The notes beneath the pieces were generated by a model that made no database searches, had not been told where the DNA came from, and saw nothing but the letters and a program-made list of their open reading frames with translations. This document shows positions 1 through 64,000 of a DNA stretch of 64,000 nucleotides, in pieces. Where the stretch lies: contig OX387612.1 of assembly GCA_947568835.1 (NCBI GenBank), positions 12,588,001 to 12,652,000 on the forward strand, in the 5' to 3' direction. How positions within the stretch are numbered: the stretch's first letter is position 1; the number at the start of each line of letters is the position of its first letter. The position numbers were made by a program, and so were the translations under genes. The stretch is from Protonemura montana (lineage: Eukaryota > Arthropoda > Insecta > Plecoptera > Nemouridae).

Positions 1-1566
1 ACGCTTGCACTGGAATTAATTTACAACTTGCTGGCGTTGTCATGCCAACCTAGAAAACATAACACCAAGATGCTACTGTTAACTATCCGATTTAAAAGCT
101 AAAAAAATAATGTTTTTCTTTGGTTGAAAAATTTAATAATTTCAGTGAAAATAAATATTTAATGAAAAATAATAATAAATTAACCAACCAAAGATCAAAT
201 TAATATATTTTTGGTTACTTTTAACTTTTATCAGGTTGGCATGCAATTAAGCTTGCAAACCGCTGTTTGGCTGCCTTGAATGTCGCCGGGAATTCTAGTT
301 TTGCATTCAAGTTCTTGTTTTTCATTGGATTTTAATTCCCGTAAAGAAACCGATCAAAACTCCCCGGTGAAGACTGGTTTTATTTTGCTTTCTAAAGTTG
401 GCAACAACTAGTTAGTGACGTCAGAGTCCACCAGCGACTTTTTTCTCTACATTTTAGCTGTCGAACTATATTTAAAAAACAGGGACAGGAATCAGATTTT
501 TTTTTTTTTTTTTATTGAAAAACTTCTTTTCAAAATGAAGACTTTGTTTGTGTGGTTTGTGAACCGCAAGGCATAGTTTGCTGTTTTTATATATTGTATT
601 CTGACAGATATTTGACAGATATTTGACAGATATTTGACAGATATTTGACAGATTTTTGACAGATATTTGACAGATATTTGACAGATATTTGACAGATATT
701 TGACAGATATTTGACAGATTTTTGACAGATTTTTGACAGATATTTGACAGATATTTGACAGATATTTGACAGATATTTGACAGATATTTGACATATGTAC
801 ATAACTTTCTAGCCAATGAAAATAATTAGAAAGAATCAAGAAAATAGATTATACTTACGATGATTTATTAGAACGGATTGCGGAAGGATTTTTTAATTGT
901 TTTTTACATTAAAACTGCCAAACTCTGGTGTTAAAAATCACGTAAACTTTCTAGCTTTTAAATCGAATTTTTAAAGGGTATTGAAAAAAAAACCACAACA
1001 CAAATAATTCCACCGCGCATTGAAAGTGGACAGATTTGAAACAGATTGTGGTTTTTTTGACGTGACTACGTGTTAAAGCGCATTATATAGGGAGGCATGT
1101 ACGGATTTGCTCTACATAATGGCGCATGTGTAACAAGCCCTACAGCCTACAGGAAGCTAAGTACAGAGTGAGATTTATTATCATTCAATAGTTCAGATAA
1201 TTCTCTAGAAGTACTTTTTTTTTATTTTTGATAAACAAAATATTGGAGGCGTGAGAGGAGGCGGCGTTTTTAGCACTCGTCATTAGACTAATGCAAAATA
1301 AAATATAAATATCGCAAGATGACACTTCCATCCCAATCTGTAAAATCCTTCAGCATGTAAATAAGATATGAAAACACAACTCAAATAAAGAGAGATGTAA
1401 AACTTGCAAGTGAAGTGCGGTCAGTACTGTAGTTGACCTACGTACCTACGCGGTAGTTGAACGTAGTCAAGCTTTAATATCGGCCGTATCAATAAGATAC
1501 AGCTACACCCGTTGTTTTTTTTACTGAGGTTTTATTGTACTTTATGTTAAGTTTGAATCTTTGCAG
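1..1566. other. Intron sequence upstream of first visible DCAF6 exon
   Basis: No exon is recognised here. The stretch is AT-rich and contains a poly-T run (about 497-513) and an 11-bp tandem array (listed separately). It lies directly 5' of an exon with a clean acceptor (ttgcag) whose reading frame is already open, so it is most simply an intron of the DCAF6-like gene. Confidence 0.55.
602..792. repeat. 11-bp tandem repeat (TGACAGATATT)
   Basis: About 17 head-to-tail copies of an 11-bp unit, with a few units reading TGACAGATTTT. Because 11 is not a multiple of 3, all three minus-strand frames stay open with the same peptide words; these open frames are repeat artefacts and not genes. Confidence 0.95.
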
Positions 1567-4500
1567 CAGAAGATTACCAGACTCTGGCTGAAGCCTGGAT
1601 GAATCAAGGTGATGCCGGGAAGGAAGCTCCCGATGCTGACGTCGAATGCGATCGGGAGACAAACGAAGCCGGTTTCCCGGTCATCCAAACTTTCAAGGGA
1701 CACCGAAACTCACGGTTAGTTATATTTATATTAGTTGTATAGTTTTATATTGTACTAGCAGAACCCGCTGCCTTACGGCCGCTTACGATTTTGAGGGAGT
1801 GGGCATTTTGGTTTTAATGGGACCACAACCAAAAGTACCATGCAATACCAAAAGTACCCCCATTTATTTTATTTGAAATTTGCCGCTTATTTCACTCGGG
1901 GTCACTGCATTGTGGAAGCTCTGTGAATTCCAAAGTGACTACAATGACAATTTCGAAAACAAACGACGTTGGCTGTCAAAAGATTTCCGTGTATGATTTC
2001 TTGAAATTTTTCTAAGAGAGTGAAACTTGTGAAATACCTTTTACATCTATACCAGATCTTACTTAAAACATGGTTAATGAACAGATAAGCACCTAAAATT
2101 GACAAAATGTAAGTTTCTTCGGTTATTAAGTTGTTTGACATTGATTGAGAACTGTCAAAATCTTTCCTTGCCACCCAGTTTTAAATAAAATTCATTATGA
2201 AAATCCCATCAAATCAGCGTAGAAATGTCGCGTTAGGTCGTGCTCTGAAGTCATGTACAATTTGAAATTATTCCCAGCAATGTTTAACCGGTTTCTTATA
2301 AGTATTTGACGTTCTAATCCCGTTTGACGTTTAAATATCCTAAATTCACTGCCGCAAAGATAAGTTGAAGAATTCGTTCACCCTGCAGTGGTCAAAAAAC
2401 CAAACAAATGAATGCATCTGTCAAACTTTTTGCAAAATTATTTCTATTTCACGTAAAACGAACTTAAAAAACAGCGTTTGCGCTCAATTTCTTCAACACC
2501 TTCCATGGGCATGCATGAACAGTATTACCGAGATGCTGCAGGTCATTTAAAGGCAAGTTTTGAATCAAATAAAAATCGAGCTGTCAGACATGGCCCAGTT
2601 AGTCTCGCCAGCCACGATGCAAACACAATTATCAATATTTCACCAAAAAAACGCTTTCAAATCACCCTCAGAGTGTCACAATAGTGTTAAGATTTTAATT
2701 TTGAACAATTATAACCCAATTCCACACGATTTTAACCAAATTTCGCAATTTCCATCAACATGTACAGAAAAATGTTACCCCAGCTGGTCGCCAGCCAGAG
2801 ACAAACTAAAAAGTTGAACATTGCAATTTAAAGCTTTTATATAAGGTTAACTAGCAGAACCCGATGCCTAACGGCACCTTAAGATTTTGAGGGATTGTGC
2901 ATTTTGGTTTTAATGTAAAGCCTCTAATGGGACCACAACCAAAAGTACCCCCATTTATTTTATTTGAAATTTGCCGCTTATTTCACTTGGGGTCACTGCA
3001 TTGTGGAAACTCTGTGAATTCCAAAGTGACCACGATGACAATTTCGAAAACAAACGACGTTGGCTGTCAAAAGATTTCCGTGTATGATTTCTTGAAATAT
3101 TTTTTAGAGAGTGAAACTTGTGAAATACCTTTTAGAATCTGGGCTTACCAATCTTGCTAGCCAAGACACCAACAATATATCAGTTTTGTCATTTATTTCC
3201 CTTCAGTTTTAGAGATATTGAAAAGAATTTGACATTGACGTTGACATTGACATTGACGTTTTAATATCCTGAATGCACTGCCACAAAGATAAGTTTAAGA
3301 ATTCGTTCACCCTGCAGTGGTCAAAAAACCAAACAAATGAATGCATCTGTCACTCTTTTTGCAAAATCATTTCTATTTCACGTAAAACGAACTTAATTAA
3401 CAGCGTTTGGGCTCAATTTCTTCAATAACTTTCATAGGCATGCATGAAGAGTATTACCGAGCTGCTGCGGGTGAGTAATAGGCAAGTTTTGAATCAAATA
3501 AAAATCGAACTGTGAGACATGGCTCCAATTTTCCTAGGCTGGAAATTTCAAACACAATTATCAATATTTCACCAAAAAAACGCTTTCAAATCACCCTCAA
3601 AGTGTCACAATAGTGTTAAGATTTTAATTTTGAACAATTATAACCCTATTGCACACGTTTGTAACCAAATTTCGCAATTTCCATCAACATGTACAGAAAA
3701 AAATGTTACCCCAGCCAGCAGCCAGCAGCCAGCAGCCAGATACAAACTAAAAAGTTGAACATCGCAGATTTAAGGCTTTTATATAAGGTTAATGATTTTA
3801 TTATGTTACTCATAAATATATACCCATTATAGTTGAACCTAATCTAACCTATGATTGTTTTTAGACTCAAGTCTACTTGATGTAAACTTGGCACAAGTTT
3901 TAACAAAAACTTTTTCAACTGGGTTTTGAATGCTAAGTGAAGAACAACTAAATTTCCCAACGTTCGTAACTTGTACCTGTTACTTTATCAAGGGTAAGAG
4001 CAGTCCTGACAATTTTCCAATAACAAAAGAACCACATAAAATTATAACAATTACCAAGTTCAAGCTTCCTAAATGCATCTAAATAAAATAATCAGAGTCA
4101 ATAACTTAAAAACTAATTTATTTTTGTATTTTATTTAATTATTGTTATGCCAAAGCTATTAATATCGTTGATATGTATGTACGACATCATTTGTTCTTGT
4201 TTTCTATCAGGACGATGATCAAGCAAGCTTGTTTCTGGGGCAGTGACCACGTCATGTCCGGCTCAGATTGCGGCCACGTGTTCGCCTGGCGTCGAGACTC
4301 AGGCCGTCTCGTGGCTCTCTTCCCCGGAGACCTCCACGTGGTCAACTGTCTTCAGCCGCACCCGACGTTGCCCGTCCTGGCCTCGTCTGGCATCGATCAC
4401 GACGTCAAGATCTGGTCACCGACGGCAGAGACGAACCAGTTTGATCTCAACTTCGCTGACAACGTAAGTCATTCAATAGATACTAGCAGTACCAGCTAGT

Positions 4501-7500
4501 ACCCGCCTAACCTAACCTAACCTAACCTAACCTAACCTAACCTAACCTAACCTAAATTAACCTAACGTAACCTAACCTAACTTAACCTAACCTAACCTAA
4601 CCTAATCTAACCTAACCTAACCTAACTTAACCAAACCTAACCTTATTTTATTTATTTATTTATTTGTTGCCAACTGACAAAATACATTGTTTTTGTATGG
4701 GCCATAAGAACTAGAGATTTAGGAAATGTATCATAGTAACTTATAATATAATGACTATAAAATATAGTATTTGAAATAAGATAATAGTTTATATTGTAAA
4801 GTGACTAACATTTTTAATAATAATTATAATTGCACAAAAGTTAGGGAAAGCATTAGGGTAGAGGGGCCAGGAGTTCTTTATTGGTAGTGGAGGTGAGGTA
4901 TTCCTCGAGACTGTAGAAGGGGTTTTGGATGAGGAAGTTTTTAAGGGAAGTGTCGAAGGAGCTGCGTTTGGTGGAGTTTTTGATGTGGGGTGGGAGGTGA
5001 TTATAAATTTGGGCACAGGTGTGAGAGGGGCAGTGAGTGAAAAGGGTGGTGCGGTGTGGGACAGTGCGAATTTCCTTTCTTTGTCTGGTTTCGTGTGTGT
5101 GGATGGAGGAGTTTAGTGGGAATAGGTGGGGGTGGGAACGGACAAGGGTGCTTGCTATTTGGATAAGGGTGCATGTGAGGGTTAGGATTTGATGGGCGAT
5201 GAAGTGGGGCTTACAGGTCTTCCGGCGGGATAATCCGGCAATGATACGTATTGCCTGTTTTTGGGCAATGAAGATTCTATGGGCGGGGGGGGAGGTGCCC
5301 CAAAAGAGAATGCCGTAGGTGAGATGAGAGTGAAAGTGGGCGTGGTATACTAGTTTTAAGGTGTGGAGGTTGACTATACGCTTAAGGCGGCGTAGGAGAA
5401 AGCAGGTGCTTTTCATTTTGGATAGGGATTTTTGGATGTGTAGGGACCAGTCTAGGTTGGGTGTTATGTGTAGGCCGAGGAATTTTGTTGATTGGGCCGT
5501 GGGGATTACTTGTCCATTGACTCTGATTAGTGGGAAAGAGTCAGGAGGGTTGGTTTTGGTTTGGAAGTAGATGAGTGTGGTTTTGGCTGGTTGAAGTGCT
5601 AGTCGGTTGTTAAGGCAGTAGGTTGATATAGTCGAGGTTTGGGAGTTTGCGGTTAGGGCAAGGGTGCCGATAGATTGGGATTTAGGGTTGGTCAGAAGGT
5701 GGTTTGTGTCATCGGCAAATTGGAAGAGAGTGCCTTGTGTTATGAGTTGCGGTAAGTCGTTAACGTAGAGGAGGAAGAGTAGTGGCGAAAGGACCGAGCC
5801 TTGGGGAACTCCTTGTTTGATGTCGAGGGGGGTGGAGATGGAGGGAGGCTGGTCGGGTGAGAGGGAGTTGATGCGGACCACTTGGGAGCGGTTGGAGAGG
5901 AATGAGGCGATCCACTTATTTGCAGTGCCTTGGATTCCTTGCGAGTGTAGTTTATGTAGGAGGAGGTTGTGGTCTATAGTATCAAAAGCCTTGCTTAAGT
6001 CGTAGAAAATACCGATGGCGTGGTCTCCTCTGTCTAGGGCTGTGTAGAGGGTGGAGAGGAAATGGAAAATGGCGGTGATTGTGGATTTTTTTTTTGGAAG
6101 CCATGTTGGCAGTCGGTGAGGATGTTGTGGGATTCAAGGAAAGATGATAGGCGGGAGAGCATAATTTTCTCGATGAGTTTGGAAATGGAGGAAAGTAGGG
6201 AGATTGGTCTGTAGTTGCCTATATTGGATTTATTCCCTTTTTTATGGATGGGGATGACTAAGGCTTGTTTGAGTTTTGAGGGGAAGGTGCCAGAGGTTAG
6301 GGAGCTATTTGTGATGAGGGTAAGAGGCTCAGCTAGGAGTTCGATGTTTCTGGCTAGGAGAGAGCCGGAGATTCCATCAAGACCACAGGAGTGTTTGTAC
6401 CTAAGGGATCGTGCTGTGTGGGTTATTACCGAACTTAACCTAACCTAACCTAACCTAACCTAACCAAACCTAACCTAACACCAGCACGCAACACCAGTTT
6501 GACGTTTCTTTGAAATTACATTTATGCAACGCCATAAAATACAGCTTGGCATTAGCTACGGTGGAACTACGGTAGCGTTGAGTGCAGGTTCTAGGTACAG
6601 AAACATTATCAATGTTACTCGCATTTAAGACTTTTCATGCTCAAAATATCTCCGTCAATGTTTACCTCAACAATTGATAAACACGTAACAATATTAAAAA
6701 GCGAGTTAACTTACGAGAAATATCAAAATTAAATTTCATACGACAGTGGCTCCACTTAACGTGATGTTCCGGTACTCTGCATTTTTGTCGGTAAGGCAGT
6801 CATTTGGCGGCCATCTTTCACGCAGAGACTGTAACATTGACGTTCTGTTTCTCTACCTAGAACCTGCAAATATTCTAGGTTATGATTGCTTGTTGATCCC
6901 ACCTGTTGCTCCCTGCAGCTGATGCAGCGGAATCAGGTCATGTTGGAGGAGACCCGAGATACGATCACCGTCCCGGCGAGTTTTATGATCCGCATGCTGG
7001 CCTGTCTTAACCAGATGCACCGTGGTGGTAAGTCAACTAGTTGAAACTGTTGCCATGACGACTTCCAATCACATGCAGTGAGATTCAGATGTTTCTATGA
7101 GCTAGAGATCCAACTTATAGTTGAACATTTTGTTGAAACTGTTGCCATGACGACTTTCAATCACATGCAGTGAGATTCAGATGTTTCTATGAGCTAGAGA
7201 TCCAACTTATAGTTGAACATTTTGTTGAAACTGTTGCCATGACGACTTTCAATCACATGCAGTGAAATTCAGATGTTTCTGTGAGCTAGAGATCCAACTT
7301 ATAGTTGAACATTTTGTTGAAACTGTTGCCATGACGACTTCCAATCACATGCAGTGAAATTCAGATGTTTCTGTGAGCTAGAGATCCAACTTATAGTTGA
7401 ACATTTTGTTGAAACTGTTGCCATGACGACTTCCAATCACATGCAGTGAAATTCAGATGTTTCTGTGAGCTAGAGATCCAACTTATAGTTGAACATTTAG

Positions 7501-7958
7501 TTGAAACTGTTGCCATGACGACTTCCAATCACATGCAGTGAAATTCAGATGTTTCTGTGAGCTAGAGATCCAACTTATAGTTGAACAATTTGTTGAAACT
7601 GTTGCCATGATGACTTCCAATCACATGCAGTGAAATTCAGATGTTTCTGTGAGCTGGAGATCCAACTTATAGTTGAACATTTTGTTGAAACTGTTGCCAT
7701 GACGACTTCCAATCACATGCAGTGAAATTCAGATGTTTCTGTGAGCTAGAGATCCAACTTATAGTTGAATATATTTTGTTGAAACTGTTGTCATGACGAC
7801 TTCCAATCACATGCAGTGAAATTCAGATGTTTCCGTGAGCTAGAGATCCAACTTATAGTTGAATATATTTTGTTAAAATCGCTTGTCTGTTTTTATGAAA
7901 CATCATTGTGGTCGCAGGTCGAACTCCCAGACGAGCAGCCGAGGACGAAGCCGAATAA
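1567..7958 (+). CDS. DCAF6: DCAF6-like WD-repeat protein, 3' part (four exons)
   Basis: Exons read as 1567-1714, 4211-4463, 6919-7027 and 7918-7958 (stop TAA 7956-7958). All junctions have GT/AG and matching phases. The joined peptide includes [58 protein letters not shown] and [19 protein letters not shown], as I recall them from the C-terminal WD repeats and following helix of animal DCAF6 (NRIP/IQWD1). Family knowledge: DCAF6 is a substrate receptor for CUL4-DDB1 ubiquitin ligases. The protein ends in an acidic tail (RAAEDEAE), like the acidic tails of homologues. The 5' part of the gene lies outside the window. The start of exon 1 is ambiguous by 3 bases (cagcag acceptor). The introns are packed with transposons and satellites, yet the exon frames are undamaged, so the gene looks functional. 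Confidence 0.9.
1754..3790 (+). repeat. Dispersed 1.1-kb repeat, two copies head to tail (family A)
   Basis: Each unit begins ACTAGCAGAACCCG and ends with a motif like TTATATAAGGTTA. Copy 1 is about 1754-2848 and copy 2 about 2849-3790 (internally shortened). The same family occurs as another direct dimer at 28812-30660 and as a start-only fragment at 31118. No transposase or reverse transcriptase is encoded. The direct tandem organisation is compatible with a non-autonomous Helitron/Helentron or a Penelope-like element, but no diagnostic domain is present, so the class is open. Confidence 0.85.
3852..4114 (+). repeat. Dispersed repeat, half of the foldback family (family F)
   Basis: Closely matches 21485-21730, the inverted 21720-21955, 55216-55445 and a short piece at 33766-33850. 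The recognisable core reads AACTGGGTTTTGAATGCTAA and continues to GAGTCAATAACTTAAAAAC. This copy has only one arm, in a DCAF6 intron. Confidence 0.8.
4506..4645. repeat. (CCTAA)n array, proximal block
   Basis: About 25 pentamers of CCTAA (TTAGG on the other strand) with a few variants (CGTAA, CTTAA, CCAAA). The unit equals the canonical arthropod telomeric pentamer, but the array is interstitial inside a DCAF6 intron. It borders the 3' tail of a LINE; the matching block on the far side is at 6428-6478. Confidence 0.95.
4646..6427 (-). mobile_element. 5'-truncated non-LTR retrotransposon (Jockey/CR1-like RT)
   Basis: On the minus strand the open frame starts near 6427 with [13 protein letters not shown], then [18 protein letters not shown], a one-base frameshift at a run of ten T (about 6085-6100), then [29 protein letters not shown] and the catalytic FADDT box, and ends with a [12 protein letters not shown]-type thumb/C-terminal region (stop near 4853). 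The 3' end is a TAAATAAA-type tail around 4650-4670 that joins TTAGG repeats. The endonuclease domain is missing, so the copy is 5'-truncated and dead. Both ends abut CCTAA repeats, so the element is either inserted in the array or its tail seeded it. Confidence 0.88.
4853..6427 (-). pseudogene. Reverse transcriptase ORF2 fragment, frameshifted
   Basis: The RT fingers and palm up to [11 protein letters not shown] are in one frame. The palm from about 6085 down to 4853 continues in another frame. The A-run in the sense strand is one base too short to keep the frame. The Asp-Asp catalytic box is intact, so decay is light and insertion probably recent. Family knowledge: this RT would copy LINE RNA at the target site. 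Confidence 0.82.
6428..6478. repeat. (CCTAA)n array, distal block
   Basis: About nine pentamers with one CCAAA variant, at the 5' end of the LINE. Same strand and same unit as 4506-4645. Confidence 0.92.
6583..6868. mobile_element. Small non-autonomous DNA element (MITE) with about 35-bp TIRs
   Basis: Left end TGCAGGTTCTAGGTACAGAA and the right end, read on the other strand, TGCAGGTTCTAGGTAGAGAA continue as imperfect inverted repeats down to an AATGTTAC motif. The interior has no coding frame. A partial copy lies inverted at 17760-17945. No clear target-site duplication was seen. Its terminal sequence reappears as the unit of the satellite at 58385-62247. Confidence 0.8.
7041..7875. repeat. 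92-bp tandem array filling the last DCAF6 intron
   Basis: About nine copies of a 92-bp unit (contains GTTGCCATGACGACTTCCAA and GAGATCCAACTTATAGTTGA), highly alike. It begins 14 bases after the splice donor at 7028 and ends about 40 bases before the acceptor at 7917, so nearly the whole intron is satellite. Confidence 0.95.
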
Positions 7959-7983
7959 TTCAGCTTTGTTAGCCGAGATTTTT

Positions 7984-7989
7984 AATAAA
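7984..7989 (+). promoter_or_regulatory. Polyadenylation signal of the DCAF6-like gene
   Basis: AATAAA lies 26 bases after the stop codon, followed by a T-rich stretch, giving a very short 3' UTR. Confidence 0.7.
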
Positions 7990-8080
7990 CACACGAGCTT
8001 TGTTTTATTTTCATTTTGTCCAGAAAGCTCTGGACTGGAGTGGGTTGGCCGTGAAATGGAAACAAAATTTGTTATTTTTA

Positions 8081-8222
8081 GATGAAATCCGATTTCAATT
8101 GCAAACGCTTGCAATGGGTGGGGTATTTTATTATTATCAACACTATTACTGTTTCAAAAATTGATGCCCCCGTTTGGGCATCGGTTTTTGAGACGGTTTG
8201 AGTGTTGATAATAATAGAATTA
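8081..8222. repeat. Foldback repeat, core-deleted copy of the element at 53562-53826
   Basis: Shares the outer left sequence (GCAAACGCTTGCAATG, then TTTTATTATTATCAACAC) and both arms (TCAAAAATTGATG...TTTTTGAGACGG) with 53562-53826, but the tRNA-like centre is reduced to a few bases, leaving a hairpin. Confidence 0.8.
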
Positions 8223-8239
8223 TGTTTGCCTGATTCGGT

Positions 8240-10075
8240 CATCAGTTGAATACTGCGGCGGTATTTGGGAATCTCGCTCTGTAGGGTTCTGACATTTCAC
8301 CGGAAGCCATCGCCTGGCCAAATATGTAGAAACTAACTGAAACAAGGCGGTGGTTCGAGCTGATAATGGAAAGAAACTATTTATAAAGTTTTATCAAACA
8401 AACATAGGACGCCACTCACTGCTTGGCAGAGGAACCAGGCTATGGAACAGCCTGTCATTCAATCAACTTGACAAACATAGGACGCCACTCAATGCTTGGC
8501 AGAGGAACCAGGCTATGATCAGCCTGTCATTCAATCAACTTGACAAACATAGGACACCACTCACTGCTTGGCAGAGGAACCAGGCTATGATCAGCCTGTC
8601 ATTCAATCAACTTGACAAACATAGGACGCCACTCACTGCTTGGCAGAGGAACCAGGCTATGATCAGCCTGTCATTCAATCAACTTGACAAACATAGGACG
8701 CCACTCACTGCTTGGCAGAGGAACCAGGCTATGATCAGCCTGTCATTCAATCAACTTGACAAACATAGGACGCCACTCACTGCTTGGCAGAGGAACCAGG
8801 CTATGATCAGCCTGTCATTCAATCAACTTGACAAACATAGGACGCCACTCACTGCTTGGCAGAGGAACCAGGCTATGATCAGCCTGTCATTCAATCAACT
8901 TGACAAACATAGGACGCCACTCACTGCTTGGCAGAGGAACCAGGCTATGATCAGCCTGTCATTCAATCAACTTGACAAACATAGGACGCCACTCACTGCT
9001 TGGCAGAGGAACCAGGCTATGATCAGCCTGTCATTCAATCAACTTGACAAACATAGGACGCCACTCACTGCTTGGCAGAGGAACCAGGCTACGCAACAGC
9101 CTGTCATTCAATCAACTTGACAAACATAGGACGCCACTCACTGCTTGGCAGAGGAACCAGGCTATGATCAGCCTGTCATTCAATCAACTTGACAAACATA
9201 GGACGCCACTCACTGCTTGGCAGAGGAACCAGGCTATGATCAGCCTGTCATTCAATCAACTTGACAAACATAGGACGCCACTCACTGCTTGGCAGAGGAA
9301 CCAGGCTATGATCAGCCTGTCATTCAATCAACTTGACAAACATAGGACGCCACTCACTGCTTGGCAGAGGAACCAGGCTATGATCAGCCTGTCATTCAAT
9401 CAACTTGACAAACATAGGACGCCACTCACTGCCTGGCAGAGGAACTAGGCTATGATCAGCCTGTCATTCAATCAACTTGACAAACATAGGACACCACTCA
9501 CTGCTTGGCAGAGGAACCAGGCTATGATCAGCCTGTCATTCAATCAACTTGACAAACATAGGACGCCACTCACTGCTTGGCAGAGGAACCAGGCTATGAT
9601 CAGCCTGTCATTCAATCAACTTGACAAACATAGGACGCCACTCACTCCTTGGCAGAGGAACCAGGCTATGATCAGCCTGTCATTCAATCAACTTGACAAA
9701 CATAGGACGCCACTCACTGCTTGGCAGAGGAACCAGGCTATGATCAGCCTGTCATTCAATCAACTTGACAAACATAGGACGCCACTCACTGCTTGGCAGA
9801 GGAACCAGGCTATGATCAGCCTGTCATTCAATCAACTTGACAAACATAGGACGCCACTCACTGCTTGGCAGAGGAACCAGGCTATGATCAGCCTGTCATT
9901 CAATCAACTTGACAAACATAGGACGCCACTCACTGCTTGGCAGAGGAACCAGGCTACGCAACAGCCTGTCATTCAATCAACTTGACAAAATTGTAAAATT
10001 GTATATAGTTACCACCGGGCAGTGCAATTTATTGTGTATAATCCTAAGTTGCTAATAAAACCATTATTATTAGCT
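8240..10075 (+). mobile_element. LINE 3' fragment with internally amplified ORF2 C-terminus
   Basis: The open frame from 8350 reads NIGRHSLLGRGTRLWNSLSF, the kind of sequence found at the C-terminus of CR1/L2/Jockey-type ORF2 proteins. A 72-bp part of it is repeated about 22 times, after which the sequence runs into a stop and an AT-rich 3' tail ending in TTATTATTAGCTATTATTAT. No RT domain remains, so this is a 3' remnant. Confidence 0.7.
8397..9986 (+). repeat. 72-bp coding-frame minisatellite (about 22 copies)
   Basis: Nearly identical 72-bp units encode the 24-residue word RTPLTAWQRNQA + MISLSFNQLDKH. One unit carries a stop (GGAACTAGG near 9445), and two units have ACGCAACAG in place of ATGATCAG. 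The frame is open because 72 is divisible by 3; the stop and the LINE origin argue against a real repeat protein. Confidence 0.95.
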
Positions 10076-10242
10076 ATTATTATAAAATTTGTTATTTTTT
10101 TTCTTATGCTGTTAAAGAATTAATTCAATGAGAACCTGTGTTTGCTTGAGACGTGTTGAGACATTGTTGCACGGAACAATCGATGTAGACAACGGGTTTC
10201 TACGAAGTGGTCACGAGGCTATCGCGCTAAAAAACCAACTTG

Positions 10243-10905
10243 GTGTTTTCCTATGGTTTATTCTTCTAGGAAATCAAACGTGGGATAGAATCTTGTAAAT
10301 AAGACCTGAATCTGATTAAAGTGGTTCAAAATTAAACAGTGTCCGACGGCCAAAATCCGTCACTCGAATTTGCAATGCAAATATTGAAAAAAATCACTGG
10401 ACTAACCCCTTGCGTTTTTTGTCGATTTTTGAAGATTCGCTCATACTGTGGTCTAAGGGGAAGTTTGCACCCCCGAACACGATGGGCTAATTGGATTTTG
10501 CGTTCACATCATACTTTAGCCGCTATATCGATTTTAAACATTAAAACTTTAATAACTCTCTTAATATTATTCTGAGACAAAAACGGATAATTGCATTGAA
10601 CTCCCCTTGAAATTCTACCCCTGTTGACACCCCTCGCAGGTCAAAATACATCACTTGAATTTCCACTAAAAAAAATATTGGAGAAATCACTGGACTAACC
10701 CCTTAGGTTTTTTCTTGATTTTTGAAGTTTCGCCCATACTTTGGTCTAAGATGAAGTTTGCACCCCCGAACACGATGGGCTAATTGGATTTAATTTAATT
10801 GGATTTTTTTATGGTTTATTCTTCTAGGAAATCAAACGTGGGATAGAATCGTGAAAATAAGAACTGGATCTGATTAAATTGGTTTAAAATTGAACAGTGT
10901 ATAAA
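10243..10905. repeat. Rearranged duplicate blocks of an unknown repeat
   Basis: Segments such as TGGTTTATTCTTCTAGGAAA and CACCCCCGAACACGATGGGC each occur twice, but in different order in the two halves (10243-10520 versus 10636-10905). This is what a cut through a longer tandem array would give. No coding content is seen. Confidence 0.75.
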
Positions 10906-11607
10906 ACCTCAATTAGATTGTTTTCCGCGGGATCAGAATCACAACGGTAGGTAATACTTTTCACTCAATTCACACCAATTAGGGGGAAAAAATTAGAAAT
11001 GATCCACAGCATTCAAAGTATAAAGATGCGTACATGAGGAAAATAGTTAATACAAACGATGTGTTTGTGTTTTAAATAGGGGGAGACTTTTAAAAGAAAA
11101 TAATTGCAAAGGGTTGCATAAGGCTTCCTTGAACATTTTGCACCAACTAGCACCCTGAGTGCGTAAAGTTACATTTTCTTCCTCTCTATACATGGTGGGC
11201 TAAATATTCCGTTGACTTATTCTCATAGTGGGCTGCTGCCTTCTAGCAACAAATTGTGACTCTTAAATAATATTTGCTGAAGTGTTATAATTAGCTACTA
11301 GATGACAGGAAGCGTTAAGAATCGGAATAAGCCGAGATGATGAGCGATCCATATTCTTTACCGGAAATCTAAGCGACGTATTTTGCCCGGCAAATAATGT
11401 CAATAGGGATAGGAATTTAAGTGCACACTCTTGTTTTTCTCTCAGGCTCGGGCTAAAATAAAAAATTATTATAACTTCAAAAATTAAACTATGCAAGGCA
11501 TTTGCAATTTAAATAAGATTTCATCTAAATACAACAACGCATTCAACGTCAAGTTGGAGTTACTCGAGTTTGACAGATTGTGATGTGATATAGCGTCACT
11601 AGAATCA

Positions 11608-11715
11608 GAGTAGAAGGGGTTTAGGATGAGCAAGTTTCGTAGGTAGGAGTCGAAGGTGCTGCGTTAAGGGAGGGATCTTTAAAGCGGACTGGGAGGTGGT
11701 TGCAAATTTTGGACA
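11608..11715 (-). mobile_element. Fragment of the same LINE family as 4646-6427
   Basis: Aligns with 4916-5030 in the same orientation (shared GTAGAAGGGGTTT and GACTGGGAGGTGGTTG-like stretches), corresponding to the end of the ORF2 C-terminal region. Only about 110 bp remains. Confidence 0.7.
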
Positions 11716-12040
11716 TAAGCTCCGACAAATTAAAGAAATATTATATTTGTATGACCACGAGGGCCAAAAAGACTACAAGACAAAACACAAAGGGCACAGA
11801 AGACTAGAAATCGAGAAGGCCCAAAAAGACTATAACGAGAATCTTATCCTAGGATCAAAGTACAAAGGCTTGGCAAATCATTGGGAAAAACAGCCGCATT
11901 AAGCCCAACAATGGTGTAACCCACACTGACCCAGCAATAATGTGCATCAACAATGAAAAGCATGAGAGCTTAACAATTGCACAGAAGACAACAAACTCAC
12001 AAACCAACAGTTGGCTAAATGCCCCTTTAACACTAGCTGT
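11696..12040 (+). pseudogene. Possible ORF2 linker fragment of another LINE
   Basis: Encodes a lysine-rich helical stretch (QKDYKTKHKGHRRLEIEKAQ, then NLILGSKYKGLANHWEK) followed by several stops. It resembles the region between endonuclease and RT of LINE ORF2 proteins, but no signature motif is present. The sequence AAATGCCCCT followed by TTAA at 12017-12030 matches the end of the piggyBac-like element at 15411-16214. Confidence 0.35.
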
Positions 12041-12049
12041 ATGTCCACA

Positions 12050-12420
12050 AGAAATTATTTATTTATTTATTTATATTTATACATCTCATTGTACCGTATG
12101 CCGGTCCATGCCCTTTCGTAAAATACAAAAACAGTAGTTATTTTCACAAGAGTTGAAAATTGACATAATGCTAAAAACTAAAATAAGTAAAAATTAAAAT
12201 ACACTTTCACAAAACTCTATCATATTTTGACACCAGTCGTTGAAAGTGCATCCGTTCTTTTCTAAAAATGCATCAATACTATAAAAAAAAACAATGTGTT
12301 AATAAATAATCCTTTACTTTGTGTTTAAAACTTGTTCTGAATAATTTTGGGTTTTTGAGCCTGAGTGGGAGTCTATTATAAAATAGTATTAATAACAATA
12401 ATACCCACATACTTCAAGAC
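12050..12420 (-). mobile_element. LINE 3' remnant (minus strand)
   Basis: Starts with an (ATTT)n tail at 12052-12075 as read on the plus strand. The minus strand then gives a degraded ORF2 C-terminus (SIDAFLEKNGCTFNDWCQ) and several stops. It looks like a 5'-truncated CR1/Jockey-type insertion. Confidence 0.55.
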
Positions 12421-12884
12421 AAGTGCATAAAATCTACCAACATGCGACTCGAAGTGGTCACCAGTAATCTTCTAAAATTATGTCCAGAACAAACTTTAAT
12501 CACCAAAATAATGAAGGCAGACAAATATTATTATCACTAATATTATTATTATTATTTCTATACAAAATGTATGACAAATGTATGGAATGAAACGTGACTT
12601 GAACATGAATTGTCGCCTGTCATGATCTGAAAGAATACCGGGGCATGTTGAGGCTGTCCTCTTTGATCCCACAACCCACAAAAATAACAAAATTACATGT
12701 CAAGACAAAGTAATTTTTAAAACAACTTCAGGAGTAGGCAACTGGAATCAAATTGTTTCTACAGTAAAAGATTATTTCTGAACGCTTAAGTAAACAGACA
12801 AAAGTGTATCTTTCATCTGTTATTTATTTGTATGATGCTGTCTACAACAATTATTTGTTCACTGAAATGAAGAAAATTACTATT

Positions 12885-13105
12885 AACCTTATATAAAAGC
12901 CTTTCACCGTTGCCAAGCAGCAAAATAGTTTGTGTCGAAAAAATTTCAATTTTTTCCAATCTTTTTCGCCTGAAGTTTTTGGATTTTTTCACAATTTAAC
13001 GACCAAATTTCACGATTTCCATAAAGATTTGGAACAATGAGACATCTCGGCCAGAGACAAACTATTTCGCAGCTTGGTAACGGATCAAGGCTTTTATAAA
13101 AGGTC
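12885..13105. repeat. Diverged family-A end sequences in opposite orientations
   Basis: ACCTTATATAAAAGCC at 12890 is the reverse of the family-A terminus, and GCCAGAGACAAACTA...GGCTTTTATA near 13050-13100 is the same terminus forwards, forming an imperfect inverted pair immediately 3' of the protease gene. Confidence 0.55.
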
Positions 13106-13117
13106 AACAATGCTGAC

Positions 13118-13123
13118 ATTTAT
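13118..13123 (-). promoter_or_regulatory. AATAAA overlapping the protease stop codon
   Basis: On the minus strand the last codons run into GAATAAATG, so the TAA stop sits inside an AATAAA hexamer. It may serve as the polyA signal with an extremely short 3' UTR; no other clear signal was seen within about 100 bases downstream. Confidence 0.35.
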
Positions 13124-16100
13124 TCATCAGTGAAGACAATATTATGCACCCAGTCAACATAGCTTGATATTCGGGTAAAGACTGTCATTTGTTCGGCTTG
13201 GCAGACTGAAGGACTGGTTTCCGTTGCATGGGGTGGATGACTCACGATGCCTCCGATGTAATAGCGGACTTCGGAAAACTTTGACGCAGCAAAGACGAAG
13301 CCGCCGCCAGAGTATCCGCCACAAAAGCTGGTCAAATGGTTTTTGTACCAAAAACAAAACTTGTCGTTGGGGAAGAATGTTGCAGAGTTCGAAGGCAAGG
13401 AGGAATTGCATTCCTGGTAGGACAAGAGCGGCAGCTCCATATAACGGAGGGTGGGGCTCATTATATTGTTTGCCGTCATGCCCCATCCTGGAACCTGCAA
13501 CAAGACCCGTTGGGATGCTGAGATCTGGTTTTCATAGCATAATTGTTGACTGGCAAGAAATAACTAAGAGAAGGTATAATCACAGAATATATAATTAATC
13601 ATAAAAAGGTTATATAAACCACAAAAGTCACATTTAAGGTGAAAGCAAGATATTACTTTGGTATTGACAGAATATTAAGATGCCACTGTTGAATGTCCAG
13701 TTATCTATTTGTAGGTTGAAATTCCTCGCGGAAAACTTACAAGGCCCATATTGGTATGCGTCTGCTGCTGGTCCTGAAACAACGACATCCAATCCAGGCA
13801 CACGACTCCAACTGTCATCGTCGCTGTGACGGGAGTCGCTAGTTGTACTACGGCAATGTCTGATTCATACAGCGTTGATCGCCCTTGATAATGCTCAGGG
13901 ATGTGTATCGCTCCCACATCCCTTCGCTGTTCTTGGACTTCAGTCATCTCCCAATAAAAACTCGTCTTCCCGGCGGCAGCCTTAAATTCGGACGCATTTA
14001 CCAGCTTCATTGTGCTCTCGTGCCAAAAGCAATGGGCCGCTGCAACAGCCAGGGATCAGAGCAATTAATAATAATAATAATAATAATAATAATTTCTTTA
14101 TTAATTGTAAAAGATTCGTCGCAAGCTAGTGACCAGAACGAGAGTTAAACTGTGTAATTTGGAAGATCAGCACCAAAGATGTTGGTACTCGAGAGATGGG
14201 CTGCTCTTTACAAGCTTAACTTGTCACTGAGTGTTTAGCATGTGCAAATCCATGGCAGAAATTGTATGGGCTTATTTGTCACCCATTGCAAGCAATTTAA
14301 CAAATATGACAGATATTTTTCAAGTAAGCCCAATGCAAAAGTTCAGCTGAATACAAATTGAGATGCACCATAACAGTGGTCTTTACTTACCGGAGATAAA
14401 GTAATCGAGAGTAATAAGTGACCCGCCGCAAATGGGTCTATAAAAGTTCTTGTCCTTGCGGAACACAGCGACGTGCCATGGGAACTCGGTAGTCGGGGCT
14501 GCGTTCTCACCCACGGACAGCGAATAAGATCTTTTCATGCGAAGACCGCAGTCTACGGCACAGAAAGGCACCAGTAAGTGAAGGCCCAGCAAGCCTTGCT
14601 TCAGAGCACAGCAAGCCTTGCTTCAGAGCACAGCAAGCCTTGCTTCAGAGCCCAGCAAGCCTTGCTTCAGAGCACAGCAAGCCTTGCTTCAGATCACAGC
14701 AAGCCTTGCTTCAGATCACAGCAAGCCTTGCTTCAGGGCACAGCAAGCCTTGGTTTATAGCACAGCAAGCCTTGCTTCAGAGCACAGCATATTGATACAG
14801 ATATATTGTATTGTATATTTATTTGTCTAGAATCTCAGGGCTTACATTCGTAGAGTAAATGGATGTGGACTCGTCAAAAATAAAAATACATTGTGATTAC
14901 AAAGAAATTGCAAAAAACAAAGACAATGCCTAATACTAAAATACTAAGATAGGCATGTGAAATACTGAGGTAACAACAGTCAAACCTTTATCCAATCATT
15001 CGTGACTAATTTATAAAAATTGTTAATATTATGAAAACCTTTGCATAATAACAAGTTTTAAATAGTTCTTCTAAACTTTAAAAAATCAGCTATTGTAGCA
15101 ACATTGTCAGGAAGGCTGTTAAAAAGTTTAATACCAAGATAAAAATATGCTTGGTCTTTAAAACAATTTAATCTAAGTTTTGTGCAATTTCTGGTTACAT
15201 ATGAATGTTCGTCTGAATGTTTTTATTAAACGATGCTTTTCTTTAAAAATGCAGGACAGTGATTCTAAGATTAAAACGCTAGGTAAGGTCACAATGCATT
15301 CTCGTGGGAATAGTTTTCTGTTGTCTGCTGTTAGTTTTCTGAATAGATTCGATACTCTGGCTGTGATACATGGCCTAATATGGCTGGCTATGTTTCCACA
15401 AGTGGTTTAAAGGGGCATTTACCGTTCAAAATTAATTTTTACCATAGATTTGAAGATTTTAATAATGGCTTTTGGAGAATAAAAAAAAACTCCTGTAACC
15501 ACGGAGCATGTTGCATATTTCCGTGCAGCGACAGCGCTCGGAATGTAGAATCGGTAGGGAGGGGATAGGGCAGGGAGGGGATAGGGCAGGGAGGGGATAG
15601 GGTAGGGAGGGGATAGGGCAGGGAGGGGATAGGGCAGGGAGGGGATAGGGTAGGGAGGGGATAGGACAGGGAGGGGATAGGGCAGGGAGGGGATAGGTCA
15701 GGGAGGGGATAGGGCAGGGAGGGGATAGGGCAGGGAGGGGATAGGGCAGGGAGGGGATAGGTCAGGGAGGGGATATGGTAGGGTGGGGATAGGGCAGGGA
15801 GGGGATAGAGCAGGGAGGGGATAGGGTAGGGAGGGGATAGGGCAGGGAGGGGATAGGGCAGGGAGGGGATAGGGTAGGGAGGGGATAGGGTAGGGAGGGG
15901 ATAGGGCAGGGAGGGGATAGGGCAGGGAGGGGATAGGGCAGGGAGGGGATAGGGTAGGGAGGGGATAGGGAGGGGATAGGGCAGGGAGGGGATAGACTTT
16001 TGGCAACTTTGGTCAGCGGAACGGCCGCAGGGAAAGACAGTATTCTACAAGAGAATTGTACTCAGCTCTCAGATCGCGCCGCAAGAAAAGCCACAAATCT

Positions 16101-19100
16101 CAGATAATTAATTGCAGATTCATTTTTTTTTAATTCTTTAAAATAGATCAATTTCAATTCATACTAAAATTTCAAATCTGTGGAAAAAATTAATTTTGAA
16201 TGGTAAATGCCCCTTTAAATAATTGACTGTATATCTGTGAAAAGATGAAATGTGTCAAACTCACCGAGTTCACAGGCTAGGGGTCTTGGACGCCATTGTT
16301 TCTTGTCTCCGCATGTCGTGACCCGCACTCCAGGCTTGTTTATCTGTGGTGAGTAACCTTGGCGGCATGCTAGGCTGGCAACTGTTTCCACGGGCACGGG
16401 CGCAACACTGCAGTCAATGGCAATTCCTTTCATCGTGCAGCTGGCGTTCACAGAGGTTGTTGCCAGCGCTGAGCAGCCAGCCTCGGCGGTAGCTGCTGGT
16501 GTCGGCCATAATAAATAATAAATGCTATGTAATAATAGCTAATAATAATAATGCCATAATAAATGCTGGGCAATAAGAAGACTTCTATAACATCACTTCT
16601 GAATGAAAATTGTCCACCCACTACATCACAATTCCAGATGAAAAGATGAAGATTCACTTCTATGGTCACAGCCAATCGGATACTAATATTATTGTAACAA
16701 TGTACTACTGGATCCAAGTCTCGTGCAACGTCCAAGTCATATCCCAGCAACAAAACATTGTTTCAACATCGGTAATTACACCAGTTTGTTCCGACAGCTT
16801 ATTGTTTCCGAACTGTACAGCATGGGCATACCATGTTGGACAGAAAAGATAGCCGGCAAAATCTGGTCTCTATCACAGCTGAGTGATCACATATGTGATA
16901 TGTCACATATATATATTAGGGGTGTGCGAAGCTTCGAACTTGACGAATAATTCGGCTCGAATCGAATCGAATTATTTGACTTCGATTGTCGATTAGTTGT
17001 TTTAAAATCATTCGAAAATACTTCGGTTCGAAAGAAAATTATTCGCTGTTCGAATACTTCGAGGTCAACTTCGAAGTTGGTTCATGTAATGGCTACTAGG
17101 GAGCAGCACACGTCACAAAATTGAATTCCAAACATGAAATTCAAAATGGCCTTTACTCTGGTTCTTGCTTATTTAAATCTTCTTCTATTTACGTACTTAT
17201 GACCCCTTCTGGCTTCTACCATGGATATTGTTATGAGTGAGGTAGAAACGGAAAATGATAATAAGAGGAGTGTAATTTGGGACCACTACAAAAAGCTCAT
17301 TTTTGTTATTTTATGATCATGCTGTTTAAAGTGTTTATCATGCTATGGTTATCTGTCACAACTCACATTTGATAAACATGAGATTCAAGGGTAAACTTTT
17401 TAGTAGTACATAAAGGAAAGAGACTGGAGCTATAAGTATGTACCTTACGGAATGCTGTTTAACCAGAAGTTAAAACATGCTAAACTTGCTAATAAATACC
17501 AAAGTGACAATAAAAATTCAGAATTCTGCATTTTGAAATTGAAATGAAGTGATAAAAGTAGCAATTCGAAAATACTTCGATCAAATGAAATACTTCGACA
17601 TTCGATTCGATATTCGACGTTTTTGTAAATAATTGTTCGAAATTCGATTCGGTTTGAAACTGTTGACAATAGTTCGATTCGATATTCGATTCGAACTCAA
17701 AAACCACTATTCGCACACCCCTAATATATATATATATGATATGTCACATATCACATATGTGTAGGTTCTCGGTAGGGAATGCAGACAAAAATGCAGAGTA
17801 CCGGAACATCACGTTAAGTGGAGCCACTGTCGTATGAAATTTTAACTTCGATATTTCTCTAAGGTTACTCGCTTTTGAGACTTTTCATGCTCAAAACATC
17901 TCCGTCAATGTTTACCTCAACGATTGATAAACACGTAACATATGTGATCTATACACTCAACTCACAGCTTCCTGGGAGCACGAGGGCGACGCTCTTCGGT
18001 GACGACAGCGCCGCGTGGTCCATCCGGCATTCCAACCTCTTGCCCATGTCTTCGGTTGACAGGTTGTAGGTGAAAGTTTGAACGACTGGCTGAGGTTGCC
18101 AGGGATGTGCTGACCCCAAGTCCAGTAGCAAGGTGTCATTGCTCTGGTCTCGACGGACCACGTGGCCGTCTAAGAGCCAGGTCAGGTTCGCTGGCGGAGC
18201 GCTAGGAGGGGCACGGCACGAAGCTCGTAGGATCGAGCCAGCGCGCAGGCTCTGAAGGTCACTCACCTCTAGATCTGGGTATCCCACAGGGGCGGCTGGA
18301 AAAAAAGCAGGTGGCAAGCTTTAAACACAGTCGATGTCTTTTGTTTACGGTATAAACTCTTTAAGGATGGAATTTTTGTCCTAAAACAGACATCTGACGG
18401 GTGAAAGTAATGCGCGTGAACCTTGACCTCATGGAGGTGCGCTGTGATTGGTCCAGAGCACTTTCCATGACCTCTGGGTTTATTGTGATTACAACTTCAT
18501 CCTCGTATTCATAACTACTCAAAGCTAGCAGCACTTTCAGGTTTGCAGCCCACAAATGTTCAAACGCTCGAAGCTGGTTCCTTTAGTTGCTGGGTCCATG
18601 TCTTGATTGATTAGTTAACAAGGCTTTAAGTATGAAAAGGATAATGAGGCTATGAGGCATTCACAGCAAGCTAGCACCGGATTTCTCCTCTTCCTCCTAG
18701 GCTAGGTTGAACATCAACCTACTATTCACCGACTTCATTTGACCATTGTTGCAAGGTATAGAGTTGTTAAACACCGTCGTCAAGCAAGACTAATTAAATC
18801 CTCAGTGCAGAGTGTAAGACCAGTCAGTTTGGTAGTCAAGTTGTTATCACCATGGCAACGTACTGGAAATCACCATGAAAATCTGGAAACCGTCAGTGAT
18901 TGGCTGCTCATATTTAAGTGTCGCGGTTAAACTTAAACACTGCCATGTGGATCTGGCTCCCATGGGGCAGAGGTTTACTTACACAAGACAACTACTATTG
19001 TTGACTGAGTAGTATATTTCCAGCCGCCACGCTGCCGAGCCAACCAACTCCAAACCCCTGCATCGCGCTGCTGCACGTTGGGCAACAGGTAGCCGCATTC

Positions 19101-20849
19101 CTGTTGGGCCAATCCACGGCCGTGTTGACGATATCGGTTGTTGTTGGTCGTCCCGTTCCGGTACAAGTACACTCCGCCATCAACAGGTGTAAGGAGGTAA
19201 CACAAAACAAGTTCCACGGGAGACTTGAGCAGCACGGCCACGTCGGAGCCTGGAGCGACCACAATGCGACGCGGTGTCAGCAAGGTGGAAGTAAACATGG
19301 AGTGCCCCCCTGTGAAGAGATGGAGACAATCATTGGCCAACAAGACCACGGCCAGGTTGACAACTTCACAGATTTAACTTTAACTTTAATAAGAGTTGGG
19401 GCAAGTTTTAAAATGTCCCAGTTTAAAACTAATTACAATGGCTTATTTATCTGGACATTGAAAAAAATCGTATTGATTAAAAATTATCCAAAAAAAGTGT
19501 TTAATCATGAAAAGATTGGCAAGTCTGCTAAAATTTAAGAAACTAACGTTCCAATTACCTTGGTAACAGAAAAAACAACAAATTGCTGTAAAAACTTGTT
19601 TCCAAACCCATGCGTTGTCAACAGTGAAACGAATCATCCCATCACATGCAACAAGTGAATCCTCCCGTCCCTTGCATTGTACAGCACTTACAAGTGGATT
19701 CCATCATCGCGGTCCCGCGACTCCAGCTGCCATCAGCAGCACGACCCAGGCACTCAACAAGGTAACTCGCACCAAAGTTTGGCTCCAGCAGAGTGACTCC
19801 ACAATCTCCAGCGGACAATCCTCTCCCGACGTAAGTCACCGTGAATCCATCGGATTGGTCTTTAAAAGATTGTTGGGGCGATTGCGAGCCGCGGCTAAAG
19901 TCTGCCACTTGGATTTTATTATTAGGGGACGGTAACCAGACTCGGCAGTCGATCAGCGGGTGTGGAAAGTTACACTGGACAGTGATGTTGTTTCCCCTCT
20001 CAAACATCTGGAAAGGTGGCTGCACCACCGGCGTCACCACGCGCGTATCGAACGTGTCAGCGCTGATTTCTGCAATCAGAGCACAAGACCAGACTTTGAA
20101 AAACACACAGAGATTGCATTGCGTTCATTGAGTCAATAATATCATGGACCGATCATCTGCTAAATCGAACACAGATATGCTGTTGGTGGTTGCTACACAC
20201 ACATACACTTCACACCAACGACCAAAACAACGAAACGGTACAAATAGAAGAAAATATATATATAGAAGGGAAAGATATGGAAGGAAGAAATAATTACGAG
20301 GAAACATAAAACTACGAGGATGATGAACGCAAAGAGAGAACAGAAGAGAGACAAAACAAAGAAGAAATTAAAATAACAGACGTAAAGATCACTAGTATTA
20401 CAAAGAAAATTTTAGAATTAAAATGGGAAGAATTAAGAATGCAAGTTAAATAACAAGATCAACTTGTAGGTATAAATCTTTCTGGGGATGAAATGCATGG
20501 AAGGCGATAGGAGATAGATTAGAGAAGACAAAGTTTAGAGGAACAAATAGACGTGAATTTAAATTGATAGGAAAGAAATGAGAAATGAAAGGGACATGGA
20601 GATTGTGGAAAGAGGTGTTGAAGAGTGGAATGGAATTAGTGGTATGGACGAATAAGGGGTGAAAAATGTAAAGAGTTTTAGGGAATTGATAAAGAAGGTG
20701 ATGTGAATTGAAGAATGGAAGGGGATATCGGTAGACGCAGACTTAATTGTATGAATCTGTTTCGAATCAATATAAATAAACCAATCAGCTTGGAAATGTA
20801 ACTCACGCCATACGGTGGCCAAGAGACAAACGAGGGCGCAGTAAAGCAT
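13120..20849 (-). CDS. Secreted modular serine protease: three Ig-like segments, CCP, trypsin domain
   Basis: Eight exons on the minus strand: 20849-20807, 20069-19692, 19309-18983, 18295-17966, 16495-16265, 14552-14391, 14039-13741, 13524-13120 (stop TAA). Phases agree at every junction; the domain exons are phase 1-1, typical of shuffled modules. Total 2175 nt, 724 residues. Order: signal peptide (MLYCALVCLLATVW); three Cys-bearing segments of about 110-125 residues that look Ig-like (NITVQCNF...GDCGV; ILRASCRAP...KRLECRM); a Sushi/CCP module (CRQGYSP...TTCGDKKQW...PLAC); a trypsin fold with DCG, FPWHVAVF, CGGSLI, AAHC (His), ESDIAVVQL (Asp), VPGWG and FCGGYSGGG (Ser). WHV and SGGG resemble insect ModSP/HP14 initiator proteases, which act at the top of Toll/prophenoloxidase cascades; that role is inference. 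Oddities: GYSGG replaces GDSGG, and no R-IVGG cleavage motif is present (KRSYSLSVGE instead). The 5' UTR was not resolved. Confidence 0.88.
14066..14093. repeat. (AAT)n microsatellite in a protease intron
   Basis: About nine AAT units directly 5' (in gene sense) of the acceptor for the His-containing exon. The pyrimidine tract (CTGGCTGTTGCAG) is intact. Confidence 0.9.
14583..14795. repeat. 22-bp tandem array beside a protease splice acceptor
   Basis: About nine copies of a 22-bp unit (CAGCAAGCCTTGCTTCAGAG...). The unit contains the self-complementary core AGCAAGCCTTGCT. It ends about 30 bases upstream (in gene sense) of the exon beginning at 14552. Confidence 0.93.
14806..15405 (-). mobile_element. 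LINE 3' end (minus strand)
   Basis: AT-rich with a TATTTATTTG tail at the low-coordinate end. Minus-strand translation shows ORF2 C-terminal-like wording (LFNSLPDNVATIADFLKF) with later stops. It ends exactly at the TTAA that borders the element at 15411. Confidence 0.6.
15411..16214. mobile_element. piggyBac-like non-autonomous element with TTAA duplication
   Basis: TTAA (15407-15410) is followed by AGGGGCATTTACC; at the other end GGTAAATGCCCCT is followed by TTAA (16215-16218). The inverted termini continue for about 35 bp with few mismatches (CAAAATTAATTTTT). TTAA duplication with short TIRs is the piggyBac hallmark. No transposase is present; the interior is mainly a 16-bp minisatellite. 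It lies in an intron of the protease gene. Confidence 0.82.
15557..15994. repeat. 16-bp G-rich minisatellite (GGGGATAGGGCAGGGA)
   Basis: About 27 units, variants at GGGCA/GGGTA/GGTCA. Strong strand asymmetry: four G runs per unit, so the plus strand is suited to G-quadruplex formation. The proline-rich minus-strand frame is an artefact. Confidence 0.95.
16917..17723. mobile_element. hAT-like MITE ending TAGGGGTGTGCGAA
   Basis: Termini TAGGGGTGTGCGAA and TTCGCACACCCCTA are inverted. Flanks are ATATATAT on both sides, compatible with an 8-bp duplication, although the host site is itself an AT repeat. Subterminal regions hold many TTCGAA/TTCGATTCGA motifs, possible transposase-binding sites. 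No coding capacity was seen. Located in a protease intron. Confidence 0.78.
17760..17945 (-). mobile_element. Partial copy of the MITE at 6583-6868
   Basis: Starts GTAGGTTCTCGGTAGGGAAT and contains GGAACATCACGTTAAGTGGA and TCAATGTTTACCTCAACGAT, matching 6583-6868 in inverse order, with one terminus missing. It ends close to the splice donor of the third Ig-like exon (17965). Confidence 0.75.
18665..18780 (+). mobile_element. Diverged tail of the 5S-derived SINE
   Basis: Shares CTTCCTCCTAGGCTAGGTTG, CACCGACTTCATT and GTTAAACACC with the 3' part of the SINE at 33925-35322, without the 5S-like head. Located in a protease intron. Confidence 0.65.
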
Positions 20850-21480
20850 GGCGGTGGCAGGACCTGGAACCAAACAGCATAACGTCAGTCTCCATGTGGC
20901 ACTTGCTGGGCTTTATTTGCAAAGACAAGGATATATTTAGCTGGAAGATGGCTTCTCAGATTGCAAACAAATCTTGGTTGGCAAATGATAAGTAAAAAAC
21001 TAATCTCAGTTCGGTTGTAGTAAAAAAAAATGTTTATTTTTAATTTTTAAAAGCATTATTATTTTCCAAACAAGTGTTAAGGTTCGGTAAAGTAGAAATG
21101 AGTCTAAAAACTATAACAGTATTTTAGTGTGTCTATTTGCCACAGGGCAGCGTTGCAATCGCAGTTGATATTCTGTGACAACGCACCAATAAAGTGCTCC
21201 ATGAATAAGTGTCATGGCAACCATTAGTGTTAGCACAAAACTGTGCTACAAAGTGAAATGGTATTGGTCAGTTTACAATTCAGTTATGTTGCTACGGTGA
21301 CCACTGAACTATAATACGTTCAACGGCATTTTTATCAAAATATGCTCTGAAGAAAATAATATTGCCAAAGATTTTCAAAACAGTGCAACGTTAAACACCA
21401 CAAAATACACAATCTAAGAAAAAAATTGATTTTGAAAAGTTAAGAATCGAAAATATAATTCAAGAAATAGGAAAATATAT
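20850..21480. other. No gene recognised upstream of the protease start
   Basis: AT-rich, with no convincing exon, TATA box or initiator. A short GTTAAACACCACAAAAT at about 21390 matches the 3' end of the 5S-derived SINE. Any protease promoter should be sought here, but I cannot place it. Confidence 0.4.
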
Positions 21481-21484
21481 TCTG

Positions 21485-21955
21485 ATTGTTTTTAAACTCA
21501 TGTCTACTTGATGTAAACTTAGCACTTGTTTTAACAAAAACTATTTCAACTGGGTTTTCAATGCTAAGTGAAGAACAACTGAATTTCCCAACGTTTCGTA
21601 ACTTGTACCTGTTACTTTATTAAGGGTAAGAGCAGTCCTGACAATTTCCACACACATAATTAGTTAGTTAATACCTAAAAAACGCCAAAATGTGTTCGGA
21701 ATTTTATTTCAAAAAATACAAATTACATTAGTCTTTGAGTTATTGACTCTGATTATTTTATTTAGATGCATTTAGGAAGCTTGAACTAGGTATTTTTTAA
21801 TAATTTTATGTGGTTCTTTTGTTATTGGAAAATTGTCAGGACTGCTTTACCCTTGATAAAGTAACAGGTACAAGTTACAAAACGTTGGGAAATTTAGTTG
21901 TTCTTCACTTAGCATTGAAAACCCAGTTGAAATAGTTTTTGTTAAGGAAAATAAA
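21485..21955. repeat. Foldback element (family F), both arms present
   Basis: The left arm (GTTTTAACAAAAACTATTTC, then ACCTGTTACTTTATTAAGGG) and the right arm (CCCTTGATAAAGTAACAGGT, then GAAATAGTTTTTGTT) are inverted copies of about 200 bp. Arms-only copies occur at 3852, 33766 and 55216. No ORF. It behaves as a non-autonomous foldback transposon family. Confidence 0.85.
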
Positions 21956-22204
21956 TTCTTGATAACTTACAGTTAACGCAGTGTGTGAACGGTGATTCTC
22001 GGATGACTCTGACGCTCTGGTATTAACGCGGTGGTTTTTATTCTGTCCGAGACAAGCCATGGGTGGGGAAGATTTGGAGCCCCACTTGCGGTTTCAGGGT
22101 CGGGCCAAGCGGGTCACAGATAGCAAATAGGCTTTCCATAAAATATGCACATTTAATTAGAGATTAGACCCTGCTCATTATGAATAATTCAACAAAGTTT
22201 AATT

Positions 22205-23210
22205 TTTGTGCTGTAAAATTCAGTGGTGTTTTCGCTTGGCTTCATTATTGCCGTTGCTCAAGGGTCACTCTGGGTTATCAAGAGTCTGATGACGCAAGTA
22301 TCATGATGTAATCCTCGTGATTACATCGTGATACCAGATTGCATTCTTGCTGAGCCTGTACACAGGCCGAATTCCCAAACACAATGGTTAGCTACCCTGA
22401 ACTTCATTAGCATAGGAATCACCGGTCACCTTTGACTTTCTAAACTCACATGCATTTAACGTCATAGCAGCTGAGAACCACTTTTAACGTGACGACCAGA
22501 GTTCACCAGGTGTTCTCTTGTTAACTTAAGAAGAGTTGTTGTCTGACTCAACTTTCCAATGCACGTGTTCACACACGTGGTCGACTGCAGCCGAACACTT
22601 GCCAGTATATTAAGTCCTATTTTTAATGGCAGACCAGCCAGAGTAGCCTAGATTCAACTCCTAGATTCAGTTCTGATTGTTATAAGTACACAGAACCTTC
22701 AATTTGCCAATTTCCCAACAAGTCTAGTTTACTCCGCTTTCCATCTAAAGTCTGATTTTAAACTGAGCAAGTGCGACGCTGCAAGAATCCATTCCCCTGG
22801 TGAGTTACTTGATAATAATATATACTTGTAAAATCTCAGGTATAAATTCAGTGATTGTCTGTAACCACTTTTATACCTCTTTTCAATTCATTACCACTGT
22901 ATCATTTACTAAACTTGTCATCTGTTCCAATTTTTCATCGCCTATGTTTCTAAATAAAATCCATTGATAAATTCCACGGAACGTTTGTAAGTCACTGTAA
23001 AAATCGGGATACCGCCCGTCGAACCCTCGTATTGCTTTCCTCCGAACTTTTGGTTTTCATTGAAATATCAAAGGGAAAACCCATGATACAAGGATCTAAA
23101 AAACAGCAGAATTATCGTCTGTCGGGACTAAAGACTGTCTAGACTTTAGGTCTGGAAGGCCATGCAGATGTCACGCCATTGACGCAGGGAGTTCGCGGTC
23201 GACCGGGAAG
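22205..23210. repeat. Host repeat (family H) interrupted by an LTR-like insertion
   Basis: The left part 22205-22298 (TTCAGTGGTGTTTTCGCTTG) and right part 23093-23210 (AAAAAACAGCAGAATTATCG) are contiguous in the copy at 25695-25900, showing that 22299-23088 was inserted into a pre-existing repeat. Confidence 0.88.
22299..23088 (+). mobile_element. Probable solo LTR (790 bp) with 4-bp target duplication
   Basis: CAAG at 22295-22298 and again at 23089-23092 brackets the insert; the empty copy at 25785 has a single CAAG. Ends are inverted (TATCATG...CATGATA). Inside are a TATA-like AGTATATTAAG (about 22604) and a late AATAAAA (about 22954), the promoter and polyA layout of an LTR. No internal retroelement genes are next to it, so it is best read as a solo LTR of unassigned superfamily. 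Confidence 0.75.
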
Positions 23211-23318
23211 CAGAGGTTATCAAGGCGTCGAGATAACTAAGAGAGAAGTGTGATTAACACATTTCACAACCACCGCTTTCCAACTGTTTGGTTAATATTG
23301 TCACTTTCATTTGTAAAA

Positions 23319-25690
23319 TTCAATGAAAGTCTTCAAGTTGTTTACAAATTGGTAGCATCGAGTTTACAGGTAGACCCGAGAAACTCTATGGTGGTAAAGT
23401 TGTATCATTCCCAGGATTACAACATGTAGGAAAATATGGCTGATCTCACAACCATCTAGCAACATTACCCCAAGCTGTCACGTGCTCATGTTGCCACAAT
23501 TTCTGCATCTGATTGGCCATTATCATTGACAGTTTGGTCCCTGGAAATACTATGTATAGTAAAGTAACTATCACTTGTTCCTGAACCCAATGTTGTTACA
23601 CTGATCTCATGACCACAGTGTTAACTAGCACCAACGTAACACCTGCCTACCAGGTTCCCTGCTCACTAACTTTTTCCAAAGCAATAGCCGCGGCACTGGC
23701 TGCGAAAGCTGCAATGTCACACAACAGGGAAATCTCATTTAGATTATTATTTAATTAATATCATTGTCTTCAAATACGCATTCAAAATAAAATCTGACAT
23801 ATTTTATCTTTTTATAATCCGATCATAACTTTTCTATTTCAATTTGTTTAAAGAATGGCTAAAATATGAATTCTCGTGGCGGGATGAAAACGGGCTGTGA
23901 TTGGCTACAAGTAGTTCTGACGTCATTTTGTTGAATCCTTTGCGTTCGCTTCTGTTCCTTGACATCATACTGACGTCAGAGACCACACATTTAGAAGAAA
24001 ATAAAAAAATACGTGTTCATTATCTTCTCACAAAAATAATAATAATAATTTAAAATTTAAAGAGATTTTCCTATTAGCATTTGCTAACTTGTTCACTGTC
24101 AGAAGCCGCTGGTTTCAAACCTGGCTCAATGCGGCTGCGTGTTTGGGTGAAGTGAGGTTAAAGAGACGTTAACTTGTATGACAGTCACGGCAGAAGATGA
24201 GTTATTTTGTGTGATATTTTACCGTTTCTTGCGTTGACATATTTCGGTATAATGTAATAACTATTATCGTGGTCATTATGGAACTACATTTATTAGTAGT
24301 TGACAACCACGGTGTTTTTACGAAAAGTAATGATTTACATAACTTAAATACAAGGCACAAAAAAATGTCACCAACCTAGAATTAGATTAAAAATAACAGA
24401 ATTTACTTTTAAAAACTTAGCAGCATACATTTTTTATAATTAACCAGGCAAACTCTGGTCACAGACGGGAAAAAGATCAATTTCTAAAGAAATTAAATAA
24501 AAAAAAAATAATAAAAAATAAAATAAAAAAATAAAAGATCAATTTAAAAGAAATGGATTTTCCATCGTAGATTTGTAAAAGATTGCAAATGTAATTATTG
24601 TGATATCTATTGTTTATTTTAAGACTGTATTTGATTATTATGTTTTAATCTTTATAAACACGGCGGCGCTAGAATATTGTATTGTAATAAGTGTGTAATT
24701 CCGTGAACATCACGAGTATTCTGTAAAGAGAAATTAAAAATAAAGAATTGAATTGAATTACTAAATAAAACAACTTCATGTGATTACGGGGAAAGTCTCG
24801 TATGGAAACTATTTTTTCTGGATTTTTATTGAAGTTGGAATTCGACAAATCGAGCATGTTATCGACAAAGAATTTACTTATGGCTAACTTTTTTTTAAAT
24901 CTCCACTCGCCAAAATAAACTTCTGAAATTGTACTTTTTCAAGAAGTTCAGAGTAGCGCACAAGTCAAAGTAAATTGATCTCTGAAAAAAGAATGCTAAC
25001 CAAAATTCAAACAGTATTTGAAGTTATATTATTTTACCTAATGTGGAAGAGTCCCAGCTGTGATTGTGACAAATCAGATGGGAAATGTTTAAAGTTAACC
25101 TGTGATGTGCCACTCAAACCATTTACAAAGTCAGAACTGAACTTGGAAGGCGCTTTGGTGAATGTGAATATATTTGAATTGTGTAGAGCATTAATAGCAC
25201 TCAGAGTGAGTGGTGTCCCAGCACCTAATTTCAGATGCATTCACAGGCAAAAGTCCATTTGTTAATAGTAGATGTTATTTATTATTGAATATAAAACTAT
25301 GTTTTTACAAATTGTGTTGTTTGTTTTAATGATTGATAACGTTTCAGAAGTAAGGTCAGATTGTTGAGGTCGCTTTCGATTTCTACGTAATAACAAATCT
25401 GATATTTTTATAAGCTGTCACTGTCAGAAATAATAAAGACTTCAGGGATTTACTTGAATGTGCATTAACTCTGTATAATTGTCTAAAGAAGACAGTGGAA
25501 TTTTTTACCTTCAAACCTGAACCTGTGCAAACAAAAGAGATATTGGTATTTGAAACATGGATATATACTTATATTTTTATAGTGATTGCAAAGTAGCAAT
25601 CGGGTAACTGCCTGTAATGGATGCAAAGCCAGAACTAATTAAACGTAAGCCATTACCTAGATCATGCAAGAACAACAATCGCTGCAGAAA
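23319..25690. other. No gene recognised; AT-rich spacer
   Basis: Contains a low-complexity A/T stretch (about 24490-24540). An open frame at 24975-25265 has no recognisable domain, splice signals or family wording and is not called. Confidence 0.5.
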
Positions 25691-25694
25691 TTTT

Positions 25695-25900
25695 TGTGCA
25701 GTAAAATTCAGTGGTGTTTTCGCTTGGCTTCATTATTGCCGTTGCTCTAGGGTCACTCTGGGTTATCAAGAGTCTGATGACGCAAGGAGCTAAAAAACAG
25801 CAGAATTATCGTCTATCTTAACTAAAGACTGTCTAGACTTTAGGTCTGGAAGGCCATGCAGATGCCACGCCAGTGACGCAGGGAGTTCGCAGTTGACCAA
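25695..25900. repeat. Uninterrupted copy of host repeat family H (empty site)
   Basis: Matches 22205-22298 joined directly to 23093-23210, with one CAAG at the junction (GATGACGCAAGGAGC). It gives the pre-insertion state for the LTR-like element at 22299-23088. Confidence 0.88.
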
Positions 25901-26014
25901 AAATTCAATGAAAGTAGTCAGCTGACAGTTTCCAGAGATCTCTGTCCCAGTGACCTTTTGCTTCTCATCCTGCGATTGTTTAATTCCTAACAACGCTTAT
26001 AATGTCGTATATAA

Positions 26015-27040
26015 CTACGCCTTTTTCTTCCCATGCCGAGAATCGGACATTGTTGTCAAATAAAAACCTTGCTTTTCTCCCCGAGGGACGGAAAGTGGAC
26101 AAAGTTGCTGGTCTTGAGTAAATGTAGATCCATGTTTCCCCAGTCGAGTTCTCCTTCTGCTGGGTGCAGCGAGTCGACTTTCACGACCAAGAGGGGAGGG
26201 AACACCAACCTGCAAAATAAGGGAAACATTAAGACAAGTCAGGATAGCCAACTGTGCCAGACTGGCAACTCTGAAGGAGAATGAGTGAATGCGTCGGTGA
26301 ATGAGTGGATGATGATGAATCTAACCTAGCCTAGAAGAGAAAATTTAACAAAATTAGCGATAAAAAAATGTGTCGCTGGGCTTATATCTGGTTCATTTTT
26401 CAAAAATCCCTTTGCAAATGTCATGACATGCTCATCGTCTGGTTAAAACTGGCTAAAGGCTGGTTCAAACATGCCTGGCATGCACTCTCTTAGGCAGTAT
26501 CTAGAAAAGGCACTCTTATAGGTAAATACAGAAAGATTTGTTTACTAAATTAAGGTCCAACTGTCTTTGTCTAGAATTAGTTGTAAAATGAGTGCTCTTG
26601 AAATTCTTATTCAATTGAGGTAAACAATAGTGACAATTGTTAAAATATTGATATCTAGCATTGCTCTGAATTTCTCCCCTTCAGTAGACATGACATGCTT
26701 TTTTGAAGGAACCTTGGGGACAGTCGCTGTTGTTGGTCTTTCACAAGAGCAGGTCTCCAGCAGCCGTTGACAGCAATCTAGAAGAAAGAATTCATGACTC
26801 AGACATCGACAGCTTCTCATTGGTTTCTCATCAGAGCAATTGTATGAACTTCAACTAACCTTGTGTTAAGTTGTATTGAAAGCAGTAGCAAGTGAGTTGG
26901 TGGTTCTTGAATCTCTAATGCATGCAGTGTTGCTGGTGCTAGTAGCCATCCTTGAGCTGGGCTTGCTGGAACAGAAACAAAGAACCAATTAATACCTAAA
27001 CATAAACTGCATCGAGTAAATTCCAGGCCTAACAATCAAA
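26015..27040 (-). other. Weak exon-like stretches, gene unproven
   Basis: On the minus strand, short open segments sit next to acceptor-like or donor-like sites (TTTTGCAG before about 26215, TTCTAG before about 26778, an AAG/GTTAGT donor near 26863). Phases do not give one clear protein and no family is recognised, so this could be a noncoding transcript or chance. A diverged SINE tail (GGTGAATGAGTGGATGATGA) lies at 26285-26335. Confidence 0.2.
26285..26335 (-). mobile_element. Short tail fragment of the 5S-derived SINE
   Basis: GCGTCGGTGAATGAGTGGAT followed by GATGATGAATCTAACCTAGCC matches the tail of the SINE copies at 47960 and 54030. Confidence 0.7.
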
Positions 27041-27069
27041 CATAAAAAAATTGTTTATTTGGCAGACAT

Positions 27070-27895
27070 ATGGGTCATTCCATGTCAATTCAACCAATTT
27101 TTTTGGAAAATTGACCGTCACCTCTTAGAAATCGACCAAACTTGAAAGGATGATGACCACATCATTTCTCTTGTTGACGTATTTTTTTGTTTGCCTCTGA
27201 GTCAAATGGTTCGCCCGGTACGGCCCCGAAACGGCGGTTCGGCACTGAATTTTGGGGTACACGCGTCTTTTTTCTTTCTCAAATTGCGCCGGCTGTAGAT
27301 AAGATAGATTAATGAAAAAATTTTGTATGAAAGGTATTGAAATTTTGTTTCATAAAACATAAATTTCGTTTAAAAAAAGTAAAAAATCCCCCCCTTCCCC
27401 CTTTTTATTTTTTCTACCCCTATTATCTTTTTAAATACTATTTTGATTTTCTTAAAAAAATTCTATTTGATAGCTATAAGTATAAACTCCATTTTCTGAA
27501 AGTTTCAGAGTGGGACATCGAGGGAATTTTGAGATAAAAATTAAAAAGTATCGCCGTGTGAAAAAAAACGCATGTTTTTACATGTGTTTACGTGCATATG
27601 GGATAGTTCATACAAAATCAACACATCATTAAACCTGACCAACTTTTATATGAAATAAAAGTATGCTTACGCATAAAGTAGACTTAGAACAGACTTTCAC
27701 TATTTTTTTCAAAATTTTGTCCCGCATCATTCATGCGCAGTAGCAGTCCAAACTTGAGCACTTTTCAGTGTTTTGGTTCGCCTTTCAAGACGTTTGGGCT
27801 TCTAGCTAACGACCCGTTAATGATAACGAAAAAATAAAAACACCGATAGAAAGCTGAGAAAATTTAGGAAATGTCGAATTGAAAAAAAATCTTAA
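27070..27895. repeat. AT-rich unannotated segment beginning GGGTCATTCCATGTCAA
   Basis: The first bases resemble termini seen on non-autonomous DNA elements in other animals, but I found no matching inverted terminus or target duplication. No coding content. A long perfect hairpin follows directly. Confidence 0.3.
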
Positions 27896-27956
27896 AAATA
27901 TAAAAACTACCCTTAATGTAGGGGATGTTTGTACATTAAGGGTAGTTTTTATATTT
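27896..27956. repeat. Perfect 25-bp hairpin with an 11-base loop
   Basis: Left arm 27896-27920 and right arm 27932-27956 are exact reverse complements (core ACTACCCTTAATGTA / TACATTAAGGGTAGT), loop GGGGATGTTTG. It could be a foldback terminus or a structured transcript; no flanking context decides. Confidence 0.9.
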
Positions 27957-28065
27957 CACCCAGATGAAGCTGCAATCTGAAGCTTGTCAGCCAGCAACTA
28001 TGTCAGCAACACGATTCAACATTAAGTCTTATAGGAAGGCAGTTGAAAACTTCAACAGACAGAAA

Positions 28066-28510
28066 TTACAGACAGAATAGTCAGGAATAGCATTAAGAGT
28101 CACCTATAGAGGATTGCAGTTCCATAGTCTATTGCCTGAATTGCAATCGCAAGTATTGCCAGTCATAACGATGACTTGCTCCATTACGGAGTTCAGGTCT
28201 CTTGGCAGCAATATTGTGAACAACCTTGTGATCTCGTTAGCTCGCACTTCAATCGACATCAGCGGTATCCTAGAAGCAAAACAAACCCACCCTTAAAACA
28301 TGGAAAGCATCGCAACGGTTGGTGAAGAGAAATTAAGCGTTCAATTAGATGATCCGGTACCCATGCTCAGATTGTTCAACGGCATCGCAGCAAAGGTTCC
28401 GATTCTTACAGAAAGCTATAGGACACCATCGCCTGGCAAGGAATTTATTTCTACACGTAAAAAGGGGATGCAGGCCATAAGCTATCCTTTATCTCTGACA
28501 TAACCTAGGC
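28066..28510 (+). pseudogene. Probable retroelement C-terminal fragment
   Basis: The frame at 28114-28296 (YRGLQFHSLLPELQ upstream, then RTSIDISGI) resembles the end of a LINE ORF2. The segment from 28360 onward recurs at 30685. Function is lost. Confidence 0.35.
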
Positions 28511-28810
28511 GTAACCCTACTAGATTGAATAACAACAATGTCAGGAGACTTACCCAAACAAGTTTAAAATAATCAATCTCATAGGCTGAGAAACCTTGCA
28601 GAATCAGTACGGGAATACTCTCAATGACAAAGTACCGTAACTTAGAAGAATATTGGAGTTAAATAAAACTAGCCAGCATGCTCGCAATGCCGGCTAGGTG
28701 GCTCTTTCCTGCTATTCTGCAGGGCTTCCAACTGATAAAAAATAAATTTCGAGTCCAATTCACGCCGTAAATTTGCGGTAAATTTCGAAATATAATGATA
28801 ATGATCTATA
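28360..28810 (+). repeat. Family C repeat, copy 1
   Basis: Near-identical to 30685-31117, including GGACACCATCGCCTGGCAAG and CTAGCCAGCATGCTCGCAAT, each time directly followed by a family-A start (ACTAGCAG). Confidence 0.9.
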
Positions 28811-28811
28811 T

Positions 28812-30660
28812 TACTAGCAGAACCCGATGCCTAACGGCACCTTAAGATTTTGAGGGATTGTGCATTTTGGTTTTAATGTAAAGCCTCTAATGGGACCACA
28901 ACCAAAAGTACCCCCATTTATTTTATTTGAAATTTGCCGCTTATTTCACTTGGGGTCACTGCATTGTGGAAACTCTGTGAATTCCAAAGTGACCCCGATG
29001 ACAATTTCGAAAACAAACGACGTTGGCTGTCAAAAGATTTCCGTGAAATATTTCTTAGAGAGTGAAACTTGTGAAATTCCTTTTACATCTCCACCAGATC
29101 TTACTAAAAACGTGTTTAAAGAACGGATATGCATTTAAAATTGACAAAATGTAAGTTTTTTCGGTAATATAGTTGTTTGACATTGTTTGAGAACTGTCAA
29201 AACCTTCCCTTGCCAGCCAGTTTTAAATAAAATTCATAACGAAAATCCCATCAAATCACCGTATAAATGTCGCGTTGGGTCGTGCTCTGAAGTCATGTAA
29301 GATTTAAAATTATTCCCAGCAATGTTTGACTGGTTTCTAAAAAGTATTTGACGTTCTAATCCTTTTTGACGTTTAAATATCCTGAATGCACTGCCGCAAA
29401 GATAAGTTTAAGAATTCGTTCACCCTGCAGTGGTCAAAAAACCAAACAAATGAATGCATCTGTCAAACTTTTTGCAAAATTATTTCTATTTCACTTAAAA
29501 CGAACGTAAATAACAGCGTTTGTGCTCAATTTCTTCAATAACTTTCATAGGCATGCATAAACAGTATTACCAAACTGCTGCGGGTGAGTAAAAGGCAAGT
29601 TTTGAATGAAATAAAAATCGAACTGTGAGACATGGCTCCAATTTTCCTAGGCAGGAAATTTCAAACACAATTATCAATATTTCACCAAAAAAACGCTTTC
29701 AAACCACCCTCAAAGTGTCACAATAGGATAGAGATTTTAATTTTGAACAATTATAACCCAATTGCACACGTTTTTAACCAAATTTCGCAATTTAAATCAA
29801 CATGTACAGAAAAATGTTACCCCAGCTGGTCGGTCGCCAGCCAGAGACAAACTAAAAAGTTGAACATCGCCAAATTAAAGCTTTTATATAAGGTTAACTA
29901 GCAGAACCCGATGCCTAACGGCACCTTAAGATTTTGAGGGATTGTGCATTTTGGTTTTAATGTAAAGCCTCTAATGGGACCACAACCAAAAGTACCCCCA
30001 TTTATTTTATTTGAAATTTGCCGCTTATTTCACTTGGGGTCACTGCATTGTGGAAACTCTGTGAATTCCAAAGTGACCACGATGACAATTTCGAAAACAA
30101 ACGACGTTGGCTGTCAAAAGATTTCCGTGAAATATTTCTTAGAGAGTGAAACTTGTGAAATACCTTTTACATCTCCACCAGATATGGCTAAAAACCTGTT
30201 AAATGAACTGATAAGCACTTAAAATTGACAAAATGTAAGTTTTTTCGGTAATTAAGTTGTTTGACATTGTTTGAGAACTGTCAAAACCTTCCCTTGCCAG
30301 CCAGTTTTAAATAAAATTACGAAAATCCCATCAAATCACCGTATAAATGTCGCGTTGGGTCGTGCTCTGAAGTCATGTAAGATTTAAAATTATGCCCAGC
30401 AATGTTTGACTGGTTTCTAAAAAGTATTTGATGTTCTAATCCTTTTTGACGTTTAAATATCCTGAATGCACTGCCGCAAAGATAAGTTTAAGAATTCGTT
30501 CACCCTGCAGTGGTCAAAAAACCAAACAAATGAATGCATCTGTCAAACTTTTTGCAAAATTATTTCTATTTCACTTAAAACGAACGTAAATAACAGCGTT
30601 TGTGCTCAATTTCTTCAATAACTTTCATAGGCATGCATAAACAGTATTACCAAACTCATG
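28812..30660 (+). repeat. Family A repeat, second direct dimer
   Basis: Copy 1 at 28812-29896 and copy 2 at about 29897-30660 (3' part replaced by family C). Same start and interior as 1754-3790. The dimer junction (ATAAGGTTA joined to ACTAGCAGAACC) is identical to that at 2848, so the dimers share a junction rather than arising independently. Confidence 0.9.
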
Positions 30661-30684
30661 CTAACTATACTCATAATAACCCAT

Positions 30685-31117
30685 GCTCCGATTGTTCAAC
30701 GGCATCGCGGCAAAGGTCCCGATTCTTACAGAAAGCTATAGGACACCATCGCCTGGCAAGGAATTTATTTCTACACGTAAAAAGGCGATGTAGGCCATAA
30801 GCTATCCTTTATCTCTGACATAACCTAGGCGTAACCCAACCAGATTGAATAACAACAATGTCAGGAGACTTACCCAAACAAGTTTAAAATAGTCAATCTC
30901 ATAGGCTGAGAAACTTTGCAGAATCAGTCCAGGAATACTCTCAATGACAAAGTACCGTAATTTAGAAGAATATTGGAGTTAAATAAAACTAGCCAGCATG
31001 CTCGCAATGCCGGCTAGGTGGCTCTTTCCTGCTATTCTGCAGGGCTTCCAACTGATAAAAAATAAATTTCGAATTCAATTCACGCCGTAAATTTGCGGTA
31101 AATTTCGAAATATAATG
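30685..31117 (+). repeat. Family C repeat, copy 2
   Basis: Copy of 28360-28810 with scattered substitutions; joined at its left to a truncated family-A unit and at its right to another family-A start (31118). Confidence 0.9.
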
Positions 31118-31215
31118 ATAACTAGCAGTACCCGATGCCTAACGGCACCTTACGATTTTGAGGGAGTGGGCATTTTGGTTTAAACGTGTCTCGAGTTTTC
31201 TTTGATGCCCTATCC
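31118..31215 (+). repeat. Family A start fragment
   Basis: ACTAGCAGTACCCGATGCCT and the next 70 bases match the beginning of the 1.1-kb family, then the sequence passes into the 10-bp minisatellite. Confidence 0.85.
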
Positions 31216-32465
31216 AAAGCCTCTTAAAAGGACCACAGCCATACAATACCATAGAAAACCATTCAATACCAAAGAAACCCTAAGAAAACTATAAAATTCC
31301 ATATAATACAATACAATACCATAAAATGCCATAGAAAACCAAACGAACCCATATAATACCAAACAAACCCATAAAATACCAAACAATATCATACAATACC
31401 AAAGAGTATCTAGAATACCATACAATAATATACAATACCATACAATACCATAGAATACCTAAAAATGCCAAACTATATCATCGAATACCATTCAATTCCT
31501 AACAACACCATAAAGTACCTTATAATACCATAGAAATCCATTGAAACTCATAAATATACCAGAGGATACCAAACAATACCATAAAATAATAAAGAAACCC
31601 ATAGGAACATCATAGAATATCAAATAATACTATCGAATACCTCCAAATACCATAGAGAACCATCTTATATCAAAGAAATCCATACAATTTTATAGAATAC
31701 CATCCAAAAACATTTAATACCAAACAATACCATACAATACCATACAATATCATAGAATACCATAGGAATCAAAAGAATACCATAGAATACCATATAACTC
31801 CATAGAATACCATAGAATAACATACCACTCCATAGAATACCATACAATACCATAGAATATCATAGAATACCATAGCACTCCATATAATACCATAGCATAC
31901 CATAGAATACCATACAATACCATATAATATCATACAATACCATAGAACACCATAGAATACCAAACAATACCATAGAATACCATATAACTCCATAGAATAC
32001 CATAGAATAACATACCACTCCATAGAATACCATACAATACCATAGAATATCATAGAGTACCATAGCACTCCATATAATACCATAGCATACCATAGAATAC
32101 CATACAATACCATAGAATATCATAGAATACCATAGCACTCCATATAATACCATAGCATACCATAGAATACCATAGAATATCATAGAATACCTTGGAATAC
32201 CACAGAATACCATATAACTCAATAGAATACCATAGAATACCATAGTATACCATATTATACCATACAATATCATAGAATACCATAGATCTACATAGAATAC
32301 CATAGAATATTATAAAACTTCATAGAATACCATAGAACACCATAGAATATCATAGAATACCATAGAACTCCATAGAATACCATAGAATACCATAGGATAA
32401 CATAGACTACCAGATAACACCATAAAGTACTATACAATATTATACAATTCCATAGTAAACCATAT
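31216..32465. repeat. 10-bp minisatellite (CATAGAATAC)
   Basis: About 125 units of a 10-bp word with variants CATACAATAC, CATAGAATAT and CATAGCACTC. A higher-order pattern is visible: a block of roughly 120-150 bp (CATAACTC...AACATACCACTC...CATAGCATAC) recurs several times between 31790 and 32220. The aromatic Tyr/Trp/Met-rich open frames on the minus strand are repeat artefacts. Confidence 0.95.
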
Positions 32466-32747
32466 TAAACTTAGATTGCGTATTTGGATTAGATTTGATC
32501 AAACTGCACTCTGTCATTAATGACGTTTTGAATTTAAATACCTGTTGAATGATCACGACATCCTCGAAAATAAAATAAATATCCACGGCGTCCTGATTCG
32601 ATGAAAGATATCTGTCAAATGTTTATCTTTGATCTGTCAATGTCACTCTAAATCTAGTTTTGGCAAAATCATCAATAAAAAACTAATCAAGTGTGTTTTG
32701 TTTGTTTAAAAACCCTATTTAATGTCTTAAGTCCTTTGATTCCCAGC

Positions 32748-33136
32748 TGACCGCGAGGCTACAGAATCGGCGCCCGTAACTCTTCGTCTCCCGAGACCCT
32801 GGTTAAGAATGAAGATGGATACGCTGCTCGACTGACCAATGGTAAGCCAGGATTCGATCAGCATTTTCCACAATAAATCCCCTGCAAAGAATCGTTTCTT
32901 CCAACTTTCCTTGCACTAAACGAGTCCGTCCATCGTTTGCTTGTTTAAATGTCGCATCTCCCCGTCCCAGTGGCGTTGCCAACTGCTGGTACTCGTGACT
33001 AACGTATTTTTTGTTTTGTCTGCAGTTTTTGGTCACGATCAAGGAAAGTGATCGTGAAGACATCGAGGAACCAGAGCGATACGACTTCCCTCAGACAAGA
33101 GACTTACGATGGAATGTGCCGGACCACAAAACTAGA
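32748..33136 (+). other. Candidate exons of an unidentified gene
   Basis: Two stretches with splice-like borders: about 32749-32808 (after CCCAG, before GTTAAG) and 33019-33136 (after CTGCAG, before GTACGC). The second encodes a charged peptide (KESDREDIEEPERYDFPQTR) in one frame. The phases of the most protein-like frames do not match at the junctions and I recognise no family, so the call is tentative. Confidence 0.3.
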
Positions 33137-33361
33137 GGTACGCTTTGAACCATCTTACTTCAGTAGTACTGCATGGATGTCAAGCTCCCTGCTCCAAACT
33201 AAAGCTTTCATTGCAAGATGACATTTCATTTCAAAATGCTAACAATTAGAAATAAACTGATAGCGTGCACAACTACCCTCTCAAAGAATCTGTTCCAATT
33301 CGTGAAATCGACCCCCAGCCTCTTTAACTCACGTGGTACATACTTGAACTTCACCTGAAAA

Positions 33362-33580
33362 AGTTGTTGCTAGCGACCGTCTAGCGGAAACTAATTGAAT
33401 GTGTCGACTAATCCGCGGCCTTCCTTTTCACGCAGGTTTCCACTCAAGCCTTGGTTTACATGGAACGTTGTCCGCGATCTGATTGCTGGTCGCGGTGGGA
33501 CAGAATCCGATCTCCTACCTGCGTCATCGAGACGTCGCTACTGCAGCGTCGATAGATGTAAGTTGGCACGAGCCTTCACA
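33362..33580 (+). repeat. Segmental duplication, copy 1 (contains exon-like block)
   Basis: Essentially identical to 35354-35572. Contains an acceptor (TTCACGCAG) and a strong donor (GAT/GTAAGT) framing 135 bases (33436-33570). Weaker similarity continues on both sides (33333-33925 versus 35323-36000). Confidence 0.85.
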
Positions 33581-33924
33581 TACAAGAATGTACCAAGAAT
33601 GGAGCATATGGGCAAGCTTTATCCAAGTTATTTATCCAAGTTCTCGAGTCCAAGAGAAAATAGTTCTGTTTGCCAGCTCTGCACTTTATCACCGCATTTT
33701 ACAATGTCAATGAAGCAGTGCAATGCTAGCAATAACTACTTCATGATCCCCTAACCATTGAAGAAGTAACTAGTACAAGTTACGAAAAGTCGGGAAATTT
33801 AATTGTCCTTTACTTAGCATTCAAAACCCATTTCAAATAGTTTTTGTTAAAAAAAAGCTAATGTTGCGTTTCGTTCAAAAATTGGATTTGCACTTTGTCC
33901 CAAGTAAACGTAGTTGGCCGAAGC

Positions 33925-35322
33925 ACGTCCCCAGAGTTAAGCAACACTGCGCTGAGTCAGGTATTGGATGGGTGACCATCATACACATGACCAGTTCTGT
34001 TCGGGAGAGAGGTTGGAGGGATGGAAGTTAAGCAACACTGCGCTGAGTCAGGTATTGGATGGGTGACCATCATACACATGACCAGTTCTGTTCGGGAGAG
34101 AGGTTGGAGGGATGGAAGTTAAGCAACACTGCGCTGGGTCAGGTATGGGATGGGTGACCATCATACACATGACCAGTTCTGTTCGGGAGAGAGGTTGGAG
34201 GGATGAAAGTTAAGCAACACTGCGCTGGGTCAGGTATTGGATGGGTGACCATCATACACATGACCAGTTCTGTTCGGGAGAGAGGTTGGAGTGATGAAAG
34301 TTAAGCAACACTGCGCTGGGTCAGGTATTGGATGGGTGACCATCATACACATGACCAGTTCTGTTCGGGAGAAAGGTGGGAGGGATGAAAGTTAAGCAAC
34401 ACTGCGCTGGGTCAGGTATTGGATGGGTGACCATCATACACATGACCAGTTCTGTTCGGGATAGAGGTTGGAGGGATGAAAGTTAAGCAACACTGCGCTG
34501 GGTCAGGTATTGGATGGGTGACCATCATACACGTGACCAGTTCTGTTCGGGAGAGAGGTTGGAGGGATGAAAGTTAAGCAACACTGCGCTGGGTCAGGTA
34601 TTGGATGGGTGACCATCATACACATGACCAGTTCTGTTCTGGAGAGAGGTTGGAGGGATGAAAGTTAAGCAACACTGCGCTGGGTCAGGTATTGGATGGG
34701 TGACCATCATACACATGACCAGTTCTGTTCGGGAGAGAGGTTGGAGGGATGAAAGTTAAGCAACACTGCGCTGGGTCAGGTATTTGATGGTTGCCCATCA
34801 TACACATGACCAGTTCTGTTCGGGTGAGAGGTTGGAGGGATGAAAGTTAAGCAACACTGTGCTGAGTCAGGTATTGAATGGGTGACCATCATACACATGA
34901 CCAGTTCTGTTCGGGTGAGAGGTTGGAGGGATGAAAGTTAAGCAACACTGTGCTGAGTCAGGTATTGAATGGGTGACCATCATACACATGACCAGTTCTG
35001 TTCGGGAGAGAGGTTGGAGGGATAAAAGTCAGTACAGCAACTTCACTCGCCTTGCTTATCAGCCTCTCGACAGCATGGATTTGTGGAGGAATCCTGTTGT
35101 TCGCGTTGTACCGTCCTTTGGAAGGGACGTGATGCCGGTGGTCCCCTTGGTCTTCGACAGAAGTAGGCTACGTGCCGGCACCGGGTTTCCCCTCCTCCCT
35201 TCTAGACTAGGTTAGGTTCATCATCATCCTCATCATCATCCACTCATTCACCGACGCCATTAGACCAGTACCGCATGGCCAGTTGTATAACAGTGCTAAG
35301 TTAAACACCACAAATAATAATA
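33925..35322 (+). mobile_element. 5S-rRNA-derived SINE with 12-fold tandem head (copy S1)
   Basis: Begins with a degenerate 5S-like stretch, then about 12 copies of a 91-bp unit whose first 44 bases match the 5S rRNA internal control region (AAGTTAAGCAAC...TTGGATGGGTGACC); the other 47 bases (ATCATACACATGACCAGTTC...) are not 5S. A unique body (CACTCGCCTTGCTTATCAGC...GGCACCGGGTTTCCC) and an (ATC)n-rich tail follow, ending GTTAAACACCACAAATAATA. 5S-derived SINEs (SINE3-like) are known in animals; the multiplied promoter segment is the unusual part. It sits between the two copies of a segmental duplication. Confidence 0.88.
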
Positions 35323-35353
35323 AGTGGCACATACTTGGAATTGACCTCGAAAA

Positions 35354-35572
35354 GTTGTTGCTAGCGACCGTCTAGCGGAAACTAATTGAATGTGTCGACT
35401 AATCCGCGGCCTTCCTTTTCACGCAGGTTTCCACTCAAGCCTTGGTTTACATGGAACGTTGTCCGCGATCTGATTGCTGGTCGCGGTGGGACAGAATCCG
35501 ATCTCCTACCTGCGTCATCGAGACGTCGCTACTGCAGCGTCGATAGATGTAAGTTGGCACGAGCCTTCACAT
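35354..35572 (+). repeat. Segmental duplication, copy 2 (contains exon-like block)
   Basis: Matches 33362-33580 almost perfectly, including acceptor, 135-base block and donor. Flanking similarity continues to about 36000 (CAAGCTTTATCCAAGTTCTC, TTTCGTTCAAAAGCTGGATT). Confidence 0.85.
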
Positions 35573-36070
35573 ACATCTGATAATATATGACTGATACACT
35601 TACCGCAATGGTAAACGCACTCTATTGACAGATCCCAACAATGCTGGCACAAATATATTATGTTAATCCTTCGTCCCCAACAATGAAATATCAGCGCAAG
35701 CTTTATCCAAGTTCTCAAGTCCACAAGAAAATAGTTCTTTGTTTGCCAGTTCTTCACTTTTTCCACACATTTTCCACATTCAATGAAGCAGTGCAATGTT
35801 AGCAAAAACTAGTTCTTGATCTCCACAACAGTTTGTTTGCATTTTGCACTGACTTTCGACCCGTCGTGAACACTAGAAAACAGCTGACAAAACTAAACCC
35901 AATCAAAGGTTCATGACAAGTAAAATAAAGCCCATGTTTCATTTCGTTCAAAAGCTGGATTTGCACTTTTCCCCGAGTAAACGTAGCTGTCCGGAGCATG
36001 TTTTACTGAGTGCAAGAGTCGTCATGTACCTGGCAATGAATCTAATGTCACTTTATTCTGTTGTCTTCAG

Positions 36071-36157
36071 GTGGACTCCACTAGTCGCTGCTGGAAGCCG
36101 ATGCATCTTGGCTTCCTCCGACGAGACCTTGCTTCAAGCCCTGGAAATTGTAGCAAG
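36071..36157 (+). other. Candidate exon, gene unidentified
   Basis: Bounded by TTGTCTTCAG and GTACGC. One frame reads WTPLVAAGSRCILASSDETL. No family is recognised, and its phase does not join the 135-base block above in a stop-free frame. Confidence 0.25.
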
Positions 36158-36453
36158 TACGCTCTGTGAGAGTTTTATCAGGCGTCTGAGGAAACATGGG
36201 GCAACTTTTGTTAGATAGATAACATATTTAATTGCTTGCTTTGTGGGGCTTAACGTCACGTCAGTTCAGAGGCTGTTCAAGTCTCGAGTTCGGGAAATAT
36301 TCATAATTCTTGATTCATTTGTGTGACATGAGAGAAGTCGAGAAAAATTTGGGGACAAGGCCATTGTTGTTAGACTTCCTGTCCAAGTTTTGGATTGTTG
36401 TAGGTTCTTGCTAGAGGCTGTTTCGTTTTTCACAGTTAGATTGGTTCGGTACC

Positions 36454-36540
36454 GAACCGTAGTAGGTTTGTTAGGTTTGTTAGGTTTGTTAGGTTGGTTA
36501 GGTTTGTTAGGTTTGTTAGGTTTGTTAGATTTGTTCGGTT
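36454..36540. repeat. 9-bp tandem repeat (TTAGGTTTG)
   Basis: About nine units; each contains TTAGG, the pentamer of the CCTAA arrays at 4506 and 6428, spaced by TTTG. Confidence 0.85.
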
Positions 36541-36599
36541 TTGGTGTAGAATGGTCGTTTCTTTGTCACTTTGTCCATCGTTGAGGGTCGCTGGAATTA

Positions 36600-37798
36600 G
36601 GTTAATTTGATCTTCTAGTTTTCATGTCCAATTTTTTTTGTCTTCTCTCATGTTGTGTTTTTTTATCTTAGTTTGCCTTACGCCTAGAATATGTAATATT
36701 GTGATCAATTAAGTTAACGTAAAATCATAGCAGATAGAGTCATAAGGGAGAGTAGAGTTTCCTCAGATGCTTTGAGATTCATGTGACCAAATTTACAAGC
36801 CATAGGACTTTATCGCTCGCCTGCATAATGTTCCTGTTTGCACCCGTGAGGCCCGCCTCGGACGTTCGTTTTTCATGGTTTTCGCGCGTCTTAAGTTAAG
36901 CTAATGTTGGGCGATTGATTATAATCTTCACAAATCACAGATTATAATCGGCCATGACCACTGACCTCACGGAACAAACGCTTGGAAATATCAAATAAAT
37001 CACTCTCACAGTTAGCAAGATTTACGTAAACACAAACACGTGAATAGAAATTCAGATATTGTTAAACATTTGAATTGTATTTGATGGCGATATTATTGTC
37101 ATTATATATATATTGTGTTATGATATAAAAATTTACAACCCTACAGCCTTTTAATTGGGATCCCTGGATGAAAAGGAATGTCACGAGTTTGCGGTGCTTG
37201 TAAAACTGGAATCCCTGTAACTTCCACTTCCAAATTTTCCTTCCGCCTTAAGGTACCTCAGTATGATATTATTATTGTACAAGATTTTTGAGTTCAGCCG
37301 GGTTTTCGTTTGATAGTAACGGCCGGTTTAGTTACTCAAGGTAGCAAGAAATCGTATGTGTGTTGGGATGTGGACGCCGTTTAACCCCTGCAGAAAATCA
37401 GGCCTAAATTTTCCTTCCGCCTTAAGGCACGTCTGTATGTTCTTATTAATGTACAAGATTTTGTAGTTGGACCGGGTTTTTGTCTGGTAATTACAGCAAG
37501 TTTAGACATTCACGCTTGTCTGGTAAGTTTCTTATTTTAGTCGTAATTGTGTCCTTTTAGTGCATTCTCAGTACATAAGTCATTCTTATGTCATTTTATG
37601 TGATTTATTTAATTTTGTGCATAGATTGAAGTCGTTTTTGTATATCTTTGAATTATTCGCAATATTTTTAATTTCTTTATGTTCGAATTTGCGCGTATGG
37701 TCTTTTTTCCCATGGTCCATTGCTGAGTTTCTGATTGGCTTAGCGGGCATGATTGTAGCCTCCTAAGGGGTATTTAAATGTCAGCCATGTTTTATCAG
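36600..37798. other. Noncoding stretch with two similar 110-bp blocks
   Basis: 37235-37380 and 37410-37510 share TTTTCCTTCCGCCTTAAGG and GTACAAGATTTT; part of the first (TAGTTACTCAAGGTAGCAAG) reappears inverted at 37953-38010. This suggests an old foldback or tandem repeat. No gene is recognised. Confidence 0.5.
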
Positions 37799-37873
37799 GA
37801 TGTGCCGCTGGTTGAGCCTGACCCCAACAAGCAGCCCATTGAGATTGTCGAATTGAAACATCTTGTAAAATGA
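37799..37873 (+). other. Candidate terminal coding exon, gene unidentified
   Basis: After the acceptor TTTTATCAG, a 24-codon open frame (DVPLVEPDPNKQPIEIVELK, then HLVK) ends in TGA. The composition is protein-like and unlike the surrounding AT-rich sequence, but no upstream exon joins it with certainty. Confidence 0.3.
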
Positions 37874-38039
37874 TGACAGCATAATGAGGTTTCTTGAGGT
37901 AGAAGAAAATTTGAGCCCGAATTTTCTAAATGGGTTTAAAATTATCCACGACACGATTTCTTGTTATCTTGAGTAACTAAACCCGGCTTCAACTACCGAA
38001 CGAAAATCTATTGATTGAATAATTGATTATTGGGGTTTT

Positions 38040-38105
38040 GACATCTGGTCATGCAGCACTGGTCTTATGGTGACGGTGAATGAGCATGCACTGTCCGGCT
38101 GTGAC
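38040..38105 (-). mobile_element. Diverged SINE tail fragment
   Basis: GACATCTGGTCATGCAGCAC, then TGGTCTTATGGTGACGGTGA, is a diverged match to the reverse of the 5S-SINE 3' tail. Confidence 0.5.
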
Positions 38106-39179
38106 ACTGTTTTATTCGGTTTTCGGAATCGGTAAATAAAGGATCTGGCGTCAACTGAATTAAATGTGACGAGTTGTCACATTTGGCCAAATTGGCAGAC
38201 CAAGACATTTTGGAAATGGTGCGCACCGATCGAAGTTTGGTGGTTAAATTGTACGATACAAACAAGGAATTCCGAAAGTTTCATTACTCGCTAAATGCGC
38301 TGCGTTTTAAGATAGCAGTGTCGCGACCTATCTCAATTGCCAAAATACCCCCGAGAGAATGGGCAGTTCATCAGCACGTGACACGAGCTGCATGACAATG
38401 TAGCACTTGGGTAAACTCGCACGTGCAATTTCCAAAAATATGGCGTAAGTTTGCCAAAGTAATATTCAAAGCAATTCAAGACTTTTTTGAACTTGAATTT
38501 AAATGCCGTCTCCATTTTTTTCTTCTTCTTATTTTTATTATTTGTGGTGATAGGTCCCAAAGAAAGTGGCTGGTGTCAGAGCCTGGGCAGAAATTTCGTC
38601 TCGCTTGTGTACTTCGAGGGTCTAACAGCCATGGAAATGTTGAAAAATTTCAATCAAATCAAAGTAATCCTGCAGCGTAAACTCCACTTGCACGTGCAGT
38701 AGGAATGGAATTGGGTGCACCGACCTATGCAATAATGCAGGTGTGATGGGGAATGCTACTATGCCTACAATGATATGATATGATATGAGAGTGCATGTTT
38801 GATGTGGATGTTTTGATTAATCAAGTCGCATCGATAGCCTCGACGGTATCTTTTTAAAAAATGCGGCTAAACATACTCTGTCTGGATTCATTGCATGGAC
38901 TTATTGGGAGTATTTCGCTATAACCACACTCGCTGGCACTAAGCCTCGGATAAGCAAACACATTCTCTGCCTCGTGTGGTTTCCCGAACATAAACAATGA
39001 AATCGCATAGGTACCCAGAAATGACGATATGTATGTTGCATTAGCCTCGGCGACGCGTCCAAAGATGCCTTTGACACTCGATGCATGCCGCCCGATACTG
39101 GCTATCGCTACCCAGAGTAAGATTTCGATCCTCGGTAAGGATGAAAACTAAACAGATCTAAACATTGATATCAAGCAAG

Positions 39180-39640
39180 TGAATAATTTATTGTTGTTAC
39201 TACCGGACTCGAAGGCCGGACGGTGCCTTCACCTGTCTTCCTGCCTCGCTCTGGACGACGGCAACCCTTGCTATGAACACACCGACCTAGGAACCATCCC
39301 CTGTCAACGCGGGAGTGAACCAGTTTTTGATGTTCGTCGTCACGCGTGTAATTTATGCCGGTTGTGCCTTCGGCCGGCGAGTCTTTTGTATTTACTGCCG
39401 CCGCTCGGTACTGTTGCCCGATCCGAAAATATCAATAAATGTACCAGTCCAATTACCGACGGCTGCCGGGTTTCTGAAGCCTGGCGCCCTTGTTTGCTGT
39501 ATTTTCTTATTTGTCTCGGTAAGTCCGTTAGTCGTCGTAGTTGGCGTGCCGACGTCGAAACCCTTCGCGGGTACCGACGGCGGCTTCATGCGGCCAACAC
39601 TTCTACGCTCACCATCGTGACGCATGGTGGCTGACAATAT
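39180..39640. other. GC-richer island with overlapping open frames
   Basis: Markedly higher GC than its surroundings and open in a plus frame (39179-39634) and a minus frame (39392-39637). No motif, splice site or family is recognisable in either. It may be a degraded transposon ORF or an exon of an unseen gene. Confidence 0.25.
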
Positions 39641-40175
39641 GTTGAAAAACTGTTTGAATATTTCGGTTCTTCAATTTAAAAATTATAAAATTATAAAAAT
39701 GTAATCTACAACAAAGCCTGACGTAACAATACGTTTGAGAATAGGTTGAGGCCGTTGCGTCCTCAATGCCTCTAGTCATGATCGCGATGACATGCTAGTG
39801 GCAACTTCATACTGGATATCAGTCGGACACCAGTTATCTGAGGGAAACTAAGTTGGTGGTAACCAGCTTCTATAGACGCCTATTAGTCTTTATTTGTTCG
39901 TCATATTCGCTACGGTCCTATATTAGGGTTCCCTAATTTTCTATTAAATATCTTATAAGTCACCATAGTCACGACTTTTGTCCACTGCTTGCCTAGTTTC
40001 CGGTTGGCGCTGTTTCAGCGGCAGGTCAGGGACTCAACACCTTCAGCACCTCTTACACCTATAACTTCTCTAACACCTCTAGCATCTGAATTAAGAGGGA
40101 AGAGTAACCATATGCCGGCAAAGAAACAAAACCTCCTGACTGCTCGATGATGCCTTCTCCATCAACGACTTCGAC

Positions 40176-40358
40176 CCAAGATTTCCAACACGCCGAACCG
40201 TTCGGTGGTCACCCATCCAACACCTGACCCAACGCAGTGTTGCTTAACTTTCATCCCGCCAACCTCTCTCCCGAACAGAACTGGTCATGTGTATGATGGT
40301 CACCCATCCAACACCTGACGCAGCGCAGTGTTGCTTAACTTCGGTGATCCCAGCGAAG
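40176..40358 (-). mobile_element. 5S-derived SINE fragment, two head units (copy S2)
   Basis: Read on the minus strand: GATCACCGAAGTTAAGCAAC, a first 5S-like unit, the 47-base linker, a second unit, then GCGTGTTGGAAA, a piece of the 5S 5' half. No body or tail. The order shows 5S 5' half sequence following a unit, as if two heads were joined. Confidence 0.75.
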
Positions 40359-40443
40359 GGCCCACTAACATGTAATTATTACTGATACTTATTGAGAATG
40401 CACCGAGTTCAATATTCTACGGTTGACAATTAAGACCCTGCCG

Positions 40444-40461
40444 CCCCCCCCCCCCCCCCCC
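40444..40461. repeat. Poly-C run
   Basis: About 18 consecutive C immediately before a 118-bp tandem array; each array unit ends in CACCCCCTTC, so the run may be an expanded copy of that C tract. Confidence 0.9.
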
Positions 40462-41041
40462 TTCAATAATTGTGTAATGTTATTAGTTAGAACAGCTGTT
40501 CAGCTACTGGACCAACTTGTCTCTGAAAGAACTGTTGCCTCCATGGGGCAGTTCTCAATTCATCATAGCCTTCACCCCCTTCAATAATTGTGTAATGTTG
40601 TTAGTTAGAACAGCTGTTCAGCCACTGGACCAACTTGTCTCTGAAAGAACTGTTGCCTCCATGGGGCAGTTCTCAATTCATCATAGCCTTCACCCCCTTC
40701 AATAATTGTGTAATGTTATTAGTTAGAACAGCTGTTCAGCCACTGGACCAACTTGTCTCTGAAAGAACTGTTGCCTCCATGGGGCAGTTCTCAATTCATC
40801 ATAGCCTTCACCCCCTTCAATAATTGTGTAATGTTATTAGTTAGAACAGCTGTTCAGCCACTGGACCAACTTGTCTCTGAAAGAACTGTTGCCTCCATGG
40901 GGCAGTTCTCAATTCATCATAGCCTTCACCCCCTTCAATAATTGTGTAATGTTATTAGTTAGAACAGCTGTTCAGCCACTGGACCAACTTGTCTCTGAAA
41001 GAACTGTTGCCTCCATGGGGCAGTTCTCAATTCATCATAGC
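40462..41041. repeat. 118-bp tandem array (4.8 copies)
   Basis: Five almost identical units of 118 bp (contain CTGAAAGAACTGTTGCCTCC and GGGGCAGTTCTCAATTCATC). The repeated 62-residue open frame is a by-product. The near identity implies recent amplification. Confidence 0.95.
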
Positions 41042-41184
41042 GATCTTCAAGAAAAAAACCATGCATTGTTTTATTGCTGCGTTTTGTCGCAGATAATAAA
41101 TCGTCAGATTCTTCGTTGAACTTCAGATCCCACGGATTAGGTTAGGAAAGCAATTAGCTACTGATGCAATTAATTGATTGAGTA

Positions 41185-41460
41185 TTGGTGTTTGACGACG
41201 CAAGTTATTACAACTGGGCGTGAAAGAGGGGTCTGGGCCTCGGTGAATGAAAGATTGACAGCTCCGATACTAGCATGATCTTCGAATTATAGCTTGGACT
41301 GATATTATGGGAAGAAACCTGAGAAACAATCATAGGAGCTGTCAGGATTCGCTGGAGACTTACGGGTCTTTAGAGCAACATATCATAATAAATTGTGGCA
41401 CGCAAAAAAAACTCTGGTCTAGTTCGCTAGTTCGGTCCGAGCATTGGCTTCATGGAATGT
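41185..41460 (-). repeat. Diverged SINE-tail-bearing repeat, left flank of Harbinger region
   Basis: GTGTTTGACGACGCAAGTTA and GAGCATTGGCTTCATGGAAT are shared in the same orientation with 47145-47330. The first part is a diverged version of the 5S-SINE 3' end. The two copies bracket the Harbinger complex. Confidence 0.75.
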
Positions 41461-41466
41461 CTATCT

Positions 41467-43198
41467 GTCCTAAACTGAAATATTTTTTTAAATATTGATG
41501 TTAAAAAAATGAAGTGCCACGCTTCACCATTTAGTCAGTAGAATGATAGTAGAGCCTAGCTGCTGATAATATTTTCTCGAAAAAAATTAGCTGTTTTCAC
41601 GCTGCTGAAGACCCATTATTAACGCTACATTAGTGTAGAAAGCAAATGTTGAAACACTAAAGCGCAAAATGTTTGCAACATAAAAACCTGTAGGTAAATT
41701 TGCAATACATCACCCAGTATGACCATGCCTACCTCGGCCACTGCTTGACAGCGATGGATGCTTCGCACGTCGTAGCATGGAAGGACCATAATCTTTTGTC
41801 CATTGTACAGTTTCTTCCTCCAGAACGGTTGGTTCTGGATCTTCGACCCCTGCTTCTGGCACTTTTAAGTGAAGATCACCCATCATCAACTGAAATAATA
41901 ACCATTTGGATGTCAATAAATTGAAAATTTGCATGATACTACACAAACTTTCAGGACATTGTATTTTTAAATAAATAGTAAGACCTGAAAATTAAGCCTG
42001 TAGTAAGCCCTGAACTGGAAAGTACAGTTTCCGTGACAAATAAAACAGTGAATAAAGCAATGGAGATATTCAAGTTCGAAATACATTTTAGGGAATAATT
42101 AGATGCAGAAAATAAGGTGAATAGTGTATGTACGCTAAAATCTTACTTCATCTTCTTTTAAAAGAGCTCCCTCGTCTTCCTCCTCGGAATGCATATCCCT
42201 GTCCACCAGGGCTTGCCTACTGCTTGACGCTGCAAAAAATGCCAAGTCCTTGATTAGTATTTACGTGGCTCGATAAATCCTGCATAATAATAAATAATTT
42301 GTTATAATATTCTTCGAGTGCTTCCTGGCACAGTCGGTGAGACCAAGTCCAAGTGCCTGGATGCATAGGATGGTGCCTGCCATATAAGTTTGCTACAACA
42401 AGCAATTATTTACCTAGATCGCTGTCGAAGCATGCAGGCAAGCCTTTGGCTGACAGAGATATCATTCCGAGGACTCCCTCCAAAACTTCCTCGTCCTTCT
42501 CTTTTGGAGGAGTGAATGGCCCGCCCCCAGTCTGCAGCTGGTACTGCCTTCGCTCGCTGTGCATTTTTCTGGCACGGCGCTTCAGAGTATCGAACTTCAG
42601 CCTTAGCGATACTGCAGTCCGTTTATTCAGCGTCCCGCTGTTGACCTTTTCGGCAATTTTGTCCCATGCTCGCAACTGTAGGTAAAACAAATATGAGCAT
42701 ATCATTGGCAAGAATGTCTAGTGAGTCGGCCGAACAACTAGCCATGCAGCCTAACCTAGTGCTCAAAGGCAAATATTGTTCAATAACTAAAAAATACAAA
42801 AATAAGTAACTTACCTTTTCACGCCAAGTCGTGGCGTCTGTTTTTTTGCATTCTATTATGCTTGCGTAATCTTTTGCCACGGCTAATAACTTCTCGCATT
42901 CTTCGCTATTGAAGTTAAAATTCCGAACTCGCTTGCCTGCGTTCGCCATCTTTGTTGACAGTCGAATGCTATAAATGTGAAGTAGGCGCTGTCGAATCGT
43001 CACGAGATATGCGATTAGGGGTACCAATTTCAAAAACAAAAATAGCTCCGGCGCGATTTGCCGCTATTCGACGATTAGTTTAATAGGAGGTCTAACTGGC
43101 GTGGTAATACACCCACCGTTTTACAACCTCCTTTTAGCTTAATGGGTGAATAGCTAATAGGAGGTTAATAGGAGGTTTAAAAGGACATTGTACAACTG
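41467..43198 (-). mobile_element. Inverted partial copy of the Harbinger element (palindrome left arm)
   Basis: Reverse complement of 43285-45016: every coordinate pair I checked sums to 86483, so the arms have no net indel over 1.73 kb, and only a few substitutions are visible (near 42985 and 43135). It includes the Myb gene exons 1-4 but stops before exon 5 and has no transposase. The outer four bases of its TIR are missing (CAACTG runs into AACATT). Confidence 0.93.
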
Positions 43199-43280
43199 AA
43201 CATTCTGTATTTTTTAATTAAATAATGACTGTCTGTGTTGATCAAATGTATTGATCAAAATCGACAATAATCTTACTTAA
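43199..43280. other. Spacer at the centre of the Harbinger palindrome
   Basis: 82-86 bases of AT-rich, non-palindromic sequence (with a local TTGATCAA-type repeat) between the two arms. This asymmetric centre would stabilise an otherwise cruciform-prone palindrome. Confidence 0.85.
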
Positions 43281-43533
43281 GGGCCAGTTGTACAATGTCC
43301 TTTTAAACCTCCTATTAACCTCCTATTAGCTATTCACCCATTAAGCTAATAGGAGGTTTTAAAACGGTGGGTGTATTACCACGCCAGTTAGACCTCCTAT
43401 TAAACTAATCGTCGAATAGCGGCAAATCGCGCCGGAGCTATTTTTGTTTTTGAAATTGGTACCCCTAATCGCATATCTCGTGACGATTCGACGGCGCCTA
43501 CTTCACTATAATAGCATTCGACTGTCAACAAAG

Positions 43534-45430
43534 ATGGCGAACGCAGGCAAGCGAGTTCGGAATTTTAACTTCAATAGCGAAGAATGCGAGAAGTTATTAG
43601 CCGTGGCAAAAGATTACGCAAGCATAATAGAATGCAAAAAAACAGACGCCACGACTTGGCGTGAAAAGGTAAGTTACTTATTTTTGTATTTTTTAGTTAT
43701 TGAACAATATTTGCCTTTGAGCACTAGGTTAGGCTGCATGGCTAGTTGTTCGGCCGACTCACTAGACATTCTTGCCAATGATATGCTCATATTTGTTTTA
43801 CCTACAGTTGCGAGCATGGGACAAAATTGCCGAAAAGGTCAACAGCGGGACGCTGAATAAACGGACTGCAGTATCGCTAAGGCTGAAGTTCGATACTCTG
43901 AAGCGCCGTGCCAGAAAAATGCACAGCGAGCGAAGGCAGTACCAGCTGCAGACTGGGGGCGGGCCATTCACTCCTCCAAAAGAGAAGGACGAGGAAGTTT
44001 TGGAGGGAGTCCTCGGAATGATATCTCTGTCAGCCAAAGGCTTGCCTGCATGCTTCGACAGCGATCTAGGTAAATAATTGCTTGTTGTAGCAAACTTATA
44101 TGGCAGGCACCATCCTATGCATCCAGGCACTTGGACTTGGTCTCACCGACTGTGCCAGGAAGCACTCGAAGAATATTATAACAAATTATTTATTATTATG
44201 CAGGATTTATCGAGCCACGTAAATACTAATCAAGGACTTGGCATTTTTTGCAGCGTCAAGCAGTAGGCAAGCCCTGGTGGACAGGGATATGCATTCCGAG
44301 GAGGAAGACGAGGGAGCTCTTTTAAAAGAAGATGAAGTAAGATTTTAGCGTACATACACTATTCACCTTATTTTCTGCATCTAATTATTCCCTAAAATGT
44401 ATTTCGAACTTGAATATCTCCATTGCTTTATTCACTGTTTTATTTGTCACGGAAACTGTACTTTCCAGTTCAGGGCTTACTACAGGCTTAATTTTCAGGT
44501 CTTACTATTTATTTAAAAATACAATGTCCTGAAAGTTTGTGTAGTATCATGCAAATTTTCAATTTATTGACATCCAAATGGTTATTATTTCAGTTGATGA
44601 TGGGTGATCTTCACTTAAAAGTGCCAGAAGCAGGGGTCGAAGATCCAGAACCAACCGTTCTGGAGGAAGAAACTGTACAATGGACAAAAGATTATGGTCC
44701 TTCCATGCTACGACGTGCGAAGCATCCATCGCTGTCAAGCAGTGGCCGAGGTAGGCATGGTCATACTGGGTGATGTATTGCAAATTTACCTACAGGTTTT
44801 TATGTTGCAAACATTTTGCGCTTTAGTGTTTCAACATTTGCTTTCTACACTAATGTAGCGTTAATAATGGGTCTTCAGCAGCGTGAAAACAGCTAATTTT
44901 TTTCGAGAAAATATTATCAGCAGCTAGGCTCTACTATCATTCTACTGACTAAATGGTGAAGCGTGGCACTTCATTTTTTTAACATCAATATTTAAAAAAA
45001 TATTTCAGTTTAGGACAGATTTTAATCCTCAATATAAAAACCCAATGTAGGCTAGGCCTTAATTAAAAGTGAAAGACCTATTCCTAGCCTACTCCCCTAT
45101 CCTTACTCCCCCTATGTCCTTTCCCCTATGTCCTTTCTTTTCACATGTGCAGCTGTTCACAATCGAGACTGGGTGCGAAGGCGGACACCATCTCTTGGAC
45201 TTGGCCAACAGAGCCTACCATCCGGTAGCTCATCAAACTACGCTCTGCTGGCCAAGTCCAAGCGGGAGCTGGCTGAGATGATGAAGGTCGCTGCAGCCAC
45301 AGAACAAGCGGAGAAAACGGAGCTCCATAAATTAAAAATTTCAATTAATGAAGCAAAGCTGCAAGCAGCCTTGCTTGATGTGCAAATTAAACAAGCGCAG
45401 CTTGATAACCTTAAGAATACAAATAAATAA
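43534..45430 (+). CDS. Harbinger Myb/SANT-like DNA-binding protein
   Basis: Five exons, 43534-43668, 43808-44069, 44254-44336, 44594-44750 and 45153-45430, all with GT/AG borders and correct phases (915 nt, 304 residues). The N-terminus (FNFNSEECEKLLAVAKDY, TWREK, RAWDKIAEKVNSG, KRTAVSLRLKFDTLKRRARK) is a Myb/SANT-like domain of the FSBP/NAIF1 kind that accompanies Harbinger transposases. The middle is acidic (HSEEEDEGALLKEDE) and the C-terminus is a predicted coiled coil (RELAEMMKVAAATEQAEK, then KLQAALLDVQIKQAQ). I chose the ATG at 43534 because it begins MANAGKRVRNF directly before the domain. The gene appears intact. Confidence 0.87.
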
Positions 45431-45475
45431 AAGGTTTAAAAATGAACTGTATTGTAATTGAATCGTCAAACATTT

Positions 45476-46860
45476 CTAGAGAAGTTGCCTAAAATGTTCA
45501 ATGACCGCATTTAGCACAGCATTGTTGTCTCCCTGTGGATTGACGTCAAGGTCCGGCATTTGATCCCTCTCCAAATCAAGCTGCGGCAACTCGGGGTCAT
45601 GGGGTGGCTCGTCTTCATGCTGATCAATGGCCAGATTGTGGAGGACAGCACAGGCCACGATTACCGCCTGAATGTTGGCTAGATTTTTAAGTCTCATCCC
45701 CAGAGACAGCACAGGGAAGCGACGTTTCCATGTCCCGTATTGCCGCTCTACGGTACTGCGTGTTCGAATTTGGCTCTCATTGTACAATAGCTCTTCGGGG
45801 AGGTTGGGATTACGCAGCGGCGTTAATAGATACGGTTTTACGGTGTAGCCAGAATCACCCAGGATCAAACCATTTCCAAACTCCCCTGTTTCAAGGCGGG
45901 CTCGAAGGACAGAGTTGTTGAAAACGGTCTGATCGTGTGCTGATCCTGGCCACCTTGTAACTATATCTAATATGCGCAACTGTGCATCGCTAACAGTTTG
46001 TACGTTCAGCGAAAAGAAACCTTTCCTATTTCTGAAGTCTTCAGCATTATCTCCTCCTGAAGTATTTAGGAAGATAAAGGAACCAGGTTGGTAATGTTGG
46101 TAATGTGACAGGATAGTATAGAATGTAAGTGGGTAGTTGTTGTGAAATATTACCTAACGATTGGATTTTCACGTGAGTGCAGTCGATGCACCCACGGACA
46201 AGAGGAAAGCTATTCATCTGGTAGAATTTAAGTTGAGTAGCCTCCACCTCTTGCTGCGTCAGCGCAAACTTAACATATTGTGGCCGCAGCAATGCAATGG
46301 CCCTGCTGACCCGCTGAACAATGCGGCATGCAGTTGACTTGTGGACGCCAGTGAAGTCGCCCACAGATATCAACATGCATCCGGTAGCGTAAAATATTTA
46401 TTGGAGCCACCGAATCATTACTAGAGCAGAAAATTTCCAGCTTCATTAGCTGCTGATGCAGAGACAATACTTGCTAGTAGAAAATAATGAAAGTTAGGTT
46501 ATGCGTCTCATAAAAATATCGGCGGGCCAACTTTTGCAAGTGCTACGCAAAAAACCCATTCAGTGCTCTGGATCCTAGGCCACTTTATAATTTTAACGCT
46601 GAGTAGTGAGTACAGGCGTTACAGGGGAAGATACCAACTAACCGGTCAGTTCGGTGCTCCAGGTGATTAACTATTTGATCGAGAAGCATGAGGACAGTGG
46701 GTTTTCTTAATCGAAACCGCATGAAAAATTCTGCATCTGTCCACATATCAAAATGATTTACGCGAGGCCGAATGATCTTTGCCAGCCTCCCCCTTGCTGC
46801 CAGCAACGCGAAAAGTTCGTCTTCCTCATCGCTGTCAAAATTCAAGAGATAGTCGGCCAT
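45476..46860 (-). pseudogene. HARBI1-type DDE transposase, probably broken by 8-bp deletion
   Basis: Exons on the minus strand: 46860-46635 (MADYLLNFDSDEEDE...HRTDRLV), 46469-46154 (LSLHQQLM...YATGCMLISVGDFTGVHKST...GCIDCTHVKI) and 46056-45476 (GGDNAEDFRNRKGFFSLNVQ...WPGSAHDQTVF, LGDSGY, RSTVERQYGTWKRRF). The DDE_Tnp_4 catalytic acids are present (GCID, the SAHD region, VE). In exon 2 the frame changes around 46385 at ATTTTACGCTACC, where an 8-bp loss between short direct repeats would explain both the frame change and the exon phases. Intact length would be about 376 residues, similar to HARBI1. Converges with the Myb gene (46 bases between stops). Confidence 0.85.
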
Positions 46861-47119
46861 TTTTTTTTTGCTGTGAATTTCAACTTTGTGTACAAATCGC
46901 CATAACAACCAGCCTTATTCGTCGAATAAAAGTTTAAGAGGAGCTTCAACCTCCTAATAAATATCTGGCTATTAAGTAGCTATTAACCTCCTCTTAAACA
47001 CTAATAGGAGGTGGTAATACACCAAAATGAGCTAATGGACGAATAAATTTAATAGCGGCTATTAAATTATTTAATAGGACATTGTACAACTGGCCCTTAT
47101 TATTATTGTTATCAGCTAC

Positions 47120-47330
47120 GTATACAATTTATTTATTGATTTTTAGTGTTTGACGACGCAAGTTATTACAACAGGGTGGGATGTGTAAGAGGGGTCTGGG
47201 TCTCGGTGAATGAAAGCATGACCTCCGGGTCATAGCGTGGGCTGATGATTGGTAATATCTGGAGACATTTCATGCAACATTTCATACTAGTTCTGTCCGA
47301 GCATTGGCTTCATGGAATGTGTACGAGGCT
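47120..47330 (-). repeat. Diverged SINE-tail-bearing repeat, right flank of Harbinger region
   Basis: Direct-orientation relative of 41150-41460 (GTGTTTGACGACGCAAGTTA, GAGCATTGGCTTCATGGAAT). After 47330 the sequence is unique, with no gene seen up to 47785. Confidence 0.75.
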
Positions 47331-47786
47331 GGTTCATGAGAGAAGCATAACATGACAGTATCTTCTCTCTCACTTGCACAACACAGACGGGGCTAGAGTC
47401 TGTCTCTGTCTGACCCACATAGATCAGCAAGAGTTGGTAACATCTCCAGTCAACTACCCTCACTTTTAAACCTAGACAAACACACATTAATTCCAGTCAT
47501 TCGTTCTTGACTTTCATCCCAGGAAACTGTAATGTAACTTGAATCAGAGAGCCGTGCATTGCTAGATCTCCTACCGAGCTGATCTGTTGGTCATACCGAT
47601 GATAGTTCACCGAGTTCAATCACTGCACTAATAGTTCGACATAATAATTAATAATAATTGCTCAATAAAATTAATGTGCTCCCAGAGAGTAAAAGTGAAC
47701 AGCGAAGCTTTACACAACTGAAATCACAAAACGCATGTTAGTTTCAAGAGAGAAACGAATGCTGTAAGATCAACGCCAGGCAATGT

Positions 47787-47960
47787 AAGACCAGAGATTG
47801 ATATTCTGAATGGTTGTTCGAGTGCACGGGCTTTTAAATGTAATATTATAATAACACCAAGAAATGCAGGCTTCTTTGCTAATCAGAGGTTAACAAATGT
47901 ATTCCAGGAAATTGAATTCAAGCTGTTCATGTTGATTGACTTGCACTGTTTTGACATCTG
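47787..47960. repeat. Flank duplicated in inverse orientation at 57620-57790
   Basis: Near-identical in reverse complement to 57620-57790 (GTTCGAGTGCACGGGCTTTT, CAAGCTGTTCATGTTGATTG). The identity continues into the adjacent SINE body (to about 48260 / 57320), so SINE plus flank was copied together. Confidence 0.88.
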
Positions 47961-48880
47961 TCTATGTGGCACTGGTCTAATGGCGTCGGTGAATGAGTGG
48001 ATGATGATCAACCTAACCTAGCCTAGAAGGGAGGAGGTGAAACCCGGTGCCGGCACGTAGCCTACTCCTGTCGAAGAGCACCAAGGGGACCACCGGCTTA
48101 ACGTCCCTTCCGAAGGACGGTATAACGCGAACAACAGGATTCCTCCACAAATCCATGCTGTCGAGAGGTTGATAAGCAAGGCGAGTGAAGTTGCTGTACT
48201 AACTTTCATCCCTCTAGCCTCTTTCACGAACAGAACTGGTCATGTGCATGATGGTCACCCATTCAATACCTGACCCAGTGCAGTGTTGCTTAACTTTCAG
48301 CCCTCTAACCTCTCTCCCGAACAGAACTGGTCATGTGTATGATGGTCACCCATCCAATACCTGACCCAGCGCAGTGTTGCTTAACTTCCATCCCTCCAAC
48401 CTCTCTCCCGAACAGAACTGGTCATGTGTATGATGGTCACCCATCCAATACCTTACCCAGCGCAGTGTTGCTTAACTTTCAGCCCTCTAACCTCTCTCCC
48501 GAACAGAACTGGTCATGTGTATGATGGTCACCCATGCAATACCTGACCCAGCGCAGTGTTGCTTAACTTTCATCCCTCCAACCTCTCTCCCGAACAGAAC
48601 TGGTCATGTGTATGATGGTCACCCATCCAATACCTGACCCAGCGCAGTGTTGCTTAACTTTCAGCCCTCTAACCTCTCTCCCGAACAGAACTGGTCATGT
48701 GTATGATGGTCACCCATCCAATACCTGACCCAGCGCAGTGTTGCTTAACTTTCAGCCCTCTAACCTCTCTCCTGAACAGAACTGGTCATGTGTATGATGG
48801 TCACCCATCCAATACCTGACTCAGCGCAGTGTTGCTTAACTTAGGTGATTTTATGAGAACCGGTGTTTCCAACACGCCAA
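47960..48880 (-). mobile_element. 5S-derived SINE with about seven head units (copy S3)
   Basis: On the minus strand: a nearly complete 5S-like head (GCGTGTTGGAAACACCGGTT, CTAAGTTAAGCAAC), then about seven 91-bp units, then the body and the (ATC)-rich tail. This copy keeps more of the 5S 5' half than S1. Confidence 0.88.
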
Positions 48881-51261
48881 ACCGTGGGGTGAGTGGATAA
48901 TAAAGGAATGTTGGTTAGTATTCAACAATTTGATTGGGTAAGAATAAATCAGGAAAGATTTAAAAGTACTACGCGTGAGACGTGGGAGCTGTGGTCAGAG
49001 TAGGGGCGGTATGATCCACCCCTCCTCGGGGGACCATGTGCAGAAGTCACAGAGCGCATGTTAGTAGGTCAGTCTGCCAAACATTGGCGAGTGTTGTGGA
49101 AGCAAATACGAGTGCTTTTCAAAACAGCGCGGATTTGGCTCTCGCTGATCGGCAGTGCATTTACAGAGAAATAACTCCAAGGGATTACTAATTGTTAATT
49201 AAACCGTGAGTAATTGAGACATACAATCTCAAGGAAGGAAGGAAGCAGATCTTGGAAACATGTCGACTAACTACCCGAATACCAACGTATGTTTCAGTGT
49301 CAACTAGACTGTTTAGAAGGTATTGCGATTTGATTCGATATTATCCCATATCCCTGAGGTTGGAATGTCACCGACTCGACGTTTACGAGCAGACCGATCC
49401 TAGCAGCGAAGTAAGATTTACAACCCGACCAGCGATTTGCCAGAGATTTCAAAAACAGCGACCAGAACAGCTGCAGAAAATTCAGAGGCGTTTTGTTGTC
49501 ATTTGGGACAGTTTAACTAAGATACTAAAAGAACATTGTCTATGGTCTTTGCTTGAGACTCTAATAAATGTGACGAGACGAGTAGGACCGATTTGTTGTG
49601 TGACTACAATTTAGATGGGTTACTGAAATTTAAAACAAATACGTACCTTGCCGACGTCGGTTTGTTTTACTCTCGTGATCTCGTGTCAAGTCTGCTAGCA
49701 GCTGTTATTGCATGTATTGCTTGATTTTGTTACTTTTGATGTTTGGGCAACGATCGAACGGACGATGAATTCCTCTCACGAACTACGACACGAACTGTGA
49801 TGAGTGGAGATTGGTTGGTGACATCGAGATCAGCTGGACTCTTGGTGAACTTGTCGACCCAGACATTGTCTTGCAAATAAATCTACCAACTCATTTCCAC
49901 CGCGTCGGTGTCATTCCGTGAGTGATTTCTTTTTGTTCTCTAGCGCTAATTATCAACTAAGATATTATTTACTGTTTATTTGAGTTCACGCTTATACGTG
50001 GACAACATTTTGACTCCGTAGTCGCACGTCACTGCAAGAGACAAATGAAGACTGGAGAGTATTTTCTCTGATATTATTAACCCATCTAATTTAATTTCGT
50101 TTGATGCCCAACCCATCTCAAGTTTCTCCCATGCAGATATTTGTCATCTAAACATCACCATGAAACCCGCTGATATTTTATTACACATATTTTTATTACA
50201 CTCCAGTATGACTTTTGACTTGGGTCAAAGAGACGCGACATCTTCCCCCTCTGTTTCCCGCCAATGAACGTGAACTCGTCCTAAAAACATTCGATTAAAA
50301 TCTTAAAAAATAAGTGTAATCGTTCCTCTAACCGCGATCAACGCCGTCCCGTAAGTTTCACAATTTGTTTTTCTTTGATTTTGCCAATAATTGAACAATC
50401 CTGATACTTTAGTTTCGTCTCGTGCTATGAAATTAGTTTTGCCGGCTCAAGATTGCCTGAAAGCCAGGGCTGGCTAGAACACAATATTCAAATTATTACC
50501 CTCATCGATAAATAATTTATAACCTTATACCGGGTGGTACACGTGGGAAACTTGACGATTATATTTATTTTCTATAATTATCTCCACTTTTCTCATCATT
50601 CTTTCATTGGCCTTTAATTTTATCGAATTTATTTGTGATTTTCACATTTCAAATATTACTGTGAAGTCGGTCGTCATTGGTTGACATTGTTCTACCATTG
50701 GTTTGACGGCACGCGCCGTCCATAGTCTTCGTTAGGCGGGGCACTCGGAAATATTACCTAGCTCCGCCATTTTGAGCCGGGAAACCGTTGAGTGGACGCC
50801 TGGTCGACCCGCTAGCTGGGTGATAAGACAACTTGATTTATTGCGTTATAAATGTACAAATCCTGACACAACCAGTTCTGTTTGTGAGACAAAACTCTCC
50901 AATATAATATTAGTTAATAATTAGAGAGCTACGCACTATTATTAAACCGAATAACTGCAAGATAATTGTGCATTGAAAGTTACTTGGGGGCCGTGCTCAG
51001 GGTAGGTTTATAGATGGCTTTACTTAGCAACAGGTTTCCAACTGTTATCTCGCCATTTTCACCTAAAACACTTGTTTCATTTAACCACACACTTGATCGA
51101 ATAAATTGATTCGTTTTTCGCTCGGCAATAGAAAATCTGTTAGCATAATTTTCCAACATCCAGTTCCCTGTCTCAGCTCTTGGAAAACTTCGGGTGACCT
51201 ACGAGATTAATTATTTACAACTACATTTTTATGATAGTCTTCTGTTTCATTGCTTTCTTTC
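48881..51261. other. No gene recognised
   Basis: An open frame at 49252-49614 (120 codons) has unremarkable composition, no domain and no splice context. The rest is AT-rich without repeats that I could match inside the window. Confidence 0.5.
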
Positions 51262-51269
51262 CATACATT

Positions 51270-52369
51270 CAGTGATGTATTCGTAAAATTTTTAGTGGGG
51301 GTACGCAAAAATGACCCATTTTTTTTGTGTCGGCGGGCGGGGTGGTGGGGGGGGGGAGGAGGAGGAGGAGGAGGAGACCCAAGGCGAATGCACCGAAAGA
51401 GTGGAAATATTCGGGCGCAGCTCCAAGTGAATTTTTATTCTAAGGTTTCTTTTGGAGTCAATCTACGAGTTTACGATGAAATTGGGCTTGGAATGACATG
51501 GTCAGAACTGCATTTTTAATTACGTAATGATTTTGAGAAAATTAAATTAATGCCGCCCTCTCATGTCTCCACCTTCCCACATTGTTGCAGTCTTTAAATT
51601 TGGTGGGGATTCGGGAATCTGGTAAAAGAAAGTCAATCATTTTAATCGGATACTGGTTTTAATTTTTGTTGAAACTACCCATAGATACGCGCGTACTTTC
51701 GCGTTGACGAGATTACATCAGTTTCCACAATGACTCTTTTTCATTAAGCTCCTTGCTGCTGCGTGATGCGACGTTGGTGGTGTCTTCAACTTCTCCCAAA
51801 CCAAATTTTGGTTTTTTAGGAGGAGCAAGGCCCCAAAGGGAATGCAAATCCACTTGCTTCCTCTTCTGCATCTTGAATTGAACTAACTCGTCCAGTGTGG
51901 CTCGTATGTGGCATTTTGGTTATTCTTAGTATTTTTTTTTCTTTCCTGCGAATTCTTATTATTTGAAGCGGGCTTGCTTCTGAGAGCTTGCACCGCCGTG
52001 CGACGCCGCGAAAGCGGCTACCGACTTCCCTACGTGATAACAGTAATATGGTTCCAACTAACCCCTTTGTTGCAAGTCACGACGCCGACATAATTCCTGT
52101 CTACCTACTCTTAGCACGTTCGCATACAGTGGCATTCTTGCTAGGTCTATTTTTAAGTAAGTGGATTATTAGAAATAAAACCCGTAACTGGGATATTTTC
52201 GCCTTGAAAATAAAGAAGTGCAGGATATTCCGAATAATCATAATTTAATACTGCTTTCCCGTGCGTTCACCTGCGTTCCCTCAAAAATTCAAAGTGGGGG
52301 TACGGCCAAAAATAAAATTAATAGTGGGTGGACTGGGTACACCCGCGTGCATTGACCAATACATCACTG
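51270..52369. mobile_element. Non-autonomous hAT element with 8-bp TSD
   Basis: CATACATT at 51262-51269 and again at 52370-52377 brackets an element starting CAGTGATGTATT and ending AATACATCACTG. Inner subterminal GTGGGGGTACG motifs are also inverted. The 8-bp duplication and the CAGNG terminus are hAT hallmarks. Near the left end is a G/GGA-rich tract (51337-51374). A short hAT-type N-terminal ORF is retained (51713-51871). Confidence 0.92.
51713..51871 (-). pseudogene. hAT transposase N-terminal remnant
   Basis: 52 codons, MQKRKQVDLHSLW, then APPKKPKFG, resembling the basic, Phe/Leu-containing leader found at the N-terminus of TTF-type/ZMYM-like hAT transposases. It stops after 52 residues; no zinc finger or catalytic region is left in the element. 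Confidence 0.5.
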
Positions 52370-52986
52370 CATACATTGTAATGAAAGCAAACTGATCCAG
52401 ATGATTGCAAGGCTTGTTCACATGTCTGATCCCACATTTCTGCATCATGTTGATTCATTCTTTTTAAATTCATAATGCTACTTTCTGTGATCAAACGTGA
52501 ATTATTTTTTCAGATTTTTAATTGCTATATTTGGCATTTTACAGAATATCTAAAATCCTTCTGGCCAAATACTGATTTTGTATGGACAATTTTAAATCCA
52601 TTTTTATAGTTTCAAATTAATTACACGTTTTTCTGCTTGCTAGTAACTAGCAAATAATATTTTCAATAACAATCTCAAGTACCGCTCCTAAATTGTGCCC
52701 ACCTTTGCTCTGTCAGCTCGGCCCAATCCCAGCCTCCCTTGCCGCTATTTCAAATGTCCAGACCAGTTCGACAGCAGCCACAAGCTTTGTAATGTTACAG
52801 ATACAAACTTTCCGCTGCCGTCCCATGCGACCATCCAATCCCATCACAATACTTCACAATTAAACTCATCATCATATCGCCCTGAACTTACGTGTGCTGC
52901 TACACCGCAGACACATTTCAACAATTTTCCCGCTACTTTTCCAAATTTGGAGATCATATCGACTCTTTGATACTCATAAAAATAAA

Positions 52987-53255
52987 ATGACTTTCACACT
53001 TCTAGCAGAACTTGTTTCTCTAAGCCTTCAGGAACTTCAGGAAAGACTAAACGCGCTCCAGGAAGCTTTAACACTGATGTATAATTGCAGATCGGGGAAA
53101 CTTGGGACAACTGACCGCACCACGCTTCGCAAGGGATCAGTCGAGTGCCGAGGAGAACAAGTGACTGATATAACAATTGACGTCGGCAAGCCGATACAAC
53201 GACACCCGATTGTGAACGCAAGGGACCTGCAAACAAAAGCTCCCGTCACTGGAAG
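52987..53255 (+). CDS. Candidate 5' coding exon, unidentified protein
   Basis: ATG at 52987 opens a frame with an amphipathic, coiled-coil-like start (LAELVSLSLQELQERLNALQ) and continues to an excellent donor (GGAAG/GTAAGT at 53255/53256). No family is recognised and no second exon was found downstream in this window. Other frames are also open on the minus strand, so coding status is uncertain. Confidence 0.35.
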
Positions 53256-53642
53256 GTAAGTTTTGTTAACAAGAATTGATAGCGATCGGTGAATGACCCA
53301 GTAAGCACGTGAGCGTCGTCCATTCTCAGCTGTTTAATAACCAATTGTTGCACTTGTCTGCACCTAAGAAGGATACTTGATGGAAACAGATGAGTGCGGC
53401 AAGGAGTGGTTTGGAGCCACTGGCTGACGTTGGTCAAGCTTGCAGTTCTGTCAAAATTGTTTAAGCTTAAACCAACGTTTCCACCGCCTTGTCTTGGTCA
53501 TCTTTCATACTGCGAAAACAGCTGGTAGTCGCAGCTTATAAGCCACCTAGACAGCTTAGGATGAAATCTGATTTTAATTGCAAACGCTTGCAATGCGCGG
53601 GGTATTTTATTATTATCAACACAATAACCGTCTCAAAAATTG

Positions 53643-53694
53643 ATGGCCAAATGGGGACTCGAACCTGTCGCGGGAGTTGCTCTGAACCATTGAG
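53643..53694 (-). ncRNA. tRNA-like sequence, shortened (left arm)
   Basis: Minus strand TAGCTCAATGGTTCAGAGC (A-box type) and GGTTCGAGTCCCC (B-box type) with no room for a full anticodon arm; a tRNA-derived Pol III promoter rather than a tRNA gene. Confidence 0.6.
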
Positions 53695-53714
53695 CTATCT
53701 AAAAACAATCCAGT

Positions 53715-53786
53715 GTCCAAGTAGCTCAATTGGTTAGAGCAACACCCGCGACAGGTGGAGATCGGGGTTGAGTCTGCGTTTGGGCA
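53715..53786 (+). ncRNA. tRNA-like sequence, 72 nt (right arm)
   Basis: Can fold as a cloverleaf: acceptor GTCCAA/TTGGGC, D arm GCTC/GAGC, anticodon stem CACC/GGTG, T loop region GGGGTTGAGTC. The base before the expected anticodon is G, not the near-universal T, and the T stem is weak, so this is a tRNA-derived SINE head or pseudogene, not a working tRNA. Confidence 0.6.
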
Positions 53787-54029
53787 TCAATTTTTGAGAC
53801 GGTTATAGTGTTGTTAATAATAAAACACCTTGACAGCTGTTTTCTGTTCAGTACTGGGTGGTCAGGATAAGCGTAAGGTCGAAGCCCAATCGAGCCTGTG
53901 ATTGGCCAGTCGTTCATCAGGCTCGAAGACCGAGCAACGCTTGGCGGGATTGGTTACGGTCGTGACATCGGGCGGTGAGGTCTCACATTACCGTGGCGAT
54001 CGGTGTGTGTAGACCGTTTGTTATTATTA

Positions 54030-54745
54030 TTTGTGGTGTTTAACGACGCACTGTTTTGACAACTGGCCCTGCGGCACTGGTCTAATGGCGTCGGTGAATG
54101 AGTGGATGATGATGAGGATGATGATGAACCTAACCTAGCCTAGAAGGGAGGAGGGGAAACCCGGTGCCGGCACGTAGCCTACTCCTGTCGAAAAGCACCA
54201 AGGGGACCACCGGCTTAACGTCCCTTCCGAAGGACGGTACAACTCGAACAGCAGGATTCCTCCACAAATCCATGCTGTCGAGAGGTTGATAAGCAAGGCG
54301 AGTGAAGTTGCTGTACTAACTTTCATCCCTCCAACCTCTCTCCCGAACAGAACTGGTCATGTGTATGATGGCCACCCATCAAATACCTGACTCAGCGCAG
54401 TGTTGCTTAACTTTCATCCCTCCAACCTCTTTCCCGAACAGAACTGGTCATGTGTATGATGGTCACCCATCCAATACCTGACCCAGCGCAGTGTTGCTTA
54501 ACTTGCATCCCTCCAACCTCTCTCCCGAACAGAACTGGTCATGTGTATGATGGTCACCCATCCAATACCTGACCCAGTGCAGTGTTGCTTAACTTTCATC
54601 CCTCCAACCTATCTCCCGAACAGAACTGGTCGTGTGTATGATGGTCACCCATTCAATACCTGACTCAGCGCAGTGTTGCTTAACTTTGGTGATCTAACGA
54701 GAACCGGTGTTTCCAACATGCCAAACCGTTCGGTGTAGACCGTTT
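54030..54745 (-). mobile_element. 5S-derived SINE with four or five head units (copy S4)
   Basis: The best-preserved head: minus strand CGGTTTGGCATGTTGGAAAC, ACCGGTTCTCGTTAGATCACC, AAAGTTAAGCAAC, matching 5S rRNA almost from its start to the GGGTGACC of the C box. Four 91-bp units, body and (ATC)n tail follow, ending GCACTGTTTTGACAACTGGC read on the plus strand at the 3' end. Confidence 0.88.
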
Positions 54746-55215
54746 GGCTGTCTGCTTTCCGTCGGTCTCGGAAAGGTTCGTTGGTTTGGATTCTCATCGT
54801 TAACTCTTCGTTAGGCTTGATATGATTAAGATTTATCTGAATTGTCGCGGCCTTACGACAAAGTTGACGTCGGCTTAGCTCGGTTAAATTGACGCAGTGA
54901 TGAGGAAGTCTGTCGGAAAGAGGTCACAAACATCACCTTTGCAGAAATCATTGTCGACAATTGTAACACATCTTATGTTGAATTACGCCAAGCTTTTTTT
55001 TAGGAAAAAAACAGTTTCATCAGAGCAAAATTCTACACTTTTTTTGTTTGCTTGTAATGTTCTTAAAATTTGTTTGATTAAACACCCTGCTGAAAAATCT
55101 TACGTAAGATCTTGTAAGATCTTACAAGATCTTGTAAGATCTTGCCAAGAACTTGCAAGATCTTGCCAAGAACTTGCCACGATTGTTTAAGATCTTGCCA
55201 AGTTCTTATAAGATT

Positions 55216-55445
55216 TTTAGAAAAACTATTTGAACTGGGTTTTGAATGCTAAGTAAAGGGCTACTAAATTTCCCAACGTTTCGTAACATATACTAGTTAC
55301 TTCTTCAGAGGTTTGAGCAGTCCTGACAATTTTCCAATAACAAAAGAACCACATAAAATTATAACAATTACCAAGTTCAAGCTTCCTAAATGCATCTAAA
55401 CAAAATAATCAGGGTCAATAACTTAAAAACTAATGTATTGTGTAT
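55216..55445 (+). repeat. Family F arm nested in the CCCTGCTGAA element
   Basis: AACTGGGTTTTGAATGCTAA through GGGTCAATAACTTAAAAACT matches 3852-4114; a single arm. Confidence 0.85.
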
Positions 55446-55575
55446 TTGAGTACGTATATTGAGTACGTGATGGCCTGATGTACGTGATGGCCTACGTGAT
55501 AAGCCTGTTTCGTTCAGTACATCACGTATTTTTGAAGGCTAGCGTTTATGAGTTTTCAAGGCTTATTCTCATTTC

Positions 55576-56270
55576 TGTCCAGGGCTGGGCCAAAAATTAA
55601 GACCATCACAGATCGAAAGCCCATCACGTACTCTATCATCTGTGACAATTTCAAGGGAGTACCCCCCCTTCATTTTCTCGCAAAAAAATGATAACCAAAA
55701 TTTTGTAAAAGTTAGCCTTTTTTGTCCAGGGCTGGGCCAAAAATTAAGACCATCACGAATCGAAAGCCCATCACGAACTCTATCATCTGTGAAATTTTTA
55801 AGGGAGTACCCCCACTTCATTTTCTCGCAAATAATTGATAACAAAATTTTGGTTAAAGTTAGCCTTTTTTTGTCCAGGGCTGACCCAAAATTTAAGACCA
55901 TCACTGATCGAAAGCCCATCACGTACTCTATCATCTGTAAAAATTTCAAGGGAGTACCCCCTCTTCATTTTCTCGCAAAAAATTGATAACCAAAATTTTG
56001 TAAAAGTTAGCCTTTTTTTGTCCTGGGCTGGGCCAAAAGTTAAGACCATCACAGATCAAAAGCCCATCACGTACTCATTCATCTGTGAAAATTTCAAGGG
56101 AGTACCCCCACTTCATTTTCTCGCAAATAATTGATAACAAAATTTTGGTTGAGATTAGCCTTTTTTTGTCCAGAGCTGGGCCAAAAATTTAGACCATTAC
56201 AGATCGAAATCCTATCACGTGTTCTATTATCTGTGAAAAATTTAATGTTGTCTTTATTTGCTTTCATGCG
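55576..56270. repeat. 148-bp tandem array (about 4.7 copies)
   Basis: Unit starts at 55576, 55723, 55871, 56019 and 56167 (TGTCCAGGGCTGGGCC, ATCGAAAGCCCATCACG, AAGGGAGTACCCCC). Copies differ by a few percent. Open frames on both strands come from the repeat. Confidence 0.93.
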
Positions 56271-56439
56271 TTAAGACCATCACAAATTGCCAAGAAATTG
56301 GCAAGATCTTGCAAGATCTTGCAAGATCTTGCTAAGAATTTTCAGCAGGGCAGACAGGTCAGTGTTAAAAAGACATTTCAAAATACAATATAATACTTAA
56401 AAATACATATGGAGATACATAGGATACCCACATAGGTAT

Positions 56440-57620
56440 GACTTAGCTACCAAGTCACCGAAGTTAAACAACACTGCGCTGAATCAGGTATTGGATGGGT
56501 GACCATCATACACATGACCAGTTCTGTTCAGGAGAGAGGTTGGAGGGATGGAAGTTAAGCAACACTGTGCTGGGTCAGGTATTGGATGGGTGACCATTAT
56601 ACACATGACCAGTTCTGTTCGGGAGAGAGGTTGGAGGGATGAAAGTTAAGCAACACTGCGCTGTGTCAGGTATTGGATGGGTGACCATCATACACATGAC
56701 CAGTTCTGTTCGGGAGAGAGGTTGGAGGGATGAAAGTTAAGCAACACTGCGCTGGGTCAGGTATTGGATGGGTGACCATCATACACATGACCACTTCTGT
56801 TCGGGAGAGAGGTTGGAGGGATGAAAGTTAAGCAACACTGCGCTGGGTCAGGTATTGGATGGGTGACCATCATACACATGACCAGTTCTGTTCGGGAGAG
56901 AGGTTGGAGGGATGAAAGTTAAGCAACACTGCGCTGGGTCAGGTATTGCATGGGTGACCATCATACACTTGACCAGTTCTGTTCGGGAGAGAGGTTAGAG
57001 GGTTGAAAGTTAAGTAACACTGCGCTGGGTCAGGTATTGGATGGGTGACCATCATACACATGACCAGTTCTGTTCGGGAGAGAGGTTGGAGGGATGAAAG
57101 TTAAGCAACACTGCGCTGGGTCAGGTATTGGATGGGTGACCATCATACACATGACCAGTTCTGTTCGGGAGAGAGGTTAGATGCATGAAAGTTAAGCAAC
57201 ACTGCGCTGGGTCAGGTATTGGATGGGTGACCATACACATGACCAGTTCTGTTCGGGAGAGACGTTGGAGGGATGAAAGTTAAGCAACACTGCGCTGGGT
57301 CGGGTATTGAATGGTTGCCTATCATGCACATGACCAGTTCTGTTCGTGAAAGAGGCTAGAGGGATGAAAGTTAGTTCAGCAACTTCACTCGCCTTGCTTA
57401 TCAACCTCTCGACAGCATGGATTTGTGGAGGAATCCTGTTGTTCGCGTTGTACCGTCCTTCGGAAGGGACGTTAAGCCGGTGGTCCCCTTGGTGCTCTTC
57501 GACAGGAGTAGGCTACGAGCCGGCACCGGGTTTCACCTCCTCCCTTCTAGGCTAGGTTAGGTTGATCATCATCCACTCATTCACCGACGCCATTAGACCA
57601 GTGCCACATAGACAGATGTC
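56440..57620 (+). mobile_element. 5S-derived SINE with about ten head units (copy S5)
   Basis: Starts with ACCAAGTCACCGAAGTTAAA (5S-like), then about ten 91-bp units with point differences, then body (CACTCGCCTTGCTTATCAAC), (ATC)n tail and GCCATTAGACCAGTGCCAC. The body, tail and 170 bases beyond are an inverted duplicate of 47787-48260. Confidence 0.9.
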
Positions 57621-57829
57621 AAAACAGTGCAAGTCAATCAACATGAACAGCTTGAATTCAATTTCCTGGAATACATTTGTTAACCTCTGATTAGCAAAGA
57701 AGCCTGCATTTCTTGGTGTTATTATAATATTACATTTAAAAGCCCGTGCACTCGAACAACCATTCAGAATATCAATCTCTGGTCTTACAAAGTATGAGCT
57801 GAACACTAGATACTTGTCTTGCTTTAAAG

Positions 57830-58384
57830 GGAGGTTGACATTATCTTGCCGCGGACTCTAACGCAGCATCTTAACTTCCTCAGACTCCTGCTGGATGGAC
57901 CAACCTCAACGCAACCTTCTCGACCAATCGCAATGCGACGGGCACTACGCTTCAAGTCAAGATGGCTTATTGAAGAAAGCTTCCTGTCACTGCCACCAGG
58001 ATGAGGTGTTCACAGGGGCATGCAGTCAACGGTAGGCAGTGCCAACCCAGACATTTTCAATACATTCAACTGGCTATTTATTTTTTCAATTTTTCTATTT
58101 CCTAACCAAATTCATTAATTTCATCGCAGGCTGCTTCTGCCTGCGATGAAATGCTTAGCCACTCGATATTTAGAATCAAGTTGCCTATGACTTTACTCAA
58201 CAATTCAATAAAAACTATAAAATACACAAATGACTAACGGGCTCAGGATCAAACGTTTCTCATGTCAATGAAACTTTCTTGAAGAGTGCTCAAATTCTGT
58301 GCCGGGCAAAGCGGGGTAGCGAGTTCAATAGTTTGAATGTAATGAGCATCGCACTAAACAATCGAGATTTCTCGCATATGTTTG
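57830..58384. other. No gene recognised; contains a short hairpin
   Basis: Unique sequence between the S5 flank and the 47-bp satellite. Splice-like motifs occur, but no protein-like frame longer than about 50 codons was seen. Confidence 0.45.
58118..58152. repeat. Perfect 14-bp hairpin, 7-base loop
   Basis: ATTTCATCGCAGGC, loop TGCTTCT, then the exact reverse complement. GC-rich in an AT-rich area, so it may be a regulatory or transposon-derived stem. Confidence 0.88.
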
Positions 58385-61300
58385 TTAATTTGACCGTTGA
58401 GTGTGCAGGTTCTAGGTAGAGACAGAACCTTAATGTTAAACCGTTGAGTGTGCAGGTTCTAGGTAGAGACAGAACGTTAATGTTAAACCGTTGAGTGTGC
58501 AGGTTCTAGGTAGAGACAGAACCTTAATGTTAAACCGTTGAGTGTGCAGGTTCTAGGTAGAGACAGAACGTTAATGTTAAACCGTTGAGTGTGCAGGTTC
58601 TAGGTAGAGACAGAACGTTAATGTTAAACCGTTGAGTGTGCAGGTTCTAGGTAGAGACAGAACCTTAATGTTAAACCGTTGAGTGTGCAGGTTCTAGGTA
58701 GAGACAGAACGTTAATGTTAAACCGTTGAGTGTGCAGGTTCTAGGTAGAGACAGAACATTAATGTTAAACCGTTGAGTGTGCAGGTTCTAGGTAGAGACA
58801 GAACGTTAATGTTAAACCGTTGAGTGTGCAGGTTCTAGGTAGAGACAGAACCTTAATGTTAAACCGTTGAGTGTGCAGGTTCTAGGTAGAGACAGATCGT
58901 TAATGTTAAACCGTTGAGTGTGCAGGTTCTAGGTAGAGACAGAACGTTAATGTTAAACCGTTGAGTGTGCAGGTTCTAGGTAGAGACAGAACCTTAATGT
59001 TAAACCGTTGAGTGTGCAGGTTCTAGGTAGAGACAGAACGTTAATGTTAAACCGTTGAGTGTGCAGGTTCTAGGTAGAGACAGAACGTTAATGTTAAACC
59101 GTTGAGTGTGCAGGTTCTAGGTAGAGACAGAACGTTAATGTTAAACCGTTGAGTGTGAAGGTTCTAGGTAGAGGCAGAACGTTAATGTTAAACCGTTGAG
59201 TGTGCAGGTTCTAGGTAGAGACAGAACGTTAATGTTAAACCGTTGAGTGTGCAGGTTCAAGGTAGAGACAGAACCTTAATGTTAAACCGTTGAGTGTGCA
59301 GGTTCTAGGTAGAGACAGAAAGTTAATGTTAAACCGTTGAGTGTGCAGGATCTAGGTAGAGACAGAACCTTAATGTTAAACCGTTGAGTGTGCAGGTTCT
59401 AGGTAGGGACAGAACGTTAATGTTAAACCGTTGAGTGTGCAGGTTCTAGGTAGAGACAGAACCTTAATGTTAAACCGTTGAGTGTGCAGGTTCTAGGTAG
59501 AGACAGAACGTTAATGTTAAACCGTTGAGTGTGCAGGTTCTAGGTAGAGACAGAACATTTAAGGTTAAACCGTTGTGTGTGCAGGTTCTAGGTAGAGACA
59601 GAACATTTAAGGTTAAACCGTTGTGTGTGCAAGTTCTAGGTAGAGACAGAACGTTAATGTTAAACCGTTGAGTGTGCAGGTTCTAGGTAGAGACAGACCA
59701 TTAATATTAAACCGTTGTGTGTGCAGGTTCAAGGTAGAGACAGAACGTTAATGTTAAATCGTTGAGTGTGCAGGTTCTAGGTAGAGACAGAACGTTAATG
59801 TTAAACCGTTGAGTGTGCTGGTTCTAGGTAGAGACAGAACATTAATATTAAACCGTTGAGTGTGCAGGTTCTAGGTAGAGACAGAACGTTAATGTTAAAC
59901 CCTTGAGTGTGCAGGTTCTAGGTAGAGACAGAACATTAATGTTAAACCGTTGAGTGTGCAGGCTCTAGGTAGAGACAGAACGTTAATGTTAAATCGTTGA
60001 GTGTGCAGGTTCTAGGTAGAGACAGAACGTTAATGTTAAACCGTTGAGTGTGCTGGTTCTAGGTAGAGACAGAACATTAATATTAAACCGTTGAGTGTGC
60101 TGGTTCTAGGTAGAGACAGAACGTTAATGTTAAACCGTTTAGTGTGCAGGTTCTAGGTAGAGACAGAACATTAATGTTAAACCGTTGAGTGTGCAGGTTC
60201 TAGGTAGAGACAGAACGTTAATGTTAAACCGTTGAGTGTGCAGGTTCTAGGGAGAGACAGAACGTTAATGTTAAACCGTTGAGTGTGCAGGTTCTAAATA
60301 AAAACACAACGTTAATGTTAAAGCGTTGAGTGTGCAGGTTCTAGGAAGAGACAGAACATTTAAGGTTAAACCGTTGTGTGTGCAGGTTCTAGGTAAAGAC
60401 AGAACGTTGATGTTAAACCGTTGAGTGTGCAGGTTCTAGGAAGAGACAGAACATTTAAGGTTAAACCGTTGTGTGTGCAGGTTCTAGGTAGAGACAGAAC
60501 GTTAATGTTAAACCGTTGAGTGTGCTGGTTCTAGGTAGAGACAGAACGTAAATGTTAAACCGTTGATTGTGCAGGTTCTAGGTAGAGACAGAACGTTGAT
60601 GTTAAACCGTTGAGTGTGCAGGTTCTAGGTAGAGACAGAACGTTAATGTTAAATTGTTGAGTGTGCAGGTTCTAGGTAGAGACAGAACGTTAATGTTAAA
60701 CCGTTGAGTGTGCAGGTTCTAGGTAGAGACAGAACGTTAATGTTAAATCGTTGAGTGTGCAGGTTCTAGGTAGAGACAGAACGTTAATGTTAAACCGTTG
60801 AGTGTGCTGGTTCTAGGTAGAGACAGAACGTTAATGTTAAACCGTTAAGTGTGCTGGTTCTAGGTAGAGACAGAACGTTAATGTTAAACCGTTGAGTGTG
60901 CAGGTTCTAGGTAGAGACAGAACGTTAATGTTAAACCGTTGAGTGTGCAGGTTCTAGGTAGAGACAGAACGTTAATGTTAAACCGTTGAGTGTGCAGGTT
61001 CTAGGTAGAGACAGAACGTTGATGTTAAACCGTTGAGTGTGCAGGTTCTAGGGAGAGACAGAACGTTAATGTTAAACCGTTGAGTGTGCAGGTTCTAGGT
61101 AGAGACAGAACGTTAATGTTAAATCGTTGAGTGTGCAGGTTCTAGGTAGAGACAGAACGTTAATGTTAAACCGTTGAGTGTGCTGGTTCTAGGTAGAGAC
61201 AGAACGTTAATGTTAAACCGTTGAGTGTGCAGGTTCTAGGCAGAGACAGAACGTTAATGTTAAACCGTTGATTGTGTAGGTTCTAGGTAGAGACAGAACG

Positions 61301-62247
61301 TTAATGTTAAACCCTTGAGTGTGCTGGTTCTAGGTAGAGACAGAACGTTAATGTTAAACCGTTGAGTGTGCAGGTTCTAGGTAGAGACAGAACGTTGATG
61401 TTAAACCGTTGAGTGTGCTGGTTCTAGGTAGAGACAGAACGTTAATGTTAAACCGTTGAGTGTGCTGGTTCTAGGTAGAGACAGAACGTTAATGTTAAAC
61501 CCTTGAGTGTGCTGGTTCTAGGTAGAGACAGAACGTTAATGTTAAACCGTTGAGTGTGTAGGTTCTAGCTAGAGACAGAATGTTAATGTTAAACCGTTGA
61601 GTGTGCAGGTTCTAGGTAGAGACAGAACGTTAATGTTAAACCGTTGAGTGTGCAGGTTCTAGGTAGAGACAGAACGTTAATGTTAAACTGTTGAGTGTGC
61701 TGGTTCTAGTTAGAGACAGAACGTCAATGTTAAACCGTTGAGTGTGCAGGCTCTAGGTAGAGACAGAACGTTAATGTTAAACCGTTGGGTGTGCAGGTTC
61801 TAGGTAGAGACAGAACGTTAATGTTAAACCGTTGAGTGTGCTGGTTCTAGGTAGAGACAGAACGTTAATGTTAAACCGTTGAGTGTGCTGGTTCTAGGTA
61901 GAGACAGAACGTTAATGTTAAACCGTTGAGTGTGCTGGTTCTAGGTAGAGACAGAACGTTAATGTTAAACCGTTGAGTGTGCAGGTTCTAGGTAGAGACA
62001 GAACGTTAATGTTAAACCGTTGAGTGTGCAGGTTCTAGGTAGAGACAGAACGTTAATGTTAAACCGTTGAGTGTGCAGGTTCTAGGTAGAGACAGAACGT
62101 TAATGTTAAACCGTTGAGTGTGCAGGTTCTAGGTAGAGACAGAACGTTAATGTTAAACCGTTGAGTGTGCAGGTTCTAGGTAGAGACAGAACGTTAATGT
62201 TAAACCGTTGAGTGTGCAGGTTCTAGGTAGAGACAGAACGTTAAGTC
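58385..62247. repeat. 47-bp satellite, about 82 copies
   Basis: Unit: TGCAGGTTCTAGGTAGAGAC + AGAACGTTAATGTTAA + ACCGTTGAGTG. Variants are patterned: GAACCTTAATG alternates with GAACGTTAATG in the first third, TGTGCTGG replaces TGTGCAGG mainly after 59800, and ATTTAAGGTTAAACCGTTGTG units cluster at 59550-60480. This suggests local higher-order amplification. The first 35 bases match the TIR of the MITE at 6583-6868. No ORF. Confidence 0.97.
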
Positions 62248-62261
62248 AGTCAAATGAGTCA

Positions 62262-62266
62262 AATGT

Positions 62267-62311
<45 letters not shown>

Positions 62312-62324
62312 AGACGAAGACGAA
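62262..62324. repeat. (ACG)n microsatellite
   Basis: About 20 ACG units grading through AAGACG into an 8-bp repeat. Encodes poly-Asp or poly-Thr by frame; an artefact. Confidence 0.93.
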
Positions 62325-62458
62325 GACCGGAAGACCGGAAGACCGGAAGACCGGAAGACCAGAAGACCGGAAGACCAGAAGACCGGAAGACCGGAAGACC
62401 GGAAGACCGGAAGACCGGAAGACCGGGAGACCGGAAGACCGGAAGACCGGAAAACGGT
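62325..62458. repeat. 8-bp tandem repeat (GACCGGAA)
   Basis: About 16 units with GACCAGAA variants, directly continuing the ACG tract. Confidence 0.93.
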
Positions 62459-63924
62459 AGACGAGAATTAGACGAGAATTAGACGAGAATAAGTCCAGTA
62501 TTAGACGAGAATATGACGAGATTTGGCGAGATTTAGACGAGATGTGGCGAGATTAAGACGAGATTTGGCGAGATTTAGTCGAGATTTGACGAGATTTAGA
62601 GGAGATTTGGCGAGATTTAGAGGAGGTTTGGCGAGATTTGGCGAGATTTGGCGAGATTTGGCGAGATTAAGACGAGATTTGGCGAGATTTGGCGAGATTT
62701 GGCGAGATTTGTCGAGATTTAGACGAGATTTGGCGAGATTTGGCGAGTTATGGCGAGATTTGGCGAGATTTAGACGAGATGGTGAGATTTGGCGAGATTA
62801 AGACGAGATTTGGCGAGATTTGGCGAGATTTGGCGAGATTTGGCGAGATTTGACGAGATTTAGACGAGATTTGGCGAGATTTAGACGAGATTTGGCGAGA
62901 TTTGGCGAGATGAGCGAGATTTAGACGAGATTTGGCGAGATTTAGACGAGATGGCGAGATTTGGCGAGATGAGCGAGATTTAGACGAGATTTGGCGAGAT
63001 TTAGACAAGATTTGGCGAGTTTCAGACGAGATTTGGCGAGATTTGGCGAGATTTAGACGAGATTTGGTGAGATTTGGCGAGATTTAGACGAGATTTGGCG
63101 AGATTTAGACGAGATTTGGCGAGATTTGGTGAGATTTGGCGAGATTTGGCGAGATTTGACGAGATTGAGACGAGATTTGGCGAGATTTAGACGAGATTTG
63201 GCAAGATTTGGCGAGATTTAGACGAGATTTGGCGAGATTTGGCGAGATTTAGACGAGATTCGGTAAGATTTGGCGAGATTTGGCGAGATTAAGACGATAT
63301 TTGGCGATATGTGGCGAGATTTAGACGAGATTTGGCGAGATTTAGACGAGATTAGGCGAGATTTGGCGAGATTTAGACGAGATTTGGCGAGATTAAGATG
63401 AGATTTAGACGAGATTTGGCGAGATTTGGCGAGATTTGACGAGATTTGGCGAGATTTGGCGAGATTTGGCGAGATTTCGACGAGATTTGGCGAGATTTGG
63501 CGAGATTTAGACGAGATTTGGCGAGATTTGGCGAGATTTCGACGAGATTTGGCGAGATTTGGCGAGATTTGGCAAGATTTGGCGAGATTTAGACGAGATT
63601 TGGTGAGATTTGGCGAGATTTGGCGAAATTTGACGAGATTTAGACGAGATTTGGCGATATTTAGACGAGATGTAGAAGAGATTTGGCGGGATTTGGCGGG
63701 ATTTGGCGAGATTTGGCGAGATTTAGACGAGATTTGGCGAGATTTGGCGAGATTTAGACGAGATTTAGACGAGATTTGGCAAGATTTAGACAAGATTTAG
63801 GCGAGATTTGGCGAGATTTAGACGAGATTTGGCGAGATTTAGACGAGATTTCGCGAGATTTCGCGAAATTTAGACGAGATTAGGCGAGATTTGGCGAGAT
63901 TTAGACGAGATTTGGCGAGATCAG
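62459..63924. repeat. Two-word minisatellite: GAGATTTGGC (10 bp) and GAGATTTAGAC (11 bp)
   Basis: About 140 units. The two words follow each other in an irregular order, with rarer variants (GAGATTAAGAC, GAGATTTGAC, GAGATTTCGAC, GAGATGTGGC). Mixed unit length means the frame drifts, yet long open frames occur because few stop codons can form. Confidence 0.95.
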
Positions 63925-64000
63925 CTGACTGGATCCTATGCTCTATTCAGGTTATTTGAGATCAGCTGGCTAGATCCTATGCTCTATCCAGGATATTTGA
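63920..64000. repeat. 41-bp tandem repeat reaching the window edge
   Basis: Two units starting GATCAGCTG (63919 and 63960) with a few differences (GACTGGATCC versus GGCTAGATCC). The array continues beyond the window. Confidence 0.85.

Follow-up and report, generated by a model that had tools for sequence, protein, structure and literature searches.

The window, the whole stretch of 64,000 nucleotides analysed here, contains five stretches that carry a 91-bp unit, and four of these continue into a common body of ~290 bp. The five stretches named in the original prediction are real: TRF detects arrays at four of them, with 12.0, 7.1, 4.1 and 10.1 copies of the unit, while the one at 40176–40358 has one full unit and a 45-bp part unit, and array length does differ as had been proposed. 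The motif GGATGGGTGACC occurs 32 times in the window at ≤1 mismatch, against 0.20 expected. The arrays of 12, 7 and 10 units were delimited by TRF, BLAST of the unit and unit variants, and that of 4 units by TRF and BLAST. The 12-unit array (33935–35029, + strand) begins ~10 bp further in than the 33925 first given and lacks the head, H; it runs into a body and (TAA)n tail (35031–35325, +), recognised by the unit–body junction counted genome-wide below. The 3′ copy of its target-site duplication, GTGGCACATACTTGG, lies at 35324–35338 (+), with the 5′ partner retained in the paralogues L033 and L052 (n = 4). A paralogous empty site of this insertion, with a single target-site copy, lies at 33281–33440 (+), where 134 of 150 aligned bases agree with the flanks of L033 when these are joined.

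The short array at 40182–40341 (−), identified from the sequence and by BLAST of the unit, consists of the full unit, the part unit and a piece of head joined in the style of a 92-bp repeat (GGTGACC followed by ACCGAACGG). The 7-unit copy comprises H (48844–48891, −), the array (48200–48842, −) and a body with a diverged 3′ end (47930–48200, −), and the 10-unit copy an array (56461–57373, +), ahead of which few bases of H are left (CACCG), and a body (57373–57643, +). These two copies have a common 3′ flank, differing 5′ flanks and 7 versus 10 units, and from their sequences look like one duplicated insertion. The 4-unit copy has H (54687–54734, −), the array (54317–54687, −), a body with (TAA)n tail (54021–54317, −) and a target-site duplication, CAAACGGTCTAC, at its 5′ (54735–54746, −) and 3′ (54009–54020, −) ends. 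The common body and tail that had been claimed are therefore seen at four of the five stretches but not at 40176–40358, which has neither, and the ends at 47930 and 57643 are unlike a (TAA)n tail.

The general layout is H (48 nt), n units of 91 bp, the body, a (TAA)n- or (CAAT)n-like tail and target-site duplications. In the basic form, with n = 1, H and the 44 bp with box A, IE and box C make up a 5S-like head of ~92 bp, followed by a 47-bp linker, the body of ~290 bp and the short-repeat tail. Each 91-bp unit thus has 5S-like bases 1–44 and the linker, and a second form, with ~2400 junctions genome-wide, repeats the whole 5S-like head in steps of 92 bp. Against the genome's own 5S gene the 44-base slice (unit bases 1–43 and the preceding base) gave a local score of 56, where 500 shuffles reached at most 29, while the linker gave no match (19; shuffles up to 31), the slices of H, unit and linker in this comparison being one base off the true borders. 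This bears out the division of the unit into 44 5S-like and 47 other bases. Taken with its first unit, H gives Rfam 5S matches of 61.2 bits in the 4-unit copy and 42.7 bits in the 7-unit copy, far under the 108.7–117.5 bits of the 47 scored 5S genes elsewhere in the genome.

Across the 258 Mb of genome searched, at ≤3 mismatches, there are 38,485 units and 8868 unit–body junctions, corresponding to ~8900 copies. The units are balanced between the strands (19336/19149); the places listed include runs on the plus strand, but that listing leaves out at least four exact minus-strand matches in L061. With different patterns for each class, so that the counts are not strictly additive, 2906 copies have n = 1, 576 n = 2, 444 n = 3 and 331 n = 4. 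Copies with n = 0, which deletion would leave behind, are nearly absent, with 2 matches at 3 mismatches each. At most 109 copies with n = 1 have a double head (69 at ≤2 mismatches), an upper bound in that some of the 3-mismatch matches are the same places as ordinary n = 1 copies. The original prediction had been set against a genome in which single heads are the rule and arrays are peculiar to this locus; single-unit copies are indeed the largest class counted, but in the body and unit counts multi-unit heads occur throughout the genome.

The copies compared individually were 73 entries with unit and body, which fall into 54 independent groups; in 45 of these, both ends were available to look for duplications. 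The sample is weighted towards young copies, since the 30 body loci L019–L048 are the best matches to the window body, and L049–L078 are all on contig C1. The duplicate family of the 12-unit window copy accounts for 14 of the 73 entries, among them L019, which is the window copy itself. Target-site duplications were found in 24 of the 45 independent insertions, compared with 1.25% of 1755 shuffled pairings, and the insertions that have them include n = 2, 3, 4, 5, 6 and 8. Together with the empty site inside the window, this agrees with the earlier reading of the repeats as mobile elements, and the identity of the family as a dispersed 5S-derived SINE, with head, body, tail and target-site duplications, is supported. 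Two copies are 5′-truncated inside the array and yet lie between clear target-site duplications: L038 starts at unit base 59, followed by four full units (duplication TTGACTTAAGT), and L057 at base 53, followed by seven (duplication ACACTGGACTCC). More than one unit must therefore have been present at insertion or made during it. Among arrays with n ≥ 8 only 1 of 10 has target-site duplications, compared with 23 of 35 for n ≤ 6 (p = 0.003), so later rearrangement may have contributed much to the long arrays. On visual inspection, L048 and possibly L032 would raise the tally for n ≥ 8 to 3 of 10.

The explanation we regard as probable is that the promoter cassette of a 5S-derived SINE turned into a variable-number tandem repeat, through a rare founding duplication, spread of RNA carrying the array and later remodelling in DNA. 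In the founding step, 91 bp would have been duplicated between two AAGTTA words, one opening the box A region and the other lying where the linker meets the body. Copies carrying arrays would then have spread by retrotransposition, as the array-truncated copies between target-site duplications suggest, and their length would afterwards have been altered in DNA by gain or loss of one or several units, through unequal exchange or slippage. The genome-wide classes of n, the target-site duplications, L038 and L057, the base differences between arrays and single units given below and the scarcity of n = 0 copies all point this way, the last of these weakly because promoterless n = 0 copies could not multiply. 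Against it, jumping of the reverse transcriptase on n = 1 RNA could also yield truncated arrays between target-site duplications, and the crowding of multi-unit copies near chromosome ends fits local recombination equally well.

That array length also changes in DNA is clear from one duplicated insertion, whose copies have n = 4, 8, 10 and 12, those with 8, 10 and 12 sharing both flanks. Other sets with at least one flank in common have n = 10/9/10 and n = 13/6/3/5. L020 is without two units held by the window copy, and L049 has one 4-unit block present twice. Both routes allowed for originally, insertion with several units and change of length afterwards, consequently have evidence. On C1, arrays in inverted pairs ~4 kb from each other resembled the terminal inverted repeats that bound a DNA transposon, a reading that was rejected; L049, L050 and L051 are one duplicated region with two SINEs in opposite orientation, and L052 is a rearranged relative.

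Length differences between duplicates and private multi-unit blocks would also be expected if every copy inserted with a single unit and arrays grew only later, by unequal exchange or slippage. The position of n = 1 as the largest class counted suits such a purely local expansion, as does position on C1, where, among the exact matches listed, 24 of 25 multi-unit copies but 26 of 56 singles are near a chromosome end. So does the slightly closer similarity of units within arrays, seen in 17 of 23 arrays. The comparison of units within and between elements that had been proposed gave a divergence of 0.043 within arrays and 0.052 between arrays of independent insertions (23 arrays), however, and these values are nearly equal. 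Arrays also differ from singles at two positions, base 22 being A in 11 of 16 singles but in the unit majority of only 5 of 23 arrays (p = 0.007), and base 34 being A in 7 of 16 singles but 1 of 23 arrays (p = 0.004). With n = 0 copies almost absent, and with L038 and L057 truncated inside the array, where a truncated n = 1 copy would have no full unit to multiply, it seems unlikely that local expansion is the whole explanation.

Arrays might instead be made during insertion, the reverse transcriptase using the AAGTTA repeats to jump back along n = 1 RNA and recopy the unit, with the 92-bp form made when the enzyme jumps from the 5′ end of one RNA to box C in another. Short identical words are present at the joints, the 92-bp joint is placed at the element's own 5′ end, which exchange between DNAs has no reason to respect, and such jumping could account for the truncated arrays. 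It predicts, however, units that are identical at insertion and match contemporary n = 1 copies, whereas bases 22 and 34 differ from the singles and two unit types alternate in L057, and forward jumps should have produced the n = 0 copies that are nearly absent; we consider it improbable. A 5S gene cluster or dispersed 5S-derived satellite without any mobile element is highly improbable, as although the repeats are tandem and 5S-like and two arrays have no body (L053, with 22 units, and L061, of the 92-bp form), the target-site duplications, common body and tail and empty site contradict it, no more than 44 bp of each unit is 5S and the units are no part of a cluster with intact 5S genes, and the 5S genes lie elsewhere, the one compared being without the linker.

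On the favoured explanation, a promoter cassette multiplied and then spread, every unit would be a complete, putative type I Pol III control region. A 5′-truncated copy would then retain one or more of them, and the array might also contain internal starts of transcription, as with mouse L1 monomers. A stronger proposal, possible but doubtful, is that tandem Pol III promoter monomers like those of mouse L1 would here be present in a SINE for the first time: each unit might work as a 5S-type control region, the array would keep 5′-truncated daughters transcribable and provide upstream context, which a single retroposed 5S promoter is said to be missing, and arrays would be selected for and continually rebuilt by exchange. 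Arrays free of TTTT are frequent (17 of 23, against 6.7% of base shuffles), which is compatible with Pol III transcription. No cluster of 5′ ends was seen at the internal start predicted at about unit base 42–46, the 5′-truncated copies with target-site duplications starting at unit bases 2, 53 and 59. Among the copies the 5S part varies more than the linker (0.065 versus 0.046), which gives no hint that it is under constraint, and the ratio of unit to body divergence is not significantly different in arrays and in singles (p = 0.18 by permutation).

No earlier description was found of this layout, in which the 5S-like promoter unit can be repeated a dozen times or more. In SVA and LAVA the tandem array is not known to act as a Pol III promoter of 5S type. 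SVA-like composites have Alu-like and SINE-R or L1 parts; the element here has a 5S head, and its host genome of 258 Mb is much too small for that of a hominoid. These non-autonomous elements, confined to hominoid primates, are described as having an internal array remodelled at the DNA level (PMC4432496), much as n varies from 4 to 12 at one duplicated insertion here. The SINE3 elements HaSE3 of Helicoverpa and PxSE4/PxSE5 of Plutella are described with a head of 5S origin containing box A, IE and box C, an unrelated body, a short-repeat 3′ tail and target-site duplications (PMC3272025, PMC8010984), all of which are found in the present family; one 5S-related region is described there, and the main texts hold no match to the word 'tandem', whereas here the promoter part is present from one to more than ten times. 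Mouse L1 likewise has a variable number of tandem promoter monomers at its 5′ end, said to maintain promoters in truncation-prone retrotransposition (PMC6454616), but it is a LINE, autonomous and with a Pol II promoter and monomers of ~200 bp, rather than a SINE with a promoter of 5S type. The TRIMs Ajax and Cassandra are also retroelements with a captured 5S promoter fragment, in their case in both LTRs, and head-to-tail multiplication as seen here is not mentioned in the passages describing them (PMC10886601). Dimeric SINEs such as Sbg9 of the German cockroach have more than one module per element as well, described as a fusion of two different SINEs (PMC9191728) and not an array of promoter cassettes.

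Arrays of this kind show how tandem repeats near chromosome ends can originate from a SINE. Because the promoter of a SINE has to be part of its RNA, a copy that loses its 5′ end is normally disabled; with promoters in tandem, SINEs could come to tolerate such truncation, as has been proposed for the monomers of mouse L1. With thousands of copies in one genome, and n from 1 upwards, the relation between promoter dose and the success of a SINE becomes directly testable.

The arrays of a 91-bp unit that the original prediction placed in five stretches of the window were borne out to within about 10 bp, and their abundance is far above chance. Each unit consists of AAGTTAAGCAACACTGCGCTGGGTCAGGTATTGGATGGGTGACC followed by a 47-bp linker. 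The first part, predicted to resemble 5S rRNA, aligns to the genome's own 5S gene with a score of 56, and the 48-nt head, H, with a score of 50 (maximum of 29 for shuffles in both cases); the linker, as predicted, does not match it (score of 19, shuffles up to 31). In the window the Rfam 5S cut-off is reached solely by the first unit of the two copies that retain a long H. 5S genes occur on both strands at the start of one contig (C11:70-105743), where they recur about every 9.5 kb, which places them inside one larger repeat.

The components follow in one order in the window, at 30 loci found through the body and at additional loci: H (where kept), n units, body and tail. At its end the body has AACACCACAAATAATAATAA or a variant resembling (CAAT)n, and one copy with n = 1 is about 430 bp long. 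Target-site duplications (score ≥9) flank 24 of the 45 independent insertions examined; among 1755 shuffled pairings the rate was 1.25%. At 33281-33440 the window has an empty paralogous site for the insertion to which the 33935-35325 copy belongs; it is identical at 134 of 150 bases to the joined flanks of the sampled locus L033. The element is classed as a 5S-derived SINE whose architecture is new, novelty being judged within the open-licence PMC literature, where no title or abstract opening on a SINE whose 5S head is in tandem was found.

Genome-wide, allowing ≤3 mismatches and with reversed-pattern controls of zero in every case, there are 38,485 units, 6554 heads and 8868 unit-body junctions. 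Counting head units per copy gave 2906 copies with n = 1 and 576, 444 and 331 with n = 2, 3 and 4, so that multi-unit heads extend, as proposed, well beyond the window locus. The distance patterns used gave the true n for 38 of the 43 sampled copies with a head. About 6700 of the units, an approximate figure since the patterns differ, fall in copies with n = 1 to 4, so the majority belong to longer arrays, to arrays without a head or to a second, 92-bp form. Among 37 independent headed copies in the sample, n was 1 in 16 and 2 to 13 in 21.

Two sampled copies, L038 and L057, have their 5′ ends within a unit, retain 4 and 7 more complete units, respectively, and are flanked by target-site duplications, which suggests that their arrays were already there at insertion or were produced during it. 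Expansion after insertion, the alternative offered in the original prediction, is thus probably not the sole source, but array length does change later, as duplicates of one insertion show. Copies with at least one common flank have n = 12, 10, 8 and 4, the first three sharing both flanks and the n = 4 copies still having H together with the original flank on the 5′ side; two further such sets have n = 10/9/10 and 13/6/3/5, and the window's own duplicate pair n = 7 and 10. Two units of the window copy are missing from L020, a block of 4 units occurs twice in L049, and in L036 one unit with four variants is present four times. Divergence of units was 0.043 within and 0.052 between arrays, smaller within in 17 of 23, near the expectation if most units predate or date from insertion. 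Singles differ from arrays at bases 22 and 34. Founding duplications look rare because n = 0 copies are nearly absent (2 matches at ≤3 mismatches), although such copies would be dead and unable to multiply, which limits the weight of their scarcity.

Reverse transcriptase jumping is a possible source of arrays, above all of those in the 92-bp form, where the joint coincides with the 5′ end of the element itself. This form repeats the whole 5S-like head, with GGTGACC fused directly to ACCGAACGG, and has 2410 junctions in the genome; the window stretch 40182-40341 carries one. Locus L061 has six such heads in tandem (1132-1637 (-)) with neither a body nor, by eye, a clear target-site duplication, and elsewhere a double head, three 91-bp units and a body. 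At most 109 copies combine a double head with n = 1, 69 of them at ≤2 mismatches.

Among the exact matches listed, 24 of 25 copies with n = 2-4 on contig C1 lie within 5 Mb of a contig end, against 26 of 56 with n = 1 (p = 1.2e-5). On C2 (0-10.95 Mb) the corresponding listed counts for positions below 5 Mb are 19 of 20 and 26 of 44 (p = 0.003). Such crowding is consistent with more frequent exchange towards chromosome ends, or with DNA there being younger and more duplicated. A 22-unit array without a body (L053 2006-3979; C1 ~62-64 kb) lies some 60 kb in from the start of its contig. Of the exactly matching unit-body junctions listed for C1 ~29.9-31.9 Mb, almost every one is on the plus strand, which may be a listing artefact or real.

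The window also holds a LINE reverse-transcriptase frame divided over two frames (4506-6444 (-); Pfam RVT_1 at 4856-6133, E 6.7e-23). On its 3′ side follow ~27 copies of CCTAA/TTAGG, like the arthropod telomere repeat, and this is possibly a telomere-repeat-associated LINE. A 72-bp tandem repeat (8398-9989, 22 copies) has long stretches open as a 24-residue repeat. The regions 45479-46153 (-) and 42623-43860 together hold a DDE transposase frame (Pfam DDE_Tnp_4), which we take to be HARBI1-like, and two near-identical inverted reading frames, one with a Myb/SANT-like match slightly under the Pfam cut-off; these may be pieces of Harbinger-type transposons. A satellite with a 47-bp unit and about 82 copies (58393-62244) is followed by GAC, GAAGACCG and CGAGATTTGG repeats reaching 63921.

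Each unit contains the entire box A-IE-box C region. As the linker (47 bp) is about as long as H (48), a start ~48 bp upstream would map to base ~42-46 of the preceding unit; none of the three truncated copies with duplications has its 5′ end there. From 5′ end to body end 17 of 23 arrays are free of TTTT, against 6.7% of base shuffles, the arrays sharing one consensus and so not being independent, and a Pol III transcript could on this basis cross whole arrays. Papers on insect 5S SINEs, in the passages available, restate the opinion that a retroposed 5S promoter is weak owing to a need for upstream signals (PMC3272025, PMC8010984), and mouse L1 monomers are described, in an excerpt, as keeping promoters intact through truncation (PMC6454616). 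Since the truncated L038 and L057 retain 4 and 7 complete control regions, a tentative and rather doubtful reading is that the array may likewise maintain promoters despite truncation, the proposed likeness to the L1 monomers, as excerpted, being promoter survival after loss of the 5′ end.
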